64,000 nucleotides of DNA. Origin: Phytohabitans maris (lineage in GTDB: Bacteria > Actinomycetota > Actinomycetes > Mycobacteriales > Micromonosporaceae). The notes beneath the pieces were generated by a model. That model did no database searches. It was not told the DNA's origin and saw nothing but the letters and a program-made list of their open reading frames with translations. How positions within the stretch are numbered: position 1 is the first letter of the stretch; each line of letters starts with the position of its first letter. Position numbers and translations under genes: made by a program. Below are positions 1 through 64,000 of the stretch, piece by piece. Where the stretch lies: positions 1 to 64,000 of the forward strand of contig NZ_JAVHUY010000059.1 in NCBI RefSeq assembly GCF_031085175.1, in the 5' to 3' direction.

Positions 1-512
1 GCGAGCACGACCAGCACGATGGCGTAGACCAGGTGGTAGTCCATGAACGGGTTGGTCGACCCGGACGCCTCACCAGCGGCGGTGTACCGGTCCGGGGGAA
101 ACTCCGCGGCCCACATCATCAACATGATCAGACCACCGGCGGCGGCCGAGACCCGCAGACCGATCCCCGCGATCAACGCCAACCCGACCGCGGCCATCCC
201 GACCATGAACAGGGCATCCACCCACCACAGCCCGGCCAGATCATGCGAGACCGACTGGAACGGCCCCACCTGCACGTGGGACAGGAACCCGTTGGTCGGC
301 GAGCCACCGTTGATCCAGGCCCGCTCACCCGGGGTGGAAAACCCCAGACCAAACGTCTTGTCCAAGAACGCCCACAGGAACACAAACCCGGTACCCACCC
401 GCAACACCGCCAAAGCACGGGCAGCGGTCGTGGTGAGCATGTGCCCAGGAGCCTCAGCAGTCTCAAGAGCATGGGCCGGCACCTTCACCGGACCACTGTT
501 GGTGGTGGTCAT
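1..512 (-). CDS. DoxX-family integral membrane protein (3' end beyond the window)
   Basis: The reverse strand reads an open frame from an ATG at 512 to the window edge (about 170 codons, no stop). An SD-like GGAGG lies about 8 nt before the ATG. The protein starts MTTTNSGPVKVPAHALE and contains hydrophobic helices (AVLRVGTGFVFLWAFLDK; LWWVDALFMVGMAAVGLALI; AAGGLIMLMMWAAEFP; YHLVYAIVLVVLA) separated by a polar loop with GLGFSTPGERAWINGG. This is the layout of DoxX/DoxD-like proteins, membrane subunits linked to thiosulfate:quinone or redox-stress complexes. A DosR-like box lies about 100 bp upstream (611-628), suggesting hypoxia/NO control. Codon use is less GC3-biased than in neighbouring genes. 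Family assignment is from fold and motif recall; the substrate is unknown. Confidence 0.75.
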   Translation of the reverse strand, partial: MTTTNSGPVKVPAHALETAEAPGHMLTTTAARALAVLRVGTGFVFLWAFLDKTFGLGFSTPGERAWINGGSPTNGFLSHVQVGPFQSVSHDLAGLWWVDALFMVGMAAVGLALIAGIGLRVSAAAGGLIMLMMWAAEFPPDRYTAAGEASGSTNPFMDYHLVYAIVLVVL

Positions 513-900
513 CGCCGCCTCCGGAAGCCTCATCGCGCCTTCGTTTCGTTGACACCCACAGCCTCACCCGAACCGAAGATCAGCACCTGAGCCGGAACTC
601 CCCACCTCCACAGGACCAAAGTCCCCAGGTCGGAGGGACCTCCCACCCGGCGATCTCCAGGGCGGCGGCGGGCTCGGCGAGGATGGCGCGCCAGCTGGCG
701 CACGCTGCCGTGGCATGCGTTTTGCTCACGAAGATAAAAGTTTGAAGATTTGCATCGAAAGATCTGGCGGCTCTGACGAATGTGGTCGATGATGTCCCCT
801 GTCGCCATGATCGAGGTTCAGCTCTCCGCCACCGGGCAGGCACCCTCGGCGCGGTTCTCGACGGCGATCGCCACCCGAGCACCGTCGAAGGAGGACAGAC
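513..900. other. Intergenic region between divergent DoxX and secreted DUF1080 genes
   Basis: 388 bp without a convincing gene. It holds the DosR-like box and an AT-richer patch at about 718-780 that could contain the promoter of the downstream + strand gene. A strong GAAGGAGG ribosome site at 886-893 belongs to that gene. Confidence 0.6.
611..628 (-). promoter_or_regulatory. DosR/DevR-like box upstream of the DoxX gene
   Basis: On the reverse strand the sequence contains GGGGACTTTGGTCC, close to the mycobacterial DosR consensus core GGGACTTTAGTCCC. It sits about 100 bp upstream of the DoxX start. Assignment is by consensus match only. Confidence 0.45.
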
Positions 901-3888
901 ATGCCCCCTCGCCCCCCACGAGCACGACGTCTCGTGGCGCTTCTCGGCGCCGCGCTGCTCGGCCCGCCGCTGGTCGCCGCCGCGCCGGCCGCCGCCCGGG
1001 CCGCCGACCTGCCCCCGCAGGAGCCCGGCGTCACGCTGCGCACGTACGACGTGCGGGTACCCCTCGAACAGATCTGCACCCTCAAGCCCGGGCAGACCCC
1101 GAACGTCGACAAGCTGATGCCGGTCGTCGACTGGACCAGCGCGGCCGACTTCGGCTTCGAGGACAACTTCCTCACCCACGTCACCGCGAACCTCGACGTG
1201 CCGTCGGCGGGCGCGTACACGTTCCGGCTGACCAGCGACGACGGCTCCCGCCTCAGCGTCGACGACGCGGTCGTGGTCGACCACGACGGGCTGCACGGGG
1301 CCACCTCGAAGGACGGCACCGTCGAGCTGACCGAGGGCTACCACGCGCTGCGGATCGAGCACTTCGAGGCCGGCGGCGGCCAGCAGCTCACCCTGTCGTG
1401 GCGGCCGCCGGGCGCGGAGGCGTTCACCGTCGTGCCCAACTCGGTGCTGAGCACGGACGCCGGCGTCGTCCGGGTGACCGCACCGGGGTACAAGGCGTGC
1501 CAGGGCGTCAGCGACTCGCCGGGAGACGGCCTCCCGCTGGACTCGACGAACCCCGGCTACACGCTGACCGACCTGCGCCCGGCCGGATTCGAGCCGCAGG
1601 TCACCGGGATGGCCTGGACCGCCGACGGCCGGCTGGTCGTGAGCACCTGGGGCGGCAGCGACCAGCTCCTCGGCGAGGTGTACATATTGGACGGTGTCAC
1701 CGGCGCGACCGGCCCCGACCAGGTCACCTACAAGAAGGTCGCCGGCGGCCTCAAGGAGCCGCAGGGCGTCGCGGTCGTCGACGGCACCATCTACGTCTCG
1801 CAAAAGCACGAGCTCACCGAGCTGCGCGACACGAACGGTGACGACGTCGCCGACGAGCGCCGCACGGTGGCCACCTGGCCGTTCGGCGGCAACTTCCACG
1901 AGTTCGCGTTCGGCCTGCTCTACAAAGGCGGCAACTTCTACCTCAACCTCTCGGTCGCGATCGACCTGGGCGGCGCCACCACCAACCCGCAGCCCGCGCC
2001 GAGCCGGGGCACGAGCATCGTGGTCAACCGCCGCACCGGCAAGGTCAGCTTCGTCGCCGGCGGCCTGCGCACCCCGAACGGCATCGGCTGGGGCCCGGAC
2101 GGCGACCTGCTCGTCACCGACAACCAGGGCGGCTGGCTGCCCGCCTCCAAGCTGGTGAAGATCGAGCAGGACGCGTTCTTCAACCACTACACCAACCCGG
2201 CCGGACCGTTCGACGCCAACCCGGTGAGCCGGCCGGTGCTGTGGCTGCCGCAGAACGACATCGCCAACTCCCCCAGCACCCCCGTGCTGCTCAAGAAGGG
2301 GCCGTACCGCGGCCAGCTGCTGATCGGCGACGTCACCTACGGCGGGCTGCAGCGCGCGTACCTGGAGAAGGTGCACGGCGTCGACCAGGGCGCGGTCTTC
2401 CGGCACACCCAGGGCCTGGAGGCCGGTGTCAACGAGGTCAGCCTCGGCCCGGACGGCGACGTCTACATCGGAGGGTTGGGCGCCGGCGGCAACTGGGGCC
2501 AGACCGGCAAGCTCACCTACGGGCTGCAGAAGCTGACCCCGAACGGCACCAACGTCTTCGACATGAAGTCGATGAGCGCCACCCGGAACGGCTTCACGAT
2601 CGAGTACACCCGGCCGCTCTCCACCGACACGATCCAGAACATCACCGAGCGGTACGAGCTCGAGCAGTGGCGGTACGCGCCGACCCCGGCGTACGGCGGC
2701 CCGAAGGTCGACGAGGAGGCGCTCACCGTCACCGGCGCGAAGGTCTCCGCCGACCGCAAGAGCGTCACGCTGAGCGTGGACGGCCTCGAGCGCGACCGGG
2801 TCGTGCACCTGCGCTCGCCGCGCCCGTTCACCGCACAGAACGGCGAGGAGCTGTGGAGCACCGAGGCCTGGTACACGCTCAACGAGATCCCCGGCCCCCG
2901 GGCCGACCGGGTCTTCTACGAGGCCGAGGAGGGGCACCGCGAGGGCGGGGCCGCGCTCGCCACCGACCACCGCGGCTTCTCCGGCGTCGGCTTCGTCGCC
3001 GGGTACGGCGCGCTGAACGCCTCCACCACCATCCACGCCGAGGTGACCAAGGCCGGCGAGTACGAGGTCGGGCTCCGCTACAGCAACGGCCCCAACCCGT
3101 TCCAGGGCGACAAGACCGTCAGCGTGTACGTCAACGGCCGCAAGGTGAGGCAGACCGTCCTGCCCAGCACGGTCACCTGGGAGGAGTGGGCCACCAAGAC
3201 CGAACGGCTGACCCTGCGCCGGGGCGTCAACGCCATCCAGTACCGGGTGGACGCCACCGACACCGGCCACGTCAACCTGGACCTGATCTCGGTGCGCGCG
3301 CCCGGCGAGCGGATCGTGCTGTTCGACGGCGGTGACCTGTCGCAGTGGCAGCACACCGACGGCCGGACGGCCTCGTGGCCGCGCCTGCCGGACGGCGTCA
3401 TGCAGGTCCGCGGCGGCGACCTGCGCACCAAGCAGGCGTTCGGCGACTTCCGGCTGCACGTGGAGTTCAAGGTGCCGCTGCTGCCGCCGGAGGTCACCGG
3501 GCAGGACCGCGGCAACAGCGGCGTCTACCTGCAGGAGCGGTACGAGATCCAGGTCCTCGACTCGTACGGCGACCCGACGCTGGACAACAACGAGGCCGGC
3601 GCGATCTACCTGCAGAAACCGCCGGACGTCAACGCGGCGACCCCGCCGGAGACGTGGCAGACCTACGACATCGAGTACCGCGCCGCCCGGTACGGCAGCG
3701 ACGGCACCAAGACCGAGAACGCCCGGGTGACCGTGGTCTGGAACGGCGTGGTGGTCCACGACGACGTCGCGATCACCGGACCGACCGGCGGCAGCATCCC
3801 GGAGGGTCCGGCGACCGGGTCGATCCGGCTGCAGGACCACGGAAACGCCGTGCAGTACCGCGACATCTGGATCGAACCGCTCACCTGA
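901..3888 (+). CDS. Secreted multidomain protein: PA14 + sorbosone-dehydrogenase-like propeller + CBM6/35-like + DUF1080
   Basis: 995 residues. The ATG is preceded by GAAGGAGG at good spacing. The N-terminus (RRLVALLGAALLGPPLVAAAPAAARA) is an export signal. Residues about 50-185 look like a PA14 carbohydrate-binding domain (AGAYTFRLTSDDGSRLSVDD). Residues about 215-580 resemble an NHL/sorbosone-dehydrogenase-type beta-propeller (GMAWTADGRLVVSTWGG, GIGWGPDGDLLVTDNQGG). Residues about 670-800 resemble a CBM6/CBM35 sandwich (FYEAEEGHREGG). The C-terminal about 190 residues are a DUF1080/3-keto-disaccharide hydrolase-type fold (IVLFDGGDLSQW, NSGVYLQERYEIQVLDSYG). Such proteins are extracellular and act on or bind carbohydrates, often through 3-keto-sugars. 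Exact substrate unknown. It stands alone and converges with the next gene across a hairpin terminator. Confidence 0.85.
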   Translation: MPPRPPRARRLVALLGAALLGPPLVAAAPAAARAADLPPQEPGVTLRTYDVRVPLEQICTLKPGQTPNVDKLMPVVDWTSAADFGFEDNFLTHVTANLDVPSAGAYTFRLTSDDGSRLSVDDAVVVDHDGLHGATSKDGTVELTEGYHALRIEHFEAGGGQQLTLSWRPPGAEAFTVVPNSVLSTDAGVVRVTAPGYKACQGVSDSPGDGLPLDSTNPGYTLTDLRPAGFEPQVTGMAWTADGRLVVSTWGGSDQLLGEVYILDGVTGATGPDQVTYKKVAGGLKEPQGVAVVDGTIYVSQKHELTELRDTNGDDVADERRTVATWPFGGNFHEFAFGLLYKGGNFYLNLSVAIDLGGATTNPQPAPSRGTSIVVNRRTGKVSFVAGGLRTPNGIGWGPDGDLLVTDNQGGWLPASKLVKIEQDAFFNHYTNPAGPFDANPVSRPVLWLPQNDIANSPSTPVLLKKGPYRGQLLIGDVTYGGLQRAYLEKVHGVDQGAVFRHTQGLEAGVNEVSLGPDGDVYIGGLGAGGNWGQTGKLTYGLQKLTPNGTNVFDMKSMSATRNGFTIEYTRPLSTDTIQNITERYELEQWRYAPTPAYGGPKVDEEALTVTGAKVSADRKSVTLSVDGLERDRVVHLRSPRPFTAQNGEELWSTEAWYTLNEIPGPRADRVFYEAEEGHREGGAALATDHRGFSGVGFVAGYGALNASTTIHAEVTKAGEYEVGLRYSNGPNPFQGDKTVSVYVNGRKVRQTVLPSTVTWEEWATKTERLTLRRGVNAIQYRVDATDTGHVNLDLISVRAPGERIVLFDGGDLSQWQHTDGRTASWPRLPDGVMQVRGGDLRTKQAFGDFRLHVEFKVPLLPPEVTGQDRGNSGVYLQERYEIQVLDSYGDPTLDNNEAGAIYLQKPPDVNAATPPETWQTYDIEYRAARYGSDGTKTENARVTVVWNGVVVHDDVAITGPTGGSIPEGPATGSIRLQDHGNAVQYRDIWIEPLT

Positions 3889-3903
3889 CCCGGCGCGGCG
3901 GTG

Positions 3904-3933
3904 CGTGCCGGGTCGGGCGACCGGCCCGGCACG
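3904..3933. terminator. Bidirectional hairpin between convergent genes
   Basis: CGTGCCGGGTCG (3904-3915) pairs with CGGCCCGGCACG (3922-3933) around a 6-nt loop. This 12-bp stem with one G-T pair fills the 47-bp gap between two convergent stop codons. There is no U-tract, as is usual in high-GC actinobacteria. Confidence 0.65.
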
Positions 3934-3935
3934 CG

Positions 3936-4523
3936 TCAGGTGAGCTGCCCGACGGCGCCGGCGACCAGCCACACCCCGAAGACCGCGAACAGGGCGGCGG
4001 CGCCGTACCTGACGGCCCGCTCCGGCAGGCGGCGGCCCAGCATCCGGCCGGCCAGGATGGCGAGGGCGTCCGCGGCCACCATGCCGACCGTCGAGCCGAT
4101 CCAGGTACCCAGCCAGCCGTGCTGGGTGGCCAGCGTGATCGTCGCCAGCATCGTCTTGTCGCCCAGCTCGGCCAGGAAGAACGCCACCGACACCGCCACG
4201 ATCGCCGACCGCTTGGTCCGTTCGGCCCGGCTCCGCTCCTCGTCGGTCAGGCTGTCGCCGCGCAGCGTCCAGGCGCCGAAGCCGAGGAACGCCACGCCGG
4301 CCGCGAGTGAGATCCACCCGGTCGGCAGGGCCGCGCCCAGCCCGTACCCGACGCCGACCGACACCGCGTGCACCACGGCCGTGGCGGCCGTGATCCCGAC
4401 CAGCACCGGCCACGGCCGGAACCGGGTGGCGAAGGTCAACGCCATCAGCTGCGACTTGTCGCCCAGCTCCGCGACGAAAATGACCCCGAAACTCACCGCC
4501 AGCGCGGCCAGGAAACCTTCCAC
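3936..4523 (-). CDS. UPF0016/GDT1 (TMEM165-like) family manganese exporter
   Basis: 195 residues from the GTG at 4523, chosen over a longer GTG at 4559 because GGGAAGGG lies 5 nt upstream and family members begin right at this helix (MEGFLAALAVSFGVIFVAELGDKSQ). Two inverted halves each carry the family signature E-x-G-D-K-S/T: VAELGDKSQLMAL near residue 20 and LAELGDKTMLATI near residue 125. About six membrane helices are visible. The family exports Mn2+ (and Ca2+ in eukaryotes) out of the cytosol. The gene is preceded by a yybP-ykoY manganese riboswitch, which independently supports the substrate. Confidence 0.9.
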   Translation of the reverse strand: MEGFLAALAVSFGVIFVAELGDKSQLMALTFATRFRPWPVLVGITAATAVVHAVSVGVGYGLGAALPTGWISLAAGVAFLGFGAWTLRGDSLTDEERSRAERTKRSAIVAVSVAFFLAELGDKTMLATITLATQHGWLGTWIGSTVGMVAADALAILAGRMLGRRLPERAVRYGAAALFAVFGVWLVAGAVGQLT

Positions 4524-4590
4524 GACACCCTTCCCGGAACGGAGCCGGGACCAGGACACGGGCGACCTCGACCCGGCTTTTCAGCCAAGT

Positions 4591-4700
4591 CGAAGGTCTC
4601 GCCCGCCCCACGCGTGGATGGTGGGGCCGCGTGGCCGGGCACACGAGAACGCGCGCCAGCATGTCGACCACGACGTTGGGAGCTACTCCCCTTCGCGACG
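4591..4700 (-). ncRNA. yybP-ykoY manganese riboswitch
   Basis: The reverse strand shows the conserved blocks of this class: GCGAAGGGGAGTAGCT (4696-4681), a middle hairpin region with GTCGACAT, then GGGCGAGACCTTCG (4604-4591). CGAAGG and CCTTCG close helix P1. Just downstream, 4601-4567 can form a long competing hairpin with a GAAA loop that reuses the 3' strand of P1. A second stem (TCCCGG/CCGGGA) then overlaps the Shine-Dalgarno of the UPF0016 gene. This fits Mn2+-dependent control of translation; the direction (Mn2+ turns it on) is from known members of the class. Confidence 0.88.
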
Positions 4701-4819
4701 CCCACCCTATCCGCCCGCCGCGGTCCCGCGCACGCCGCCGCGACGAGGATCACCGCGGGTCGATCTTCCCTTCAGGGTTGATCCAGGGGCGAACCCGGAT
4801 GTTTCCCGCACGAAGCCGG

Positions 4820-5178
4820 CACCGGGGGTCACCCAGCACTGCGACCACCCGATGGAGGGGCCGGCCACCGTGTACGCCACGGCCGGGCACATGCACCTGC
4901 TGGGACGGTCCATCAAGATCGAGCTCAACCCGGGTACCGCCGGCGCCAAGGTGCTGCTGGACGTCCCGGCGTACAACTTCGACGACCAGGCCATCCGGCC
5001 GCTGGACACGCCGGTCCAGGTCGAGAGGGGCGACGTCGTACGGGTCACCTGCACCCACGACGCCCAGCTGCGCCGGATGCTCCCCCAGCTCCAGTAGCTC
5101 CCGCCGCGCTACGTCGTGTGGGGCGACGGTACCGCCGACGAGATGTGCCTGGGCCTGCTCGTCGGCACCCGCTCGTAG
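4820..5178 (+). pseudogene. C-terminal remnant of a copper type II monooxygenase-like protein
   Basis: The reading frame PGVTQHCDHPMEGPATVY, then GHMHLLGRSIKIELNPG, then VERGDVVRVTCTHDAQLR resembles the C-terminal part of copper type II ascorbate-dependent monooxygenase-like secreted proteins (HMH copper-ligand motif). A TAG at 5095-5097 interrupts the frame. The same frame continues as LPPRYVVWGDGTADEMCLGLL to a second TAG at 5176-5178, matching the expected family ending (WGDGTxDEMCLG). The N-terminal catalytic domain and any start are missing. It is therefore a truncated gene with a nonsense mutation. Confidence 0.75.
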
Positions 5179-5280
5179 GCTCGCTCCGGGTTCCGCCGCG
5201 CCGGCACGCCTCCCCGCCGGCGCGGCGCCCGCCGCCGCCAGGCCCGGGAGGCCCGCCACGCGCGACTACGTGCGGCGGCA

Positions 5281-5755
5281 TGACATCCGGACAGCCCGAC
5301 CCTTTCCACCTCGATGTCGCGCGCATCGCACTGGCCGCAGCCGGTAGCCACGGCTTCGTCCTCGGCGGCGGGCTCGCCTGGGTACTTCGGGGCCTGGTGC
5401 AGCGGCCCACCGAAGACGTCGACCTGTTCAGTACGTTCGGGGGGCTGCTGCCGCGGCGACCGGCGAGGTGCGCCGCGCGTTGCGCGGCGCTGGGTACACG
5501 GTCGAGGACGAGGACGCTGACGGCGATCTTGGCGACCTGTTCGCCGGCTTCGACGCCGACCAGAAGGAGTTTCTCGTCAGCGACGGGCAACGCATGATGG
5601 CCCGCCGCCAGGATCCCGGGCTCGATCCCGGCGACGTCCTGGACGTGGGCACCTACCTGGACCGGCTCAACGACGGACGGTTCGCCTACTACGGGCTTAC
5701 CGCAGACGACGTCGCGGCCCTGCGGGTGCGGCTTGCCCATTGGCCCCGCCGGTAG
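5281..5755 (+). pseudogene. Frameshifted AbiEii/AbiGii-like nucleotidyltransferase remnant
   Basis: An ATG at 5281 opens MTSGQPDPFHLDVARIALAA, GSHGFVLGGGLAWVLRG, then RPTEDVDLFSTFGG. This contains the GG...(T)xDxD nucleotidyltransferase core (GGGLAW, EDVDLF). At the G run 5439-5445 the frame is lost; the family sequence continues in another frame (TGEVRRALRGAGYTVEDEDA to VRLAHWPRR, stop 5753-5755). One missing base would restore it. The part after GYTVED is also much shorter than in intact AbiEii-type toxins, so the central region seems deleted. No antitoxin partner is visible. It is probably inactive; a sequencing error could explain the frameshift but not the shortening. Confidence 0.7.
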
Positions 5756-5828
5756 GGTCCGACAGCTTCGGAGTCGGGCCCCCGATCCGGCGGGCCGTTG
5801 GGGTTGGCTGGAGGAGCGCGGAGGGTGA

Positions 5829-5930
5829 GGCCGCGGGAAAGCACCCCAAGAAAACGCTCCGCTGCGCTCCACGTTTCCCGGGGACCCCGCGCAACGGTCC
5901 GGACCACCGCGGACGTCGCGGCAGCTCGCA
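5829..5930 (+). repeat. Dispersed intergenic repeat, copy A (about 100 bp)
   Basis: It shares long near-identical stretches with 27759-27846, including GGTCCGGACCACCGC and CACGTTTCCC/CCCGCGC. Copy A has two small insertions relative to copy B. It lies 28 nt past the end of kdpD and just after the AbiEii remnant. Confidence 0.7.
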
Positions 5931-5958
5931 TCTTCTCCCTTGGTTTCGAACGGATCCG

Positions 5959-8577
5959 TCAGGTGCTGCCGGCGTCGCGGGGGCGGCGCTGCATGCGTTC
6001 GACGATGGCCTTGTCGGCCAGGGCGGTCGCCTCCTCCTCGGTGGCGGCGACCGGCGGCTCGGCTGACGGGAGGCGCAGGATCATGGTGAGGCCGCCGCCG
6101 GGGGTGGTGTCCGGGGTGAGGGTGCCGCCCATCGCCTCGGCGAGGCCGCGGGACAGGGCCAGGCCGAGGCCGACGCCGCTGTGGTTGTCGCGGCGCTGGA
6201 ACGGCAGGAACATCCCGCCCCGCTGCCCCTCCGGTATCCCCGGGCCGTGGTCGACCACCCGGAGCTCGACCTGGCCGTCCAGGTCGGCGGCGGTGACGGT
6301 GGGCGGGCGGTCCGGCGGGCTGTAGCGGAGCGCGTTGCCGATGACGTTGACCAGGACGCGTTCCAGGAGGGCGGGGTCGGCGCGGACGGCGGGCAGGTCG
6401 TCCGGGTACCGCATGCGGACCGCGCGCCCCTGGTCGCCGAGCTCGTCCAGGGCGCGCGGGACCGCGTCCTCGACGCCGACCTCGGTGAGCGTGAGACCGA
6501 GCGCGCCGGCCTGGAGGCGGCTCATGTCGAGCAGGTTGGCGACCAGGCGGCCGAGCCGGTCCAGCGACTCGTCGGCGGTGGCCAGCAGCTCCTCCCGGTC
6601 TTCGTCGGAGAAGGCGACGTCGTGGCCGCGGAGGCTGGTGACCGCGGCCTTGGCGGAGGCGAGCGGGGTACGCAGGTCGTGGCTGACCGCGGCGAGCAGC
6701 GCGGTGCGCATCCGGTCCGCCTCGGCGAGCGGCTCGGCCTCGGCGGCCTGGGCGGCGAGGCGTTCCTGGCGCAGCGCGAGCGCGGCCTGCGCGGCGAACG
6801 CCTCGACCACCCGCCGGTCCTCGGCGGCGAGCGGCCGGCCGCGGAGCACGAGGGCGAGGCCGCCGTCGACCGGTACGTCCGCGTCGCCCTCGCCCGGCGC
6901 CCCGCACGGTTCGCCGCCGACCCACGCCGCGACCTGCCAGGCGGCCGGGTCGTGCTGGCGGTCGGGGGCCTCGGGCGCGCCGGGGCGGCGTTCCAGGAGG
7001 GTCACGGAGTCGAGGCCGAAGAGCTCGCGGAGGCGTTCGAGCAGGGCCGGCAGCGGGCGGGTGCCGCGCAGCACGCTGCCGGCGACGGTGGCGAGGGTGG
7101 AGGCGTCCGCGCTGGCCGCGGCGGCTTCCCGGGTACGGCGGGCCGCCGTGTCGACCACGGCCGCGACCGGCACCGCGACGACGAGGAAGACCAGCAGCGC
7201 GAGCACGTTCTCCCGGTCGGCGATGTCGAGGGTGTGGTAGGGCTCGGTGAAGAAGAAGTTGAGCAGCAGGAACCCGGTCAGCGCGGCGGCCACCGCCGGC
7301 CACATGCCGCCGACCAGCGCGACGGCCACGACCGCGGCGAGTACCAGCAGCACGTCGCTGGCGAGGGAGAGCTCGTCGCGCAGTACGCGCAGGCCGAGCG
7401 TGAGCAGCGGCAGCCCGAGCAGGGCGAGCCCGAACCCGGTCAGCCGGCGGCCGCGCGAGAGCGGGTTCGCCCCGGCGGTGAGGTGGCGCCGGCCCCGGCC
7501 GATCTCCTCGTGGGTGACCAGGTGCACGTCGATCGGTCCGGACCGGGCCGTCGTGGTGACCCCGACGCCGGCGGAGAAGATCTGCGCGAGGCGACCGCGG
7601 CGGCTCGCACCGAGTACGAGCTGGGTGGCGTTGACGCCGCGGGCGAAGTCGAGCAGCGCCGTGGGAATGTCGCCGCCGGTGACCTGGTGGTAGGTGCCGC
7701 CGAGGCTCTCGATCAGCAGCCGCTGCTTGGCCAGCAGTGCCGGGTCGGCGCCGGCCAGCCCGTCCGAGCGGGCCACGTGTACGGCCATGAGGTCGGCGCC
7801 TTTGGTGCGGGCGGCGATCCGGGCGGCCCGGCGGATCAACGTGTCACCCTCCGGCCCGCCGGTCAACGCCACCACCACCCGCTCCCGGGTCTCCCAGGTA
7901 CCCCCGATGTGATGCTGAGCCCGATACCGATCCAACTGCTCATCGACCTTGTCGGCCAACCACAACAACGCCAACTCCCGCAACGCGGTGAGATTGCCGA
8001 CCCGAAAGTAGTTACCCAACGCCGCATCGATCCTGTCCGGCCGATAGATGTTGCCATGCGCCATCCGCCGCCGCAGCGCCTCCGGCGTCATGTCGACCAG
8101 CTCCACCTGCTCGGCCCGCCGGGCAATCTCGTCCGGCACCGTCTCCTGCTGCACCACACCGGTAATCTGCTGCACCACGTCGTTCAGCGACTCCAGATGC
8201 TGAATATTCACCGTCGACAGCACCGTAATACCGGCCTCCAGCAACTCCTGGATGTCCTGCCACCGCTTGGCATTGCGCGAGCCGGGCACATTCGTGTGCG
8301 CCAACTCGTCCACCACCGCCACCTGCGGACGCCGGGCCAGGATCGCCTCGACATCCATCTCCTCGAACGTGGTGCCGCGATACGAAACCCGCTTACGCGG
8401 CACCACCTCGAGATCACCGACCAGCGCCGCGGTGTGCTTACGGCCATGCGTCTCCACGAACCCGACCACCACGTCAGTGCCCCGCTCCTTACGCCGGTGC
8501 GCCTCCTGCAACATGGTGAACGTCTTACCCACCCCGGGCGCCGCACCGAGGTAGATACGCAGTTGACCGCGTGCCAT
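5959..8577 (-). CDS. kdpD: KdpD-type sensor histidine kinase (potassium/turgor sensing)
   Basis: 872 residues from the ATG at 8577; a GTG at 8598 is a weaker alternative. Order of domains: KdpD N-terminal domain with Walker A GAAPGVGKT (11-19) and VVDELAHTNVPGSRN; a USP-like segment (VVVALTGGPEGDTLIRRA); a DUF4118 block of four helices (about 385-480); a GAF-like region; HisKA with the phospho-acceptor in SHDLRTPLASAK; and HATPase_c with NVIGNALRYSPP and DHGPGIPEG. It would phosphorylate KdpE to induce the KdpFABC K+ pump, but neither kdpE nor kdpFABC is in the window. The first about 240 codons use many more NNT and TTG codons than the rest, suggesting a mosaic gene. Confidence 0.93.
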   Translation of the reverse strand: MARGQLRIYLGAAPGVGKTFTMLQEAHRRKERGTDVVVGFVETHGRKHTAALVGDLEVVPRKRVSYRGTTFEEMDVEAILARRPQVAVVDELAHTNVPGSRNAKRWQDIQELLEAGITVLSTVNIQHLESLNDVVQQITGVVQQETVPDEIARRAEQVELVDMTPEALRRRMAHGNIYRPDRIDAALGNYFRVGNLTALRELALLWLADKVDEQLDRYRAQHHIGGTWETRERVVVALTGGPEGDTLIRRAARIAARTKGADLMAVHVARSDGLAGADPALLAKQRLLIESLGGTYHQVTGGDIPTALLDFARGVNATQLVLGASRRGRLAQIFSAGVGVTTTARSGPIDVHLVTHEEIGRGRRHLTAGANPLSRGRRLTGFGLALLGLPLLTLGLRVLRDELSLASDVLLVLAAVVAVALVGGMWPAVAAALTGFLLLNFFFTEPYHTLDIADRENVLALLVFLVVAVPVAAVVDTAARRTREAAAASADASTLATVAGSVLRGTRPLPALLERLRELFGLDSVTLLERRPGAPEAPDRQHDPAAWQVAAWVGGEPCGAPGEGDADVPVDGGLALVLRGRPLAAEDRRVVEAFAAQAALALRQERLAAQAAEAEPLAEADRMRTALLAAVSHDLRTPLASAKAAVTSLRGHDVAFSDEDREELLATADESLDRLGRLVANLLDMSRLQAGALGLTLTEVGVEDAVPRALDELGDQGRAVRMRYPDDLPAVRADPALLERVLVNVIGNALRYSPPDRPPTVTAADLDGQVELRVVDHGPGIPEGQRGGMFLPFQRRDNHSGVGLGLALSRGLAEAMGGTLTPDTTPGGGLTMILRLPSAEPPVAATEEEATALADKAIVERMQRRPRDAGST

Positions 8578-8753
8578 GGCTAGATCTTCCCGCGCCACGG
8601 GCGGTGCCGGCGGATTGCTGTGCCGGTGCGCCTTACTTTGCCGGCCGCCTTACTTTTGCCGGCTTCACCGGGCGGCTTGCTTGGCCGCCCGGGGGTGGCC
8701 GCCGGATTCGCGGCACGGCACCTTGGTCGGTCCGCTCCGGCGCGAGCGCCCGG

Positions 8754-9209
8754 TCAGCTCACCGCTTTCCGGACGAGCGCGCCGATCCGCTCCTCCACGG
8801 CGGGGGTCAGCGCGGTCAGCGCGAAGGCGGTCGGCCACATGTCGCCGTCGTCGAGGTGGGCGTCCTCGTTGAAGCCGAACGTCGCGTACCTCGACTTGAA
8901 CTTCGCCGCGTTCTGGAAGAAGCAGACGACCTTGCCGTCCCTGGCGTACGCCGGCATCCCGTACCAGAGCTTCGGCGAGAGGTCCGGCGCGTTGGCCTTG
9001 ACGACGGCGTGGAGCCGCGCCGCCATGCTGCGGTCCGGCTCCGCCATCTCGGCGATCTTCGCGAGCACGTCGCTCTCCGCGTCCGTCTTGCCCCTACGCG
9101 CCGACTTCACCTCCTTGGCCCGCTCCTTCATGGCGGCCCGTTCCTCGGCGGTGAACCCCTCGGTCGTGCCGTCAGCGGCGGCGCGCTTGGCGGTCCTGGT
9201 CTCCTTCAT
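8754..9209 (-). CDS. DUF1801 family protein (YdhG/iron-chaperone-like fold)
   Basis: 151 residues; the ATG at 9209 follows GAAGGGAACCGCG. The N-terminal about 70 residues are charged ([15 protein letters not shown]-like). The rest carries the DUF1801 pattern: [36 protein letters not shown] and [18 protein letters not shown]. Related proteins include YdhG and Fra-like iron chaperones, but the function of this group is mostly unproven. It is a single gene between kdpD and an LtrA gene on the same strand, with gaps too wide for certain co-transcription. Confidence 0.75.
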
Positions 9210-9311
9210 CGCGGTTCCCTTCAGCCGTCGGTCCCAACGGGTTGATCCTGATGCTAGGAAGGGGCGGAGGGCGGCGGCTTCTTGAAACCTGACCGGGTGG
9301 AGATCGGCCAG

Positions 9312-10493
9312 TCACTCTTCTTCGAGTACCGGCTCGTGGATCCATCGGGCAAATCGCTTGCTGATCCTGGGCAACTGGACGACCGCGAGGACCGCCGTCG
9401 CCGCCACGCCGGTGAGGATCGGCGGGAGTACTCCAGCCAGTGGAGTAATCGCCAGCAGTCCGATCAGCGCGATCTCCCGGGATGGCGACAGTCGGCTCAG
9501 GACGAGCCGGCCGAACAGGATCCGGCCGAGCATGAACAGCGCGGGGCCAACGACGATGACCGCCGTCCAGAACCCGTGCGTGCGTTCGAGGGGGTGCCGG
9601 ATGATCAGATCTATGCCGACCGAGGTGATCACGATGCCCAGCAACATGAGCAGGTGGAAATCGACCGCCAGCCGGGCGACGCGTACCTTGTTGCCGCTCT
9701 CGGCGATCATTTCGGCCAGTCGCTGACCGGCGACCCGAAAGTAGCTCTGGAACAGCAGCGTCGTATACAGAAAGGTCAGTACGATCGTCGCGCCGCGCAG
9801 CGGCGTCGAGGGCGTGTCGAGCCACGCGGCGCCCATGGTGAGGAACGCGTCGCCCAGACCCATGAGCAGGAGCTGGCGGTACCGTTCGGCGAGGTGTTCA
9901 CCGCCAACCTGCCACAGTCCCCGGCGCCCGCCCAGCAGTGGCACAGGCCGGCGGGCCCCGATGCTCTCGTAGTCGACGACGATCCCGACGGTCCACAGCC
10001 ACAACTGCCACCCGCCGTGCAACGCGGCGCCGACGAACCACAGGGGCGCGCTGACCAGCGGCCACAGCAGCATCCGCAGCGACGGGAGGTTCAGCGCCTT
10101 GCCGCGCCCGACGACCAGCACCGCGATATTGCGGATGAGGTGTACTCCCACGTAAGCGGCGGCGAATATCATCCCGTGCCCGTCGAACGCGCCCTGGATC
10201 GCGACCGCCATAACGATCACACCGAAGGTGAGGACGGTAACCAGCAGCTGGAGAGCCGGATCTTCGGAGTCGTACATGTCGGTGACCCACGTGACCACCG
10301 TCCATATCCACCAGAGGGCCGCGGTCGTCACCACCGTCTCGAACAGGCCCCGCCAGGACAGATGGTTCGCCAAGTGGTGCGACAACTGGGACAGGACCAA
10401 CACGAACGCGAGGTCGAAGAACAGTTCCAATACCGTGGCGCGGTTCAACCCGGCTCCGCCGCGCGGCCACGGCTGGGTGTCTCCTCCCGCCAT
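9312..10493 (-). CDS. Low temperature requirement protein A (LtrA) family membrane protein
   Basis: 393 residues from ATG 10493 (MAGGDTQPWPRGGAG); upstream GTG 10532 and TTG 10535 are possible, and none has a clear ribosome site. The family signature is at the start: LNRATVLELFFDLAFVLVLSQLSHH, then about ten membrane helices (for example ALWWIWTVVTWVTDMYDSEDP and GVIVMAVAIQGAFDGHG). LtrA was named from a Listeria cold-growth mutant; its biochemical role is unknown. Confidence 0.85.
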   Translation of the reverse strand: MAGGDTQPWPRGGAGLNRATVLELFFDLAFVLVLSQLSHHLANHLSWRGLFETVVTTAALWWIWTVVTWVTDMYDSEDPALQLLVTVLTFGVIVMAVAIQGAFDGHGMIFAAAYVGVHLIRNIAVLVVGRGKALNLPSLRMLLWPLVSAPLWFVGAALHGGWQLWLWTVGIVVDYESIGARRPVPLLGGRRGLWQVGGEHLAERYRQLLLMGLGDAFLTMGAAWLDTPSTPLRGATIVLTFLYTTLLFQSYFRVAGQRLAEMIAESGNKVRVARLAVDFHLLMLLGIVITSVGIDLIIRHPLERTHGFWTAVIVVGPALFMLGRILFGRLVLSRLSPSREIALIGLLAITPLAGVLPPILTGVAATAVLAVVQLPRISKRFARWIHEPVLEEE

Positions 10494-10606
10494 CCGCCGG
10501 TAGTACCACCAGGCAATCCGGTCAAACGCCACCAAGCCCGACGAACGCGGCCGTCGGTGCGCGCGTCAGGTATGCGGCTTTCGGCGCCGCCACCGCGGTG
10601 GCCCCG

Positions 10607-11656
10607 TTACTGCATCGCGGTCTGGACCGGATGCCCGAACGAGCGCGGACAGTAGAAGATCCACAGTGAGTAGCCGCGGCCGATCTCCACGGCCGTCGGG
10701 TCGCGCGGGCCGTGCAGCGCCATGAACTCCGGCTCCTCGGCGTCCTCGACCGGGCGCCAGCTGCCGGTGCCGCCGTCCCACTCGCCGCTCGCCGCGGTCA
10801 GCAGGAGCTCCATCGGGGCGCCGCACTCCTCGCAGTCCACCGGGTACGGGTCGGTGAGGTGCCAGGAGGCGAAGCCGCCGAGCTTCCAGCCGGGCGCGAT
10901 CGACAGGTCGTACTGGTAGGCGCCGGAGAAGCGTTCCTCGACCTCGTCGGCGAGGGCCTCCGGGAGCAGGTCGCCGTACCGGTACTCGACCACCCGCTCG
11001 GGGTGCACCACGCACGGCTCGGGCAGGTAGTTGCCGTCGACGGCCACCGGTTCGGGCGGGGTGTCGAGCGTGGTCGTGACGTCGGCCGCGCGGCGCCAGC
11101 GGGCGGTGACGCGCGGGCAGTACTCGCGGTCGGCGTGGTCGAGCGGGCACCACAGCGCCTGGAGCAGGTCGGCGCCGTCCGGGCCGATGAATCCGGGCGT
11201 GTCCCGCCGGTACAGCTGGGCGACCGGCACCATCGCGACCGGTTTCCCGTCCAGGCCGGCCGCCGGCTCCAGGGCCTCGACCTCGGCCCGCTCCGCCTCG
11301 GTGATCCGCAGCCGTTCGCCACGGGGCGTGCGCGCCCAGGCCGCGCCGAGGACGGCACGGCGCCGCCGTACCGCCGCCGGGGGCGACAGCTCGCCCAGGT
11401 CGTCGTGCGGGTCGTCGCAGTGCGGCCACGGCTCGCCCGCCGGCCAGCGCAGCGGCCCGCCGATCGAGCTCTCCGCAGCGGTCGGCGCGCCCGGGCGCGG
11501 GTGCAGGCGGGTGGTCGGGCGGGCGTGCGCGGCCAGCGCGGGAACGAGCGACGCCACGTCGACCGGGCGGGGTGGGGTTGTCCGGACCACGGACCAGATC
11601 AAACCACGGCTCCGGCGGGTGGACGGCTGGGGGCGTCGGGCAAAACTCTCCGCCAT
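10607..11656 (-). CDS. DUF1963-like (YwqG-type) conserved protein
   Basis: Up to 349 residues. The first about 22 residues are Arg-rich and atypical, and a GTG at 11590 could be the true start. Recognisable stretches are SSIGGPLRWPAGEPWPHC, MVPVAQLYRRDTPGF, DLLQALWCPLDHAD, GWKLGGFASWHLTDPYP and a CEECG pair of cysteines that could bind metal. These fit the DUF1963/YwqG-like proteins common in actinobacteria, with no established function. Confidence 0.65.
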   Translation of the reverse strand: MAESFARRPQPSTRRSRGLIWSVVRTTPPRPVDVASLVPALAAHARPTTRLHPRPGAPTAAESSIGGPLRWPAGEPWPHCDDPHDDLGELSPPAAVRRRRAVLGAAWARTPRGERLRITEAERAEVEALEPAAGLDGKPVAMVPVAQLYRRDTPGFIGPDGADLLQALWCPLDHADREYCPRVTARWRRAADVTTTLDTPPEPVAVDGNYLPEPCVVHPERVVEYRYGDLLPEALADEVEERFSGAYQYDLSIAPGWKLGGFASWHLTDPYPVDCEECGAPMELLLTAASGEWDGGTGSWRPVEDAEEPEFMALHGPRDPTAVEIGRGYSLWIFYCPRSFGHPVQTAMQ

Positions 11657-11736
11657 TGAGGTGGAAACCGGACGGCGGACGCTTGGTCGCGGTCCGGAGC
11701 CAGGCCACCCCGAGGGCGGCCAGGGTGGTCGCGGCC

Positions 11737-11768
11737 CGGAAAGCAGTTCGGAAAGCAGTTCGGAAGCC
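11737..11768. repeat. Short tandem repeat (GGAAAGCAGTTC unit)
   Basis: Two perfect 12-bp copies plus a partial third in the gap between two - strand genes. Nothing else is seen in this 126-bp interval. Confidence 0.6.
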
Positions 11769-11782
11769 GTTAGGAAACCTGC

Positions 11783-12064
11783 CTATTCCGGGGGCAGGAA
11801 AGGGTGCGCCGCGACCGCGCCGGAAAGGGCGCGGCGCAGGAGGCTGGCCGAGCCGTCGGTGAGGTGCCCGTAGGTGACCACGCCCCGCTCGCCGTCACGC
11901 TCGACGGCGATTCTCCGCTCCGCCAGCGCGACCGGGCCGCCCACGATCGCGGCGATGGTGGACTGGAATTCCTGCCAGGTCAGGAGGCCGTCGATGGCGG
12001 CCAGCGGGCCATCGGTCTGGACCCGCACGCCGAGCCTCTCGACGAACAATATGCCCTGCGACAT
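11783..12064 (-). CDS. Small conserved hypothetical protein
   Basis: 93 residues, ATG at 12064 after GGGGCGGCG. The protein (MSQGILFVERLGVRVQTDGP, LAAIDGLLTWQEFQSTIAAI, ending PFLPPE) is soluble with no motif I recognise. Codon periodicity is typical of the genome, which supports a real gene. Its upstream region contains a 22-bp direct repeat that may regulate it or the divergent mannanase. Confidence 0.55.
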   Translation of the reverse strand: MSQGILFVERLGVRVQTDGPLAAIDGLLTWQEFQSTIAAIVGGPVALAERRIAVERDGERGVVTYGHLTDGSASLLRRALSGAVAAHPFLPPE

Positions 12065-12099
12065 CGCCGCCCCGCGATCGCGCCGACTGTTCCTTCACC

Positions 12100-12142
12100 G
12101 AACGTGAACCAAGAGCATTCGAACGTGAAACCAAGTGCATTC
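12100..12142. repeat. Tandem direct repeat in a divergent promoter region (possible operator)
   Basis: GAACGTGAACCAAGAGCATTC (12100-12120) is followed directly by GAACGTGAAACCAAGTGCATTC, so two 21/22-bp units differ at two places. It lies 36 bp from one start and about 190 bp from the other. Tandem units of two helical turns suit a dimeric or cooperative regulator. Confidence 0.5.
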
Positions 12143-12335
12143 GAGTGCCGACAGCCGAAATCTATCGATCTTCCGGGCGGCGGGCAACGAGCAAATCCGT
12201 TGGCCGCCGGGGGGCCGTTGCGCGCCGCGAGCGCATTGACCTACGCTGATTGCCGCTGTGAGCCGGGCAGAGATCAGCGGGTCCTTCGCGGATCCTTCCT
12301 GCCCCGGGCTCCGGGGCCTTCCCCTGAGGTAGGTC

Positions 12336-13673
12336 ATGAAAAGACAGCTCACCGTCCTCGGCGTCGCCCTGGTGGCCGCCGCGGCATCCGTCCTGATGTT
12401 CGTGCGGCCGGCGGACGCGGCCGTGGGCCTGCACGTCAGCGGCACGAACATCGTCGAGGCGAACGGACAGCGGTTCGTGATGCGGGGGGTCAACCACCCG
12501 CACGTCTGGTTCACCGGCCAGACGAGCTCGTTCGCGAACATCAAGGCGCTCGGCGCCAACACGGTGCGCGTTGTGCTGGGCAGCGGCAAGCGTTGGGGTC
12601 CCTCCACCGATGTCGCCAACGTGATCAGCCTGTGCAAGCAGAACCGGATGATCTGCGTCCTGGAGGTGCACGACACCACCGGGTACGGCGAGGAGGGCGC
12701 GGCCGCCAGCCTCGACGAGGCGGTCGACTACTGGATCAGCCAGAAGAGCGCGCTGGCCGGCCAGGAGAACTACGTCGTGATCAACATCGGCAACGAGCCG
12801 ATCGGCAACACGAACGCGGCACAGTGGACGGCCGCCACCACGGCCGCGATCCAGAAGATGCGCGCCAACGGCTTCGAGCACCTGCTGATGGTCGACGCCC
12901 CGAACTGGGGCCAGGACTGGCAGTACGTCATGCGGGACAACGCGCAGACGATCCTGGACGCCGATTCCCAGCACAACACCGTGCTCTCCATCCACATGTA
13001 CGCGGTGTTCAACACGGCCGCGAGCATCACCGACTACCTCGACCGGTTCCAGGCGAACGGGTGGCCGCTGGTCGTCGGCGAGTTCGGCTGGCGGTTCAAC
13101 TCCGGCGAGGTGGACCACGACACGATCCTGGCCGAGGCGCAGGCCCGCGGCATCGGGTACCTCGGCTGGTCGTGGAGCGGCAACAGCGACCCGATCCTCG
13201 ACATGGCCACCAACTTCGACCCCGGCCAGCTCACCACGTGGGGGCAGCGGATCTTCAACGGCGCCGACGGCATCAAGGCGACCGCGAAGCAGGCGACGAT
13301 CTTCGGGGACGCCCCGCCCACCACCACACCACCGGTGACCACGCCGCCGGTCACCACCCCGCCGCCCGGGGCGAAGGCCTGCACGGCCGTGTACTCCCTG
13401 GCGGGTCAGTGGCCGGGCGGCTTCCAGGGTGACGTGCGGGTCACCGCCGGCGGCAGCGCGATCAGCGGCTGGACCGTCACCCTCACCTTCCCGAACGGGC
13501 AGGGCGTCACCCAGGCCTGGAACGCGACCGTGACCACCAGCGGCGCCACCGCGACCGCCCGCAACGTCGGCTACAACGGCGCCCTCGGCGCGGGAGCCAG
13601 CACCACCTTCGGCTTCCTCGGCTCGTGGAACGGCGGCAACGGCGCGCCCACCCTCACCTGCGCGGCCACCTAG
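12336..13673 (+). CDS. Secreted GH5 (subfamily 8-like) endo-beta-1,4-mannanase with C-terminal CBM2
   Basis: 445 residues; ATG preceded by GAGGTAGG. Residues 1-28 are a Sec signal ending ADAA. The GH5 catalytic domain (30-325) has ANTVRVVLGSGKRWG, CVLEVHDTTGYGEEGAAASL, acid/base E154 in INIGNEPIG and nucleophile E249 in VVGEFGW; this wording is typical of GH5_8 mannanases. A Pro/Thr linker (TTTPPVTTPPVTTPP) leads to a CBM2 (348-445, CTAVYSLAGQWPGGFQGDV to TLTCAAT) for cellulose binding. It hydrolyses mannan outside the cell. A hairpin element follows 16 bp after the stop. Confidence 0.9.
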   Translation: MKRQLTVLGVALVAAAASVLMFVRPADAAVGLHVSGTNIVEANGQRFVMRGVNHPHVWFTGQTSSFANIKALGANTVRVVLGSGKRWGPSTDVANVISLCKQNRMICVLEVHDTTGYGEEGAAASLDEAVDYWISQKSALAGQENYVVINIGNEPIGNTNAAQWTAATTAAIQKMRANGFEHLLMVDAPNWGQDWQYVMRDNAQTILDADSQHNTVLSIHMYAVFNTAASITDYLDRFQANGWPLVVGEFGWRFNSGEVDHDTILAEAQARGIGYLGWSWSGNSDPILDMATNFDPGQLTTWGQRIFNGADGIKATAKQATIFGDAPPTTTPPVTTPPVTTPPPGAKACTAVYSLAGQWPGGFQGDVRVTAGGSAISGWTVTLTFPNGQGVTQAWNATVTTSGATATARNVGYNGALGAGASTTFGFLGSWNGGNGAPTLTCAAT

Positions 13674-13688
13674 CGCCGCGACGGGCTG

Positions 13689-13740
13689 TGATCGAAGCTC
13701 CCGTCAAGCCGTTGGAAGGACTTGACGGGAGCTTCGACCA
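13689..13740 (+). terminator. Palindromic hairpin element, copy 1
   Basis: TGATCGAAGCTCCCGTCAAG pairs with CTTGACGGGAGCTTCGACCA (one mismatch) around a 12-nt loop. It starts 16 bp after the mannanase stop. A second copy lies at 14404-14457. Confidence 0.7.
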
Positions 13741-13833
13741 CGGACGTTGGCGGGCATCACGGACGGGCCGGCGCCCGCCGCGTGCCTGCTCAACCCGGCC
13801 TCGCCCGGTGCGCGGCCCGCCTAGTCTGGATCC

Positions 13834-14388
13834 ATGGCGGAATGGCGGGAGCGGTACTACCACTACAGCACCCGGTTCTACCGGCCGGACCGGCTCGCCC
13901 CGCCGCTGAGCTGGATCGGCGACGAGCGCGTGGCGGTCGGCGGCCTGCCGCTCGCCACCGCCCTCCCCGGCCTGCCCGCGCAGGGCGTCACCCACGTGGT
14001 CAACTGCCGGTCCCGGGCGCAGATCCTGCTGTCGCAGGAACTCGCGGCCGAGCGGGCGGTCTTCGGGCCGGGCCGGGTGGTGCACGTGCCGCTGCTCGAC
14101 TTCGGCCAGCGCCAGCGGCCGCGGCTCTGGTCGGCCGCCGCCCACTTCGCCGCCGGCGTGCTCGACCGCGACCCCGACGCGCGCGTGCTCATCCACTGCC
14201 ACCAGGGGCGCCGCCGCTCGGTGATGCTGGCCTACGCGGTACTGCGCCTGCGCGGCCACTCCGCCACCGGCGCCGCCGACCTGATCACCGGCCACCGCGC
14301 CGAGGCGGTGATGGTCGAGGCGTACGCGCGTAGCGTCGAGGGCTGGCTCGCCGCCGGCGGCCTCCCGCTCGGATCACTGCGCGTCTAG
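13834..14388 (+). CDS. Dual-specificity/tyrosine phosphatase family protein
   Basis: 184 residues. The P-loop signature HCxxGxxRS is present as HCHQGRRRS (about residue 128), with a possible general-acid Asp in VPLLDFGQ. The start WRERYYHYSTRFYRPDRL and a WIGDERVAVGG motif fit actinobacterial DSP-like phosphatases. No signal or membrane helix, so it is cytoplasmic; substrates unknown. A TAGTCT box 6 nt before the ATG implies a leaderless mRNA. Hairpin copies flank the gene. Confidence 0.82.
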   Translation: MAEWRERYYHYSTRFYRPDRLAPPLSWIGDERVAVGGLPLATALPGLPAQGVTHVVNCRSRAQILLSQELAAERAVFGPGRVVHVPLLDFGQRQRPRLWSAAAHFAAGVLDRDPDARVLIHCHQGRRRSVMLAYAVLRLRGHSATGAADLITGHRAEAVMVEAYARSVEGWLAAGGLPLGSLRV

Positions 14389-14403
14389 AGACCTCGCACG
14401 GCC

Positions 14404-14457
14404 GTGATCGAAGCTCCCCTCATGTCGCTAGAACGACGTGAGGGGAGCTTCGATCAC
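14404..14457 (+). terminator. Palindromic hairpin element, copy 2
   Basis: A 24-bp stem (14404-14427 with 14434-14457, loop CTAGAA) has a single G-T pair. It shares the core GTGATCGAAGCTCCC with copy 1. A G/C difference in the stem is matched by the opposite change in the other arm. It begins 16 bp after the phosphatase stop. Confidence 0.7.
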
Positions 14458-14541
14458 AGACCATCGCCCGGGCCAGCGGGCGAGATCCGGAAACGCGGAC
14501 GCCGGCGGCGGCCGGCCGCCGCGGCACGGTACGGTGACGCG

Positions 14542-14631
14542 GTGATCTCGCGCAGCGCCTACCGCCAGTGGATCACGCCTGACCTCCCGCTCTACGGCCT
14601 CGACCACGAGCGCGGCGACTTCGCTCCCTGA
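14542..14631 (+). CDS. Possible leaderless 29-residue ORF (or 5' remnant)
   Basis: GTG at 14542 with TACGGT exactly 6 nt upstream, the same arrangement as the Dyp peroxidase start at 63079. It encodes MISRSAYRQWITPDLPLYGL and nine more residues. No family is recognised. It could be a genuine miniprotein or the promoter plus first codons of a deleted gene. Confidence 0.3.
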   Translation: MISRSAYRQWITPDLPLYGLDHERGDFAP

Positions 14632-14694
14632 GCGGCCCGGCCGTCTCCGGCCCTCCGCCGCCGTCCAGTCGCCAGAAACGCGGGAGCGTTCGTC

Positions 14695-15903
14695 ATGTCC
14701 GACTCAGGGGTCCTCGCCGTGCTGCGCGCCGCCCAGGTGGCCCGCGTGCTCGCCGCCAGCACCGTCGGCCGTATCCCCCTCGCCTCCGCACCGGTCGCGC
14801 TGCTGCTCTTCGCCCGGGAACGCTGGTCGATCGGGGTCGCCGGGCTGCTCGTCGCCGCGTACACGATCGGGCTGGCCGGCGGTGGTCCGATGCTCGCCCG
14901 GGTCGCCGACCGGTGGCGCCAGCCGCCGGTGATGCTGGCCGGGGTGGCGGTCTCGACCTCGGCGTTCCTCGCGCTCGCCGCGGGCGGCCCGCCGCTCGGC
15001 GTGGCGGTGCCGGCGGCGCTGCTGGCCGGGGCGGGCGCCCCACCGTTCGAGTCCGGGCTTCGGGTGCTCTGGCGGGACCTGCTGCCGCGGTCCCGGGTGC
15101 ACACCGCGTACTCGCTGGACATCGCCGTCCAGGAGCTGATCTTCATCGTCGGCCCGCTGGTGTCGGTCGCGGCGATCGGGGCGGGTGGCCCGGCCGCCGG
15201 CCTGTATGCGACCGCGGCGCTGCAGCTGGCCGGTACCGCCTGGTTCGTCTCCGCGCCCGCGGTGCGGGCGTGGCGCGGCGTGGCCGCCGAACGGCACTGG
15301 GCCGGCCCGCTCCGCTCCACCCCGCTGCGCCTGCTGCTGGTCGCGACCGTGCTGGTCGGCGCCGGCGTCGGCTCGCTGCCGGTCGCGGTGACCCGGCTGG
15401 CGGAGGAGGCCGGCGACCGCTCGTGGGCCGGCTGGCTGCTCGCCGCCCAGGCGACCGGCGCGCTGGCCGGCGGGCTCGCCAACACCAGGCTCAAGCTCCC
15501 GGAACGGCACGCGCCGTGGATCGCCGCCGGGCTGGCCGCCGGGTACCTGCCGCTGCTGCTCGCCGCCGCTCCCCCGGTGATGCTGCCGCTCGCGGTGCTC
15601 AGCGGGCTGGCGCTGCCGGCGCTGCTGACCGCCACGTTCGTCGCGGTGGACCGGATCGCGCCGAGCGGCACGGCGGCGGAGGCGTTCGCCTGGGTGGCGA
15701 CCGCGTTCACCAGCGGGGCGGCCCTCGGCGCCGCGCTCGACGGCGCCATCCTGGAGCGGACCGCGAGCGTCGCCGCCGGCTTCGCGCTGGCCCCGGTGGT
15801 GATCGCGGCGAGCGCCGCCCTCTACCGGCCGCTGGCCCGCCGCCTCCCCGCCCCGGAGCCCGGCCCGGCCCGGTCCGCGCCGGGTGTCACACCCTCGCCC
15901 TAG
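14695..15903 (+). CDS. MFS transporter
   Basis: 402 residues with twelve predicted membrane helices and no signal peptide. The loop after helix 2 reads GPMLARVADRWRQPPVM, a degenerate version of the MFS motif A (GxLaDrxGrr). The start ATG follows GGGAG. Related proteins are drug or metabolite exporters of unproven substrate. Its stop codon TAG is also the first half of the TAGGGT -10-like box of the following VOC gene. Confidence 0.82.
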   Translation: MSDSGVLAVLRAAQVARVLAASTVGRIPLASAPVALLLFARERWSIGVAGLLVAAYTIGLAGGGPMLARVADRWRQPPVMLAGVAVSTSAFLALAAGGPPLGVAVPAALLAGAGAPPFESGLRVLWRDLLPRSRVHTAYSLDIAVQELIFIVGPLVSVAAIGAGGPAAGLYATAALQLAGTAWFVSAPAVRAWRGVAAERHWAGPLRSTPLRLLLVATVLVGAGVGSLPVAVTRLAEEAGDRSWAGWLLAAQATGALAGGLANTRLKLPERHAPWIAAGLAAGYLPLLLAAAPPVMLPLAVLSGLALPALLTATFVAVDRIAPSGTAAEAFAWVATAFTSGAALGAALDGAILERTASVAAGFALAPVVIAASAALYRPLARRLPAPEPGPARSAPGVTPSP

Positions 15904-15912
15904 GGTGAGGTC

Positions 15913-16284
15913 ATGGACTGGAAGATCGAGCTCATCCCGGTCCCGGTCACCGACGTCGACCGGGCGAAGGACTTCTACGTCAAGGTGGGCTTCCACGCCG
16001 ACCACGACCACAAGGTGCGCGAGGGCCTGCGTTTCGTGCAGCTCACGCCGCCCGGTTCGGCCTGCTCCATCGTGCTCGGCGAGGGCATCACCGACAAGAC
16101 GCCCGGCACCCAGGAGATCCAGGTCGTGGTCGCCGACGCCGCGGCGGCCCGCGAGCGGCTGCTGGAGGTGGGCGTGGCGGCGAGCGACGTCGACCCGCAG
16201 CCGTGGGGCGACTTCGTCTACTTCCGCGACCCCGACGGCAACAGCTGGGCGCTGCAGGCGATCGCCTCCCGCCCGAACGGCTGA
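15913..16284 (+). CDS. VOC (glyoxalase/bleomycin resistance) family protein
   Basis: 123 residues covering one VOC module with paired beta-alpha-beta-beta-beta units: ELIPVPVTDVDRAKDFYVKV, then VYFRDPDGNSWALQ at the end. Candidate metal ligands include H30-H32 area residues and the final Glu/Gln strand, but ligand identity is uncertain. The start ATG has both GAGG and a TAGGGT box 6 nt upstream. Confidence 0.85.
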   Translation: MDWKIELIPVPVTDVDRAKDFYVKVGFHADHDHKVREGLRFVQLTPPGSACSIVLGEGITDKTPGTQEIQVVVADAAAARERLLEVGVAASDVDPQPWGDFVYFRDPDGNSWALQAIASRPNG

Positions 16285-16427
16285 TCCTCCCCCGCGACGG
16301 CGGCCCGCTCCTCCGCGCGCGGCAGCGGCATCGCCACCGGGTCGGCGAAGCGGCCGGGCACGATCCGCCCGTGCGCGACCGCCCGTCCCTGCCACACCAG
16401 CACCGCCGTGCGGCTCGCCTCAGGCAT
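16218..16427 (-). pseudogene. N-terminal remnant of an LCM-type SAM methyltransferase
   Basis: ATG 16427 encodes MPEASRTAVLVWQGRAVAHG then RIVPGRFADPVAM. This is the characteristic beginning of actinobacterial leucine-carboxyl-type O-methyltransferases. After about 42 residues the similarity stops and the frame runs out at 16218 inside the VOC gene. The ATG overlaps the stop of the upstream hydrolase by 8 nt, so the intact gene was once translationally coupled to it. The SAM-binding core is missing. Confidence 0.65.
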
Positions 16428-17193
16428 CGCGGCCCGGCGGGAAGTCGGCGTGGAGGAAGTCGAGCAGCAGCGGGTTGAACGCCTCGGGCCGTTCCAGGCT
16501 GGGCAGGTGCCCGGCCCAGTCGAGCGCGATGTGGCGGGCGCGGGGCAGGCGGCCGGCGAGCGTGGCCGCGATCCGGGTGAAGTCGGGCAGGTCGTGCGCG
16601 CCGGAGACCAGCAGCGTCGGCGCGGTGATCGCGGAGGCGTCGAACTCCACCCGGATCGGCTCGGCCCCGGCGTCGCCGGCGAGCTGCGTCTCGAACGCGT
16701 GGCGCTGCATCTCCCGCACCTCGGCTCGGGCCGGCTCGCCGGCGTACGGGCCGAGCCAGGTGGTCACGTTGAGCTCGGTGGCCCCGCCGACGTCGCCCGC
16801 CGCGAGCAGTGCCTCCTCCCGCTCGCCGAACGCGCGCAGCTCGGCCCCCGGCTCGTGCCCGCCCAGCGCGGTGCTGACCAGCATCAGCGCGCCCACCCGT
16901 CCGGGCCAGCGGGCCGCGACCTCCTGCCCGACCCGGCCGCCACCGGACGCGGCGACCACCGCCACCCGCTCGGCGCCGAGGAGGTCGAGCAGGTCGAGCA
17001 CGTCCCGCGCGTCGCTGTACGGCCCGTCCGGCACCGGGGTCTCGCCGAAGCCCCGGAAGTCGGCGCGGACCGCCCGGTATCCGGCGTCGACCAGGGCCGG
17101 CACCTGGGGATCCCACATCCGCCGGTCGCAGACGGTGGAGTGCAGCAGGACGACGGTGGGGCCGTCGCCGGCCACGTCATGCGCGATAGTCAT
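16420..17193 (-). CDS. Alpha/beta hydrolase
   Basis: 257 residues from ATG 17193 (MTIAHDVAGDGPTVVLLHST). Oxyanion-hole HS/HG region, then the nucleophile elbow G-x-S-G-G as VVAASGGGRVGQE (Ser about 91), acid in VSGAHDLPDF, and the His in LDWAGHLPSLERP. It is soluble and of unknown substrate; esterase, C-C hydrolase or perhydrolase are all possible. Just upstream is a perfect palindrome GGCCTAG-ACA-CTAGGCC (17195-17211) overlapping the likely -10, a candidate operator. Confidence 0.85.
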   Translation of the reverse strand: MTIAHDVAGDGPTVVLLHSTVCDRRMWDPQVPALVDAGYRAVRADFRGFGETPVPDGPYSDARDVLDLLDLLGAERVAVVAASGGGRVGQEVAARWPGRVGALMLVSTALGGHEPGAELRAFGEREEALLAAGDVGGATELNVTTWLGPYAGEPARAEVREMQRHAFETQLAGDAGAEPIRVEFDASAITAPTLLVSGAHDLPDFTRIAATLAGRLPRARHIALDWAGHLPSLERPEAFNPLLLDFLHADFPPGRDA

Positions 17194-17194
17194 C

Positions 17195-17211
17195 GGCCTA
17201 GACACTAGGCC
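17195..17211. promoter_or_regulatory. Perfect palindrome at the hydrolase start (candidate operator)
   Basis: GGCCTAG ACA CTAGGCC has 7-bp arms and a 3-bp centre, one base before the hydrolase ATG and overlapping a TAGTGT -10-like hexamer on the reverse strand. A repressor here would block initiation directly. Confidence 0.45.
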
Positions 17212-17272
17212 AGCTACATCTCCGGCGCGGTCACCGGCGGCAAGCCGATCCTCTGACCGCCGGCCGCCCGGG

Positions 17273-18339
<1,067 letters not shown>

Positions 18340-18343
<4 letters not shown>

Positions 18344-19152
18344 GGGCTGGCGATCCACTTGTCGCGCAGGCTGGCCAGGATGGTCACGGAGACGGCGAGC
18401 AGGATGAGGCTGAGCACGATGGCCGCCTGCAGGTCGGTCTCCAGCGCGAGGTAGACGGCCAGGGGCATGGTCTGGGTGCGGCCGGGGAAGTTGCCGGCGA
18501 ACGTAATGGTGGCGCCGAACTCCCCCAGCGCCCGCGCCCAGCACAGCACCGCCCCGGCGGCGATGCCGGGGGCGACCAGCGGGAGCGTGACGTGGGTGAA
18601 CGTCGTCCACCGGCCGGCGCCGAGCGTGGCGGCCGCCTCCTCGTAGCGGGTGTCGGCGCCGCGCAGCGCCCCCTCGACGGCGATGACCAGAAACGGCATC
18701 GCCACGAACGCCTCGGCGAGGACCACCCCGGTCGTGGTGAACGGCAGCGTGATCCCGAACGCCGAGTCGAGCCAGCCGCCGACGATGCCGCGGCGGCCGA
18801 AGACCAGCAACAGCGCCACGCCGCCGACCACCGGCGGCAGCACCAGCGGCACGGTGACCAGCGCCCGGACCACCCGCCGCCCCGGAAACGGGACCCGGGC
18901 CAGCAGCCACGCGAGGGGTACGCCGAGGATCAGGCAGAGCAGCGTGGCGAGGGTGGCGGTCTGCAGCGACAGCCGCAGGGCGGTGAGCACGCCGGGCTCG
19001 GTCAGCCGCTGCGGCAGCGTGGTCCAGGGCGCCCGGACCAGCAGCCCGGCCAGCGGCAGCACCAGAAACAGCAGGCCGAGGGCGGCCGGCACGACGAGCG
19101 GCAGTGGGACGCTGCCCCCGCGGCGCCGGACCGTCGTGCCCCTGGTGCCCAT
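18340..19152 (-). CDS. modB: Molybdate ABC transporter permease
   Basis: 270 residues with about six membrane helices and the EAA coupling loop YEEAAATLGAGRWTTFTHVTLP that docks to ModC. The start ATG lies 4 nt after the modA stop. The C-terminus (SLRDKWIASP) overlaps the modC start by 4 nt, so translation is coupled. Confidence 0.9.
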
Positions 19153-19156
19153 CCGC

Positions 19157-19960
19157 CTACGGGGCCTGGAACCCGGCCGCGGTCAGCACGGCGATGCCCT
19201 TGTCGGAGCGCACGTAGGTGGCGAACGCCTGCGCGGCGGCCTTGTTCGGGGCGTCCTTCAGCACGACGAGCGGGTAGTCGTTGACCGCGCCGGCCGACTC
19301 GGGAAACTCGACACCGTCCACATCGGAGGGCGCGGCCTTGGCGTCGGTGCGGTAGACCAGTGCGGCGTCCACCTCGCCGAGCTTCACTTTGGACAGTGCC
19401 GCCTTCACGTCCTGCTCCAGGGTCACCGGCGTGAGCTTCACCCCGGCGGCGTCGAGCGCCTTCGCGGCGGCGGCGCCGCAGGGCACCTGCTCCGCGCAGA
19501 GCGCGACCTTCACCCCCGGCTTGGCAAGGTCCGCGAGACCGGTCACCCCTTTCGGGTTCCCCTTTGGTACGGCGATGACGAGCTGGTTCCGCACGAAGGT
19601 GACCGGGGTGCCGTCGCCATTGCCGGCGTCGGTGACCGTCTTCATGGTGGCCGGGGAGGCGGCGGCGAAGACGTCGGCCGGGGCGCCCTGGTTGATCTGG
19701 GTGGCGAGCTGTGAGCTGCCGGCGAAGTTGAACGTCACCGTCGTCCCCGGGTTGGCCGCCTCGAAGTCCTCGCCGATCCGGGTGAACGACTCGGTCAGCG
19801 ACGCCGCCGCGAAGACCGTCACCTGCCCGGTCACGCCCGAGCCGGCGGCGCTGGCCCCGGGCGCGGCGGCGCCGTCGCCGTCGTCGCCGCAACCGGCCAG
19901 GCCGACGAGCGCCACCGCGAGGAGCGCGGCGAAGCGTACCCGGATCCCACCTGTGCTCAC
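19157..19960 (-). CDS. modA: Molybdate-binding lipoprotein
   Basis: 267 residues, GTG start in a GTGA overlap with the upstream regulator. Signal peptide with lipobox LAGC (Cys about 24). ModA hallmarks: TVFAAASLTESFTRIGEDFE, NFAGSSQLATQINQGAPADVF and DAALVYRTDAKAA. It captures molybdate outside the membrane and delivers it to ModBC. Confidence 0.93.
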   Translation of the reverse strand: MSTGGIRVRFAALLAVALVGLAGCGDDGDGAAAPGASAAGSGVTGQVTVFAAASLTESFTRIGEDFEAANPGTTVTFNFAGSSQLATQINQGAPADVFAAASPATMKTVTDAGNGDGTPVTFVRNQLVIAVPKGNPKGVTGLADLAKPGVKVALCAEQVPCGAAAAKALDAAGVKLTPVTLEQDVKAALSKVKLGEVDAALVYRTDAKAAPSDVDGVEFPESAGAVNDYPLVVLKDAPNKAAAQAFATYVRSDKGIAVLTAAGFQAP

Positions 19961-20382
19961 GGACTGGTCCTCCCTCTACTGAGGACGGTCGGGGCGGCGC
20001 GCTCCACCACGACCGTGGTCGACTTGATCACCGCCACGGCCACCGAACCGACCTCGAGGTCGAGGGCGTCGACCGCCTCGCGGCTCATGAGCGACACCAC
20101 CCGGAACGGCCCGGCCTGGATGTCCACCTGCGCCATCACCGTGTCCTTGACCACGGCGGTGACGATGCCGCGCAGCCGGTTGCGCGCCGAGGAGGCGTCC
20201 GAGCGCTCGTCCGCCTCACCCGCCTGGGAGCGCGCGAAGGCGGCGAGGTCGGCGCCGTCGATGACCCGGTGGCCGTGCTCGTCCCGGCCCGCGGCGAGCC
20301 GGCCGGCGTCCACCCACCGGCGCACCGTGTCCGCGCTCACCCCGAGAAGCTCGGCGGCCTCACCGATCCGGAACACCGTCAC
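19957..20382 (-). CDS. MerR-type HTH plus TOBE (Mop) molybdate-responsive regulator/molbindin
   Basis: 141 residues from GTG 20382. The HTH FRIGEAAELLGVSADTVRRW is followed by a wing, a linker (about 70-80) and a single TOBE/Mop domain RNRLRGIVTAVVKDTVMAQV ending VAVIKSTTVVVE, which binds molybdate oxyanion in related proteins. As first gene of the mod operon it probably represses it when molybdate is plentiful. TAGGGT 7 nt upstream suggests a leaderless transcript. Confidence 0.8.
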   Translation of the reverse strand: MTVFRIGEAAELLGVSADTVRRWVDAGRLAAGRDEHGHRVIDGADLAAFARSQAGEADERSDASSARNRLRGIVTAVVKDTVMAQVDIQAGPFRVVSLMSREAVDALDLEVGSVAVAVIKSTTVVVERAAPTVLSRGRTSP

Positions 20383-20485
20383 ACCGAGCACCCTAGCCGC
20401 CAGCACGTGCGATGCAAAGAGGCGGTTGAGGCTCGCATCCTCCCAGAGACTGGCCTTCCCGATGCCGCAACTGCATGATGGTTCC

Positions 20486-21508
20486 ATGCCCGGTCCGCCG
20501 CCGCCACCGGCCGAGGAGCAGGCCCGCCGCTGGTCCGAGGTCCTGGCCAATCTCGCCGCCGCCATCCCGGACGGCACCCCGTCGGTCGTCGTGGACGGCC
20601 GCGGGTACACCGGGATGGTCGCCGACCGCCTCGCCGCCGCCTTGCGCGCGGCCGGACGTCCCTGCGCCCGCCTCAGCCCGGACGACGGCCGGGCGGCCGG
20701 GCACGAGATCGCGCTCGCCGACGGGCCGGGATGGCGCGGCCGCCCGCCGGCCGGACGGTGGGACGTGGTGATCTGGCTGCGCACCCCGCCCGCCGGCGCC
20801 ACCGACCGGCACCAGGACGCCGACATCGTGGTCGACCTGCACGACCCGGGCTGGCCGGTGATCCGGCACCTGACCGCCCGGCTCGCCCGGCACGGCCGCT
20901 GGTACATCACCGAGTCCCGGGCGTTCTTCGCCACCCGGGCGCACACCTGGGACACCAAGTTCGGCGACGACCTGCCGGCGTACGCGGCCGCGGTCAGCGA
21001 GGCCGGCATCGCCACCGGCGGCGTGGTCGTCGACGTCGGCTGCGGCACCGGCCGGGCGCTGCCCGCGCTGCGCGCCGCCACCGGTCCCGGCGGTACGGTC
21101 GTCGGCGTCGACCTGACCCCGCAGATGCTGGCCGTCGCCCGGCCGCGGGCCGAGGCGGCCGGCGCCACCCTGCTGCTCGGCGACGCCCACCACCTGCCGA
21201 TCGCCGGCGGGGCCGCCGACGCCGTCTTCGCCGCCGGGCTGATCACCCACCTGGCCGACCCGCGGGTCGGGCTGGCCGAGCTCGCCCGGATCACCCGTCC
21301 CGGCGGCCGGCTCGTGCTCTTCCACCCCTCCGGCCGGATCGCGCTCGCCGCCCGCCACGGTCACGCCCCGCGCCCCGACGACCCGCTCGCCGAGGGGCCG
21401 CTGCGGGCGGCCACCGGGCGCACCGGGTGGCGGCTGCGGGTGTACGACGACCCGCCGCATCGCTTCTTCGCCGTCGCCGACCGCCAGGAGCCCGGAGTCG
21501 ATACGTAG
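20486..21508 (+). CDS. SAM-dependent methyltransferase fused to a degenerate uridine-kinase-like domain
   Basis: 340 residues. The C-terminal half is a class I methyltransferase: motif I VVVDVGCGTGRALPAL, then VVGVDLTPQMLAVARPRAE, LLLGDAHHLPI, and ITRPGGRLVLFHPSG. The first about 140 residues look like a P-loop uridine-kinase-like fold (SVVVDGRGYTGMVADRLAAA; WDVVIWLRTPP) in which the Walker A GKS/T is replaced by YTGM, so ATP binding is unlikely. CATGAT 6 nt before the ATG suggests a leaderless mRNA. Substrate unknown. Confidence 0.75.
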   Translation: MPGPPPPPAEEQARRWSEVLANLAAAIPDGTPSVVVDGRGYTGMVADRLAAALRAAGRPCARLSPDDGRAAGHEIALADGPGWRGRPPAGRWDVVIWLRTPPAGATDRHQDADIVVDLHDPGWPVIRHLTARLARHGRWYITESRAFFATRAHTWDTKFGDDLPAYAAAVSEAGIATGGVVVDVGCGTGRALPALRAATGPGGTVVGVDLTPQMLAVARPRAEAAGATLLLGDAHHLPIAGGAADAVFAAGLITHLADPRVGLAELARITRPGGRLVLFHPSGRIALAARHGHAPRPDDPLAEGPLRAATGRTGWRLRVYDDPPHRFFAVADRQEPGVDT

Positions 21509-21619
21509 GCAAGTTACTCATACAAACGGCTAGCGCTTTCATGACCGATCGACTATGGTCTGTCTAGCTGTTCGTCTGACTGCGCGCCCTCGCGGCGACC
21601 GACTCGGGGAGGGGTCACC

Positions 21620-22426
21620 ATGACGGTCACATCGACACACCAGCCATCGTCCGCGCCGGCGCCGTCCGCCCGGATGGACGACGTCGCCACCGACCTGCTC
21701 GCCGCGCTCGCCCGGCTGCCGCGGGACCATCCGCGCCGGGCGGCCCTCCGCGAGCGCGCGATCGAGCGGCTGCTGCCGCTGGCTCAACATCTGGCCCGCC
21801 GGTTCCGCGACCGCGGCGAGCCCTTCGACGACCTGGTGCAGACGGCGACCCTCGGGCTGATCAAGGCGGTGGACCGGTTCGATCCCGGCCGCGGCACCGA
21901 CTTCGTCGGCTTCGCGGTCCCCACGGTCATCGGCGAGATCAAGCGGCACTTCCGGGACCGCACCTGGGCCGTCCGGGTGCCGCGCCGCCTGCAGGAGCTC
22001 CGCCTGATGATCAACGACGCGAACGCCACGCTCACCCAGCGGCTGGGCCGCTCGCCGACGGTCGCCCAGGTCGCCGGCCACCTGGGAGTCAGCGAGGAGG
22101 ACGTGCTGGAGGGCATGGAGGGCGCCCGCGCCTACAACGCCACCTCGCTGTCCGCCCCGGTCGCGGGCGACCCCGCCGGCACCGCCCTGGGCGACCTGCT
22201 CGGCGCCGACGACCCCGGCTACACGACCGTGGAGGCCCGGACCACCCTGGCCAAGGCGCTGCGCACGCTGCCGGAGCGCGAGCGCCAGATCATCCTGATG
22301 CGCTTCTGCGGCGGCCTGACCCAGCAGCAGATCGCCGACCGGATCGGCATCTCCCAGATGCACGTGTCCCGCCTGCTCTCCAGGACGCTCACCCGCTTGC
22401 GAGACGAGCTCTCCACCGCCATCTGA
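21620..22426 (+). CDS. SigB/SigF-subfamily RNA polymerase sigma factor
   Basis: 268 residues; ATG after GGGGAGGGG. Region 2 contains LAQHLARRFRDRGEPFDDLV and FVGFAVPTVIGEIKRHFRDR; region 3 LGRSPTVAQVAGHLGVSEED; region 4 LPERERQIILMRFCGGLTQQ and QIADRIGISQMHVSRLLSR. This is the stress/sporulation SigB/F/G group. No anti-sigma or anti-anti-sigma gene is adjacent. It converges (4-bp gap) with a two-component system, and its 111-bp upstream region has no obvious SigB autopromoter. Confidence 0.9.
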   Translation: MTVTSTHQPSSAPAPSARMDDVATDLLAALARLPRDHPRRAALRERAIERLLPLAQHLARRFRDRGEPFDDLVQTATLGLIKAVDRFDPGRGTDFVGFAVPTVIGEIKRHFRDRTWAVRVPRRLQELRLMINDANATLTQRLGRSPTVAQVAGHLGVSEEDVLEGMEGARAYNATSLSAPVAGDPAGTALGDLLGADDPGYTTVEARTTLAKALRTLPERERQIILMRFCGGLTQQQIADRIGISQMHVSRLLSRTLTRLRDELSTAI

Positions 22427-22430
22427 GAGC

Positions 22431-23087
22431 TCAGGGCTCGATGAGGCCGGCGCGGATGGCGTAGCGGGTCAGCTCCAGCCGGTCCTTCAGGCCGAGCTTC
22501 TGCAGCATGTTGGCGCGGTGCCGCTCCACCGTCTTGACGCTGATCACCAGGATTTCGGCGATCTGCTTCGAGGAGTGGCCCTCGGCGACGAGCTTGAGCA
22601 CCTCCTCCTCGCGGTCGGTGATGGCCTTGGCGGGCACGGGCTCGCCGTGGCGGGCGCGGTCGAGGTAGTTGCGGATGAGCGCGTTGACCGCTCCCGGGTA
22701 GAGGAACGGCTCGTCGCGCATCGCGGCCCGGCAGGCCTGGAGCAGGTCGCGGTCGGCGACGGACTTCAGCACGTACCCGCTGGCGCCGGCGCGCAGGGCC
22801 TCGAAGAAGAACTGCTCGTTGTCGTACATGGTCAGGATCAGGATGCGCAGCTCGGGCTGGAGCCGGGTCAGCTCGCGGGCGGCCTGCAGCCCGGTCAGGC
22901 GGGGCATGGCGATGTCGAGGATGGCGAGGTCGGGGCGGGTGGCGCGGGCCTTCTCGACGGCTTCGGCGCCGTCGCCCGCCTCGGCCACCACGGCGAGGTC
23001 CGGCTCGCCGTCGAGGATGAGGCGCACACCCCGGCGTACCAGGGCGTGGTCGTCGGCGAGCAGGATCCGGGTCGGCGTCGGTGTCAT
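22431..23087 (-). CDS. NarL/FixJ-family response regulator
   Basis: 218 residues from ATG 23087 (TPTRILLADDHALVRRGVRL). Receiver with acidic pocket DD, phospho-acceptor Asp in DLAILDIAMPRL, Thr in LILTMYD and Lys in GYVLKSVAD. The LuxR-type HTH is at the end: ITDREEEVLKLVAEGHSSKQ then ISVKTVERHRANMLQKL. Its start overlaps the histidine kinase stop by ATGA. Four copies of a 14-bp motif upstream of nearby genes are candidate binding sites. Confidence 0.92.
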   Translation of the reverse strand: MTPTPTRILLADDHALVRRGVRLILDGEPDLAVVAEAGDGAEAVEKARATRPDLAILDIAMPRLTGLQAARELTRLQPELRILILTMYDNEQFFFEALRAGASGYVLKSVADRDLLQACRAAMRDEPFLYPGAVNALIRNYLDRARHGEPVPAKAITDREEEVLKLVAEGHSSKQIAEILVISVKTVERHRANMLQKLGLKDRLELTRYAIRAGLIEP

Positions 23088-24043
23088 GGTCGCCGGCTCC
23101 CGTCCGCGGCCGGCAGGCAAAGCCGTACCTCGGTGCCGCCCTCCCGGCTCGGCCCGAGCGTGAGCGTGGCGCCGACGAGCAGCGCCCGCTCGCGCATACC
23201 CCGGATGCCGGCGCCCTCGGGGGCGGCGCCCAGCCCCTTGCCGTTGTCGGCGACGCGCAGCTCGGTCCCGCCCGCGGTGCGGCGCAGCGTGATGTCGAGG
23301 CGGGTGGCGCCGGCGTGCCGGGCGGTGTTGGTCATCGCCTCCTGGGCGACCCGGTACACGACCAGCTCGACCTGGTCGTCGAGGCCGGTCAGGTCGCCCT
23401 CGAAGTGCTGCCGTACCGCCGCGCCGCTGTGCTGGGAGATCTCGGTGGCCAGCGAGCGCAGCGCGCTGACCAGGCCGAGCTCCTCCAGTACGCCGGGGCG
23501 GAGCCGGCGGGCGATGCGGCGGATCTCGTCCAGGCCGTCGCGGGTCGTCTCCTGTACCTGGTGCAGCTCGCCGCGAAGCGGCTCGGGCGCCCGGTCGGCG
23601 ACCCGCTTGAGCTCCAGGATCACCGCGGTGAGCGTCTGGCCGACCTCGTCGTGCAGCTCCTGGGCGATGCGCCGCCGCTCCCCCTCCTGCGCGGAGAGGG
23701 CCCGCGCGGTGCTGGCGGCGCGCTCGGCCTCCAGGCGGTCGAGCATCGCGTTGAACGTGCGGATCAGGTCGGCGATCCCGGCGTGTCCGGTGACGGCCGG
23801 GCGCGGGCCGGGGCGGAGCAGGTCGATCGTGGCCATCGCCCGGGTCAGGCGCTGCAGGGGGGCCAGGCCGATGCGCAGCAGCACCGCGTTGGCCAGCAGC
23901 ATCGCGGCCAGGCCGGCGGTGAGGATCACCACCTCCGTGAACAGCACCGGCGTGGAGACCGTGACCGGCCCGAACAGCAGGAGGGTCACCGCGACGGTCA
24001 GCACGGCGGCGTTGAGCAGGAAGATCCGCCAGAACAGGGACAT
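23084..24043 (-). CDS. NarL-type sensor histidine kinase (HisKA_3)
   Basis: 319 residues; ATG 24043 is preceded by GAAGGAG at ideal spacing. Two N-terminal helices enclose a very short outside loop, then a HAMP-like segment (LAPLQRLTRAMATIDLL). HisKA_3 phospho-acceptor His in QEGERRRIAQELHDEVGQTL, and a HATPase with NTARHAGAT and VADNGKGLG. The tiny sensory loop suggests it senses the membrane or an internal signal. Cotranscribed with the response regulator. Confidence 0.9.
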   Translation of the reverse strand: MSLFWRIFLLNAAVLTVAVTLLLFGPVTVSTPVLFTEVVILTAGLAAMLLANAVLLRIGLAPLQRLTRAMATIDLLRPGPRPAVTGHAGIADLIRTFNAMLDRLEAERAASTARALSAQEGERRRIAQELHDEVGQTLTAVILELKRVADRAPEPLRGELHQVQETTRDGLDEIRRIARRLRPGVLEELGLVSALRSLATEISQHSGAAVRQHFEGDLTGLDDQVELVVYRVAQEAMTNTARHAGATRLDITLRRTAGGTELRVADNGKGLGAAPEGAGIRGMRERALLVGATLTLGPSREGGTEVRLCLPAADGSRRP

Positions 24044-24163
24044 CGCGGTACTCCTTCCTCGGCGGCCCTCCCTACTATGCCGGGTTTGCCCGCTTTTTTC
24101 GTGCCGGGGGAACGGGCAGTCGCCAGAGCCAGCCTGCCCGGGGCAGCCGGCGGCCGTCCATCC

Positions 24164-24177
24164 GTGGCGGCACCCAT
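24164..24177 (-). promoter_or_regulatory. 14-bp motif, site A
   Basis: The reverse strand reads ATGGGTGCCGCCAC, one mismatch from the consensus ATGGGTGCCGGCAC shared with sites B-D. It lies 72 bp upstream of the small membrane-protein start at 24249. Confidence 0.4.
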
Positions 24178-24248
24178 ACCGGCGGCGGGCGCGGTTTGCC
24201 GGCCGGAGCGGATGGTCCCGCGGCCCGGTCGCGCCGACGCTGGGACCG

Positions 24249-24497
24249 ATGGACGACCACCTCCGCCGCGCCGCCGGTTGGCTGCTCATGGCGGCCGGGC
24301 TCGCCGGCGCCGGCGCCGGGATCGCCACCGGCCGGGGCCTGCCGCTCGCCGCCGGGCTGGTCCTGGCCGCGGTCGCCGCGCACCTGCTCGCCCCGGCCGA
24401 GGCGCGGCGTGGAGAGCGCCGGCGCCGCGGCGACGGTCGGGCCGATACCCGTCCCGACGAGCCCCGCCGGCCGCGGAGCCCGGGAGACGACCGGTGA
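24249..24497 (+). CDS. Small two-helix membrane protein
   Basis: 82 residues from ATG 24249: MDDHLRRAAGWLLMAAGLAG, two hydrophobic helices (about 9-28 and 31-50), then a charged Arg-rich tail to the stop. No known domain. It sits between the two-component system and a PRC-barrel gene and has a copy of the 14-bp motif upstream, so it may belong to the same stress regulon. Confidence 0.5.
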   Translation: MDDHLRRAAGWLLMAAGLAGAGAGIATGRGLPLAAGLVLAAVAAHLLAPAEARRGERRRRGDGRADTRPDEPRRPRSPGDDR

Positions 24498-24524
24498 CGT
24501 CCACTGTGGATGCCCGCGGGAAAG

Positions 24525-24538
24525 ATGGGTGCCGGCAC
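24525..24538 (+). promoter_or_regulatory. 14-bp motif, site B
   Basis: ATGGGTGCCGGCAC, the consensus form, 73 bp upstream of the PRC-barrel gene. The centre GGTGCCGGCACC is itself palindromic. Confidence 0.45.
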
Positions 24539-24611
24539 CGATTGCCGGGCGGCGGGCCGCGGCGCGACGGTCGGGCTGTCGCTGCCCCCTGCACACCCCG
24601 AGGAGCCGTCG

Positions 24612-24935
24612 ATGACCTTCCCCCACGATCTGGTCGGTCGCGCTCTGCACGCCCGTGACGGCCGGCCGGTCGGCCGCGTCGCAGCCGTCTACCAGTACCC
24701 GGACGACCTGCGTGCCCCGGCCGGAGCCGCCGCGATCGGTGGCGGGCTGCTGCGCCGCGCTCACCTGGTCGACCTGCAGGACGCGGCGGTGGTCGAGGGC
24801 GTCCTGACCGTGCCGCACGACCGGCACACCATCAACAGCGCCCCGCACTTCGCCCCGCTGATCGGCGACACGCTGTCGGAGCGGGACGCGGTGAAGGTGC
24901 GCGAGCACTACTGGGGCGCCGCCCAGCCCGCCTGA
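24612..24935 (+). CDS. PRC-barrel domain protein
   Basis: 107 residues; ATG after GAGGAG. The start MTFPHDLVGRALHARDGRPV with GRVAAVYQYPDD fits a PRC-barrel beta fold; later, ERDAVKVREHYWGA is a short helix. Such proteins are soluble and often stress-induced; the partner is unknown. Confidence 0.65.
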   Translation: MTFPHDLVGRALHARDGRPVGRVAAVYQYPDDLRAPAGAAAIGGGLLRRAHLVDLQDAAVVEGVLTVPHDRHTINSAPHFAPLIGDTLSERDAVKVREHYWGAAQPA

Positions 24936-25070
24936 ACAGGGTGGCGGGCCGCGCGGTTGGAGGATCCGACGCCACCCGACGTGGGAATCCCAGGGGACTC
25001 GGCGTCATAGGGACCGGTACCGCGCGGCCTCCCCTACAGCCCATCGCATCCGGCGGGACGCCGGCTATCC

Positions 25071-25084
25071 GTGCTGGCACCCAT
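25071..25084 (-). promoter_or_regulatory. 14-bp motif, site C
   Basis: The reverse strand reads ATGGGTGCCAGCAC, one mismatch from the consensus. It lies 95 bp upstream of the antiporter start. Confidence 0.4.
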
Positions 25085-25126
25085 CTTCGGCGGGTGCGTC
25101 ACCGTGCATGGCGCGGCCGCGCGGAT

Positions 25127-25140
25127 ATGGGTGGCGGCAC
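25127..25140 (+). promoter_or_regulatory. 14-bp motif, site D
   Basis: ATGGGTGGCGGCAC, one mismatch from the consensus, ending 38 bp before the antiporter ATG, where an activator could touch RNA polymerase. Confidence 0.45.
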
Positions 25141-25178
25141 CGATGGTTGGTGCCACCCGGCCCGGGCGAGCATGGCGC

Positions 25179-26471
25179 ATGAACGGAGTCGGCGCCATCC
25201 TGGCGGTCGTCATCTTCTCGGTGGCGTTCTTCCTCATCGCCACCGAGCGGGTGCACCGCGTGGCGGTGGTGCTCGGCGCGGCCGGCCTGATGGTCGCGCT
25301 CCGACTGGTACCGGGCGACGACGTCTTCTACAACGAGCACGCCGGCATCGACTGGGGCGTCGTCTTCCTCCTGCTCGGCATGATGATCATCGTCGGCGTG
25401 ATCAAGCAGACCGGGGTCTTCGAGTTCCTCGGCATCTGGGCGGGCAAGCGGTCGCGCGGCCGGCCGTACCGGCTGCTCGTGCTCCTGATGGTCATCACCG
25501 CCGTGGCGTCGCCCTTCCTGGACAACGTCACCACGGTGATGCTGGTCGCCCCGGTGACCATCGCGGTCTGCCAGAAGCTCGACCTGCCCGCCGCCCCGTA
25601 CCTGATCGCGGAGGCGCTCGCCTCGAACATCGGTGGCGCCGCCACGCTCATCGGTGACCCGCCGAACATCATCATCGGTGCTCGCGCAGGCCTGTCGTTC
25701 AACGACTTCGTCGTCCACATGACGCCGATCGTGGTGGTGCTCTTCGTGCTCTTCGTGCTGATGGCGCGGGTGATGTTCCGCAAGGCGTTCGTCCACAGGC
25801 CGGAGCGGGTCGAGGCGGTCATGCGCCTGGACGGCCGCGACGCCATCACCGACAAGCCGCTGCTGGCCCGCTGCCTGGCCGTGCTCGCGCTGGTGATGGT
25901 CGGCTTCGCGCTGCACCACGCGCTGCACCTCGAACCGTCGGTCATCGCGCTGCTCGGCGCCGGCCTGATGGTCCTCGTCTCCGGCGTGCGGGCGGCGGAG
26001 TACCTGGCCGAGGTCGAGTGGGGCACGCTGGTGTTCTTCATGGGGCTGTTCGTGATGGTGGGCGGCCTGGTGGAGACCGGCGTGATCGACCGGCTCGGCG
26101 AGTGGGCGGTCGGCGCGGTCGGCGACGACTACTTCCTGGCCGCCTCCGCCCTGCTGTTCGGCTCGGCCGTGCTCGGCGCGTTCTTCGACAACATCCCGTA
26201 CGTGGCAACGATGGCGCCGGTCGTCGAGGAGCTCGTCGGCCAGGCGCCGGACCCGCGGACCGGGCAGGCGCTGTGGTGGGCGTTCTCGCTCGGCGCCGAC
26301 CTGGGCGGCAACGGTACGGCGGTCGCCGCCAGCGCCAACGTGGTGGTGCTCGGCATCGCCGCGCAGCACGGGGAGCCGATCTCGTTCTGGCAGTTCACGA
26401 AGTACGGCGCCGTCACCACGCTGGTGACGGTGACGGTCGCGTGGGGCTACGTGTGGCTGCGCTACTTCTGA
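25179..26471 (+). CDS. ArsB/NhaD-type ion transporter (IT superfamily)
   Basis: 430 residues from ATG 25179 with about eleven helices. Diagnostic motifs: VASPFLDNVTTVMLVAPV, ASNIGGAATLIGDPPNIIIG and, in the second half, GAFFDNIPYVATMAPVV and GADLGGNGTAVAASANVVVL, the paired hairpin-loop signatures of NhaD/ArsB/SLC13-like permeases. Na+/H+ or other ion exchange is more likely than arsenite export because no ars gene is nearby. A small RCK_C protein follows after 22 bp. Confidence 0.82.
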   Translation: MNGVGAILAVVIFSVAFFLIATERVHRVAVVLGAAGLMVALRLVPGDDVFYNEHAGIDWGVVFLLLGMMIIVGVIKQTGVFEFLGIWAGKRSRGRPYRLLVLLMVITAVASPFLDNVTTVMLVAPVTIAVCQKLDLPAAPYLIAEALASNIGGAATLIGDPPNIIIGARAGLSFNDFVVHMTPIVVVLFVLFVLMARVMFRKAFVHRPERVEAVMRLDGRDAITDKPLLARCLAVLALVMVGFALHHALHLEPSVIALLGAGLMVLVSGVRAAEYLAEVEWGTLVFFMGLFVMVGGLVETGVIDRLGEWAVGAVGDDYFLAASALLFGSAVLGAFFDNIPYVATMAPVVEELVGQAPDPRTGQALWWAFSLGADLGGNGTAVAASANVVVLGIAAQHGEPISFWQFTKYGAVTTLVTVTVAWGYVWLRYF

Positions 26472-26493
26472 CCGTCCACAGGGGAGGTACGAC

Positions 26494-26961
26494 ATGCGGA
26501 TCGACCGGCAGGAGGTTCCGGGCATCGGGACGCTGCACGCCTTCACCACCCGCGCCGGGCAGCGGGTGGGCGTGATCCAGCGTCGCGACGGGTTGCGCAC
26601 GCTCGCGCTGTACCGGGACGACGACCCGCAGGCGGTGCAGCGGGCCGCGACGTTCGACGCGGACGAGGCGCACCACCTGGTCGACCTGCTCCACCCGGCG
26701 ATGACGGTGGAGCACGTCGACCCGGTGCCGGACGGCCCGTGCCTGGCCCGGCTGGCGGTGGTCACCGGCTCGCCCGCCGCCGGCCGGCCGCTCGGCAGGC
26801 TGGACGCCCGCGCCGCACGGGTACTCGCCCTGGTCCGCGACGGCCGCCTGGTCGGCTGGCCGGACGCCCGCACCGAGCTGCGCGGCGGCGACACGCTCGT
26901 GGTCGCCGGCACCCCGGAGGGCGTCGACGCCCTCGCCGCGATGCTCGAACCTCGGGACTGA
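26494..26961 (+). CDS. Cation:proton antiporter regulatory subunit (KhtT-like, RCK_C)
   Basis: 155 residues; ATG preceded by GGGGAGG. The N-terminal about 75 residues match the KhtT N-domain type (MRIDRQEVPGIGTLHAFTTR). The C-terminal half is a TrkA-C/RCK_C domain (GRLVGWPDARTELRGGDTLV, VAGTPEGVDAL) that binds nucleotides or ions. In related systems this protein gates a CPA2-type KhtU antiporter; here it is paired with an NhaD/ArsB-type permease instead. Confidence 0.78.
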   Translation: MRIDRQEVPGIGTLHAFTTRAGQRVGVIQRRDGLRTLALYRDDDPQAVQRAATFDADEAHHLVDLLHPAMTVEHVDPVPDGPCLARLAVVTGSPAAGRPLGRLDARAARVLALVRDGRLVGWPDARTELRGGDTLVVAGTPEGVDALAAMLEPRD

Positions 26962-26977
26962 CCGGGGTCCGGCGCGC

Positions 26978-27000
26978 GCCCCGCCTCGTCGCCGCGGGGC
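26978..27000 (+). terminator. Hairpin after the antiporter pair
   Basis: GCCCCGC (26978-26984) pairs with GCGGGGC (26994-27000) around a 9-nt loop, 17 bp past the stop. Confidence 0.5.
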
Positions 27001-27012
27001 TCGCCGGCCGCG

Positions 27013-27135
27013 TCACGGCCCGACTCCGCACCCGTTCGGTGCGGTGAAACTGGCACCATTCAAGAAATTGAGAACGACGTCGGTGGATGAATCAGACCCG
27101 CCTGCGATATGTCCAGGTAAAGAAGACAATTCCAT
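27013..27135 (-). CDS. Possible 40-residue peptide (RiPP-precursor-like) in a low-GC patch
   Basis: ATG 27135 is preceded by GTGGAGG at ideal spacing. The frame encodes MELSSLPGHIAGGSDSSTDV and then VLNFLNGASFTAPNGCGVGP before TGA. Codons are far more AT-rich than in any neighbour (TCT, TTA, GAA, AAT, CAT). A GG/Ser-rich middle and a Gly/Cys-containing end recall peptide precursors, but no modification enzyme is adjacent and no known class is recognised. It lies back-to-back with an oxidoreductase remnant. Confidence 0.4.
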   Translation of the reverse strand: MELSSLPGHIAGGSDSSTDVVLNFLNGASFTAPNGCGVGP

Positions 27136-27171
27136 CGAGCCTCCACCACACCGGGTGAACGGATTCGACGT

Positions 27172-27690
27172 GTGGCCGATTACCGGATGCGGCCCGCGGA
27201 GCGGATGGCTAGCGGCGTCTTCGGCTACGCGGCCGTACCCGACGGCGTCGACCGGCGCACGGTCACCGACCTGGTGTGGTTCAGCACGTGCGACGTGCGG
27301 CGGGACAACGCGGTGACGTTCTCCGAGCGGGTCACCGACCCGTACGGCCTGCCGCAGCCGGCGTTCCACTTCGGACCGAGCATCGCCGACCGGGCCCGCG
27401 CCGACGACATGGTGACCGACATGGCGAAGGCGGCGACGGCGCTCGGCAAGTTCCTGCCCGGGGCGGAGCCCGCGTTCCTGGAGGCCGGTTTCGCGCTGCA
27501 CATCACCGGTACCACGCGGATGGGCGCGCACGCGCGGGAGAGCGTGGTCGACCCGTGCTCGAAGGTGTGGGGTCTGGACAACCTGTACCTCGGCGGCGGT
27601 GGCGTGATCCCGGCGGGCATCGCCTGCAACACGACGCTCACCAGCATGGCCCTCGCGGTACGCGCGGCGGAGGCGATCGCGGCCGGCTGA
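27172..27690 (+). pseudogene. C-terminal fragment of a GMC/pyranose-oxidase-like oxidoreductase
   Basis: About 172 residues. The end is the GMC C-terminal domain with the catalytic His in LHITGTTRMGAHARESVVDP and the Asn of GIACNTTLTSMALAVRAAEAI; WGLDNLYLGGGGVIPAG is the FAD-closing motif. Intact enzymes are over 500 residues with an N-terminal GxGxxG FAD site, which is absent. The upstream sequence is a low-GC patch with no continuation. The gene is therefore 5'-truncated and presumably inactive. Confidence 0.75.
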
Positions 27691-27758
27691 GGTGCCCCGA
27701 CCGGCCACCGGCCCAGCGACGCCGCGCCGGGTCCACGGTGGACACACGGGTCGACTCC

Positions 27759-27846
27759 GGCCGCGGGAACGCACCCGAAACGCTTCACGTTTCCCCGGGA
27801 GCCCGCGCGACGGTCCGGACCACCGCCGACGCCGCGGTAGCTCGAA
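27759..27846 (+). repeat. Dispersed intergenic repeat, copy B (about 88 bp)
   Basis: Matches 5829-5930 over its whole length with two gaps. As in copy A, it lies between a truncated + strand gene and the 3' end of a - strand gene (17 bp from the TetR stop). Confidence 0.7.
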
Positions 27847-27862
27847 TGTCCTGATTGGAGCG

Positions 27863-28510
27863 TTACAGCGGCCCGCCCTCGCCGAGCCGAAACATCACTT
27901 CCTCCACCTGGTCGGGGGTGAGCGGCTCGGCCGGCAGCGGGTGCGCCGCCTCGGCGCGCAGCCCGTCGAGGAGGAAGCCGACGGCGCGGCGCCACCCCTC
28001 CGGCGCGGCGCCCGAGGTGTGGCGCACGAGCGTGGCCGTGGACCAGAAGACGAAGAACAGGTCTTCGCGGGTGAAGTCGGCGCGGAGCAGGCCCTCGCGC
28101 TGGGCGCGCTCGATGATGTAGCGCTCGCGCTCCTCGGTCGCCCGGCAGATGGCGGTGAGCTGCTCGGAGGCGTAGCGCCGGGAGATCACGTCGTTGAGCG
28201 CGGGGCAGCTGGCCTGGAGCTCGCAGACGCCCATCACGTAGCTCGCGAACCCCTCCCACGGGTCGCGCTCGGCGATCGCCCGCCGGGCCACCGCGCGGAG
28301 GCTGTCGGCGGCGAGTTCGGGCGCGACCGCGTCGATCAGGGCCTCGCGGCTGCCGAACCGGTTGTACAGCGTGCCGGAGCTCACCCCGGCCCGCCGGGCG
28401 ATCTCGTCGAGGGGCGCGTGCAGCCCTTTCTCCCGGAACACCCCGAGGGCGGCGTCGCGGAGCTTGTCGAGGTTGCGGCGCGCGTCCGCCCGCAGCGTCG
28501 CCTTCGCCAT
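27863..28510 (-). CDS. TetR/AcrR family transcriptional regulator
   Basis: 215 residues; ATG 28510 follows GGGGAGGGG. HTH LDEIARRAGVSSGTLYNRFGSREALIDAV at about residues 33-60, preceded by RRNLDKLRDAALGVFREKGL. The C-terminal ligand domain has two Cys (VCELQASCPALN). It is divergent from the small-peptide/DsbA genes; the shared 96-bp region contains repeated CTAAGTTGAC, CAAGTTTAGT and GTAAGTTGAG blocks that may be its operators. Confidence 0.88.
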   Translation of the reverse strand: MAKATLRADARRNLDKLRDAALGVFREKGLHAPLDEIARRAGVSSGTLYNRFGSREALIDAVAPELAADSLRAVARRAIAERDPWEGFASYVMGVCELQASCPALNDVISRRYASEQLTAICRATEERERYIIERAQREGLLRADFTREDLFFVFWSTATLVRHTSGAAPEGWRRAVGFLLDGLRAEAAHPLPAEPLTPDQVEEVMFRLGEGGPL

Positions 28511-28606
28511 GTCCCCTCCCCACCTAAGTTGACGGTGGCCCCAAGTTTAGTGCTACGGTTCGAGACGTAAGTTGAGGCATGCGTCAAGATACCGGGGAGC
28601 GGCGTC

Positions 28607-28726
28607 GTGGAGGACCCCGAACTGGAGACCGTGGAGGCTCCGGAGGACGAGGAGGCGCCGGTCGCCCTCGTCATGGTAGAGGCGGACGGCGCCGAGGTGT
28701 GCGCCGCCGACGGCACCTGCTGGTAG
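28607..28726 (+). CDS. 39-residue acidic peptide with a C-terminal Cys-x5-Cys-Trp end
   Basis: GTG 28607 lies 8 nt after GGGGAG. It encodes MEDPELETVEAPEDEEAPVA then LVMVEADGAEVCAADGTCW. The first two thirds are very acidic; the end carries two Cys and a terminal Trp. It ends 13 bp before a DsbA/FrnE-like gene, in the same orientation and with no terminator, so they are probably cotranscribed. The peptide may be a substrate, redox partner or modified peptide precursor; no family is recognised. Confidence 0.5.
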   Translation: MEDPELETVEAPEDEEAPVALVMVEADGAEVCAADGTCW

Positions 28727-28739
28727 CGAGGAGAAGCCC

Positions 28740-29369
28740 GTGAAGATCGAGGTCTGGTCCGACGTCGTCTGCCCGTGGTGCTACATCGGGAAGCGGCGCC
28801 TGCAGAACGCGCTGGCCCGGTTCGACCACGCCGGCGACGTCGAGGTCACCTGGCGCAGCTTCCAGCTCGACCCGTCCCAGCCGCGCGGCGAGAACCAGCC
28901 GACGACCGACATGATCTCCGGCAAGTACGGTGTGCCGCCCGCGCAGGCGAAGGCGATGCAGGACCGGGTCACCGGGCTCGCGGCCGAGGAGGGCCTGACC
29001 TACCACCTCGACCGGTCGCTGACCGCCAACACGTTCGACGCGCACCGGCTGACCCACTTCGCCGCCTCGCGCGACCTGGCCGACGGGATCCACGAGCGGC
29101 TCTTCCAGGCCGCGCTGGTCGAGGGCGAGGCGGTCGACGACACCGAGACGCTGGTGCGGATCGGCACCGGGGCGGGGCTGCCGGCCGACGAGGTGCGCAA
29201 GGTGCTCGACAGCGACGCGTACGCCGACGAGGTCCGCGACGACATCCGCCAGGCCCGCGCGCTCGGCGCCAACGGTGTGCCGTTCTTCGTCTTCGACCGC
29301 ACGTACGGCATCTCCGGCGCGCAGCCGATCGAGGTCTTCCTGGCCACGCTGGAGAAGGCCGCGTCCTAG
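28740..29369 (+). CDS. DsbA-family (FrnE-like) thiol oxidoreductase
   Basis: 209 residues, GTG start after GAGGAG. Active-site C11-P-W-C14 (WSDVVCPWCYIGKRRL), cis-Pro loop GANGVPFFVF and a helical insertion typical of FrnE/YwbO-type cytoplasmic DsbA proteins (2-hydroxychromene-2-carboxylate isomerase-like fold). It has no signal peptide, so it acts in the cytosol on disulfide or polyketide-type chemistry. A perfect 14-bp hairpin overlaps its stop. Confidence 0.88.
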   Translation: MKIEVWSDVVCPWCYIGKRRLQNALARFDHAGDVEVTWRSFQLDPSQPRGENQPTTDMISGKYGVPPAQAKAMQDRVTGLAAEEGLTYHLDRSLTANTFDAHRLTHFAASRDLADGIHERLFQAALVEGEAVDDTETLVRIGTGAGLPADEVRKVLDSDAYADEVRDDIRQARALGANGVPFFVFDRTYGISGAQPIEVFLATLEKAAS

Positions 29370-29397
29370 AGGCCGGCGCGTACCGCGCCGGCCTCTA
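29367..29397 (+). terminator. Perfect hairpin terminator after the DsbA-like gene
   Basis: TAGAGGCCGGCGCG and CGCGCCGGCCTCTA form a 14-bp perfect stem with a 3-nt loop; the left arm starts with the stop codon TAG. Confidence 0.75.
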
Positions 29398-29526
29398 CCT
29401 GTCGCCAAGCACTGTGGACGGTGGCGCTCGCCGCGGGCCGTCCGGCGGCGGCCGCCGCGCAGAGGGCTGGTTGAATGTCCCGCGCAGGCGCGCCCACACG
29501 GGGGCCGCCCCGATATCGGAGGTCAC

Positions 29527-29790
29527 GTGACCGACACGACGCGAGACGTCGAACGCATCTACTCCACCCCCGAGGTCGTCGCGAAGCTGCGGCGCCTCGC
29601 GGACGCGCTGGAGTCGGAGACGCCGTTCCGGATCCAGATCGCCGGCGAGCGGATCCGCGTTCCCGCCCGCGCCCAGTTCTCGATCGAGCACGAGCGGGGC
29701 GAGGACGAAGAGGAGATCGAGTTTCAGCTCAAGTGGTCCCTCGACGAGGACGACGAGGACGAGGACGGCGACGAGGAGTCGGACGTCTAA
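29527..29790 (+). CDS. Amphi-Trp domain-containing protein
   Basis: 87 residues, GTG at 29527 after GGAGG. RIYSTPEVVAKLRRLADALE and PFRIQIAGERIRVPARAQF are followed by the acidic strand IEFQLKWSLDEDDED with the family Trp. The C-terminus is almost all Asp/Glu. The domain is widespread in bacteria, archaea and viruses with no proven function. A second GTG start is unlikely. Confidence 0.8.
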   Translation: MTDTTRDVERIYSTPEVVAKLRRLADALESETPFRIQIAGERIRVPARAQFSIEHERGEDEEEIEFQLKWSLDEDDEDEDGDEESDV

Positions 29791-29805
29791 AGAGCTTTCG
29801 GAGTC

Positions 29806-29884
29806 GGGGGGGGGGGGGGGGGGGGGGGGCCCCCCCGCGGCGCCAGGCGGGGGGGGGGGCGGGGGGGGGGCCGCCCCCCCCCCG
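29806..29884. repeat. Long poly-G/poly-C tract (24-G run)
   Basis: An uninterrupted run of 24 G is followed by 7 C, then runs of 11 and 10 G and a long C run. It could fold into G-quadruplexes or self-pairing G/C stems, but a run this pure at the edge of a hard hairpin more probably marks an assembly or sequencing artefact. The flank AGCTTTCGGAGTCGGG resembles 5764-5780. Confidence 0.8.
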
Positions 29885-30046
29885 CCTTCCCCATGGCTGT
29901 GAGAGCTCGGTGCCGGGCGCCCCGTTCCGGGCGCCGGCCGCTGGTCGAGATGCTCGACACCGTTTCGGACCGGCGCGCGTGGCGGGATCTCGGGCGGGCT
30001 CGCATTTCCGGGGCCGCGCCGGACCCGGCCCCGGTACCCTGGACGG

Positions 30047-31528
30047 GTGAGCGCCGACGTGCTCGTGGTCGGCGCCGGGCCGACCGGCCTGGCGCTGGCG
30101 GCCCACCTCGCCGCCTTCGACGTCTCCGTCATGATCGTCGACCGGGCCGCCGACCGGGCACACGAGTCACGGGCCCTGGCGATCCAGCCACGCACGCTCG
30201 AGGTGCTCGCCGGCCTCCGCGACGGCGCCGGCCCGGGTCCTGACCGCTCGGTCAGTCAGCGGCTCGTCTCGGCCGGCAACCGGATGGCGCGGCTCCAGGT
30301 GCACGCGGGCGGGCGGGTGACGACCGTGCCGATGTTCGACCTCGCCATGTTCGACACCGCATACCCGTACCTGCTCGTCCTCTCCCAGGCGCAGACCGAG
30401 CGGATCCTCGCCGAGCACCTCGCCGCGGTCGGCGTCGAGGTGCGGCGCCAGGTGACCCTCACCGACCTCACCCAGGCGCCGGACGGCGTGGAGTGCGCGC
30501 TGCGCGGCCCCGACGGGCGGGTGGAGACGGCGCACGCGCGGTACGTGGTCGGCTGCGACGGCGCGCAGAGCACGGTGCGGCGGCACGCCGGGATCGAGTT
30601 CGCCGGGAGCACGTACCCGCAGGTGTTCGCGCTGGCCGACCTGGAGGCGGACGGCCTGGAGCGGGGCACGGCGCACGCCTACCTGTCGGCGGGCGGGCCG
30701 CTGTTCTTCTTCCCCCTCGAACGGCCGGCCACCTGGCGCCTCCTGGTGATGCTGCCACGATCCACTTCGGACACACCCGGCCTCGACGCGTTGCAGGCGC
30801 TCACCGACGGCTACACCGGTGGCACGGTGCGGCTGCGCGACCCGGTGTGGATGACGACCTTCCGGCTGCACCTGCGCGCCGCCACCGCGTACCGCTCCGG
30901 GCGGCTCTTCCTCGCCGGCGACGCCGCGCACATCCACAGCCCGGCCGGCGCGCAGGGCATGAACACCGGCATCCAGGACGCCACCAACCTGGCCTGGAAG
31001 CTGGCGGCCGTGCTCCGGGGCGGGCCGGCCGAGCTGCTGGACACGTACGAGGCGGAGCGCGCGCCGGTCGGGCGGTGGGTGATGCGCCTGTCCGACCGCG
31101 CGTTCACCGCCGCGACCTCGACCAGCGCGCCGGTACGCTTCGCCCGGACCCGTGTCGTGCCGCTGTTGCTGCCGCTGGCGTCCCGGCTGCGCCGTGCCCG
31201 GTCCACTGTGCTCCGTGCCACGTCCCAACTGGACATCCGGTACCGCCACAGTCCACTCTCGACGGAGGGACCGGGCGCGCCCCGCCGTGGCCCGCGAGCC
31301 GGCGACCGGCTGCCCGAGCCGCCCGGCACCGCCATGCCCGGCTGGCAGTTGCTCTGGCCGTCGGACGCCCCCGCGCCGGAGCACGGGACCGCGCAACGCC
31401 TGACGGTGCACCGCCGCCCGGGAAAGGCGATCCTGCTCGTGCGGCCGGACGGGCACATCGGCTACCGCTCCGGGCCGGAGGGGGTCGACGGCTTGAATGC
31501 CTACATCGGACGGTGGTTCGCCGGCTGA
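30047..31528 (+). CDS. FAD-dependent aromatic hydroxylase/monooxygenase (PHBH-like)
   Basis: 493 residues. FAD-binding GxGxxG as DVLVVGAGPTGLALAAHL, the DG motif YVVGCDGAQSTVRRHAG, and the GD motif RLFLAGDAAHIHSPAGAQGM with NTGIQDATNLAWKL. The C-terminal about 110 residues form a thioredoxin-like extension typical of polyketide/aromatic hydroxylases. GTG start with TACCCT 6 nt upstream, so probably leaderless. The likely former regulators and partners downstream are decayed. Confidence 0.88.
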   Translation: MSADVLVVGAGPTGLALAAHLAAFDVSVMIVDRAADRAHESRALAIQPRTLEVLAGLRDGAGPGPDRSVSQRLVSAGNRMARLQVHAGGRVTTVPMFDLAMFDTAYPYLLVLSQAQTERILAEHLAAVGVEVRRQVTLTDLTQAPDGVECALRGPDGRVETAHARYVVGCDGAQSTVRRHAGIEFAGSTYPQVFALADLEADGLERGTAHAYLSAGGPLFFFPLERPATWRLLVMLPRSTSDTPGLDALQALTDGYTGGTVRLRDPVWMTTFRLHLRAATAYRSGRLFLAGDAAHIHSPAGAQGMNTGIQDATNLAWKLAAVLRGGPAELLDTYEAERAPVGRWVMRLSDRAFTAATSTSAPVRFARTRVVPLLLPLASRLRRARSTVLRATSQLDIRYRHSPLSTEGPGAPRRGPRAGDRLPEPPGTAMPGWQLLWPSDAPAPEHGTAQRLTVHRRPGKAILLVRPDGHIGYRSGPEGVDGLNAYIGRWFAG

Positions 31529-31668
31529 TCCCGCGGCCCCGGCACCCCTGCCTGGGCGAGGCCCGCGTACTCCCGGCTCCGCCGTACGCCAGACCCGGCG
31601 GGTGTCCGCGGCCCGCGGCCGCCTCGCGCCGCGGTTGGGGAAGCCCTTCCTGCGGACCGCACGGCCGG

Positions 31669-32060
31669 TCAAGGTCCGCGACCGGTGCCGGCACCATCAC
31701 GGCGAGTCCGACGCTCGCGCGACTCCAGGCCGCGGCGGGCGAGCGCCAGCAGGTGGCGGGCGTGGGCGGCGTCCGTGCCACTCAGGGCCGCGCCGGAGGC
31801 GAGGGCCAGCGCCCGTTTGCTCGCCACGTGCTCGACGAAGTCGTCCAGCCACGCGAAGAGCGCGTCCACCGGGGCGGTCGCCGAGTCGCCGATCAGCAGG
31901 GCCGCGCCGCGCCGGCAGAGCGCGTCGACGTCCTCGGCGTACACCGCGACGAGCACGTCACCTCGGGTCGGAAAGTGCCGGTAGAGCGTGGCATTGCCGA
32001 CCCGGCCCGACGCGCGACCTCGTCCATCGCGAACTCGGGCCCGGACTCCCCCACCTGTCA
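31669..32060 (-). pseudogene. Truncated, frameshifted TetR-family regulator
   Basis: Reading from 32060 leftwards, ESGPEFAMDEVARRAG is the front of a TetR HTH; then one base is missing in the expected GCCGGGGTC and the frame resumes as GNATLYRHFPTRGDVLVAVYAEDVDALC to a stop at 31669. The first about 30 residues and the start are gone. The ligand domain (SATAPVDALFAWLDDFVEHV) is otherwise intact. Confidence 0.75.
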
Positions 32061-32415
32061 GGGGCGGACCGCGTCGCCATCACCGACCCGACCAACCGGC
32101 ACGGCGACCTCGGCGTGGTCCGCGGCCTCGACGCCCTGCGCGAGGCGGCGCCGGCGCTCGGTGCCGGCAACCCGGTCGCCCACCACGTCACCACATCGTG
32201 CTCACCCCTGCTGGCGAGGCGAACCCGGCGAGGGCGGCGGCGAGGTGCTCGCGGGGCGCGGCGAGGTGCGGGCGCTCTCGAAGGGCCTCGGCGTGATGGC
32301 CGACGGGACGGCCGGCAGCGTGACGTACGAGGACACGCTGGTCCGGGTGGACAGCGGATCAGCCACCGCGTGGTGCGGGGCGCCGGGTGCCGCTGTCCCG
32401 CTGAGGGGGTCCGCG
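32055..32415 (+). pseudogene. Decayed SnoaL/NTF2-like protein
   Basis: LSGADRVAITDPTNRHGDLG, then VVRGLDALREAAPALGAGNP and VAHHVTT continue, after frame changes, as GRGEVRALSKGLGVMADGTA, then VTYEDTLVRVDSG and ISHRVVR. This is the strand order of SnoaL-like domains split over at least two frameshifts, with the N-terminal helix missing. It abuts the TetR remnant head to head. Confidence 0.55.
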
Positions 32416-32598
32416 CCGGGTGCCGCTGAGCGGTCCGCGGCGGCACCGCTCACCCGCTGGGCGCTCTGCGGCCGGTCTTGCTGGTCCGCCGCGCGGGCCG
32501 GGCGCCGCTCAGCCGCCAAGTGGTCTGCGCCGGGCCCTGCTGTCCCACCGCGCGGGCCGGGCGCTCAAAATCGCTGAGGGGCCCGGCCGGCGCGCGGG
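32416..32598. other. Degenerate GC-rich stretch
   Basis: Reads as rearranged GC-rich sequence with short direct repeats (CGCGCGGGCCGGGCG occurs twice). No gene is supported. Confidence 0.5.
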
Positions 32599-33363
32599 TC
32601 AGGACGGGCGGCCGGCGATGAGCGAGCTGAGCCGGTCACCCAGCCGCGCCACCGGCTCGTGGAAGCGTTTCTCCCGCCGCTGCGCGCGTTCCAGCCGGCG
32701 GGCCCAGCGGTCACCCGGCCGGTGGTAGAACCAGCGTGCCCACGGGGCCCTCGGCCGGGCCAGCCGGACCGCGCCGACGTAGAGCAGGATCGGGAAGAAC
32801 AGTCCGATGAGGCCGGTCCACAGCTTTCCCTTGAGGACGGTCACGGTGGCCAGGCTGAGGTTGAGCGCGGCCAGCGCGATGCCGGCCGCCCACCCGGCGA
32901 TGCCACCCTGGTCGTCGGCGTGGATGAGGTCGATGAGGTTTTCCGGGAGTATGCCGAGGACGAGCAGCCCGGTCACCGCGCACGCGACGAACACGGCGGT
33001 GACCGACTCGCGGCCCTCCTGCGACCAGTACACGTCCTCCAGGCGCAGGATCATCGCGAACTCGTCCAGCACCAGTGCGGCGCCCACCCCGAAGACCGCG
33101 GCCGCGATCGCCCGCCAGGCGGCCAGTTCCGGGGAGAGCGCGAAGCCGACGATCCCGCCGAGCAGCATGAACCCGATCCCGAACACCGAGTGGTGGATGT
33201 GCAGCCCGCCCGGCGTGACGTTGCCCGGCCACCACCGCACGCCGGCCCGGATCATCCGGGTGGAGAAGCGGATGAACAGGAAGCCGACCACCATCGCGGC
33301 GAAGAAGCAGAACAGCGGCAGCCGTCCGGTGTCGATGACGGTACGCCTGAACCAATCCCCCAT
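32599..33363 (-). CDS. Conserved integral membrane protein with HIHH motif
   Basis: 254 residues, about seven helices. Conserved-looking polar residues are HIHHSVFGIG in an early loop, LDEFAMILRLEDVYWSQEGR between helices, and a basic C-terminal tail (RWARRLERAQRREKRFHEP). The His-rich and acidic motifs could bind a metal or lipid head group, but no function is known to me. Related hypotheticals occur across actinobacteria. Confidence 0.7.
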   Translation of the reverse strand: MGDWFRRTVIDTGRLPLFCFFAAMVVGFLFIRFSTRMIRAGVRWWPGNVTPGGLHIHHSVFGIGFMLLGGIVGFALSPELAAWRAIAAAVFGVGAALVLDEFAMILRLEDVYWSQEGRESVTAVFVACAVTGLLVLGILPENLIDLIHADDQGGIAGWAAGIALAALNLSLATVTVLKGKLWTGLIGLFFPILLYVGAVRLARPRAPWARWFYHRPGDRWARRLERAQRREKRFHEPVARLGDRLSSLIAGRPS

Positions 33364-33460
33364 GATGCCCCATTTGGGAGGATATCAGCAGAACGGCGCG
33401 GTGGTGGCCAGGTCGGGAGGCCGCGCCGGAAGCGACCCCGGCACCACGGCGTCCCGCCGC

Positions 33461-33560
33461 GCTGGTTCCGGCGGGCTGGATCCGGCAGGCGAGTCCCGGC
33501 GGCGAGTCCCGGCGGCGCGTTCCGGCGGGCACGTTCCGGCGGGCGCGTTCCGGCGGGCGA
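33461..33560. repeat. Intergenic tandem repeats (CGTTCCGGCGGG / GAGTCCCGGCGG units)
   Basis: About seven imperfect 12-15-bp units in a row, between a membrane protein and an ECF sigma gene. The rest of this 273-bp gap shows nothing else except the sigma-gene ribosome site AAGGAGG at 33623. Confidence 0.7.
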
Positions 33561-33636
33561 AAAAGTTGACCCCGGCCGCAACATGGTGGGTGCGCCGTTC
33601 GTCTACGTCTCAACCGCGCGGCAAGGAGGCGTGCGC

Positions 33637-34590
33637 ATGTGGACAGCGGCACGGCGGGGGCGGTTGTGGAAAGCGAGCGCACGGCCAGGGCGGCGGTACG
33701 GGGCGAGACGAGGGCAGTGGATGCGGGACGCCGACAGCTTCGACGAGTTCTACCGCGGCACGTCCGCGCGGCTGATGCGGTACGGGTACGCCCTCGTGGG
33801 CGACCTGACCGAGGCGCAGGACGTGGTGCAGGAGGCGTACACGCGGGCGTGGCAGCGGTGGCGGACGGTCGCCGCCCATCCACACCCGGAGGCCTGGGTA
33901 CGGCTGGTCGTCGCCCGGCTGGCCACGGACCGCTGGCGGCGACTGGCCCGCTGGCGCGCGGTCCTGCACCGCTCGGGGCCACCCGAGAACGTCCATCCAC
34001 CCGGCGAGGACACCGTCGTCGTGGTCGCCGCGCTGCGCCGGCTGCCGGTCCCGCAGCGGCAGGCGCTGGCGCTGCACTACCTGTTCGACCTGCCGGTCGC
34101 GCAGATCGCGGACGAGACCGGCGCGCCGGTCGGCACCGTCACGTCCTGGCTGTCCCGCGGGCGTGCCGGCCTGGCCGAGGCGCTCGAAACCCCGCCAGCG
34201 CCGGCGACGAGCCGGACCAGCCGCATGACGCACCAGGCCAGCCCGACGAACCGCACCAGCCCGACCACCAGCCAGGCCAGCCCACCGAACCACACCAGCC
34301 CGACCACCAGCCAGGCCAGCCCACCGAACCACACCAGCCCGACCACCAGCCAGGCCAGCCCACCGAACCCGACCAGCCAGGGGAGCCCGCCCAGGCAGGC
34401 CGGCCCGACCGGCCACGCCAGTGCAAAAGCTGGGCGCACCAGCCCGGCCACACCGCCACAACAGGCCGCATCGAAGCGACAGCCGCCCGACCAGGCCGCG
34501 ACGGGGAAGCGAGCCACGACGGGGAAGCGAGCCGTGGCACCGGCCAAGCCGGGCCAGGGCGGCGTCTGGGAGGGGAACGACGATGAGTGA
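33637..34590 (+). CDS. SigE-type ECF RNA polymerase sigma factor with repeat tail
   Basis: 317 residues from ATG 33637, chosen for AAGGAGG 7 nt upstream; ATG 33721 gives a more usual N-terminus. Region 2: FDEFYRGTSARLMRYGYALV and DAQDVVQEAYTRAWQRW-like. Region 4: LPVPQRQALALHYLFDLPVA and GTVTSWLSRGRAGLAEALE. After residue about 188 comes a roughly 130-residue Ser/Thr/Pro/Gln tail built from a 39-bp repeat, absent from typical ECF factors. It overlaps the downstream membrane partner gene by 8 bp. Confidence 0.85.
   Translation: MWTAARRGRLWKASARPGRRYGARRGQWMRDADSFDEFYRGTSARLMRYGYALVGDLTEAQDVVQEAYTRAWQRWRTVAAHPHPEAWVRLVVARLATDRWRRLARWRAVLHRSGPPENVHPPGEDTVVVVAALRRLPVPQRQALALHYLFDLPVAQIADETGAPVGTVTSWLSRGRAGLAEALETPPAPATSRTSRMTHQASPTNRTSPTTSQASPPNHTSPTTSQASPPNHTSPTTSQASPPNPTSQGSPPRQAGPTGHASAKAGRTSPATPPQQAASKRQPPDQAATGKRATTGKRAVAPAKPGQGGVWEGNDDE
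34255..34371 (+). repeat. 39-bp in-frame tandem repeat (three copies) in the ECF sigma gene
   Basis: Three nearly perfect copies encode the 13-residue unit TSPTTSQASPPNH. Confidence 0.9.
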
Positions 34591-35455
34591 GCTCGACCGG
34601 GCGTTCCGCGCGCTGTCGCAGCGGGCCGACACGGTGCGGCTGGCGGGGCCCTCCGCGCTGCGGGCGCGCGCCGACCGGCGTACCCGGGTCAGGGTCACGG
34701 CCGTGACGGTCGCGGCGGCGGTCGCGGTGGGCGGTGCTGTCGTCGGTACCCAGTGGGTGTTTCGGGCGGGCGGGTCGTCGCCGGCTCCGCTGCCCCCGGC
34801 GGCGACGCCGTCGTGGACGCCCCCGGCGCCGTCCGCGTCACCCACGCCGCGGACGAGCGCGCCGGCGCCGCCGCCGACCACACCGTCCCGCCCGGCGGCG
34901 CCGAAGAGCATCCCGAACAGCGCGTTCCTGCAGGTGGCCGACACCAACGGCCGGGAGCCGGTGGTGGACACGCCGAGCGAGGAGATCGTGCCCGCGCTCT
35001 GCGACGCGAGGTTCGCCAGCGATCGGGACGTGGACCTGCGGCGCAGCCGCCGGGTCACCTACTGGAACGCGCCGAACCGGGAGGGCTACGTGCCCGACGG
35101 GACGTTCCGGCAGACCATCAGCGTATACGAGGCGGGCCGCGCGAGCCGGTTCCTCGACGAGCTGCGGGCCGCGGTCGCGGACTGCCCGACCGACGGCGAC
35201 CGCCGCCACCGCCTGGTATCCGCCACGGAGCGCGGGGACGAGTCGCTGGCGTTCGAGGTGCGGTATCCCACGCTGGACGTGGAGGGCCGGTCGACCGGGG
35301 GGCAGGACGTGCGGCTGGTCTCGGTGGTGCGGATCGGCGACGTGGTGACGATCCTCTACGAGACCGGCTGGGAGGCGGGTTGGTCGGCCGAGCCGGCGGT
35401 GGTGGACGGGTTCACCGGCAAGGCGGTCGACCGGATCCGGTCCTGGTTGGACTGA
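34583..35455 (+). CDS. Single-pass membrane protein, probable partner/anti-sigma of the ECF factor
   Basis: 290 residues from ATG 34583, overlapping the sigma stop (ATGAGTGA). A cytoplasmic N-terminus of about 45 residues (MSELDRAFRALSQRADTVRL) precedes one helix (TAVTVAAAVAVGGAVVG), a Pro/Ser/Thr stalk and an extracellular domain with two Cys (IVPALCDARF; AVADCPTDG). No zinc-binding HxxxCxxC is seen, so it is not a ZAS-type anti-sigma. Position and topology suggest it controls the sigma factor. Confidence 0.7.
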   Translation: MSELDRAFRALSQRADTVRLAGPSALRARADRRTRVRVTAVTVAAAVAVGGAVVGTQWVFRAGGSSPAPLPPAATPSWTPPAPSASPTPRTSAPAPPPTTPSRPAAPKSIPNSAFLQVADTNGREPVVDTPSEEIVPALCDARFASDRDVDLRRSRRVTYWNAPNREGYVPDGTFRQTISVYEAGRASRFLDELRAAVADCPTDGDRRHRLVSATERGDESLAFEVRYPTLDVEGRSTGGQDVRLVSVVRIGDVVTILYETGWEAGWSAEPAVVDGFTGKAVDRIRSWLD

Positions 35456-35529
35456 CCCGCGGATCAGGCGCGCCGAGCGCGGGCACGCCACGCCCGAAGC
35501 ACGCGAGCCCAGAGCCACGGTCGAAGCAC

Positions 35530-35640
35530 GCCAGGAGCACCACCAGGTCCGGAACGTCGCCAGGCCCGGAGCACCACCAGGGCCCGGAGCACCGCCAGAT
35601 CCGAAGCACCCCGGGCCCAGAGCCGAGCCCGGAGCAGCGC
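35530..35640. repeat. Intergenic degenerate repeats (GGAGCACCACCAG-type units)
   Basis: Six to eight imperfect 16-21-bp units between the convergent sigma-partner and synthase genes. Confidence 0.65.
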
Positions 35641-35651
35641 CCGCGGACCGG

Positions 35652-36923
35652 TCAGGACTCCGGGCCCGGACCGGGCTGCCGGGGTGTGGCCGGGCCGGCC
35701 GCCGCGCGCAGGTCGCCGCGTGCGGCCAGTACGTCCAGCGCGTCCAGGAGCCGGTCGATGTCGGCGTCGGTGTGCGCGGCGGTCAGCTGCACGCGCAGCC
35801 CCACGTCGGCGCGGGACACCAGCGGGTACGCGGCCAGCGTCACGTAGATCCCCCGCCGCCACAGCTCGGACGCCACCGCGGACAGGTCCCGCCCGGCGGC
35901 CAGCGGCAGCTCGACGATGGGCGTGCCGCTGGTGTTCGGCGTGGCGACGCCCAGTGCCCGCACCCGGTCCAGCACCCGGGCGGTGAGCCCGTACAGCCGG
36001 CCGCGCAGCCGGTCGCCGCGCGCGTCGTTCACGTCGAAGCCGGCCAGGACCGTGGCGAGCGACGCGGTCGGTGATGGTCCACTGTAGAGGTACGGCGGGG
36101 CGGCCACCTTGAGGTGCTGCTTGACCTCGGTGGGCACCGCGATGAACGCGAGCAGCGACGAGTACGCCTTGGAGAAGCCGCCGACGAGCACGATGTTGTC
36201 GTAGCTCTCGCCCCGCCACCGGACGACCGCGTTGCCGCGCGCGCCGTACGGGGAGGTCTCGTCCGGGCGCCTCTCGCCGACCAGGCCGAAGCCGTGCGCG
36301 TCGTCCACATAGAGCAGTGCGCCGTACTCGCGGCAGAGCCGGGCGTACGCGCCGAGGTCCGGCGGGTTGCCGGTCATGCTGTTGACCCCGTCGACGCAGA
36401 CCAGCCGCGGGGCGCCGGTCGGGGCGGCGCGCAGCAGCCGCTCCAGCTCGGTGACGTCGCCGCCCCGGAAGCGGTGTGTGGTGGCGCCGAGCCCGCGGGC
36501 GTACTGGCAGGCGTCGTAGATCGTGCGGTGGGCGTTGTGCTCGTAGATGACCGTGCCCGTGCCGGCGAGGACCGGCACGACCGCCATGTGGATGAGCGTG
36601 ACGGTGGGCAGGACGAGCGCGTCCGGCGCGCCGAGCAGGTCGGCGAGGCGTTCCTCGATCTGTGGATAGAGGGCCGGGCTGCCCAGCATGCGGGACCAGC
36701 TCGGGTGGGTGCCCCACTTTTCCACAGCCGGCGCGATCGCCGCCTGGATCTCCGGGTCGAGGTCGAAGCCGAGGTAGTTGCAGGAGGCGAAGTCGACGAG
36801 CCAGTGGTCGCCGACCCGGATCTCACGGCCACGCACCTCGTCGATGACGGCGTCCATCATCGGGTTGGTGGCGAGCAGCCGCTCCAGGTCCGACCAGCGC
36901 GCCACGTAGGTCGAGGTCCCCAT
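35652..36923 (-). CDS. Alpha-oxoamine synthase (BioF/CqsA-like PLP enzyme)
   Basis: 423 residues. Fold-type I PLP enzyme: VDFASCNYLGFDLDPEIQAA at the start, VYVDDAHGFGLVGERRP-like Asp loop, and the PLP Lys in LVGGFSKAYSSLLAF. This pattern fits enzymes condensing an amino acid with acyl-CoA (8-amino-7-oxononanoate, serine palmitoyl or CAI-1-type synthases). No other biotin gene is near. Start ATG shares bases with the stop of the upstream c-di-GMP gene (TGATG), so the two are translationally coupled. Confidence 0.8.
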   Translation of the reverse strand: MGTSTYVARWSDLERLLATNPMMDAVIDEVRGREIRVGDHWLVDFASCNYLGFDLDPEIQAAIAPAVEKWGTHPSWSRMLGSPALYPQIEERLADLLGAPDALVLPTVTLIHMAVVPVLAGTGTVIYEHNAHRTIYDACQYARGLGATTHRFRGGDVTELERLLRAAPTGAPRLVCVDGVNSMTGNPPDLGAYARLCREYGALLYVDDAHGFGLVGERRPDETSPYGARGNAVVRWRGESYDNIVLVGGFSKAYSSLLAFIAVPTEVKQHLKVAAPPYLYSGPSPTASLATVLAGFDVNDARGDRLRGRLYGLTARVLDRVRALGVATPNTSGTPIVELPLAAGRDLSAVASELWRRGIYVTLAAYPLVSRADVGLRVQLTAAHTDADIDRLLDALDVLAARGDLRAAAGPATPRQPGPGPES

Positions 36924-39900
36924 CAGGCCGCCACCTGCACATCCGCGAGCCAGGTGAGCACGTCTGGATGGTCCATCGGGCGATGGAAGAGGAAGCCCTG
37001 GCCGTACCGGCAGCCGGCGGCGATCAGCGTCGAGCGGTCCGCCTCCTCCTCGATCCCCTCGGCGACCACGGTCAGCCCGAGGGTGTGCGCGAGCCGCAGG
37101 ATCCCCTCGACCAAGGCCCGCTGCTGCGGCTGTGTGGAGACGGCGTCGATGAACGACTTCTCTATCTTGAGGATGTCCGCGGGTACCTTGCGCAGGTAGC
37201 TGAGTGACGAGTAGCCGGTGCCGAAGTCGTCGATCGCCACCCGGATGCCGGCCTGGCGCAGCCGGGCCAGGTCGTGCCGGACCCGTTCGTCGTCGCGCAG
37301 CAGCAGCGTCTCGGTGATCTCCAGGACGAGCCGGTCGGCGGGGAGCCCGGCCGCGGCCAGCCGCCGCAGCGCCCGGTCGACGAAGCCGGGGTCGCTGAAC
37401 TGGCGGGCGGAGACGTTGATGCTGACGTACGGCCCGTCTTCGTGCGGCCCGCTGCCGCCCCAGGCGACCGCGTCGGTGAGCGCCTGCTCGATCACCCAGT
37501 CGCCGATCGGCACGATCAGCCCGCTCTCCTCGGCCACGTCGATGAAGCGGTCCGGACCGAGCAGCCCGCGGGTCGGGTGCTGCCACCGCACCAGCGCCTC
37601 CAGGCCGGAGGCGGCGCCGGTGCGCAGGTCGACGATCGGCTGGTACTGCAGCACGAACGACCGTTCCGCGATCGCCTGGTCCAGCTCCGCGCGGAGCTCG
37701 AGTCGGTCGAGCACCTGGTTGTGCAGGGCGGACTGGTACCGCCGCCACTGCCCCTTGCCGGCCCCCTTCGCGACGTACAGCGCGAGGTCGGCCTGGCGCA
37801 GCAGGTCGTCGCCGTCGATCGCCTCGGCCGTGGTGGCGATGCCGATGCTCGCCGGTCCGTTCACCACGCTGTCGCCGATCAGGTACGGCTTGCCGAACGC
37901 CGCGACCACGCGCTGGGCCACGAGCTCCACCTCCTCCGGGTCGTGGGCATCCTCGACCAGCGCGGCGAACTCGTCGCCACCCAGCCGCGCGGCGGTGTCG
38001 CCGGCGGCCAGTTCGGCGGTGAGCCGCTGGCTGGCCGCGACGAGCAGCTCGTCGCCGCAGGCGTGCCCCATCGTGTCGTTGATCACCTTGAAGTCGTCGA
38101 GGTCGATGAAGAGGACGCCGACCATCGTCCCGTTGCGGGCGGCCCGGCCCAGGGCGTGTTGGAGCCGGTCGTGGAAGAGCACCCGGTTGGCCAGGCCGGT
38201 GAGCGAGTCGTGGAACGCGCGGTGCTCCAGCTCCCGTTCCAGCCGCCGCCGCTCGGTCACGTCGCGCAGCGTGAGGACCAGCCCGGCCACCGTCGGCTCG
38301 GCGCGCAGGTCGCGGCCGGAGGGCTCCACCTGCACCCGGGTGTCGTCCGGGCCGAGCGCCACCCAGTCGTCCTGGGTCATGCCGCGCTCCCCGGTGCGCA
38401 GCACGTTGAGCATCCGCCGGGCGACCAGCCGGGACGCCGGGTCGAGCAGGTCGAGCAGGGGCGTACCGGGCAGCGGGTCGATGCCGAACATGGCGACCGC
38501 GGAGGGGCTCGCGTACCGGATGCGGTCGCCGGCGTCCAGGATGAGGATGACGTCGGAGTTGTTCTGCACGAGCGTCCGGAAGTACTCCTGGCTGCGCCGC
38601 CGGGTGATCTCCCAGGAGAGCCCGATGCGGTCGAGGGCGAGCGCGGCCTGCGAGGCCAGCACCTCGATGGCCTCGCGCAGCGCGGCGAGCGTGGCCTCGT
38701 CGGCGGCGACGAGAAGGGTGCCGACGTAGGGGTCGCCGGCCGCCCGGTGGGTAACCAGCAGGGGGCACTTCGCGGCGACCTCGATGTGGCCGAGCCGGCG
38801 GGCCAGGTCCGGGCCGAGCGACGCCGTGTACACGAACTGGATGGCGGACCCGGCCGTGACGGTCCCGGTGCCCGGCTCGAGCTCGTCGAGCGCGAGCACC
38901 ACCCGGTGCGCGAGGCCGGCCGGCAGCAGGCGGCGCACCGCGGCCTGTACCGCCGCGGTCACCTCGGCCACGTCGCTGGCCGAGACCAGCGCGGCGCCCG
39001 CGGTCCGCAGCGCCCGCTCCCGGGAGACGACGCCGCGGTAGCCGCTGACCGCCCCGTACAGGCGGGCCAGCACCAGCAGGAACATGACGGCCGCGACCAG
39101 GGCGCTGACCCCGACGTACCGGCCGTCGTCGCGGACCGCCTGGACGATCATGACGGCCGGGGCGACGAGGGTGGAGAGCGCCAGCAGCACGACCCGCCGC
39201 ACGGTCAGGCCGGACCGGGCCGGCACCCGCGGGTCGGTGAGCGCGACCATCGACGGGTGCAGCGCGGCGAGCCCCCAGGCCGCGTAGAAGACGATCCAGC
39301 CGAGGTCGATCGGGCCGCCCATCAGCCACGACGCGCCGATGCCGAGCCGGGAGAAGCCGTACAGGACGTCCGCGACGAGCAGGCCGAGGCCGCCGATCGC
39401 CATCAGCATGACCGACGCGGTCAGCCGCATCGAGATCACGAACCGGGCCAGGACGGCCAGGACCAGGACGTCGAAGAGGGGGTACGCGATGGAGATCGCC
39501 TTCTGCACCCAGGTGAGGTCGTCGGCGTGCACGTACGGGTCGATGAGGAACAGCCAGGCCAGCAGCCCGAACCCGACGGTGAGCGCGAGCGCGTCCAGCA
39601 GGCTGGCCCGGTCCCGCCCGGCGGCGCTCGTGCGGGCCAGGCCGATCATGCCGGCCGTGGCCAGCGGGAAGAACAACCCCAGGTAGATGACGTCGGCCAG
39701 GGACGGGAACGGCTGCTCCTGGCCGAGGACGTCGGTGAGGAAGAGGTACGTGGTGTCGCCCATCGCGAACGCGAAGATCCCGACCGAGAGCAGCAGCCAG
39801 GGCAGCTTCCGCCGCGGGCGGTTGCGGGCCACGCCGACCGCGATCGCGACCGCGCTGGCCGTGCCGATCGCGGTCCAGACGGCCATGTGCCAGCCGGGCC

Positions 39901-39970
39901 GCGCGTAGTACACGGCCGTCAGCACGATCATCACCGCGCTGAAGGCGGCGATGGTCCGGCGGCTGGACAT
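36923..39970 (-). CDS. Membrane GGDEF-EAL c-di-GMP protein with GAF and PAS domains
   Basis: 1015 residues; ATG 39970 after GGGGAGGTG. About eight to nine helices (1-310), a GAF-like region (about 320-460), PAS (about 470-580), GGDEF with intact GGDEF (ARLGGDEFAALVED) but an AAGD in place of the inhibitory RxxD, and EAL with GLEALVRWQHP, SARQF, IDDFGTGYSSLSYL, KIEKSF and VVAEGIE, so both catalytic centres look usable. It makes or degrades c-di-GMP depending on the sensed signal. It is followed without a gap by the oxoamine synthase. Confidence 0.9.
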   Translation of the reverse strand: MSSRRTIAAFSAVMIVLTAVYYARPGWHMAVWTAIGTASAVAIAVGVARNRPRRKLPWLLLSVGIFAFAMGDTTYLFLTDVLGQEQPFPSLADVIYLGLFFPLATAGMIGLARTSAAGRDRASLLDALALTVGFGLLAWLFLIDPYVHADDLTWVQKAISIAYPLFDVLVLAVLARFVISMRLTASVMLMAIGGLGLLVADVLYGFSRLGIGASWLMGGPIDLGWIVFYAAWGLAALHPSMVALTDPRVPARSGLTVRRVVLLALSTLVAPAVMIVQAVRDDGRYVGVSALVAAVMFLLVLARLYGAVSGYRGVVSRERALRTAGAALVSASDVAEVTAAVQAAVRRLLPAGLAHRVVLALDELEPGTGTVTAGSAIQFVYTASLGPDLARRLGHIEVAAKCPLLVTHRAAGDPYVGTLLVAADEATLAALREAIEVLASQAALALDRIGLSWEITRRRSQEYFRTLVQNNSDVILILDAGDRIRYASPSAVAMFGIDPLPGTPLLDLLDPASRLVARRMLNVLRTGERGMTQDDWVALGPDDTRVQVEPSGRDLRAEPTVAGLVLTLRDVTERRRLERELEHRAFHDSLTGLANRVLFHDRLQHALGRAARNGTMVGVLFIDLDDFKVINDTMGHACGDELLVAASQRLTAELAAGDTAARLGGDEFAALVEDAHDPEEVELVAQRVVAAFGKPYLIGDSVVNGPASIGIATTAEAIDGDDLLRQADLALYVAKGAGKGQWRRYQSALHNQVLDRLELRAELDQAIAERSFVLQYQPIVDLRTGAASGLEALVRWQHPTRGLLGPDRFIDVAEESGLIVPIGDWVIEQALTDAVAWGGSGPHEDGPYVSINVSARQFSDPGFVDRALRRLAAAGLPADRLVLEITETLLLRDDERVRHDLARLRQAGIRVAIDDFGTGYSSLSYLRKVPADILKIEKSFIDAVSTQPQQRALVEGILRLAHTLGLTVVAEGIEEEADRSTLIAAGCRYGQGFLFHRPMDHPDVLTWLADVQVAA

Positions 39971-40115
39971 GATCACCTCCCCGCGCGCGCTACGACCCGG
40001 CGACCCGGCCACCGGGGCGTTCCCGCTGGCAGGCCTTACCGCTGGCCCGCTTCGAGGCCAATATCCGTAGGCTAACCCCCAGATGATCTGTTCAAGCAGC
40101 GTTCGGGGGCGGCGT

Positions 40116-40859
40116 GTGGACCTTCAGGTAACGAGCGTCGCCGAACGTCCGGATCTCGCTCCCCTTCTTGACGATCTCCTTGGCACCTGGCCGCGCTTCC
40201 TGCACCACCACCCGCTTTCGACCCTCTTCTACACTTCCGTCGCACCCCGGCACCCCGGCTTCTGCCTGGTCGCGGTCGACCGGTCGGCGCCGGACCGGCC
40301 GGTCGCCAAGGCGTACAGCTTCCCGGTCTCGTGGCGGCCGGGCAGCCTACCCCCCGACGGGCACGACGCGGCGATCATGACGGCCGCCGGCGACCTCCTG
40401 GAGGGCCGGGTGGGCCACCTGGTCGTCGGGGTGGAGGTCACGGTCGCGGCCGAGTGGCAGGGGCGCGGCGTGTCGCGGGTGATGGTCGACGCGATGCGGG
40501 CCAACGCCGCCCGCCACGGCTTCGGCACCCTGCTCATCCCGGTGCGCCCCACCCACAAACACGCGGAACCTGAGGTCTCCCTCGCCTCGTACGCCGCCCG
40601 CACCCGCCCGGACGGGCTCCCCGCCGACCCGTGGCTGCGCACGCACGCCCGCGCCGGTGGCGAGATCGTCGGCGTCGCGCCGACCTCGATGACGCTGGCC
40701 GCCCCGCTCGCCGACTGGCGGGAGTGGACCGGCCTGCCGTTCGACGCGCCGGGTCCGGTGCGGGTCCCCGAGGCGCTCGTGCCGGTCCACTGCGACCCCG
40801 AGCACGACAGCGCCGTCTACGTCGAGCCGAACGTCTGGGTCCGGCACGTGCTCCGCTAG
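40116..40859 (+). CDS. GNAT-family N-acetyltransferase-like protein
   Basis: 247 residues from GTG 40116 (GGGGGCGG upstream); an ATG at 40083 with TAGGCT upstream is an alternative. Weak GNAT acetyl-CoA motif VGVEVTVAAEWQGRGVSRVM then ANAARHGFGTLLIPVRP. LGTWPRFLHHHPLSTLFY near the start is typical of a conserved actinobacterial group. Substrate unknown. Stop codon overlaps the convergent methyltransferase by 3-4 bp. Confidence 0.65.
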   Translation: MDLQVTSVAERPDLAPLLDDLLGTWPRFLHHHPLSTLFYTSVAPRHPGFCLVAVDRSAPDRPVAKAYSFPVSWRPGSLPPDGHDAAIMTAAGDLLEGRVGHLVVGVEVTVAAEWQGRGVSRVMVDAMRANAARHGFGTLLIPVRPTHKHAEPEVSLASYAARTRPDGLPADPWLRTHARAGGEIVGVAPTSMTLAAPLADWREWTGLPFDAPGPVRVPEALVPVHCDPEHDSAVYVEPNVWVRHVLR

Positions 40860-41596
40860 GGCTGGCCTTCGGGCGCCCTGCGGGCGGAGAGCAGGACCAT
40901 TCCCGTGTACCCCCAGTCGGGCAGGTCCGGGTCCGCGTCGATGCGGCGCACGTCCAGATCCACCGTGTACGGCGCGAACACCTCGCCGACCCGTTCGGCG
41001 TCCACCGGCACGCCCGGCCACTCCCGGCCGCCGGAAATTGAGTACCGTCCCATGTTTTCCATGAACGAGGCGACCAGGTGCCCACCCGGCCGGACCGTGT
41101 GGACGAACGCCCGGCAGAACGCGGCGAACTCCGCCCGGTCCTCGGTGACGCTCTCGGCGACGAAGTTCATCGAGGCGAGCGCGTACCGCCCGGGCGGCAG
41201 CGCGAACGCGTCGGCGCGGGTCACGCGTACCCGGGAAAGGGCCTGGACCAGCGACGGCGGCAGCGCCGGATTGCGCAGCCGGCACCGCGCGTAGAACGGG
41301 TCCCAGCTCGGGTCCGGGCCGTCCCGGAGCTGGCGGCGCAGGTAGCCGACGGAGGCCGCGCTCGGCTCGACCGCGTGCACGAGCCGGCTCGCGGCGGCGG
41401 CCAGGGCGAGCGGGTACAAGTTGGGACCGGCCCCACATTCGACGGTGCGGTCGAGCGAGTCGGGCGCGATGCGCGCGTAGACGGCGCTGTGGTGGTCGAT
41501 GACCGCCTCGTCGGCGCGGTGCAGCCGGCGGTAGTTCTCCGCGAGGTAGTCCTCCACCGGCCACGCGTCCCAGTCGGCGTCCTGGTTGCGCAGCAT
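40856..41596 (-). CDS. SAM-dependent methyltransferase (NNMT/PNMT-like)
   Basis: 246 residues from ATG 41596. Beginning DADWDAWPVEDYLAENYRRL and motif I TVECGAGPNLYPLALAAA, followed by HAVEPSAASVGYLRRQL and ALASMNFVAESVTED, resemble the NNMT/PNMT/TEMT-like group. TAAGAT 7 nt upstream suggests a leaderless mRNA, and this box abuts the end of a 131-bp MITE-like element that may have supplied or displaced the promoter. Confidence 0.72.
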   Translation of the reverse strand: MLRNQDADWDAWPVEDYLAENYRRLHRADEAVIDHHSAVYARIAPDSLDRTVECGAGPNLYPLALAAAASRLVHAVEPSAASVGYLRRQLRDGPDPSWDPFYARCRLRNPALPPSLVQALSRVRVTRADAFALPPGRYALASMNFVAESVTEDRAEFAAFCRAFVHTVRPGGHLVASFMENMGRYSISGGREWPGVPVDAERVGEVFAPYTVDLDVRRIDADPDLPDWGYTGMVLLSARRAPEGQP

Positions 41597-41607
41597 GGTG
41601 TGGATCT

Positions 41608-41742
41608 TAGGGCCTGTGTTGTGATGGACACACCGCGAAGGCCGCGCCATCAGACGGCCGTTGTTTGCGGCCTTACGCCCGGCGCCGCATGGCGGCGCCT
41701 GGGCCCGGCGCAGCCCGGCAAGGAACTTTGATACAGGCCCTA
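41608..41742. mobile_element. MITE-like element (131 bp) with terminal inverted repeats and TA duplication
   Basis: Left end GGGCCTGTGTTG (41610) and right end ATACAGGCCC (41731-41740) are inverted copies (GGGCCTGT-R-T), flanked by TA on both sides. The inside has three palindromes and no ORF. The right end GGAACTTTGATACAGGCCC resembles the tip of actinobacterial IS5-type elements. Its right edge supplies the TAG stop of the PLP-enzyme gene. Confidence 0.7.
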
Positions 41743-43659
41743 GCCGGCGGGCCGGTCCGGTCCCCTGTGGTCGCCGCCGTCGTCCAGGCACCCGGGCGGC
41801 AGGTGGAACCAGCGCAGCGCCTCGAAGTCCGGCGCCAGCCCGGTCGGCCCCTCGTCGAGGGCGGCGGGGTGTCCGGCCAGCAGCCGCCGCGCCTGGTCCA
41901 GGTATCCGGCGAGCGCCTCCTCCCCCGCCTTGCGCGGGCGGGCCGGGCGCGCGATCGTGCCGTCCGCCGCGTACCCGAGGTCGCGCAGCCGCGGCGGCGG
42001 CCGCCGGGTGCCGGCGCGGTGCCGCCACAGCCCGGTCCGGGGGTCGAAGCGGTAGTCGCCGAGGAGCCGGTAGCCCTGGCGGGCGACGAGGCCGACCGCG
42101 TCCACGAGGTAGTCGGCGACGGTGTCGGAGATGAAGTAGTTGAAGTTGATCCGGGTCCAGCCCGGTTTGATCCCGTCGCAGCCCTGGCTGACCTCGTCCT
42201 GGAACCGGTGCGAGTGGACGGTGTCGATCGCGAGCAGGCGGTGCCCGTACGGCCCGGCGCAGGAGCAGCCGCCCCGGGCCTGGATGCCGAACAGGTCGTT
42301 GAGCAGCGCCACGACGAAGTTGTGGTGCAGGTAGCGGTCGCCGTGCCGGATCCGCAGGGAGACGATGGAGAGCCGCCGGGCTTCCGGGTTGCCCAGCAGT
42401 TCGATCTCCGGGTTGGCCGACCAGCGGCGCAGCGCCCTTTTCCACAGGCGCTCCTCGCTGGCCTGGATCGCGCCGGTGCCGACCGCTTCCTTGAGCGCGA
42501 AGACCAGGCCGGCCCGGATCGACTCGACGATCGCCGGGGTGCCGCCCTCCTCGCGGGCGACCGGGTCGTCCAGGTAGCGGTGCGAGGTCGGGTCGACGAA
42601 CGCGACCGTGCCTCCGCCCGGGACGGTGGGGACCGCGTTGCGGACCAGGTCGCGGCGGACGACCAGCACGCCGGGGGTCTGCGGGCCGCCGACGAACTTG
42701 TGCGGCGACAGGAACACCGCGTCCTTGTGGTCGCCGGCGCCGGGTGCGGACTCGCCGACCCGGATCGGCACGTACGGCCCGGCCGCGGCGTAGTCCCAGA
42801 AGGAGAGCGCGCCGTGCGCGTGCAGCAGCGCGGCGACCCGGTCGGCGTCGGAGAGGATGCCGGTGACGTTGGAGGCGGCGGAGAAGCTGCCTATCTTGAG
42901 GGGCCGGTCAACATACTCGTCCAGCCGCGCGGCGAGCTCGTCCAGGTCGATGTGGCCGTCGCGGTCGGCGCCGATCGGCACCACGTCGGCGACGCTCTCC
43001 CGCCAGGGCAGCTCGTTGGAGTGGTGCTCGTACGGCCCGACGAAGACGACCGGCCGGCGGTCCGGACGCGGGTAGCCGGCGGGCAGGCGGAGCTCGAGGA
43101 TCCCGACGAGCTTGTCGACCGCGCCGGTCGCCCCCGATCCACAGAAGATGACCAGGTCGTCGTCGGTGCCGCCGACCGCGTCGTGGATGATCTGGCGGGC
43201 CTCCTCGCGCAGCCGCCCGGTGGCCAGGCCGGTGCCGGAGCTCTCGGTGTGCGTGTTGGCGTAGCGCGGCAGCACGTGCGCGCGGATCGCGTCCTCAATG
43301 AAGTCGAGCGAGCGTCCGGAGGCGGTGTAGTCGGCGTACGTGATGCGGCGCGGCCCGTACGGCCCGTCGAGCACGGCGCCCTCGCCGATGATGCCGGCCC
43401 GGATCCGCTCCAGGAGCGCCGCTTTGGCTTTTCTCTGCGCGGCCTTGGTCGCGGCCGCTTTGGCTTTTCTCCGCCCTGCTCTGGTCTCGGCTGCTCCGGC
43501 CGCGGCTGCTTTGTTCGGTGCGGCCTTGCTCGGCGCGGTTGTGGTCGGCGCCGCCTTGCTCGGCGCGGTTGTGGTCGCCGTGGCATTGGCCGGCGCGGTT
43601 GTGGCCGGCGCGGCCTTGCTCGGCGCCGCCGCTCGCGCCGTCGCGATCACGCCGGTCAT
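41740..43659 (-). CDS. Class V aminotransferase/cysteine-desulfurase-like PLP enzyme with basic Ala-Lys N-terminal tail
   Basis: 639 residues. The PLP domain (about 95-560) has RYANTHTESSGTGLATG, IFCGSGATGAVDKL, YEHHSNELPWRES, the PLP Lys in AVFLSPHKFVGGPQTPG, and GGCSCAGPYGHRLL near a possible catalytic Cys. The first about 85 residues are Ala/Thr/Pro/Lys repeats (TTTAPSKAAP; RKAKAAATKAAQRKAKAA) like a histone H1/HupB tail. The stop codon lies in a MITE end. An inverted repeat TTGAG-N6-CTCAA sits at the start. Confidence 0.78.
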   Translation of the reverse strand: MTGVIATARAAAPSKAAPATTAPANATATTTAPSKAAPTTTAPSKAAPNKAAAAGAAETRAGRRKAKAAATKAAQRKAKAALLERIRAGIIGEGAVLDGPYGPRRITYADYTASGRSLDFIEDAIRAHVLPRYANTHTESSGTGLATGRLREEARQIIHDAVGGTDDDLVIFCGSGATGAVDKLVGILELRLPAGYPRPDRRPVVFVGPYEHHSNELPWRESVADVVPIGADRDGHIDLDELAARLDEYVDRPLKIGSFSAASNVTGILSDADRVAALLHAHGALSFWDYAAAGPYVPIRVGESAPGAGDHKDAVFLSPHKFVGGPQTPGVLVVRRDLVRNAVPTVPGGGTVAFVDPTSHRYLDDPVAREEGGTPAIVESIRAGLVFALKEAVGTGAIQASEERLWKRALRRWSANPEIELLGNPEARRLSIVSLRIRHGDRYLHHNFVVALLNDLFGIQARGGCSCAGPYGHRLLAIDTVHSHRFQDEVSQGCDGIKPGWTRINFNYFISDTVADYLVDAVGLVARQGYRLLGDYRFDPRTGLWRHRAGTRRPPPRLRDLGYAADGTIARPARPRKAGEEALAGYLDQARRLLAGHPAALDEGPTGLAPDFEALRWFHLPPGCLDDGGDHRGPDRPAG

Positions 43660-44118
43660 AAGTTGAGAGTGCGCTCAAGGTCGCGACCGCACCAGGGCCT
43701 TTCGGGTAACCGGGCCGCCCGTCGGGTGATCCGGGCCGCCCGAACCGGACACGACGGGCGGACGGGTACAGGCGTGTAAACACCCCGAGGCGAAGCTGTT
43801 TCGCCCGTTGATCTTCACGCGGATGGATCGCACGCTCGATCCACATCGACCCAGGCCAGTGCCCGGGTCTGTCTCCCCGATCCTCGCCTGTCGCCGCCGT
43901 CGCCGGCCGTCCGCCGGCCGTCGCGGTGGTCGCCGGGCCCGACGCGGCCCGGCTAGGCCTGGCCGGCCTGGCCCGGTCCGACACGGCTCGGCTCGGCTCG
44001 GCCGGCGACGGTCCGGCCTCGCCCGGGACGGCTCGGGACGGCCCGCTCGGCCGGCAACGGCCCGAAGCGGCGCGGCCTGGCGAAGGCACGGGAGGCAGAC
44101 CCCGGGGAAGGGAGTGTC
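43660..44118. other. 459-bp GC-rich intergenic region
   Basis: No supported gene. It contains the inverted repeat at 43663-43678, a short hairpin GGCGAA/TTCGCC near 43790, low-complexity CGGCTCGG-type repeats at about 43960-44060, and the strong GGGAAGGGAG ribosome site of the next gene. Confidence 0.5.
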
Positions 44119-44325
44119 ATGCCGCCCCCGTACACCGATGAGACCGCGCTGGAACTCGCCCGCCAGCTCGCGCCGCTGCTGGGCCTCTCCGACATCCACC
44201 TGCCGACCGCGATCGCCGCCGACGTCCTCAACGGGGCGGCCGAGTGCGACGCCCTCCTCGCCGGGATCCCGCAGGAGCGGACCCCGGCGCCGCTGACCCA
44301 GCTCGTACCGGAGTGGCTCCCGTGA
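44119..44325 (+). CDS. AtzG-like (DUF4089) amidase partner
   Basis: 68 residues; ATG after GGGAAGGGAG. TALELARQLAPLLGLSDIHL, VLNGAAECDALLAGI and the ending PLTQLVPEWLP match AtzG-type small subunits that stabilise AtzE amidases. The stop overlaps the amidase GTG by 4 bp (GTGA), as expected for an obligate complex. Confidence 0.75.
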   Translation: MPPPYTDETALELARQLAPLLGLSDIHLPTAIAADVLNGAAECDALLAGIPQERTPAPLTQLVPEWLP

Positions 44326-45842
44326 CCGCCACGGTCAGCCGGCGGACGCTCGTCGCGGGAGCGGCCGTCGCCGGGGCCGCCACCGCGCTCGCCGGATCAC
44401 CGGCGCAGGCGTCACCTTTCGGCGGCCGGGTGCCCGACGTCCCCCTGTACGACCTGGAGGTGTGGCAGGCGGCGCAGCTGATCCGCACCCGCAAGCTCTC
44501 TCCCGTGCGCCTCGCCGAGGCCACGCTCGCCCGCATCGCGGCCGTCGACCCCAAAGTTGAGGCGTTCGTCAACTTGTACCCGGCCGCGGAGATCCTCGCC
44601 GCGGCGCGGGAGGCGGAGCGCGACGTCCGCCGCGGCCACTACCGCGGCCCGCTGCACGGCATCACCGTCGGCCTCAAGGACATCTACTTCACGAAGGGGA
44701 AGGTGACCGAGGGGAACTCGCGCCTCTACACCGGCTTCGTGCCGGACTTCGACGCGACCGCGGTGGCCCGGCTCAAGGCCGCCGGCGCGGTCATCCTCGG
44801 CAAGGTCGGCACCAGCGAGCTGGCCACGTCGACCGTGAGCGCGGCCAACAACCCCTGGGACCTGGCCCGCACCCCCGGCGGCTCCAGCTCCGGCTCCGCG
44901 GCGGGCGTCGGCGCCTCGGAGTTCATGATCGGCATGGGTACCTGCACCGGCGGCTCGATCCGCGGGCCGGCGGCCAACTGTGGACTGACCGGCTTCAAGC
45001 CGACGTACGGCACGATCAGCCTGCACGGCATCTTCCCGCTCGCCTGGTCGATGGACCACCCCGGCCCGCTCGTCCACAGCGCCCGCGACGCCGCGCTGCT
45101 GGTGGACGCGATCGGCGGCGAGGACCCGCTCGACCCGCTCACCCGCAAGGTCAAGCGGTACCGCCTCGCCGACGAGGTGGCCCGCAACGAGGGCCGCAAG
45201 CCGCTGCGCGGGATCGTGGTCGGCGTACCCGTGCCCGACGACTTCCTCAGCGGCGTGCCGAACGACGAGGAGGTCGCCGCGTTCGAGGAGGCGGTCGGCG
45301 TGATCCGGGCGCTCGGCGCCACCATCCGGCCGGTGCGCAGCCAGGTACGCCTGCCCGGGCTGACCAGCGTCAGCTCGTTCTACGACCCGATCCGCAGCGG
45401 CGAGGTGGCCGCCTTCCAGCACCGCAACCTCTTCACCCAGCCGCAGAACATGTCCCAGGACTACCGCAACAAAGTTGTCGCCGGTCTCATGTTGCCCGGC
45501 ACCGCGTACCTGCAGGCCCAGCGGGTACGGCGGCTGTGGCGGGACGGCTTCCTGTCCATGTTCGACGACATCGACGTCGTCATCCACGCCGCGGACAACA
45601 TCGCCGGTCTGAAGGCCGGTGGCAACCCGCCGCTGCCGCGCCCGTCGAGCGGCAGCAAGACGAACATCTGGAACCTCAGCGGCGCCCCCGCGGTCGCGAT
45701 CCCGACCGGCTTCTCCCGCGCCGAACGGATGCCCCTGTCCATGCAGGTCGCCGCCAAGCCCGGTGACGACGGCGTGGCGCTGCGGGTCGCCGACGCCTTC
45801 CAGTCCGTGACCGCCCATCACAAGAAGCGGCCGCCCCTCTGA
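44322..45842 (+). CDS. Amidase signature family enzyme (AtzE-like), Tat-type N-terminus
   Basis: 506 residues from GTG 44322. Twin-Arg signal SRRTLVAGAAVAGAATALAG. Ser-cisSer-Lys triad: K119 in GITVGLKDIYF, Ser in ARTPGGSSSGSAAGVG (about 189) and nucleophile S212 in GTCTGGSIRGPA. The usual GTDTGGS is GTCTGGS here. The partner AtzG-like protein suggests a carboxybiuret/ureido-type or amide substrate, but export with a cytoplasmic partner would be odd; the twin-Arg may be vestigial. Confidence 0.82.
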   Translation: MTATVSRRTLVAGAAVAGAATALAGSPAQASPFGGRVPDVPLYDLEVWQAAQLIRTRKLSPVRLAEATLARIAAVDPKVEAFVNLYPAAEILAAAREAERDVRRGHYRGPLHGITVGLKDIYFTKGKVTEGNSRLYTGFVPDFDATAVARLKAAGAVILGKVGTSELATSTVSAANNPWDLARTPGGSSSGSAAGVGASEFMIGMGTCTGGSIRGPAANCGLTGFKPTYGTISLHGIFPLAWSMDHPGPLVHSARDAALLVDAIGGEDPLDPLTRKVKRYRLADEVARNEGRKPLRGIVVGVPVPDDFLSGVPNDEEVAAFEEAVGVIRALGATIRPVRSQVRLPGLTSVSSFYDPIRSGEVAAFQHRNLFTQPQNMSQDYRNKVVAGLMLPGTAYLQAQRVRRLWRDGFLSMFDDIDVVIHAADNIAGLKAGGNPPLPRPSSGSKTNIWNLSGAPAVAIPTGFSRAERMPLSMQVAAKPGDDGVALRVADAFQSVTAHHKKRPPL

Positions 45843-45850
45843 CGCACGTC

Positions 45851-45884
45851 CCGCGCATCCTGACGGTGCGGTCAGGATGCGCGG
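45851..45884 (+). terminator. Perfect hairpin after the amidase gene
   Basis: CCGCGCATCCTGAC and GTCAGGATGCGCGG form a 14-bp stem with a 6-nt loop, 8 bp past the stop. Confidence 0.75.
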
Positions 45885-46015
45885 GCTGCCGCTTTCGCGG
45901 CCCCGCCCTCACGGCGGGCGTTGCGTCCCGCGGCGCCGCTGCCGCCGCGTGCGGCGACAGCGGCGTTTCGGGCGGTTCGGGGAAGGGGCGCGGGCATGAA
46001 CCACCCCTCCGCGTT

Positions 46016-46034
46016 GTTGAGAACGATTGTCAAC
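46016..46034. promoter_or_regulatory. Zur box
   Basis: GTTGAGAACGATTGTCAAC matches actinobacterial Zur operators (TGAnAAcGaTTnTCA) and lies 19 bp upstream of a zinc-free L33 gene, a classic Zur target. Confidence 0.85.
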
Positions 46035-46053
46035 AGCGAAGGAGGAGCGGACC

Positions 46054-46221
46054 ATGGCTCGCCGCACCGACAACCGGCCGGTGATCTCCATCCGGAGCAC
46101 CGCTGGCACCGGCTACACCTACGTGACCAGGAAGAACCGCCGAAACGACCCGGACCGCCTCGTGCTACGCAAGTACGACCCGGCCGTCCGGCGGCATGTC
46201 GAGTTTCGCGAGACGCGATAA
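46054..46221 (+). CDS. rpmG: 50S ribosomal protein L33, zinc-independent (C-minus) paralogue
   Basis: 55 residues from ATG 46054 (AAGGAGG upstream). [39 protein letters not shown] and [15 protein letters not shown] are L33. Both CxxC zinc motifs of the housekeeping L33 are absent. With the Zur box it is expected to be made in zinc starvation, replacing the zinc form. Neighbouring C-minus genes (L28, S14, S18) are not in the window. Confidence 0.9.
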
Positions 46222-46234
46222 CACGTCACACCCC

Positions 46235-46270
46235 CGAGCCGCCCGTCGCGTCCCCGCGGCGGGCGGCTCG
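46235..46270 (+). terminator. Hairpin after rpmG
   Basis: CGAGCCGCCCG and CGGGCGGCTCG form an 11-bp stem with a 14-nt loop, 14 bp past the stop. Confidence 0.75.
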
Positions 46271-46358
46271 CTGTGATGGCGGGCATGGCTGCCCGCGCCC
46301 CCTCCCTGCCGGTGCACAGCAGCGGCTCCCGCGGGCCACCTGACCCGTGCCGACCGGA

Positions 46359-46643
46359 TCAGTCCATGCCCACGGGTGTGTGCCAGCCACCCTCCGGCGG
46401 CTTGCGGACCAGCTTGAGCACGTCACGCCACCGGCCCGCGCGGGGCGGCGAGGCCGCGACGAGCCGGTCGACCCAGGCCCGGGCCACCCACTCGTCGCCG
46501 AACGCCGGCCAGGTCAGCTCGCGCCCACCCGGCCCGCCGTCGCGGGCGCGCACGAGCCACCGGCCGTCCTCCTGGTGCAGCCAGATGTCGCGCCGATCGG
46601 ACCCGCGGGAGACCCCGTTCCACCAGCGGCCGGCCAGTTCCAT
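46359..46643 (-). CDS. Small hypothetical protein
   Basis: 94 residues from ATG 46643. MELAGRWWNGVSRGSDRRDI, WLHQEDGRWLVRARDGGPGG and WRDVLKLVRKPPEGGWHTP are Trp-rich and soluble. TAGCGT lies exactly 6 nt upstream, which supports a leaderless start. No known domain. Confidence 0.65.
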   Translation of the reverse strand: MELAGRWWNGVSRGSDRRDIWLHQEDGRWLVRARDGGPGGRELTWPAFGDEWVARAWVDRLVAASPPRAGRWRDVLKLVRKPPEGGWHTPVGMD

Positions 46644-46668
46644 GCCGCCACGCTATCGAACGCGTGTT

Positions 46669-47847
46669 CTATTCCGCAAGCACCGGCACGACCAGTGCCC
46701 GCGCCCTGTGGACGGTCGGCTCGGCGAGCTCGGCGGCGACGGCGGCGGCGTAGGTCGCGTGGGACAGCGACGCGGTGGCCTGGCTCAGCGTCACCGGCTC
46801 GCTCACCAGCGCGTACCGCCGTTCGGCCGCCCCACTCGCCGCCGACGCGGCCCGCCCGCTTCGGTCCGCGGCAGCACTCGCCCCGCCGTCGGCTGTGGAC
46901 TCGTCGGCTGTGGATACGGGCGGCTCGGGCAGGCCGAAACCTGAGGGCGGTACCAGGATCGCCCAGTCCGGTCCGGCCGCGCCCGCGCCGGCTGGCGCCT
47001 CCGCCCCCGGTGAGCGCGCCACCGCCGGCCGACCGGGTGCCGCACCCTGGCGGGCGAGCGCCGCGGCTTCACCCGACGGCGCCCCTGCCGGCGCGGCGAG
47101 CGCCTCGGCCTGCCGGGCGTGGGCCTCCGCCTCCCCGGAAGGCACCTCCGGCCGCAGCGCGACGGCCGCAGCGAGCCGGGCGTGGCCCTCCGCCTCCCCG
47201 GAGGGCGCCTCCGGCCGGGTGTGGGCCTCCGACTCTCCGGAAGGCACCTCCGGCCGCGCGGCGATTGCCCCGGCCTGCCGGGCGTAGGCCCCCGAAGGCA
47301 CCTCCGGCCGCGCGGCGATTGCCCCGGCCTGCCGGGCGTAGGCCCCCGAAGGCACCGCCGGCCGCGGGGCGAGTGCCTCGGCCTGCCGGGCGTGGGCCTC
47401 CGCGAACGGGCGCAGGAACGGCGGGAACAGCGCCGGGTCGTCCATGACCAGTCCGCCGGAGTCCAGGCGCAGGGTCGCCGCCAGGCCGACCGCGACCAGG
47501 CGCCGGCGCGGTGCCCGCCAGTGCTCGACCAGCCCGCCGACAATCTTGAGGTAGTAGTCAGGATCGAACCCCTCGAACGACTCCGGCGGTCCGGTGAACG
47601 GGGTGACCGCCAGCACCGCCGCCTCCACGGTGGCCAGCAGCGGCGCCAGCCGTTCCGGATGCTGCGCGTCACCGCGGGCGATGCTCAGCCGTGGATGGTG
47701 CGGCAGGTCGTGGCGGCCGGGTTCGCGGAGCACGGCGGTGACGTCCCAGGCGTCGCGCAGGAGGGCGGCCGTGACGGCGCGACCCACCCGCCCGCCGGCA
47801 CCGATGACGGCGACGCGGCGGGGCGTACCGGAAGGGGTGGCTGGCAT
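46669..47847 (-). CDS. NAD(P)-binding oxidoreductase (SDR/azoreductase-like) with internal repeat expansion
   Basis: 392 residues from ATG 47847 (TAGCCT 7 nt upstream). Rossmann start RRVAVIGAGGRVGRAVTAAL, then VTAVLREPGRHDLP, VEAAVLAVTPFTGPPESFEG and GPDWAILVPPSGFGLPEP are NmrA/SDR-like. Between FPPFLRPFAEAHA and PDWAIL an insertion of about 140 residues holds roughly seven copies of an 18-residue repeat (AYARQAGAIAARPEVPSG). Homologues join these parts directly. Divergent from HxlR, so probably regulated by it; whether the enzyme still folds is uncertain. Confidence 0.75.
   Translation of the reverse strand: MPATPSGTPRRVAVIGAGGRVGRAVTAALLRDAWDVTAVLREPGRHDLPHHPRLSIARGDAQHPERLAPLLATVEAAVLAVTPFTGPPESFEGFDPDYYLKIVGGLVEHWRAPRRRLVAVGLAATLRLDSGGLVMDDPALFPPFLRPFAEAHARQAEALAPRPAVPSGAYARQAGAIAARPEVPSGAYARQAGAIAARPEVPSGESEAHTRPEAPSGEAEGHARLAAAVALRPEVPSGEAEAHARQAEALAAPAGAPSGEAAALARQGAAPGRPAVARSPGAEAPAGAGAAGPDWAILVPPSGFGLPEPPVSTADESTADGGASAAADRSGRAASAASGAAERRYALVSEPVTLSQATASLSHATYAAAVAAELAEPTVHRARALVVPVLAE
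47243..47350. repeat. 54-bp perfect tandem duplication inside the oxidoreductase gene
   Basis: 47243-47296 and 47297-47350 are identical; less perfect units extend over about 46990-47400. The unit length keeps the frame. Confidence 0.9.
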
Positions 47848-47908
47848 GGGCGCGAGGCTAGATCCCGGGCCCCCGGTCACCGCAACGTAACCGGGTAGCG
47901 TGGAGCCG

Positions 47909-48277
47909 GTGAACGCGACCGGGACCAGTGCACCGCTGCCGCCGTTCGACCCGATCTGTCCCAGCAGCGTCGTACCGGTCCAGATCGGCGGCAAGTGGAC
48001 CGCGATGATCGTGCTCTGCCTGGAGGCGGGACCGCGCCGCTTCGGGGAGCTCCGCCGGCATCTACGGCCGATCAGCGCCAAGGTCCTCGCCGAGACCCTC
48101 GACGCGATGGAGCGCGACGGCCTGACCCACCGCCGGCCTGTGGACGACGGTGTCGAGTACCACCTCACGCCGCTCGGCCGTACGCTCCTCGGCCTCATCG
48201 AGCACGTCCGTACGTGGGCGCGGGCCAACCTCGACGAGCTCTCGCGCGCCCGCGCCCGTGGCACCATGGCCGGGTGA
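47909..48277 (+). CDS. HxlR-family winged-helix regulator
   Basis: 122 residues from GTG 47909, chosen because TAGCGT lies 7 nt upstream (a GTG at 47900 is inside that box). Winged helix: GGKWTAMIVLCLEAGPRRFG, ELRRHLRPISAKVLAETLDA, and LTPLGRTLLGLIEHV. A lone N-terminal Cys (PICPSS) could be the redox switch used by HypR-type members. It overlaps the following GNAT gene by GTGA and faces the oxidoreductase. Confidence 0.85.
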   Translation: MNATGTSAPLPPFDPICPSSVVPVQIGGKWTAMIVLCLEAGPRRFGELRRHLRPISAKVLAETLDAMERDGLTHRRPVDDGVEYHLTPLGRTLLGLIEHVRTWARANLDELSRARARGTMAG

Positions 48278-48816
48278 CGCTCGTGGAGATCTCGTTCGAA
48301 CCGCCGGGGGCGGCCGCCGACGCCGGGTTCCTGGCGCAGGCCACCGACCTCGTCAACCGGGTGTACGCCGATGCGGAGAAGGGCATCTGGCACGAGGGCG
48401 CCGAGCGCACCAGCCCGGAGGAGCTGGCTGGCATCGTGCGCGCCGGCGAGCTCGCCACGGCCCGCCTCGGCGGCCAGCTGGTCGGCGCGGTACGGGTGCG
48501 GCGGCTGGCGAGCGGCGAGGGCGAGTTCGGCATGCTCGTGGCCAGCCCGGATCACCGCGGGACCGGGCTGGGGCGGCGGCTGGTCGAGTTCGCCGAGGGC
48601 TGGGCGCTGGACCGTGGGCTGGCGACGATGCAGCTCGAGCTGCTCGTGCCGCGGGAGTGGACCCATCCGGTCAAGCAGTTCCTGCACGAGTGGTACACCC
48701 GGATCGGCTACCGGCCGGTCCGCGGCGGGAGCCTCGCCGACGACTACCCGGCGCTGGCGCCGCTGCTGGCCACGCCCTGCGACTTCGTCATCTACCACAA
48801 GCCACTGTCGCGTTAG
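48274..48816 (+). CDS. GNAT-family N-acetyltransferase
   Basis: 180 residues. Acetyl-CoA loop EFGMLVASPDHRGTGLGRRL (motif A R/Q-x-x-G-x-G/A) then VEFAEGWALDRGLATMQLEL, and a C-terminal WYTRIGYRPVRGG typical of GNATs. It is translationally coupled to HxlR. Confidence 0.85.
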   Translation: MTLVEISFEPPGAAADAGFLAQATDLVNRVYADAEKGIWHEGAERTSPEELAGIVRAGELATARLGGQLVGAVRVRRLASGEGEFGMLVASPDHRGTGLGRRLVEFAEGWALDRGLATMQLELLVPREWTHPVKQFLHEWYTRIGYRPVRGGSLADDYPALAPLLATPCDFVIYHKPLSR

Positions 48817-49107
48817 GACCCGGCAGCGAACGGGCACCTTTGCGCGCGGTCCACATCGGACCGCTCTGCGGTCGAGGGGCGGTCGTAGGGAAGCTCGCCC
48901 CGACCGCGGTGGCCCAGGGCTAGGTCCCGGCGCTCGATGGTGGCGCGCGGCATCCCCACCCCGCCGCCCGGGGGCCGGGCGGCGGCGCGGAACGCACAGG
49001 CCGACGCCCGGGACCGCACCACGAAGCCGTCGATAGTTTAGCTACCATACGAACTATCGTGACGGGCAGGGTTGCCGAAACCGTTACGAAATCATCGGTT
49101 GACCCCG

Positions 49108-49137
49108 TTGACACGGCACCCGGCGGTCGAGTTAGCT
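49108..49137 (+). promoter_or_regulatory. Promoter of the sugar ABC operon (TTGACA-N18-TTAGCT)
   Basis: -35 TTGACA 49108-49113 and -10-like TTAGCT 49132-49137. Transcription would begin just before the LacI-type operator. Confidence 0.5.
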
Positions 49138-49148
49138 TGCGAACGGAC

Positions 49149-49166
49149 AGTCGAAGCGCTTCGACT
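49149..49166. promoter_or_regulatory. LacI-family operator (perfect 18-bp palindrome)
   Basis: AGTCGAAGCGCTTCGACT is a perfect palindrome with the central CG of LacI-type sites, just downstream of the -10 of the sugar ABC operon. The repressor gene is not in the window. Confidence 0.75.
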
Positions 49167-49305
49167 CCGTCGTTCGACACGTCGCCCCACCGGGGCGCGG
49201 GCCCGTTGACGCCGGGCCGGCGAGCCGCACCCCGCGCCCACCCCCTGTCTCGCTACGCGGACCGCCAGGCCGGCCCGCTCACCGCCCACCCACGAGGAGG
49301 CAGCC

Positions 49306-50940
49306 GTGAGACTTCTTGACCTACCCCTCAACTTCCGCCGCCGGCACGCACCCGCGGCCACCGCGAACAACACCGCACCACGACGCGCACCCGCCGGCAC
49401 CGCGAACGAAACCGGACCGCACCACGCACCCGCGGCCACCGCGAACAACACCCCGCCACGACGCGCACCCGCCGGCACCGCGAACGAAACCGCATCGCGC
49501 ACACCGGCAGGCTCCGTCGCGGCGCAGACCGCAGTACCGCAGCGCACACGCACGGCCACGACGAGCAGGGCCGCATCGCGACGCGCGCGCACGGCCACCG
49601 CGAGCAACACCGCACCGCGACGCGCACGCGCGGACAAGGCCGGATCGCGCGCACGCGCGGGCGCCGTCGCCGCCCTCGCCGCTCTGTCGCTGGTCCTGGC
49701 CGGATGCGGCGCCGACTCCGACGACGGCGCCGGCGGCGGTGACGGCAAGACCCTCAGGCTGTGGCACTACGAGTCCGCGACCAGCGCCATGGGCATCGCC
49801 TGGACGGAGGCGATCAAGCAGTTCGAGGCGTCCCACCCGGGTGTCAAGGTGCAGTTCGAGCCGAAGGGTTTCGAGCAGATCCGGCAGAGCGCCAACATGA
49901 TCCTCAACTCGGACGAGGCGCCCGACCTCATGGAGTACAACAAGGGGAACGCGAGCGCCGGCCTGCTGTCGAAGCAGGGGCTGCTCACCGACCTCACCGA
50001 GGAGGCGGGCAAGCGGGGCTGGGACAAGATCGGCCCGAGCCTGCAGACGACCTCGAAGTACGACGCCGAGGGCATCATGGGCGGCGGCAAGTGGTACGGC
50101 GTCCCCAACTACGCCGAGTATGTGATGGTCTACTACAACAAGGACCTCTTCGCGAAGCACAACGTGCGGGTGCCCACGACGCTCGCCGAGTTCGAGGCCG
50201 CGATGGACACGTTCGTGAAGGCCGGCGTGACCCCGCTGTCCGTGGGCGGCGCGGAGTACCCGGCGCAGCAGATCCTCTACGAGCTCGCCCTCGCCAAGGC
50301 CAATCGCTCCTTTGTGGACAACTTCCAGCTGTACAAGGGAAAGGTGGACTTCAAAGGCCCGGAGCTCACGTATGCGGCCACGACGTTCGCCGACTGGGTG
50401 AAGAAGGGCTACATCGACAAGAACTCCGCCGGTATCAAGGCCGAGGGCATGGGCGTCGCGTTCACCCAGGGCAAGTTTCCGATGGTCGTCTCCGGCAGCT
50501 GGTGGTACGGGCGCTTCGTCTCCGAGGCGAAGTTCGAGTGGAGCACGTTCCTCTTCCCCGGCAACACGCTGCACCCCGGGTCCGGCGGCAACATCTGGGT
50601 CGTCCCCAAGAACGCGAAGAACGCCAGCCTCGCGTACGACTTCATCGACATCACCATGAAGCCGGAGATCCAGAACCTGCTCGGCAACTCCGGCGGCGTA
50701 CCGGTGCTGGCCGACCCGGGCGCGATCACCGACCCGAAGAGCAAGGAGCTCATCGACAACTTCGACAAGGTGACCTCGACGGACGGGCTGGCGTTCTACC
50801 CCGACTGGCCGGCGCCCGGCTACTACGACGTGCTCGTGGCCGGCGTACAGCATCTCATCAACGGGACGAAAAGCCCGGAGGCGGTCCTCGACGAGATCGC
50901 CAAGCCGTACGACGACAACCTCGCCAGCCTCGGCAAATGA
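49306..50940 (+). CDS. Sugar ABC transporter solute-binding lipoprotein with a long N-terminal repeat extension
   Basis: 544 residues from GTG 49306 (GAGGAGG upstream). The mature part starts at lipobox LVLAGC (Cys about 134) and is a MalE/UgpB-type binding protein: LRLWHYESATSAMGIAWTEA, then SSWWYGRFVSEAKFEWSTF-like ligand loops and PDWPAPGYYDVLVAGVQHLI. The preceding about 110 residues are Arg/Ala/Thr repeats (HAPAATANNTAPRRAPAGTA twice) with no in-frame ATG/GTG near the signal, so the extension seems truly translated. It probably binds an alpha-xylose- or glucoside-containing oligosaccharide. Confidence 0.82.
   Translation: MRLLDLPLNFRRRHAPAATANNTAPRRAPAGTANETGPHHAPAATANNTPPRRAPAGTANETASRTPAGSVAAQTAVPQRTRTATTSRAASRRARTATASNTAPRRARADKAGSRARAGAVAALAALSLVLAGCGADSDDGAGGGDGKTLRLWHYESATSAMGIAWTEAIKQFEASHPGVKVQFEPKGFEQIRQSANMILNSDEAPDLMEYNKGNASAGLLSKQGLLTDLTEEAGKRGWDKIGPSLQTTSKYDAEGIMGGGKWYGVPNYAEYVMVYYNKDLFAKHNVRVPTTLAEFEAAMDTFVKAGVTPLSVGGAEYPAQQILYELALAKANRSFVDNFQLYKGKVDFKGPELTYAATTFADWVKKGYIDKNSAGIKAEGMGVAFTQGKFPMVVSGSWWYGRFVSEAKFEWSTFLFPGNTLHPGSGGNIWVVPKNAKNASLAYDFIDITMKPEIQNLLGNSGGVPVLADPGAITDPKSKELIDNFDKVTSTDGLAFYPDWPAPGYYDVLVAGVQHLINGTKSPEAVLDEIAKPYDDNLASLGK
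49345..49500 (+). repeat. 78-bp tandem repeat in the N-terminal coding region of the lipoprotein gene
   Basis: Two nearly identical 78-bp units (starting 49345 and 49423), keeping the frame (26 codons each), followed by more degenerate Arg/Thr-Ala units. Confidence 0.85.
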
Positions 50941-51830
50941 GGTCCAACCGGGGGTACGCCGCCTTCCTGGTCCCCGGCGCGCTCCTCTCGCTGGTGGTCA
51001 TCGTGGTGCCACTCGTCATGAACGTGGGCATCAGCTTCACCCGGTGGCAGGGGGTAGGTACCCCCGAGTGGATCGGCCTGGACAACTACACGCGGTTGCT
51101 GGAGGACGACAACTTCTGGGCGTCCTTCCGCAACATCATCTTCCTGATCGTCGCGATGGCGGTCGTGCCCACGCTGATCGGCCTGGTCCTCGCGGCCGTG
51201 CTCTTCGACTACGTGGCCAAGGCGATCGGCCCGCGCACCGCCAGCGCGCTCCGCTCCGGCTTCTACCTTCCACAGGTGCTTCCCGTCGCGGTGACGGGAA
51301 TCGTGTGGGGCTGGATCCTCAACCCCAGCTTCGGCGCGCTCAACGCGATCCTCACCAACGCGCATCTTGACGGCCTCGCCAAGAACTGGCTGGGCGACCC
51401 GGCGTACGCGCTGTACAGCGTCATGGTCGTCATGGTCTGGTTCCAGGTCGGCTACCCGGTCGTGATGTTCATGTCCGGCTTGCGGCGGGTCGACCCGGAG
51501 CTCTACGAGGCGGCCGCGATCGACGGCGCCGGCTGGTGGCGGCGCTTCACCCGGATCGCCGTCCACCACATCAAACCCGAGATCTACGTGGTGCTCGTGA
51601 CGACCACCATCGCCGCGTTGAAGATCTTCGGGCAGATCTTCGTGCTCACCCGCGGCGGTCCGGGCAACGCCACGCTCGTGCCGTCGTACTTCGCGTACCA
51701 GAACTTCTTCGAGAAGGCCCAGGCCGGGTACGGCTCGGCGATCGCCACCGTGCTCGCGCTCATCATCGTGGTGCTGTCGGTGGTCTTCCTGCGCATCCAG
51801 GCCCGCGACGAGAAGAGGGCCGAGACGTGA
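50937..51830 (+). CDS. Sugar ABC transporter permease (MalF-type)
   Basis: 297 residues, six helices; ATG overlaps the lipoprotein stop (ATGA). Coupling loop YEAAAIDGAGWWRRFTRIAVH. Translationally coupled with the next permease (GTGA). Confidence 0.9.
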   Translation: MRSNRGYAAFLVPGALLSLVVIVVPLVMNVGISFTRWQGVGTPEWIGLDNYTRLLEDDNFWASFRNIIFLIVAMAVVPTLIGLVLAAVLFDYVAKAIGPRTASALRSGFYLPQVLPVAVTGIVWGWILNPSFGALNAILTNAHLDGLAKNWLGDPAYALYSVMVVMVWFQVGYPVVMFMSGLRRVDPELYEAAAIDGAGWWRRFTRIAVHHIKPEIYVVLVTTTIAALKIFGQIFVLTRGGPGNATLVPSYFAYQNFFEKAQAGYGSAIATVLALIIVVLSVVFLRIQARDEKRAET

Positions 51831-52648
51831 TCCGGGCGCTGCGGCCGGCGGTGCTGGCCACGCTGACCGTGCTGGTGCTGCTGGTACTGTCGCCCTTCGC
51901 GCTGGTCGCGGTCAACGCCGTCAAGAGCCCCGACGAGTACGGCACGGACGGGCCGCTCTCCCTCCCGAACGGCTTGTACCTCAAGGGGATCGCCGATTTC
52001 TGGATCCGGGTCGACTTCGGCGAGAAGCTCGTCAACAGCTTCGTCATCGCCTTCGCGGTCGCGGTGCTGGCGGTCGCCGTCTCGGTGCTCAACGCGTACG
52101 CGCTGGGCATCGGGCGGGTCCGCGGCCGCTCCGCCTTCCTGGTCTTCTTCCTGCTGGCCAACCTCCTGCCCCAGGAGGCGCTGGTCTACCCGCTCTACTA
52201 CATGTCCAAAGAGGTCGGTCTCTACAACACGCGGCTCGCCGTCGTCATCGTCTTCACGGCGATCCAGAGCGCGTTCGGCACCTACCTGCTCACCTCCGTC
52301 TTCACCACGTTTCCCCGGGAGATGCTGGAGGCGGCCGCCATCGACGGCGCCGGCAAGCTACGGACACTGTGGAGGGTGGTGGTGCCGATCAGCCGGCCGA
52401 GTCTGTCGGTGCTGTTCACCTTCTTCTTCATCTGGACCTGGAACGAGTTCTTCCTCCCCCTGGTCTTCCTCATCTCCAACGACAAGCAGACCGTGCCGGT
52501 GGCGCTCGGCGTCCTGCAGGGCGACCGGATGATGGACGCCACCACGACGAGCGCGTCTGCGCTGCTCGGCATCCTGCCGGCGATCCTGTTCTTCCTCGTC
52601 TTCCAGCGGACCCTGTCCCGGGGCGTCATGTCCGGGGCGATCAAGTAG
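51827..52648 (+). CDS. Sugar ABC transporter permease (MalG-type)
   Basis: 273 residues, six helices, EAA loop LEAAAIDGAGKLRTLWRVVV. No ATPase gene follows; such operons often use a shared MsiK-type ATPase encoded elsewhere. Confidence 0.9.
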   Translation: MIRALRPAVLATLTVLVLLVLSPFALVAVNAVKSPDEYGTDGPLSLPNGLYLKGIADFWIRVDFGEKLVNSFVIAFAVAVLAVAVSVLNAYALGIGRVRGRSAFLVFFLLANLLPQEALVYPLYYMSKEVGLYNTRLAVVIVFTAIQSAFGTYLLTSVFTTFPREMLEAAAIDGAGKLRTLWRVVVPISRPSLSVLFTFFFIWTWNEFFLPLVFLISNDKQTVPVALGVLQGDRMMDATTTSASALLGILPAILFFLVFQRTLSRGVMSGAIK

Positions 52649-52724
52649 TGCGAGTGAGCATCGCGGGGAGCGGCAGCGACCGGGGAGCGCAGCGAGCACG
52701 AAGCAACCTGATTGTGAGGCAGCG

Positions 52725-54956
52725 TTGAAGTTCTCCGACGGCTACTGGCACATGCGCGAGGGCGTCCACCCCCTGTACCCGGCGCAGGTGCACGACCACA
52801 CGGCCGACCGCGACTGGCTCACCGTGTACGCGCCGACGAAGCGCCTGGAGCACCGTGGCGACACGCTCAACCGTCCACTGGTGACGGTGCGGGCGGAGTC
52901 GCCGATGCCGGACGTGGTCGGCCTCACCGTGTCGCACTTCTCCGGTGGGGTGTCCCGCGGTCCGCGGTTCGCGCTGTCGTCGGTGGCCGGGGCGGCTTCC
53001 GTCCAGGACCTGAGCCTGACGTCGGGGTCGCTGTCGGTCCGGTTCCAGCGCGACCCGTGGCGGGTGGAGTTCGTGGCCGGCGGCCGGGTGCTGACCGCCA
53101 GCGGGTACAAGGCGATGGCGCTCGTCGAGGACGCCGGGCGGCACTACGTGCGGGAGCAGCTGACGCTCGGCGTCGGGACGTACGTGTACGGGCTCGGCGA
53201 GCGCTTCGGCGCGTTCGTGAAGAACGGGCAGACCGTCGACATCTGGAACGCGGACGGCGGCACCAGCAGCGAGCAGGCGTACAAGAACGTGCCGTTCTTC
53301 CTGACCAACGCGGGCTACGGCGTCTTCGTCGACCACCCCGGCCACGTCTCGTACGAGGTGGGGTCGGAGACGGTTTCCCGGGTGCAGTTCAGTGTGGAGG
53401 GTCAGTCGCTGCGGTACTTCGTGATCTACGGGCCGACGCCGAAGGAGATCCTGCGCAAGTACACGGCGCTCACCGGCCGCCCCGCGCTGCCGCCGCCGTG
53501 GTCGTTCGGGCTGTGGTTGACGACGTCGTTCACCACCTCGTACGACGAGGCGACCGTGACGTCCTTCGTGGACGGCATGTCGGCCCGCGACCTGCCGCTG
53601 TCGGTGTTCCACTTCGACACGTTCTGGATGCGCGAGTTCCACTGGTGCGACTTCGAGTGGGACCCGCGCACGTTCCCGGACCCGCGCGGCATGCTCAAGC
53701 GGCTGCGTGAACGCGGGCTGCGGATCAGCCTCTGGATCAACCCGTACATCGCCCAGCGGTCGGCGCTGTTCGCCGAGGGCGCGGCGGCCGGCTTCCTGGT
53801 GCGCACGCCGGACGGCGGGGTGTGGCAGACCGACATGTGGCAGGCCGGGATGGGGCTCGTCGACTTCACCAACCCGGCCGCCCGCCGGTGGTACGCGGAC
53901 AAGCTCCGCGCCCAGCTCGACCTCGGCGTCGACTGCTTCAAGTCCGACTTCGGCGAGCGCGTCCCCACCGACGTGGTGTGGCACGACGGCTCGGACCCGG
54001 AACGGATGCACAACTACTACACACACCTGTACAACGAGACGGTCTTCGACCTGCTGCGCGAGCACCGCGGCGAGGGCGAGGCGGTGCTGTTCGCCCGGTC
54101 GGCGACCGCCGGCGGGCAGAAGTTCCCGGTGCACTGGGGCGGCGACAGCGAGTCCACACTGGAGTCGATGGCCGAGAGCCTGCGCGGCGGGCTGTCGCTG
54201 GCGATGTCCGGCTTCGGCTTCTGGAGCCACGACATCGGCGGCTTCGAGGGGCGGCCCGACCCGGCCGTCTTCAAGCGGTGGATCCCGTTCGGGCTGCTGT
54301 CGTCGCACAGCCGGCTGCACGGCAACCAGAGCTACCGGGTGCCGTGGCTCTTCGACGACGAGGCGGTCGACGTGCTGCGCGCCTTCACCCGCCTCAAGTA
54401 CCGGCTGATGCCCTACCTCTACGCCGCCGCGGTCACCGCCCACCGCGAGGGCGTGCCGGTGATGCGCCCGATGGTCGCCGAGTTTCCGGACGACCCGGCC
54501 TGCACCCACCTGGACCGCCAGTACATGCTCGGCGACAGCCTGATGGTGGCCCCGGTCTTCACGGCGTCCGGCGAGACGGCGTACTACGTGCCCGCCGGCC
54601 GGTGGACGCACCTGCTGACCGGCGAGGTGGTGGAGGGGCCGCGCTGGGTACGCGAGGTCTGCGGCTTCGACCAGGTGCCGGTGTACGTGCGGCCGGGTAC
54701 GGCGCTGGCCTGGGGCGCCCGCGACGACCGCCCGGACTACGACTACGCCGACGGGGTGACGCTGCGACTGTTCGAGGTGGACGGTGAGACGGCGGTCCGG
54801 ATCCCCGGCCCGGACGGTGAGACGGTGGCGACGTTCACGGTGAGCCCGGCCGGTGTGCGCCGTAGCGGGCCGGCCGCCCCGTGGCGCGTCGAGGTGGCCG
54901 GGCGGTCGCCGGTCGAGATGGCGGCCGGCACGCGGGAGTGGACACTCACGACCTGA
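52725..54956 (+). CDS. yicI: GH31 alpha-xylosidase (YicI-like)
   Basis: 743 residues from TTG 52725 (GTGAGG upstream). GH31 barrel: nucleophile D408 in DCFKSDFGERVP and acid/base D474 in KFPVHWGGDSEST; GLGERFGAFVKNGQTVDIWN and FHFDTFWMREFHWCDFEWDP are YicI-type wording that selects alpha-xylosides. No signal peptide, so it cleaves imported oligosaccharides (for example isoprimeverose) in the cytoplasm. Last gene of the transporter operon. Confidence 0.9.
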   Translation: MKFSDGYWHMREGVHPLYPAQVHDHTADRDWLTVYAPTKRLEHRGDTLNRPLVTVRAESPMPDVVGLTVSHFSGGVSRGPRFALSSVAGAASVQDLSLTSGSLSVRFQRDPWRVEFVAGGRVLTASGYKAMALVEDAGRHYVREQLTLGVGTYVYGLGERFGAFVKNGQTVDIWNADGGTSSEQAYKNVPFFLTNAGYGVFVDHPGHVSYEVGSETVSRVQFSVEGQSLRYFVIYGPTPKEILRKYTALTGRPALPPPWSFGLWLTTSFTTSYDEATVTSFVDGMSARDLPLSVFHFDTFWMREFHWCDFEWDPRTFPDPRGMLKRLRERGLRISLWINPYIAQRSALFAEGAAAGFLVRTPDGGVWQTDMWQAGMGLVDFTNPAARRWYADKLRAQLDLGVDCFKSDFGERVPTDVVWHDGSDPERMHNYYTHLYNETVFDLLREHRGEGEAVLFARSATAGGQKFPVHWGGDSESTLESMAESLRGGLSLAMSGFGFWSHDIGGFEGRPDPAVFKRWIPFGLLSSHSRLHGNQSYRVPWLFDDEAVDVLRAFTRLKYRLMPYLYAAAVTAHREGVPVMRPMVAEFPDDPACTHLDRQYMLGDSLMVAPVFTASGETAYYVPAGRWTHLLTGEVVEGPRWVREVCGFDQVPVYVRPGTALAWGARDDRPDYDYADGVTLRLFEVDGETAVRIPGPDGETVATFTVSPAGVRRSGPAAPWRVEVAGRSPVEMAAGTREWTLTT

Positions 54957-55032
54957 CCACCACGTGCGGCCGGGACAGCCGGCGACGCGCGGGAGAGAGC
55001 CGGCAACGAGCGAAGCGAGCCGGACGATCGGC

Positions 55033-56292
55033 TCAGCGGGGATAGAGCAGGTACGGGCGGCGGCGGGCGGCGAAGGCGGCCAGTTCGGCACGCCACGCCG
55101 CGGTCGCCTCGTCGGCGGTGGCGCCGGCGTCGAGCATCGTGCGGAGCCGGGGCGAGCCGGTCAGCTTGTCGATCCAATATGGACGCTGCGGGTCCCAGGA
55201 GTCGGCGCGCCAGGCGAACGACGGGTACCTTCGGGCCTCGGCGAGCATCGCGACGCCGGTGCGCACCGGGTCGTACGCGTAGCGGTCGGTGACCTTGACC
55301 TCGACGCCGGCGCAGAGCACCCCGGTGAACTTGTTGAACGTCGGCGTGAAGTACGCCTCGCGGAACTCCACGCCGGGCAGGTCGAGCGCGGCCAGCCGGT
55401 CACCCCAGTGATGGTCCATCTCGGGGCCGCCGACCAGCTCGAACGGGCGGGTGGTGCCGCGGCCCTCCGATATGGACGCCACACCTTCGAACATCCCGGT
55501 GCCCGGGTACACCAGTGCGGTGTCCGGGGTGGGCATGTTGGGGCTGGGGAGCACCCACGGCAGCTCGGTGTCGGCGGCCATGAGGCGGCCGTGCCAGCCG
55601 CGGCAGGCGATCACGTCCAGGTCGACCGGCGCGCCGGCCTCGCCGGGCAGGAACTCTCCATTGTAGAAGCGGGCCAGCTCCCCCACCGTCATGCCGTGCT
55701 GCTGGACGATCTCCTTCTTGCCGACGCCGGAGGTGAACCCGGCGGTCATCATCGGCCCGTAGGCGGTGCCGCCGATGGGGTTCGGCCGGTCGAGCACCAC
55801 GAACCGGAGGCCGGCGCGGGCCGCGGCGGCCATGGCGTCGTAGAGCGTCCAGATGTAGGTGTAGAAGCGGGCGCCGGCGTCCTGGATGTCGAAGACCACC
55901 GTCTCCACCCCGGCGGCGGCGTAGAGCCGCTCCCAGGTGGCCTGGCTCGCGCCGTACGCGTCGTACACGGTGAGGCCGGTGCGGGCGTCGACGCCGGTGC
56001 CCTCGCTGCCGCCGGCCTGGGCCGACCCGCGAAAGCCGTGCTCCGGCCCGAACACACCGCCGATGTCCACCCGCCCGCTGCCGTGCATGAGGTCGACCAG
56101 GTGCCGGTAGCGCCGGTCGACGCCGGTGGGGTTGGAGATCACGCCGACCCGCTGCCCGCAGAGCGCGGCCCAGCGGCTCTCCACGAGCCGGTCGAGCCCG
56201 GTGCGGACCCGGCCGCCCGCCGCCGCGGGTGAGGCGACCGCGAGCGAGCCGGCGAGGGCACCGGCGCCGGCGAGGAGGTGACGACGTCGCAT
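55033..56292 (-). CDS. namZ: NamZ exo-beta-N-acetylmuramidase (GH171, DUF1343)
   Basis: 419 residues, signal peptide (RRRHLLAGAGALAGSLAVASPAAA). RVGVISNPTGVDRRYRHLVD, GVFGPEHGFRGSAQAGG, VFDIQDAGARFYTYIWTLYD, LDRPNPIGGTAYGPMM and FEGVASISEGRGTTRPFEL are the DUF1343 blocks. In Bacillus subtilis NamZ releases MurNAc from the non-reducing end of peptidoglycan fragments and works with NagZ. Here it follows nagZ by 10 bp on the same strand. Confidence 0.88.
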   Translation of the reverse strand: MRRRHLLAGAGALAGSLAVASPAAAGGRVRTGLDRLVESRWAALCGQRVGVISNPTGVDRRYRHLVDLMHGSGRVDIGGVFGPEHGFRGSAQAGGSEGTGVDARTGLTVYDAYGASQATWERLYAAAGVETVVFDIQDAGARFYTYIWTLYDAMAAAARAGLRFVVLDRPNPIGGTAYGPMMTAGFTSGVGKKEIVQQHGMTVGELARFYNGEFLPGEAGAPVDLDVIACRGWHGRLMAADTELPWVLPSPNMPTPDTALVYPGTGMFEGVASISEGRGTTRPFELVGGPEMDHHWGDRLAALDLPGVEFREAYFTPTFNKFTGVLCAGVEVKVTDRYAYDPVRTGVAMLAEARRYPSFAWRADSWDPQRPYWIDKLTGSPRLRTMLDAGATADEATAAWRAELAAFAARRRPYLLYPR

Positions 56293-56302
56293 GTGGACGC
56301 TC

Positions 56303-58018
56303 CTACCAGGACAGTCCGTGGCCGTACGGATAGGCGGGCGGGACGGCGACCGGGAGCCGGCCGCGCGGCGGCACCTCGCCGGTGATCACCTTGGCCAGGG
56401 CGACCATGGCGGCCGGCACCGCGCTGAACGTGGCGAGCTGGGCCGGCACCTCGGTCAGCTGGGCCAGCTCGTACGGGTCGCGCACGGCCACCACGACGAC
56501 CGGCGTGCCGGTGGCCGCGAGCGCGCGGACCAGCCGCAGCTGGGGGCCGGCCGGGTCGGTGAGCGCGTTGCTCGTCTGCACGACGACCAGGTCGTGGCTC
56601 GCGGCGGCGGTCACCGCCTGGGCGGTCACCGCGTCGCTCGGCTGCTGCCCGGTCGGCAGCGCGGTCGCCGACGCGCCGCGCGCGGTGAGGGTTGCGGCCA
56701 GCCCGGCGGGGTCGCCGGCACCGGTCGAGAGCACCCGCCGGCTCCGCACCGCCGCGGGCAGCAGGCCGCCGTCGTTGCGGACGGCGGTGACGGTGCGGTC
56801 GGTCACGGACTGGAGGATCCGCCGGTGCTCCGCCCGGCCGACCGTGCGCGCGGCCGCGGCCGGGTCGACCGGCCCGGCGGTGAGGATGCCGCGCTCGTGC
56901 TTGAGGGTCAGGATCCGCCGCACCGAGCGGTCGATCCGCGCCCGGCTCAGCTCGCCGCCGCGGACCGCGCCGAGCACCGCCTGGTACGCCAGGTCCAGGT
57001 CCGGCGGCATGAGCAGCAGGTCGGCGCCGGCCTTGAGGGCGAGCACGGGCACCCGGTCGTCGCCGTACTTCTGCCGCACCCCCTCCATCGTCAGCGCGTC
57101 GGTGACCACCACGCCGTCGAAGCCGAGCCGCTCGCGCAGCAGGCCGGTGAGGATCGGCGCGGAGAGGGTGGCCGGGTCGCCGGCGGGGTCGAGCGCCGGT
57201 ACCACGATGTGCGCGGTCATGACGGTGTCGACGCCGGCGGCGATCGCGGCCCGGAAAGGCGGCGCGTCCAGCCGTTCCCACTCGGCCCGGGTGTGGTTGA
57301 TGACCGGCAGGCCGGTGTGGCTGTCGGTGTCGGTGTCGCCGTGCCCGGGGAAGTGCTTGGCCGCGGCGGAGGTGCCGGCGCCGTGCTGGAGGCCGGCCAC
57401 CTGGGCGGCGGTCATCGCCGCCGCGAGCGTGGGATCGCCGCCGAACGAGCGGACGCCGATCACCGGGTTGGCCGGGTTGACGTTGACGTCGGCGACCGGT
57501 GCGAAGTCCTGGTTGACGCCGACCGCGCGCAGCTCGCGGCCGGTCACCTGGGCGGCCCGGTAGGCGTCCGGGAGGCTGCGCCCGGCGCCGAGCGCCATCG
57601 CGCCCGGGAAGCGGGTGGCCGGGGCCGGCATGCGCACGACCACGCCCTGCTCCTGGTCGGTCGAGATGAGCAGCGGCACCCGGGACGCGGCCTGCAGCCC
57701 GTTGGAGAGGGTGGCGATCTGGGCCGGCGCGTCGAGGTTGTGCGACCAGGTGAAGTAGACGACACCGCCGAGGTGGTACCTGGCGACGAGCTGGGCGGGC
57801 GTGTCCACCCCGTACGCCGCCCGGTTGAGCGCGGCGTCGGCGGCGGCCGGTGCGGTGGCGTGGGCGCCGTACGCGTACGTGGCGAAGAGCTGGCCGACCT
57901 TTTCCTCCAGCGTCATCCGCGCCATGATCCGGCCGACCGGGTCGCGCCCGGCGGCCGCCGGCGCGCCCGGCAGGGCACCGAGCAGGACGGCGACGATAAC
58001 GAGCCAGGCGCGTCGCAT
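56303..58018 (-). CDS. nagZ: NagZ-type GH3 beta-N-acetylglucosaminidase
   Basis: 571 residues from ATG 58018 (TACGTT 6 nt upstream), signal peptide. NagZ-specific Asp-His dyad loop KHFPGHGDTDTDSH (D232/H234), nucleophile D307 in VVVTDALTMEGV, STDQEQGVVVRM and GVNQDFAPVADVNVNP. A C-terminal GH3 domain (about 420-571) follows, absent from Gram-negative NagZ. It removes GlcNAc from peptidoglycan fragments outside the cell, handing MurNAc-peptide to NamZ/AmiE-type enzymes. Confidence 0.9.
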   Translation of the reverse strand: MRRAWLVIVAVLLGALPGAPAAAGRDPVGRIMARMTLEEKVGQLFATYAYGAHATAPAAADAALNRAAYGVDTPAQLVARYHLGGVVYFTWSHNLDAPAQIATLSNGLQAASRVPLLISTDQEQGVVVRMPAPATRFPGAMALGAGRSLPDAYRAAQVTGRELRAVGVNQDFAPVADVNVNPANPVIGVRSFGGDPTLAAAMTAAQVAGLQHGAGTSAAAKHFPGHGDTDTDSHTGLPVINHTRAEWERLDAPPFRAAIAAGVDTVMTAHIVVPALDPAGDPATLSAPILTGLLRERLGFDGVVVTDALTMEGVRQKYGDDRVPVLALKAGADLLLMPPDLDLAYQAVLGAVRGGELSRARIDRSVRRILTLKHERGILTAGPVDPAAAARTVGRAEHRRILQSVTDRTVTAVRNDGGLLPAAVRSRRVLSTGAGDPAGLAATLTARGASATALPTGQQPSDAVTAQAVTAAASHDLVVVQTSNALTDPAGPQLRLVRALAATGTPVVVVAVRDPYELAQLTEVPAQLATFSAVPAAMVALAKVITGEVPPRGRLPVAVPPAYPYGHGLSW

Positions 58019-58105
58019 CCTCGTAACGTAGTCCCGCCCCTCGATGTCTGGCAAGAACCTCCCTGATACTTGAAGTGTACGAAAATTAGTTCCATCCTGG
58101 GTCGC
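58019..58105. promoter_or_regulatory. Divergent promoter region nagZ / amiE-like gene
   Basis: 87 bp, AT-richer than its surroundings. It holds the TACGTT box of nagZ (58025-58030) and, toward the other gene, TTGAAG (58070) and GTACGAAAATTAGTTCC (58077-58093), a palindromic A/T block resembling RpiR/MurR-type operators. The last point is speculative. Confidence 0.4.
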
Positions 58106-59845
58106 ATGTGGAAAGCGCTGGTGCTCGCCCCCACCGCCGCCCTGGTGATCGGCGCGCCGCCGACCGTGGTCCCCGGCGACGTCCGGTTCGCGCACGACAC
58201 GCTGCGCCGGGGCACCCCGGCCCAGGTCGGCCTCGCCGCCGAGCCGATCGCGCGGATGGTGACGGACGCCGCGGCGTACCTGGTGCCCACGCCCGACCAC
58301 CCCACCTGGCCCACGTACGCGGGCGCGGTCGTGCTCGCCGCCAAGGACGGCGTGATCGTGCAGCACGCGGCGGTCGGCGACGCCGTGCGGTACTCGGCGG
58401 TGGGCCCGGCACCCGGCCGCGCCGGCGAGGAGCTCCCGCCCGACCAGCGGATCCCCATGCGCCCGGACACCATCTTCGACCTCGCGTCGATCTCCAAGCT
58501 CTTCACCACCGTGGTGCTGCTGCGCCAGGTCGAGGCGGGCCGGGTCGACCTCGACGCGCCGGTCGCCCGCTACCTGCCGGAGTTCGCGGCCGGCGGCAAG
58601 GCCGGCGTGACCGTGCGCATGCTGCTGACCCACACCTCAGGACTGCCCGCGTTCCTTCCACTGTGGAGCGACCACCCGACGCCCGCGGCCCGCCTCGCCG
58701 CCGCCCTCGCCGCGCCCCTCGCCACCGGCGCCACGCCCGGCGGGCAGTACGTCTACTCCGACCTCGGCCTCATCGCGCTCGGCGCGCTCGTGCACCGGGT
58801 CACCGGCCAGCCGCTAGACGTGCTGGTGCGAACTCAGGTGACCGGCCCGCTGGGCATGCGCGACACCGGCTACAACCCGCCCGCCTCGGCGCGCGGCCGG
58901 ATCGCCGCCACGGAGTACCAGCCGTACGCCGGCCGGGGCATGGTGTGGGGCGAGGTGCACGACGAGAACGCCTGGGCGCTCGGTGGCGTCGCCGGCCACG
59001 CCGGTGTCTTCTCCACCGCCGCCGACCTCGCGGTCTTCTGCCAGATGCTGCTCAACGGCGGCCAGTACAAGGGCCGGCGCGTCCTGCGCTCCGACACGGT
59101 GCGGGCGATGCTGGTCAACTACAACGCCGGCCTCGAGCAGTCCTATCCGGAGAGCGACCGCGGGCTCGGCCTGGAGCTCAACAAGCACTGGTACATGGGG
59201 CCGCTCGCGTCGCCGGTCTCCTTCGGCCACACCGGCTTCACCGGTACGTCCATTGTGGTCGACCCGCTCTCCCGCTCGTTCGTCGTCCTGCTCAGCAACC
59301 GGGTCCACCCGGACCGCGGCTGGGGCGGCAACAACCCGGCCCGCCGCGCCGTCGTCCGCGACTTCGGCGAGGCCATGCCGGTGCGGCCGCCGTCACGGTC
59401 CGCGTGGCGCGCTCTCCCGGGCGACGCGGCCACCGCGACGATGACCGCGCCGCTGCGCGCGGCGGCCAGGTCGGGCGTGCTCTCCTTCGACCTCTGGTAC
59501 GACACGGAGCCGCGCTACGACACCGTACGGCTGGAGTCGACTGTGGACGGTACGGTGTGGACACCGCTGGGCGTGACGTTGCGCCGCGGCGGGCAGCGGT
59601 GGTCGGCCGAGGGCACCGTCACCGGCTACGGCGGCCGCGACTGGTGGCACGCCACGGCCGCCCTGCCCGACGGCACCACCGCGGTCCGCTGGGCGTACGC
59701 GACGGACGGGAGCGCGCAGGGGCGCGGCGTGTACGTGGACCGGGTCCTCGCCCTGGCCCGCGGCCGCGTGCTCTTCGCCGGCGAGGGAGCCGACGCCGGG
59801 CGGCTGGTCGCCGACCGCTGGGTCGAGACCGGACGCCACGGGTGA
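58106..59845 (+). CDS. Beta-lactamase-fold serine hydrolase, AmiE-like (N-acetylmuramyl-L-alanine amidase candidate)
   Basis: 579 residues from ATG 58106 (TTG 58070 upstream is less likely). Serine-hydrolase triad: S128-I-S-K131 (FDLASISKLFTTV), Y217-S-D (GGQYVYSDLGL) and HTG (SFGHTGFTGTS). A weak signal peptide precedes it and a beta-sandwich-like C-terminal domain follows (about 430-579: FDLWYDTEPRYDTVRLESTV). Bacillus AmiE (YbbE), encoded with NagZ and NamZ, has this fold, so context favours the peptide-stripping role; an esterase or DD-peptidase is the alternative. Confidence 0.75.
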   Translation: MWKALVLAPTAALVIGAPPTVVPGDVRFAHDTLRRGTPAQVGLAAEPIARMVTDAAAYLVPTPDHPTWPTYAGAVVLAAKDGVIVQHAAVGDAVRYSAVGPAPGRAGEELPPDQRIPMRPDTIFDLASISKLFTTVVLLRQVEAGRVDLDAPVARYLPEFAAGGKAGVTVRMLLTHTSGLPAFLPLWSDHPTPAARLAAALAAPLATGATPGGQYVYSDLGLIALGALVHRVTGQPLDVLVRTQVTGPLGMRDTGYNPPASARGRIAATEYQPYAGRGMVWGEVHDENAWALGGVAGHAGVFSTAADLAVFCQMLLNGGQYKGRRVLRSDTVRAMLVNYNAGLEQSYPESDRGLGLELNKHWYMGPLASPVSFGHTGFTGTSIVVDPLSRSFVVLLSNRVHPDRGWGGNNPARRAVVRDFGEAMPVRPPSRSAWRALPGDAATATMTAPLRAAARSGVLSFDLWYDTEPRYDTVRLESTVDGTVWTPLGVTLRRGGQRWSAEGTVTGYGGRDWWHATAALPDGTTAVRWAYATDGSAQGRGVYVDRVLALARGRVLFAGEGADAGRLVADRWVETGRHG

Positions 59846-59849
59846 GCCG

Positions 59850-59912
59850 TCACGCCAGGTAGAGCTGGCGCAGCAGGGCGAACGCGGCCAGGACCGCCGG
59901 ACGGACGCTCAT
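59850..59912 (-). CDS. Possible leaderless 20-residue peptide
   Basis: ATG 59912 with TACTCT 7 nt upstream; encodes MSVRPAVLAAFALLRQLYLA, an amphipathic basic helix. It could be a leader or membrane-active peptide, or chance. Confidence 0.3.
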   Translation of the reverse strand: MSVRPAVLAAFALLRQLYLA

Positions 59913-60016
59913 CTCACGAAGAGTAGTCCCGGGTGAGACGCCGCGGATGCGCGGCTGATCTGATCCGTCCGGCCGGGCCCTCCGTACCAGTCCACGAAGC
60001 GACGTTGGGGGCGGCG

Positions 60017-60598
60017 ATGGACCTGCGACCGGGAAAGCCTTGGCGGCCCGCGGCCGCCGCCGTGGTCCTGATGGTCGGGCTGCTGGTCGTGGCGCTCGTG
60101 AGCCTGCGCCCGTCGGCACCGCGCCCGGGTGCGGTGCCGCTGCCGCCGCCGGGTACGCCGCCGTTCCTGGCCGGGCCGGCGGCGCCGGACGCCGGCCCGG
60201 GCACGCCGGACGCACCGCTGGCGGCGACCCGGTCGCCGAGCCCGCGCCGCACGACCGCCGCCCCGCCGGAGGTGACCGGCCGCTACCGGGTCGTGGAGAC
60301 CTACCGCGACTCGTTCATCGGCGAGGTGCGGGTCGCCAACGCGGCGAGCCGGTCGCGCCCGTGGAGCGTCCGGCTGCGCTTCTCCGCCACCGGCGACCTG
60401 CGCGCGTTCTGGGTCGAAGGGGCCCCGCGCCCCACCCTCCAGCGGTCCGGGGACGTCTTCACGTTCACCGGCGGGGCCCCGGTCGGCGCGGGGCGGGCGG
60501 CGCCGCTGCGCTTCCAGTTCGAGCGGGACGGGCCGGTGCCGGCGCCCACCACCTGCTCGGTCAACGGCACCGGCTGCGCGTTCACAGCGCGGACCTGA
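60017..60598 (+). CDS. Membrane-anchored CBM2-like protein
   Basis: 193 residues; ATG after GGGGGCGGCG. One N-terminal helix (AAAAVVLMVGLLVVALVSL), a Pro-rich linker, then about 95 residues GRYRVVETYRDSFIGEVRVA, GDLRAFWVEGAPRPTLQRSG and LRFQFERDGPVPAPTTCSVN with two Cys, resembling a type 2 carbohydrate-binding module. No catalytic domain; it would display a sugar-binding module at the cell surface. Its 3' end overlaps the convergent AbfB-type gene by 17 bp. Confidence 0.7.
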   Translation: MDLRPGKPWRPAAAAVVLMVGLLVVALVSLRPSAPRPGAVPLPPPGTPPFLAGPAAPDAGPGTPDAPLAATRSPSPRRTTAAPPEVTGRYRVVETYRDSFIGEVRVANAASRSRPWSVRLRFSATGDLRAFWVEGAPRPTLQRSGDVFTFTGGAPVGAGRAAPLRFQFERDGPVPAPTTCSVNGTGCAFTART

Positions 60599-61349
60599 CC
60601 GCGAACGTCATCGCCGCGCGCTCCCCCGACGCCGCGATGAACAGCCGGGACCGCTCGTGGTAGAGGTGGCGATCCGGATAGTTGTACGACCGCAGCGACA
60701 CGTCCCGCCCGGCCAGCCCGGCTCGCGGGCAGAACGTCGCGTCCGCGGCGAACAGCGCGCTCGGGTCGCGGCGGTGCAGGTGGATGGCGAAGTCCTGGTG
60801 CCGCAGGTAGTAGCCGGGGTAGTTGACCGCCTCCAGGGAGACGCAGCGCGGGTCGGCCAGGCCGGCCCGCACCGTGAACGTCGAGTCGGCCCTGTCGAGC
60901 GCCGGGCTGCCCGCGCCGACCGGGTCGATCCGCCCCCGGAACTGCCGGTGCCGCACCCGGTACCCGGGATGGGTGACCGGCTCCAGCCCGATCCGCGTGC
61001 CCGGCGTGAGGCCGGGCGCGGGTGGGCTCGTGGACGGCGTGGCCCGGACCTTCTCCCCGGCCGGGCTGGTCGGCGCCGCGACGCCCCGCTCCGGGCCGGC
61101 GGGCGCCGGTGCCGACGTGGGCGGCGCGGCCGGCGGCGAGGTCCGGACCGGGCCGGGCGGCGGGATCGGCGGCCAGTAGCCGCGGTCGGCGGTCACCGGC
61201 GGCGTCCGTTCCAGCGCGCCCGCCGGCGCGCCGTCGCCGCGGCTGACCGCGCCGCCGAGCACGACCAGCCCGACCATCGCCAGCGCCGCCAGCGCGGCGC
61301 GGGCCCGCCAGGAGAGCGCGCGGGCATGCCGCCGCACCGCTGTCCTCAT
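60582..61349 (-). CDS. Membrane-anchored AbfB (CBM42-like) domain protein
   Basis: 255 residues. Basic N-terminus and one helix (RAALAALAMVGLVVLGGAV), Pro/Ala/Thr linker, then an AbfB fold with three repeats: THPGYRVRHRQFRGRIDPVG, NYPGYYLRHQDFAIHLHRRD and NYPDRHLYHERSRLFIAASG. It binds arabinose-substituted glycans in known enzymes; here no catalytic part is present. Confidence 0.75.
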   Translation of the reverse strand: MRTAVRRHARALSWRARAALAALAMVGLVVLGGAVSRGDGAPAGALERTPPVTADRGYWPPIPPPGPVRTSPPAAPPTSAPAPAGPERGVAAPTSPAGEKVRATPSTSPPAPGLTPGTRIGLEPVTHPGYRVRHRQFRGRIDPVGAGSPALDRADSTFTVRAGLADPRCVSLEAVNYPGYYLRHQDFAIHLHRRDPSALFAADATFCPRAGLAGRDVSLRSYNYPDRHLYHERSRLFIAASGERAAMTFAVRSAL

Positions 61350-61545
61350 TGGAGTGATCTCCCGAACACCCGGCCTACTCTGTCATCACCGCCCGGCCGG
61401 GACCACCCCCGATTCGGCAAGCCCAGGTTGGGACCCTAACCGGGCTGGTAGCGTCGGTGAGCGTGCCAAAAGGCCAGGTCCGCGCCGGGTCGCGGCGGTC
61501 GACGGACCATCGGGTACGCCGCCGCCGCGAGCCGGACGCGGTCCA

Positions 61546-62637
61546 GTGAGCCGCCTCCTCGCCCCGCTGCGCCAGTGGACCGCGTCGGTGCCGCTGGCCG
61601 CGGCCCTGCTGCTGGCCGCGGTGTGGGGTCGCCACCCGGGCGTGTTCCTGGCGGTCGTCGTGGCCGTGGCCCTGGCCGGCGCGGTGCTCGCCGCCGTGCA
61701 CCACGCCGAGGTCGTGGCGCACCGGGTGGGCGAGCCGTTCGGTTCGCTGGTGCTCGCGGTCGCCGTGACCGTCATCGAGGTCGGGCTGATCGTCACGCTG
61801 ATGGCCTCCGGCGGGGCGGAGACCGCGTCGCTCGCCCGCGACACCGTCTTCGCCGCCGCGATGATCACGATGAACGGCATCCTCGGCCTCTGCCTCACCG
61901 TCGGCGCGGTCCGCTTCGGGCTGGCGGTCTTCAACGCGGAGGGGAGCGGCGCCGCGCTCGCCACCGTGGCCACGGTCGCCACGATGTGCCTGGTACTGCC
62001 GGCGTTCACGACGAGCCGCCCGGGCCCGGAGTTCTCCCCCGCCCAGCTCACCTTCGCCGCGGTGGTCTCCCTGCTGCTGTACGCCCTCTACGTCGTCACG
62101 CAGACCGTGCGGCACCGCGACTTCTTCCTCCCGGTGGAGGTCGACGGCGCCCCGCCGGACGCGCACGCCGCTCCGCCGTCCGGCCGCAAGGCGGTGGCGA
62201 GCCTCGGGCTGCTGCTCGTGGCGCTGGTCGGCGTGGTCGGGCTGGCGAAGGTGGAGTCCAAGTCGATCGAGGACGGGGTCGCCGCGATCGGGCTGCCGCA
62301 CGCGTTCGTGGGCGTGGTGATCGCGATGCTGGTGCTGCTCCCGGAGACCATCGCCGCGGTACGGGCCGCGTGGCGCAACCAGATCCAGATCAGCCTCAAC
62401 CTCGCGCTCGGTTCGGCGATGGCCAGCATCGGCCTGACCATCCCGACGATCGCGGTGGCGTCGATCTGGCTGGACGGCCCGCTGCTGCTCGGCCTCGGCG
62501 CCACCCAGATGGTGCTGCTGGCGCTGACCGTCGTCGTCGGCGCGCTCACCGTCGTGCCCGGGCGGGCGACCCGGCTCCAGGGCGGCGTGCACCTGATGCT
62601 GCTGGCCGCGTTCGTGTTTCTGGCCATCAACCCCTGA
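61546..62637 (+). CDS. chaA: ChaA-type calcium/sodium:proton antiporter
   Basis: 363 residues from GTG 61546. Ten or eleven helices; acidic exchanger motifs AVTVIEVGLIVTLMASGG, and in the second half VIAMLVLLPETIAAVRAAW and QISLNLALGSAMASIGLTIP, the CaCA alpha-repeat signatures. GNILGLC-type loop MITMNGILGLCLTVGAVRFG. Exports Ca2+ or Na+ for H+. The last helix ends FVFLAINP. Confidence 0.87.
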   Translation: MSRLLAPLRQWTASVPLAAALLLAAVWGRHPGVFLAVVVAVALAGAVLAAVHHAEVVAHRVGEPFGSLVLAVAVTVIEVGLIVTLMASGGAETASLARDTVFAAAMITMNGILGLCLTVGAVRFGLAVFNAEGSGAALATVATVATMCLVLPAFTTSRPGPEFSPAQLTFAAVVSLLLYALYVVTQTVRHRDFFLPVEVDGAPPDAHAAPPSGRKAVASLGLLLVALVGVVGLAKVESKSIEDGVAAIGLPHAFVGVVIAMLVLLPETIAAVRAAWRNQIQISLNLALGSAMASIGLTIPTIAVASIWLDGPLLLGLGATQMVLLALTVVVGALTVVPGRATRLQGGVHLMLLAAFVFLAINP

Positions 62638-62766
62638 GCCCGCTCCGTTCCGTTCCAGCGGCGGGTTTCGTCCTTGGCGGGCGGGCGCGGTCAGCGCCGG
62701 TCCAGCGGCGCGCTGCGTCGTTCCGGCGGCTGGTTGTGTCTCTGGCTCGTGGGCGCGGTCAGCGCC
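62638..62766. repeat. GC-rich intergenic repeats (GGGCGCGGTCAGCGCC twice)
   Basis: Direct copies near 62686 and 62750 plus CGTTCC-(A/G)GCGGC blocks, similar in style to 33461-33560. Confidence 0.55.
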
Positions 62767-63030
62767 AGGCGGCGGCCGGCGGCGAACGGGCGGCGGCGAA
62801 CGCGGTGGCCGCGGAGCCCAGCAGCAGCGCGGCGGCCGCCCACAGCGGTGCCGGGTGCCCCACCCAGCGCAGCAGCGCGCCGCCGGCGCAGGCGCCCAGG
62901 ACCATCGCCGCGACCGCCGCGCCCCGCCGCAGCCGCACGCCCCGGGTGGCCGGGCCGCCGGGGTCGCCGGCGAGGCCGGTGAGGCTGGTGGTCAGGACGT
63001 TCGTGCTCACGTCGGGGAGGCGCAGCCGGC
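62759..63030 (-). pseudogene. C-terminal remnant of a DUF1275 (YoaK) membrane protein
   Basis: LRLPDVSTNVLTTSLTGLAG followed by RRGAAVAAMVLGACAGGALL and WAAAALLLGSAATAFAAA is the last third of DUF1275 proteins (PDVTTTVLTxTLTGLA). No frame continues upstream of about 63030 and the remaining helices are missing. Confidence 0.65.
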
Positions 63031-63078
63031 CCGAGCATAAAGCTGTCCGGGGCGATCATCGGGCAGTACGGTGACGAG

Positions 63079-64000
63079 GTGACTCCGCAGGCGGTGCTGA
63101 GCCCGTTGACCCGGTCTGCCCTCTTTCTCGTCGTGACCATCGACCCGGGCGGTGAGGACGCCGTTCGCGACCTGCTGCCGGACCTGTCGGGGCTGCAGCG
63201 GGCGGTCGGCTTCCGGGCCCCGCGCCGCGAGCTGAGCTGCGTCACCGGCATCGGCTCCAGCGCCTGGGACCGGCTCTTCGGCGGGGCGCGACCGGCGCAG
63301 CTGCACCCGTTCCGGGAGCTGGCCGGCCCGGTGCACCACGCCGTCGCCACCCCCGGCGACCTGCTCTTCCACGTCCGCGCCCAGCGCCCCGACCTCTGCT
63401 TCGCCCTGGCCGGCGAGATCATGGAGCGGCTGCGCGGCGCCGTGACGGCGTGCGACGAGGTGCACGGCTTCAAGTACTTCGACGTGCGCGACCTGCTCGG
63501 CTTCGTCGACGGCACGGAAAACCCGGTCGGCGCGGAGGCGCGCGAGGCGGTGCTGATCGGCGCGGAGGACCCCGAGTTCGCCGGCGGCAGCTACGTGATC
63601 GTGCAGAAGTACCTGCACGACCTTGCCGCCTGGAACTCCCTGCCGGTCGAGGCGCAGGAGCTGGCCGTCGGCCGCCGCAAGCTGTCGGACGTCGAGCTGC
63701 CCGACGACCTCAAGCCGGCCAACTCGCACGTCGCGCTCACCAGCATCACCGACCCGGACGGCACCGAGCACCAGATCCTGCGCGACAACATGCCGTTCGG
63801 CGAGGTGGGGCGCGGCGAGTTCGGCACGTACTTCATCGGGTACGCGCGCACCCCGGCGGTCACCGAGCGGATGCTGGAACGCATGTTCCTCGGCGCGCCC
63901 GGCGCCGCGCACGACCGCATCCTGGACTTCTCTACGCCGGTCACGGGCACGCTGTTCTTCGTGCCGAGCGCCGATTTCCTGGACGACCCGCCCGGCCCGC
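63079..64000 (+). CDS. Dyp-type haem peroxidase (3' end beyond the window)
   Basis: At least 307 residues, open to the window end. GTG 63079 with TACGGT 6 nt upstream. Dyp motif GFVDGTENPVGAEA with catalytic Asp, the conserved ALTSITDPDGTEHQILRDNM region and LFFVPSADFLDD near the end. The haem-ligand His is expected in NSHVALTSI-like text (ANSHVALTS). B-type (YfeX-like) and cytoplasmic, no signal peptide. It oxidises dyes or porphyrins with peroxide. Confidence 0.88.
   Translation, partial: MTPQAVLSPLTRSALFLVVTIDPGGEDAVRDLLPDLSGLQRAVGFRAPRRELSCVTGIGSSAWDRLFGGARPAQLHPFRELAGPVHHAVATPGDLLFHVRAQRPDLCFALAGEIMERLRGAVTACDEVHGFKYFDVRDLLGFVDGTENPVGAEAREAVLIGAEDPEFAGGSYVIVQKYLHDLAAWNSLPVEAQELAVGRRKLSDVELPDDLKPANSHVALTSITDPDGTEHQILRDNMPFGEVGRGEFGTYFIGYARTPAVTERMLERMFLGAPGAAHDRILDFSTPVTGTLFFVPSADFLDDPPGP

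Follow-up and report, generated by a model that had tools for sequence, protein, structure and literature searches.

In-frame tandem-repeat blocks in four unrelated genes of Phytohabitans maris, probably young minisatellites filtered by reading frame

Among actinobacteria, the mycobacterial MIRU/VNTR loci are tandem repeats with units of about 40-100 bp whose copy number varies, and the MIRUs form a dispersed, related family that is mostly intergenic. The general phenomenon of such repeats is already known. Among the closest known kinds are the satellites and intragenic minisatellites of prokaryotes (Subirana and Messeguer 2019, PMC6749651); the portion of that paper available to us holds no mention of Phytohabitans. 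According to the available text of a study on Burkholderia pseudomallei, whose GC contents are 67.7 and 68.5%, arrays and VNTRs are rarer in coding regions, where their units are mostly multiples of three, and for 36.3% of the arrays the same genome has a second copy, complete or in part, at another place (PMC1853098). We recognised no report on such repeats in Micromonosporaceae in the literature searched, including PMC7692728.

The window analysed here is a 64,000-nucleotide stretch from the genome of the soil bacterium P. maris (contig NZ_JAVHUY010000059.1). Its 10 non-overlapping arrays with a score of at least 100 are confined to the part from 33.4 to 49.7 kb, and a span of 16 kb contains seven distinct repeat loci, four of which are in genes (Table 1). 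A preliminary description of this DNA claimed that four unrelated genes carry GC-rich in-frame tandem repeats, and this was borne out: the top TRF scores of the four genes (168-284) were matched in none of them by 200 codon shuffles per gene (best 60-76) or by another 200 within each block (best 85-119), and thus they hold more head-to-tail copies than chance gives. The 36-bp array of the PLP enzyme, taken singly, scores below the best within-block shuffle of its gene (119). All coding periods in these genes are divisible by three, and the frame is open throughout the blocks. The same description placed repeats between genes at 33.5, 35.6, 44.0 and 62.7 kb. The first three are above chance, since Markov-2 sequence yields no array with a score of 80 or more, whereas the last is unsupported: its arrays (62.7-62.9 kb) reach just 53 and 48, and about three arrays with a score of at least 50 turn up by chance in Markov-2 sequence modelled on the window.

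Table 1. Genes and tandem-repeat arrays in the repeat-rich part of the window (G001, G002 and G005 are sister species)
Feature	Position	Strand	Evidence
Intergenic array, 14 bp x 6.9	33465..33559	.	TRF; spacer 357 bp vs 143 (G005) and 148 (G002)
SigE-family ECF sigma factor, 289 aa	33721..34590	+	TIGR02983, 151 bits (cut-off 141.55)
C-terminal tail of sigma factor, 39 bp x 3.7	34233..34378	+	TRF, 95% match, score 257
Intergenic array, 17/35 bp	35530..35623	.	TRF; anchor distance 291 bp vs 106 (G005) and 103 (G002)
Class-V aminotransferase (PLP, SufS-like), 639 aa	41740..43659	-	PF00266, E 2.7e-39
N-terminus of PLP enzyme, 30-bp + 36-bp arrays, 64-aa private insertion	43418..43626	-	TRF
 36 bp x 2.2	43418..43495	-	TRF, score 107
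 30 bp x 3.7	43515..43626	-	TRF, score 168
Array upstream of PLP gene, 39 bp x 1.9	43932..44006	.	TRF, score 101
NmrA-like/NAD(P)-binding oxidoreductase, 392 aa	46669..47847	-	PF13460, E 8.5e-10
54-bp + 39-bp arrays between HARQAEAL and DWAILVPPS	47046..47402	-	TRF, alignment
 39 bp x 2.2	47175..47260	-	TRF, score 123
 54 bp x 3.0	47240..47402	-	TRF, 94% match, score 284
Sugar ABC-transporter solute-binding lipoprotein, 544 aa	49306..50940	+	PF13416, PF01547; GTG start after GAGGAGG
n-region of lipoprotein signal peptide, 39/78-bp arrays	49345..49633	+	TRF
 78 bp x 1.9, composed of 39-bp halves	49345..49492	+	TRF, 97% match, score 282
 39 bp x 2.5	49536..49633	+	TRF, score 119

Comparison with sister species places the blocks as additions to otherwise conserved genes. 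In the sigma factor, the conserved domains are followed by a repeat tail, where the 39-bp array is part of a 93-aa private insertion; the orthologues in G005 (193 aa) and G002 (189 aa) lack this block, gene order and flanks being conserved, and the tail is 96-100 codons longer in P. maris. Gene order and flanks are likewise conserved around the PLP gene, whose block is absent from G001, G002 and G005 and whose orthologues in sister species have 575, 578 and 574 aa. The NmrA-like gene is about 390 bp longer than in G002, the one relative compared, again with conserved gene order and flanks, and the full-length homologues in our alignment (A1, from which homologue L010 is left out) measure 212-264 aa. 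All five other Phytohabitans have a close orthologue of the lipoprotein, the G005 copy being in pieces, and, with gene order and flanks conserved here too, its block is absent from G001, G002 and G005; the lipobox Cys, residue 134 in P. maris, is residue 51 in G005, 39 in G001 and 24 in G002. In a single-sequence AlphaFold prediction, the sigma tail is a low-confidence coil within a poor model (mean pLDDT 52.5), and the AlphaFold model of the NmrA-like protein is equally poor (mean pLDDT 52.5), with confidence at residues ~11-80 only. The added segments are probably disordered.

Since two of the blocks lie at protein heads, the true starts might be downstream, with the repeats as untranslated upstream DNA. 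A signal peptide of ~134 residues is far above the usual length, and the codon-usage gene caller sets the lipoprotein start after the block. However, the start codon (ATG in the PLP gene, in three sister species) and its neighbouring codons are conserved upstream of both head blocks; no in-frame ATG, GTG or TTG occurs downstream of the lipoprotein start as far as the lipobox, and past codon 4 the PLP gene has start codons in the conserved domain only. The sigma and NmrA-like blocks are unaffected by this reading in any case. We regard it as very improbable.

We think it likely, instead, that the blocks are young, lineage-specific intragenic minisatellites, which arose in low-complexity DNA of high GC content and were filtered by frame. 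Local tandem duplication, through either replication slippage or unequal exchange, would hit such DNA anywhere; in genes, the survivors would be those with stop-free units in multiples of three, sited in tails, linkers or n-regions, whereas between genes an array could survive at any unit length. The four blocks would then be four separate insertions, acquired once P. maris had separated from the sister species examined, and the parts that they extend, in proteins that are conserved apart from this, are hydrophilic and probably disordered. As local duplication predicts, three blocks resemble the insertion site of relatives, namely those of the NmrA-like gene (best p 0.001), the PLP gene (best p 0.003, but 0.12 in one relative) and the lipoprotein gene (best p 0.008, but 0.14 in one relative), these p-values being uncorrected and, for the latter two genes, the best of up to three relatives. 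Against the relatives' sites, neither the sigma block (p 0.13 and 0.39) nor the 33.5-kb array (p 0.19 and 0.52) showed the signal of an ancestral seed. Repeat units are of lower complexity than matched controls. Slippage driven by hairpins was considered and rejected, as coding units fold like matched controls and intergenic units fold less.

The part played by reading frame can be seen in the sampled genomes, where periods were divisible by three in 46 of 47 coding arrays and in 17 of 44 intergenic arrays, leaving out the window, 8 arrays lying partly inside genes (2 in the own genome, 3 in other Phytohabitans and 3 in other genera) and the Pro-rich stretch L013. Including L013, the counts are 47/49 and 26/54, and six of its 'intergenic' arrays sit in two long Pro-rich open frames missed by the gene caller. 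With the arrays of the window classed by the gene caller, all 5 coding ones and 3 of the 5 intergenic ones have periods divisible by three, although two of the latter are the lipoprotein arrays, which we counted as coding on other evidence. The expected excess of multiples of three is therefore present in genes and missing between them, and so selection, not the mutation itself, accounts for it: the repeat-making process ignores frame, and selection filters its products.

A further possibility is that the repeats have a function in the protein, for example as a spacer or a newly gained binding region, and were selected and amplified for their usefulness. In agreement with this, the coding strand of three blocks has almost no T (0.9-1.9% vs 13.7% in window genes), which makes the encoded peptides hydrophilic; over all coding arrays in the Phytohabitans samples, units differ more at third codon positions (0.180) than at the other two (0.085 and 0.082), so that in many arrays elsewhere selection acts on the protein; and an 18-bp coding array (L024, on contig C13) is old and common to the five Phytohabitans compared. 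With this last array the earlier expectation of length-variable proteins holds only in part, namely for the four blocks, which differ between species. However, neighbouring units in these four blocks differ 16, 17 and 18 times at codon positions 1, 2 and 3, and thus show no sign of peptide-level selection; the third-position excess expected of a functional repeat protein (TPR, pentapeptide) was not seen in them, while gene cores have it. No shared function is apparent among the four proteins either. A/T strand asymmetry is real but as strong in intergenic arrays (0.58 vs 0.34 in controls) as in coding ones (0.53 vs 0.33), and hence needs no protein selection; for this reason, and because it is confounded with low complexity, we dropped it as a signature of stop avoidance. 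We consider amplification for usefulness quite unlikely for these blocks, which are probably close to neutral.

The preliminary description saw one mutational process seeding repeats across this genome. Arrays do arise regardless of function, in and between genes, but the process is not peculiar to P. maris. At a score of at least 80, a 400-kb sample of its genome has 9.8 arrays per 100 kb (7.1 without L013). None of the other five Phytohabitans reaches 9.8 (0 to 7.9; 40-140 kb each), but the value falls within the 0 to 25 spanned by 20 other genera (40 kb each), these representing 20 of the 30 family genomes. Density rises with GC (Spearman 0.70; 26 genomes, score at least 60), and in the other Phytohabitans there are 14.9 arrays per 100 kb between genes vs 2.0 in genes. 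A repair defect of the lineage could have caused repeat expansion throughout the genome, and the sample density is indeed 1.8 times that of the other Phytohabitans; yet the ratio falls to ~1.3 without L013, and two control blocks of the own genome with 63 genes hold no private insertion of comparable size. The suggested check of repair genes revealed no difference between Phytohabitans in the two families examined, NucS being found in 6/6 and MutS in 0/6, so that these two families do not indicate a repair defect; nor did we recognise in the literature searched any link of NucS to such repeats. We give this explanation very little credence, and to genome-specific hypermutation neither the densities in relatives and other genera nor the two repair families examined lend support. 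Private runs without repeats also occur (e.g. 43 aa in G003) and look like frame or start differences.

Insertion of a mobile or dispersed repeat element at each site would be another route, and the genome does carry a dispersed intergenic repeat with an 80-bp period and the 23-base word GTCCTCGCTTCGCTGCGGGCGGC. None of the window-derived loci L001, L002, L052 and L079 matches this word, however. The four blocks show no mutual similarity, partial matches of 30-45 bases being all that was found among them and in the 400-kb sample; one 14-base word of the lipoprotein block recurs at the 62.7-kb site. Own-genome DNA searches, in which 40 first-look candidates were scored for each block, recovered the sigma block itself plus at least four stretches of 39-60 bases at 79-85% (40 of 300 candidates), the NmrA-like block itself plus at least two such stretches of the same length and identity (40 of 635) and nothing besides itself for the lipoprotein block (40 of 235). 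Such an element is extremely improbable.

The kind of event is already known; the unusual part is the clustering of four affected genes within 16 kb, which a uniform process leaves unexplained. In the corresponding stretches, G005 and G002 have no array with a score of at least 80, and G001 has its own intergenic array cluster in the same neighbourhood and a different array in the interval matching that upstream of the PLP gene. Over 20-kb stretches, arrays in the own sample are over-dispersed with L013 (p 0.0058 at score 60 and 0.0026 at score 80) but not significantly without it (p 0.056 and 0.089), nor in the other Phytohabitans (p 0.072 and 0.075); the p < 0.0003 of the 20 pooled genera includes differences between genera. 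Tandem duplications might arise as local, lineage-specific bursts, for instance where one region underwent over-replication or an episode of error-prone repair, an idea to which we assign a small chance.

On the preferred reading of frame-filtered local duplication, the four genes show how duplication and selection lengthen floppy protein parts. The syntenic sister genomes supply before/after pairs for the birth of repeats in conserved genes, including a lipoprotein with a grown signal-peptide n-region, and such pairs separate frame-blind mutation from frame-keeping selection. They also offer test cases for how far a sigma factor, a PLP enzyme, an NmrA-like enzyme and the export pathway tolerate disordered inserts. 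In contrast to MIRUs, the P. maris blocks are mutually unrelated and lie inside genes, and MIRU-type related copies at many genomic places were not found for the lipoprotein, NmrA-like and sigma blocks among the 40 candidates scored for each. Unlike the arrays of B. pseudomallei, as far as these are described in the available text, the same three blocks lack a further complete copy in the candidates scored; on the other hand, the two genomes are alike in high GC and in coding arrays that are scarcer and mostly multiples of three. With respect to the available part of PMC6749651, the P. maris insertions add a placement against sister species and a measured contrast in frame between coding and intergenic arrays.

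Four unrelated proteins of this 9.87-Mb draft genome (95 contigs) had been described as carrying in-frame tandem repeats, and this description holds. TRF found all the periods, namely 39 bp in the sigma-factor tail, 30/36 bp in the head of the PLP enzyme, 54/39 bp in the NmrA-like interior and 78/39 bp in the lipoprotein head, and the top TRF array score of each gene was reached by none of 200 whole-gene codon shuffles or 200 within-block shuffles. The intergenic arrays stood in part: three of the four named sites (33.5, 35.6, 44.0 and 62.7 kb) are real, whereas the one at 62.7 kb is at chance level. The hosts are ordinary genes, whose products are a sigma factor of the SigE family, a class-V aminotransferase (the PLP enzyme), an NAD(P)-binding protein of the NmrA-like type and a lipoprotein that binds sugar. 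In comparison with sister species, differences in their cores fall mostly on third codon positions, the pattern expected under purifying selection.

Set against the sister genomes G001, G002 and G005 (P. suffuscus), the blocks are private insertions among the genomes compared; two array-bearing spacers (357 vs 143 and 148 bp; 291 vs 106 and 103 bp) are likewise longer here. From region 4 of the sigma factor to the next gene there are 400 bp, compared with 112 in G005 and 100 in G002, and the differences of 288 and 300 bp are each divisible by three. The PLP enzyme has 639 residues (575, 578 and 574 in G005, G002 and G001, respectively): its ATG and first residues are as in the sisters, followed by 64 additional residues and then by shared sequence. 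In the NmrA-like gene, the anchors lie 425 bp apart, compared with 37 bp in G002, whose copy has a frameshift nearby that leaves the exact size of the difference uncertain; an alignment of the protein with six homologues of full length places the insert between a HARQAEAL-type segment and a DW segment, and no close orthologue beyond G002 was found in the genus. The lipoprotein shares its start codon and first residues with those of G001 and G005, but the lipobox cysteine comes at residue 134 here and at residue 51 (G005), 39 (G001) or 24 (G002) in the sisters; between the start and the lipobox here, no further usual start codon occurs.

At the threshold used, the blocks show no mutual similarity, except for one 14-base word of the lipoprotein block that recurs at the 62.7-kb site. 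A second full copy of the lipoprotein, NmrA or sigma block was not found genome-wide among the 40 candidates scored out of 235, 635 and 300, respectively, where matches span 39-60 bases; the PLP block was compared with a 400-kb sample of the genome. When relatives' insertion sites were compared locally with the repeats against 1000 random segments, likeness was seen for the NmrA (best p 0.001), PLP (0.003) and lipoprotein (0.008) blocks, and was absent for the sigma block (0.13) and the 33.5-kb array (0.19); therefore, three of the five tested repeats look as if grown out of local sequence.

Arrays of score at least 80 were classed as coding or intergenic with a simple codon-usage gene caller. 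Leaving out L013, a 20-kb stretch of the own-genome sample that holds 12 such arrays, coding periods are divisible by three in 14/14 cases in this genome, 9/9 in other Phytohabitans and 23/24 in 20 other genera, so the predicted excess of multiple-of-three units is present in coding arrays. The corresponding intergenic counts, 5/11, 6/19 and 6/14, do not depart significantly from one third, and thus agree with a frame-blind process; with L013 included, this genome gives 15/16 coding and 14/21 intergenic. The contrast points to selection acting after mutation. Selection might also have favored the repeats themselves as useful protein segments, a reading that we consider unlikely; we regard the blocks instead as quite probably minisatellites of recent origin that keep the reading frame and sit where conserved proteins tolerate them. 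They are of an ordinary kind, for which the comparison gives good documentation.

Coding arrays can also be old, since an 18-bp array on contig C13 is common to each of the five Phytohabitans compared, and the nucS block has a 405-bp repeat that three share. In this block P. suffuscus carries a Pro-rich insert of 20 residues that is private to it, and therefore the same process is active there too. Near the gene block that bears the repeats in the window, G005 and G001 have arrays of their own (34 bp x 9.3, 37 bp x 4.7 and 69 bp x 2.7).

Two orthologous blocks of this genome served as controls, 60 kb round nucS and 20 kb on C13, the latter chosen since one gene there has an array; genes for which two or more relatives have an orthologue numbered 47, 16 and, in the window, 19. 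In the controls, private insertions of this genome reached at most 10 residues within proteins and 21 at their ends, while the script listed 93 (sigma) and 64 (PLP) residues in the window. The lipoprotein, whose start the gene caller trims, was added from the start-codon and lipobox comparison, and the NmrA-like gene, with an orthologue in one relative, fell below the two-relative requirement. The excess is post hoc, because the window was picked for its repeats. In a 400-kb sample of this genome, array density (score at least 80) is 9.8 per 100 kb (7.1 without L013), compared with 5.3 over 580 kb in five other Phytohabitans (0 to 7.9 in individual genomes) and 5.1 over 800 kb in 20 other genera (0 to 25). 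In these samples this genome thus has the highest density of the six Phytohabitans, with only a small lead once L013 is left out, and lies within the family range. Density correlates with GC (Spearman 0.70; 26 genomes, score at least 60). NucS was detected in 6/6 Phytohabitans and MutS in 0/6 at the thresholds used.

Locations of further features in the window and in sampled genome stretches (L numbers)
Feature	Genome	Location
GTCCTCGCTTCGCTGCGGGCGGC-containing element		L025:6970-8002
GTCCTCGCTTCGCTGCGGGCGGC-containing element		L158:16425 and 19943
GTCCTCGCTTCGCTGCGGGCGGC-containing element		L159:23-125
GTCCTCGCTTCGCTGCGGGCGGC-containing element	G002	L036:9541
Own arrays near the repeat-bearing gene block	G005	L072:12865-13270, 6393-6564
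Own arrays near the repeat-bearing gene block	G001	L064-L066 joined, 53113-56540
Pair of long open frames rich in Pro, Ala and Gln, holding several tandem arrays	this genome	L013:12715-17096
Three tandem arrays, 14.5% of a 40-kb sample	G012 (another genus)	L119/L139
Conserved 87-aa gene	this genome	window 29527-29790
24-G run, then more G-rich sequence	this genome	window 29806-29871
68-aa protein and amidase	this genome	window 44119-45842

The dispersed element containing GTCCTCGCTTCGCTGCGGGCGGC has an 80-bp period, is partly tandem between genes and belongs to a repeat class different from the reported blocks. In the Phytohabitans samples, A/T strand asymmetry of repeat units is about 1.6-1.7 times that of matched segments, in genes and intergenic regions, which is partly a low-complexity effect. 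The G run just past the 87-aa gene may be a tract that varies in length, or else an assembly artefact. Finally, a 68-aa protein with 93-98% identity among sister species immediately precedes an AtzE/GatA-type amidase, and the two resemble the AtzG-AtzE pair.
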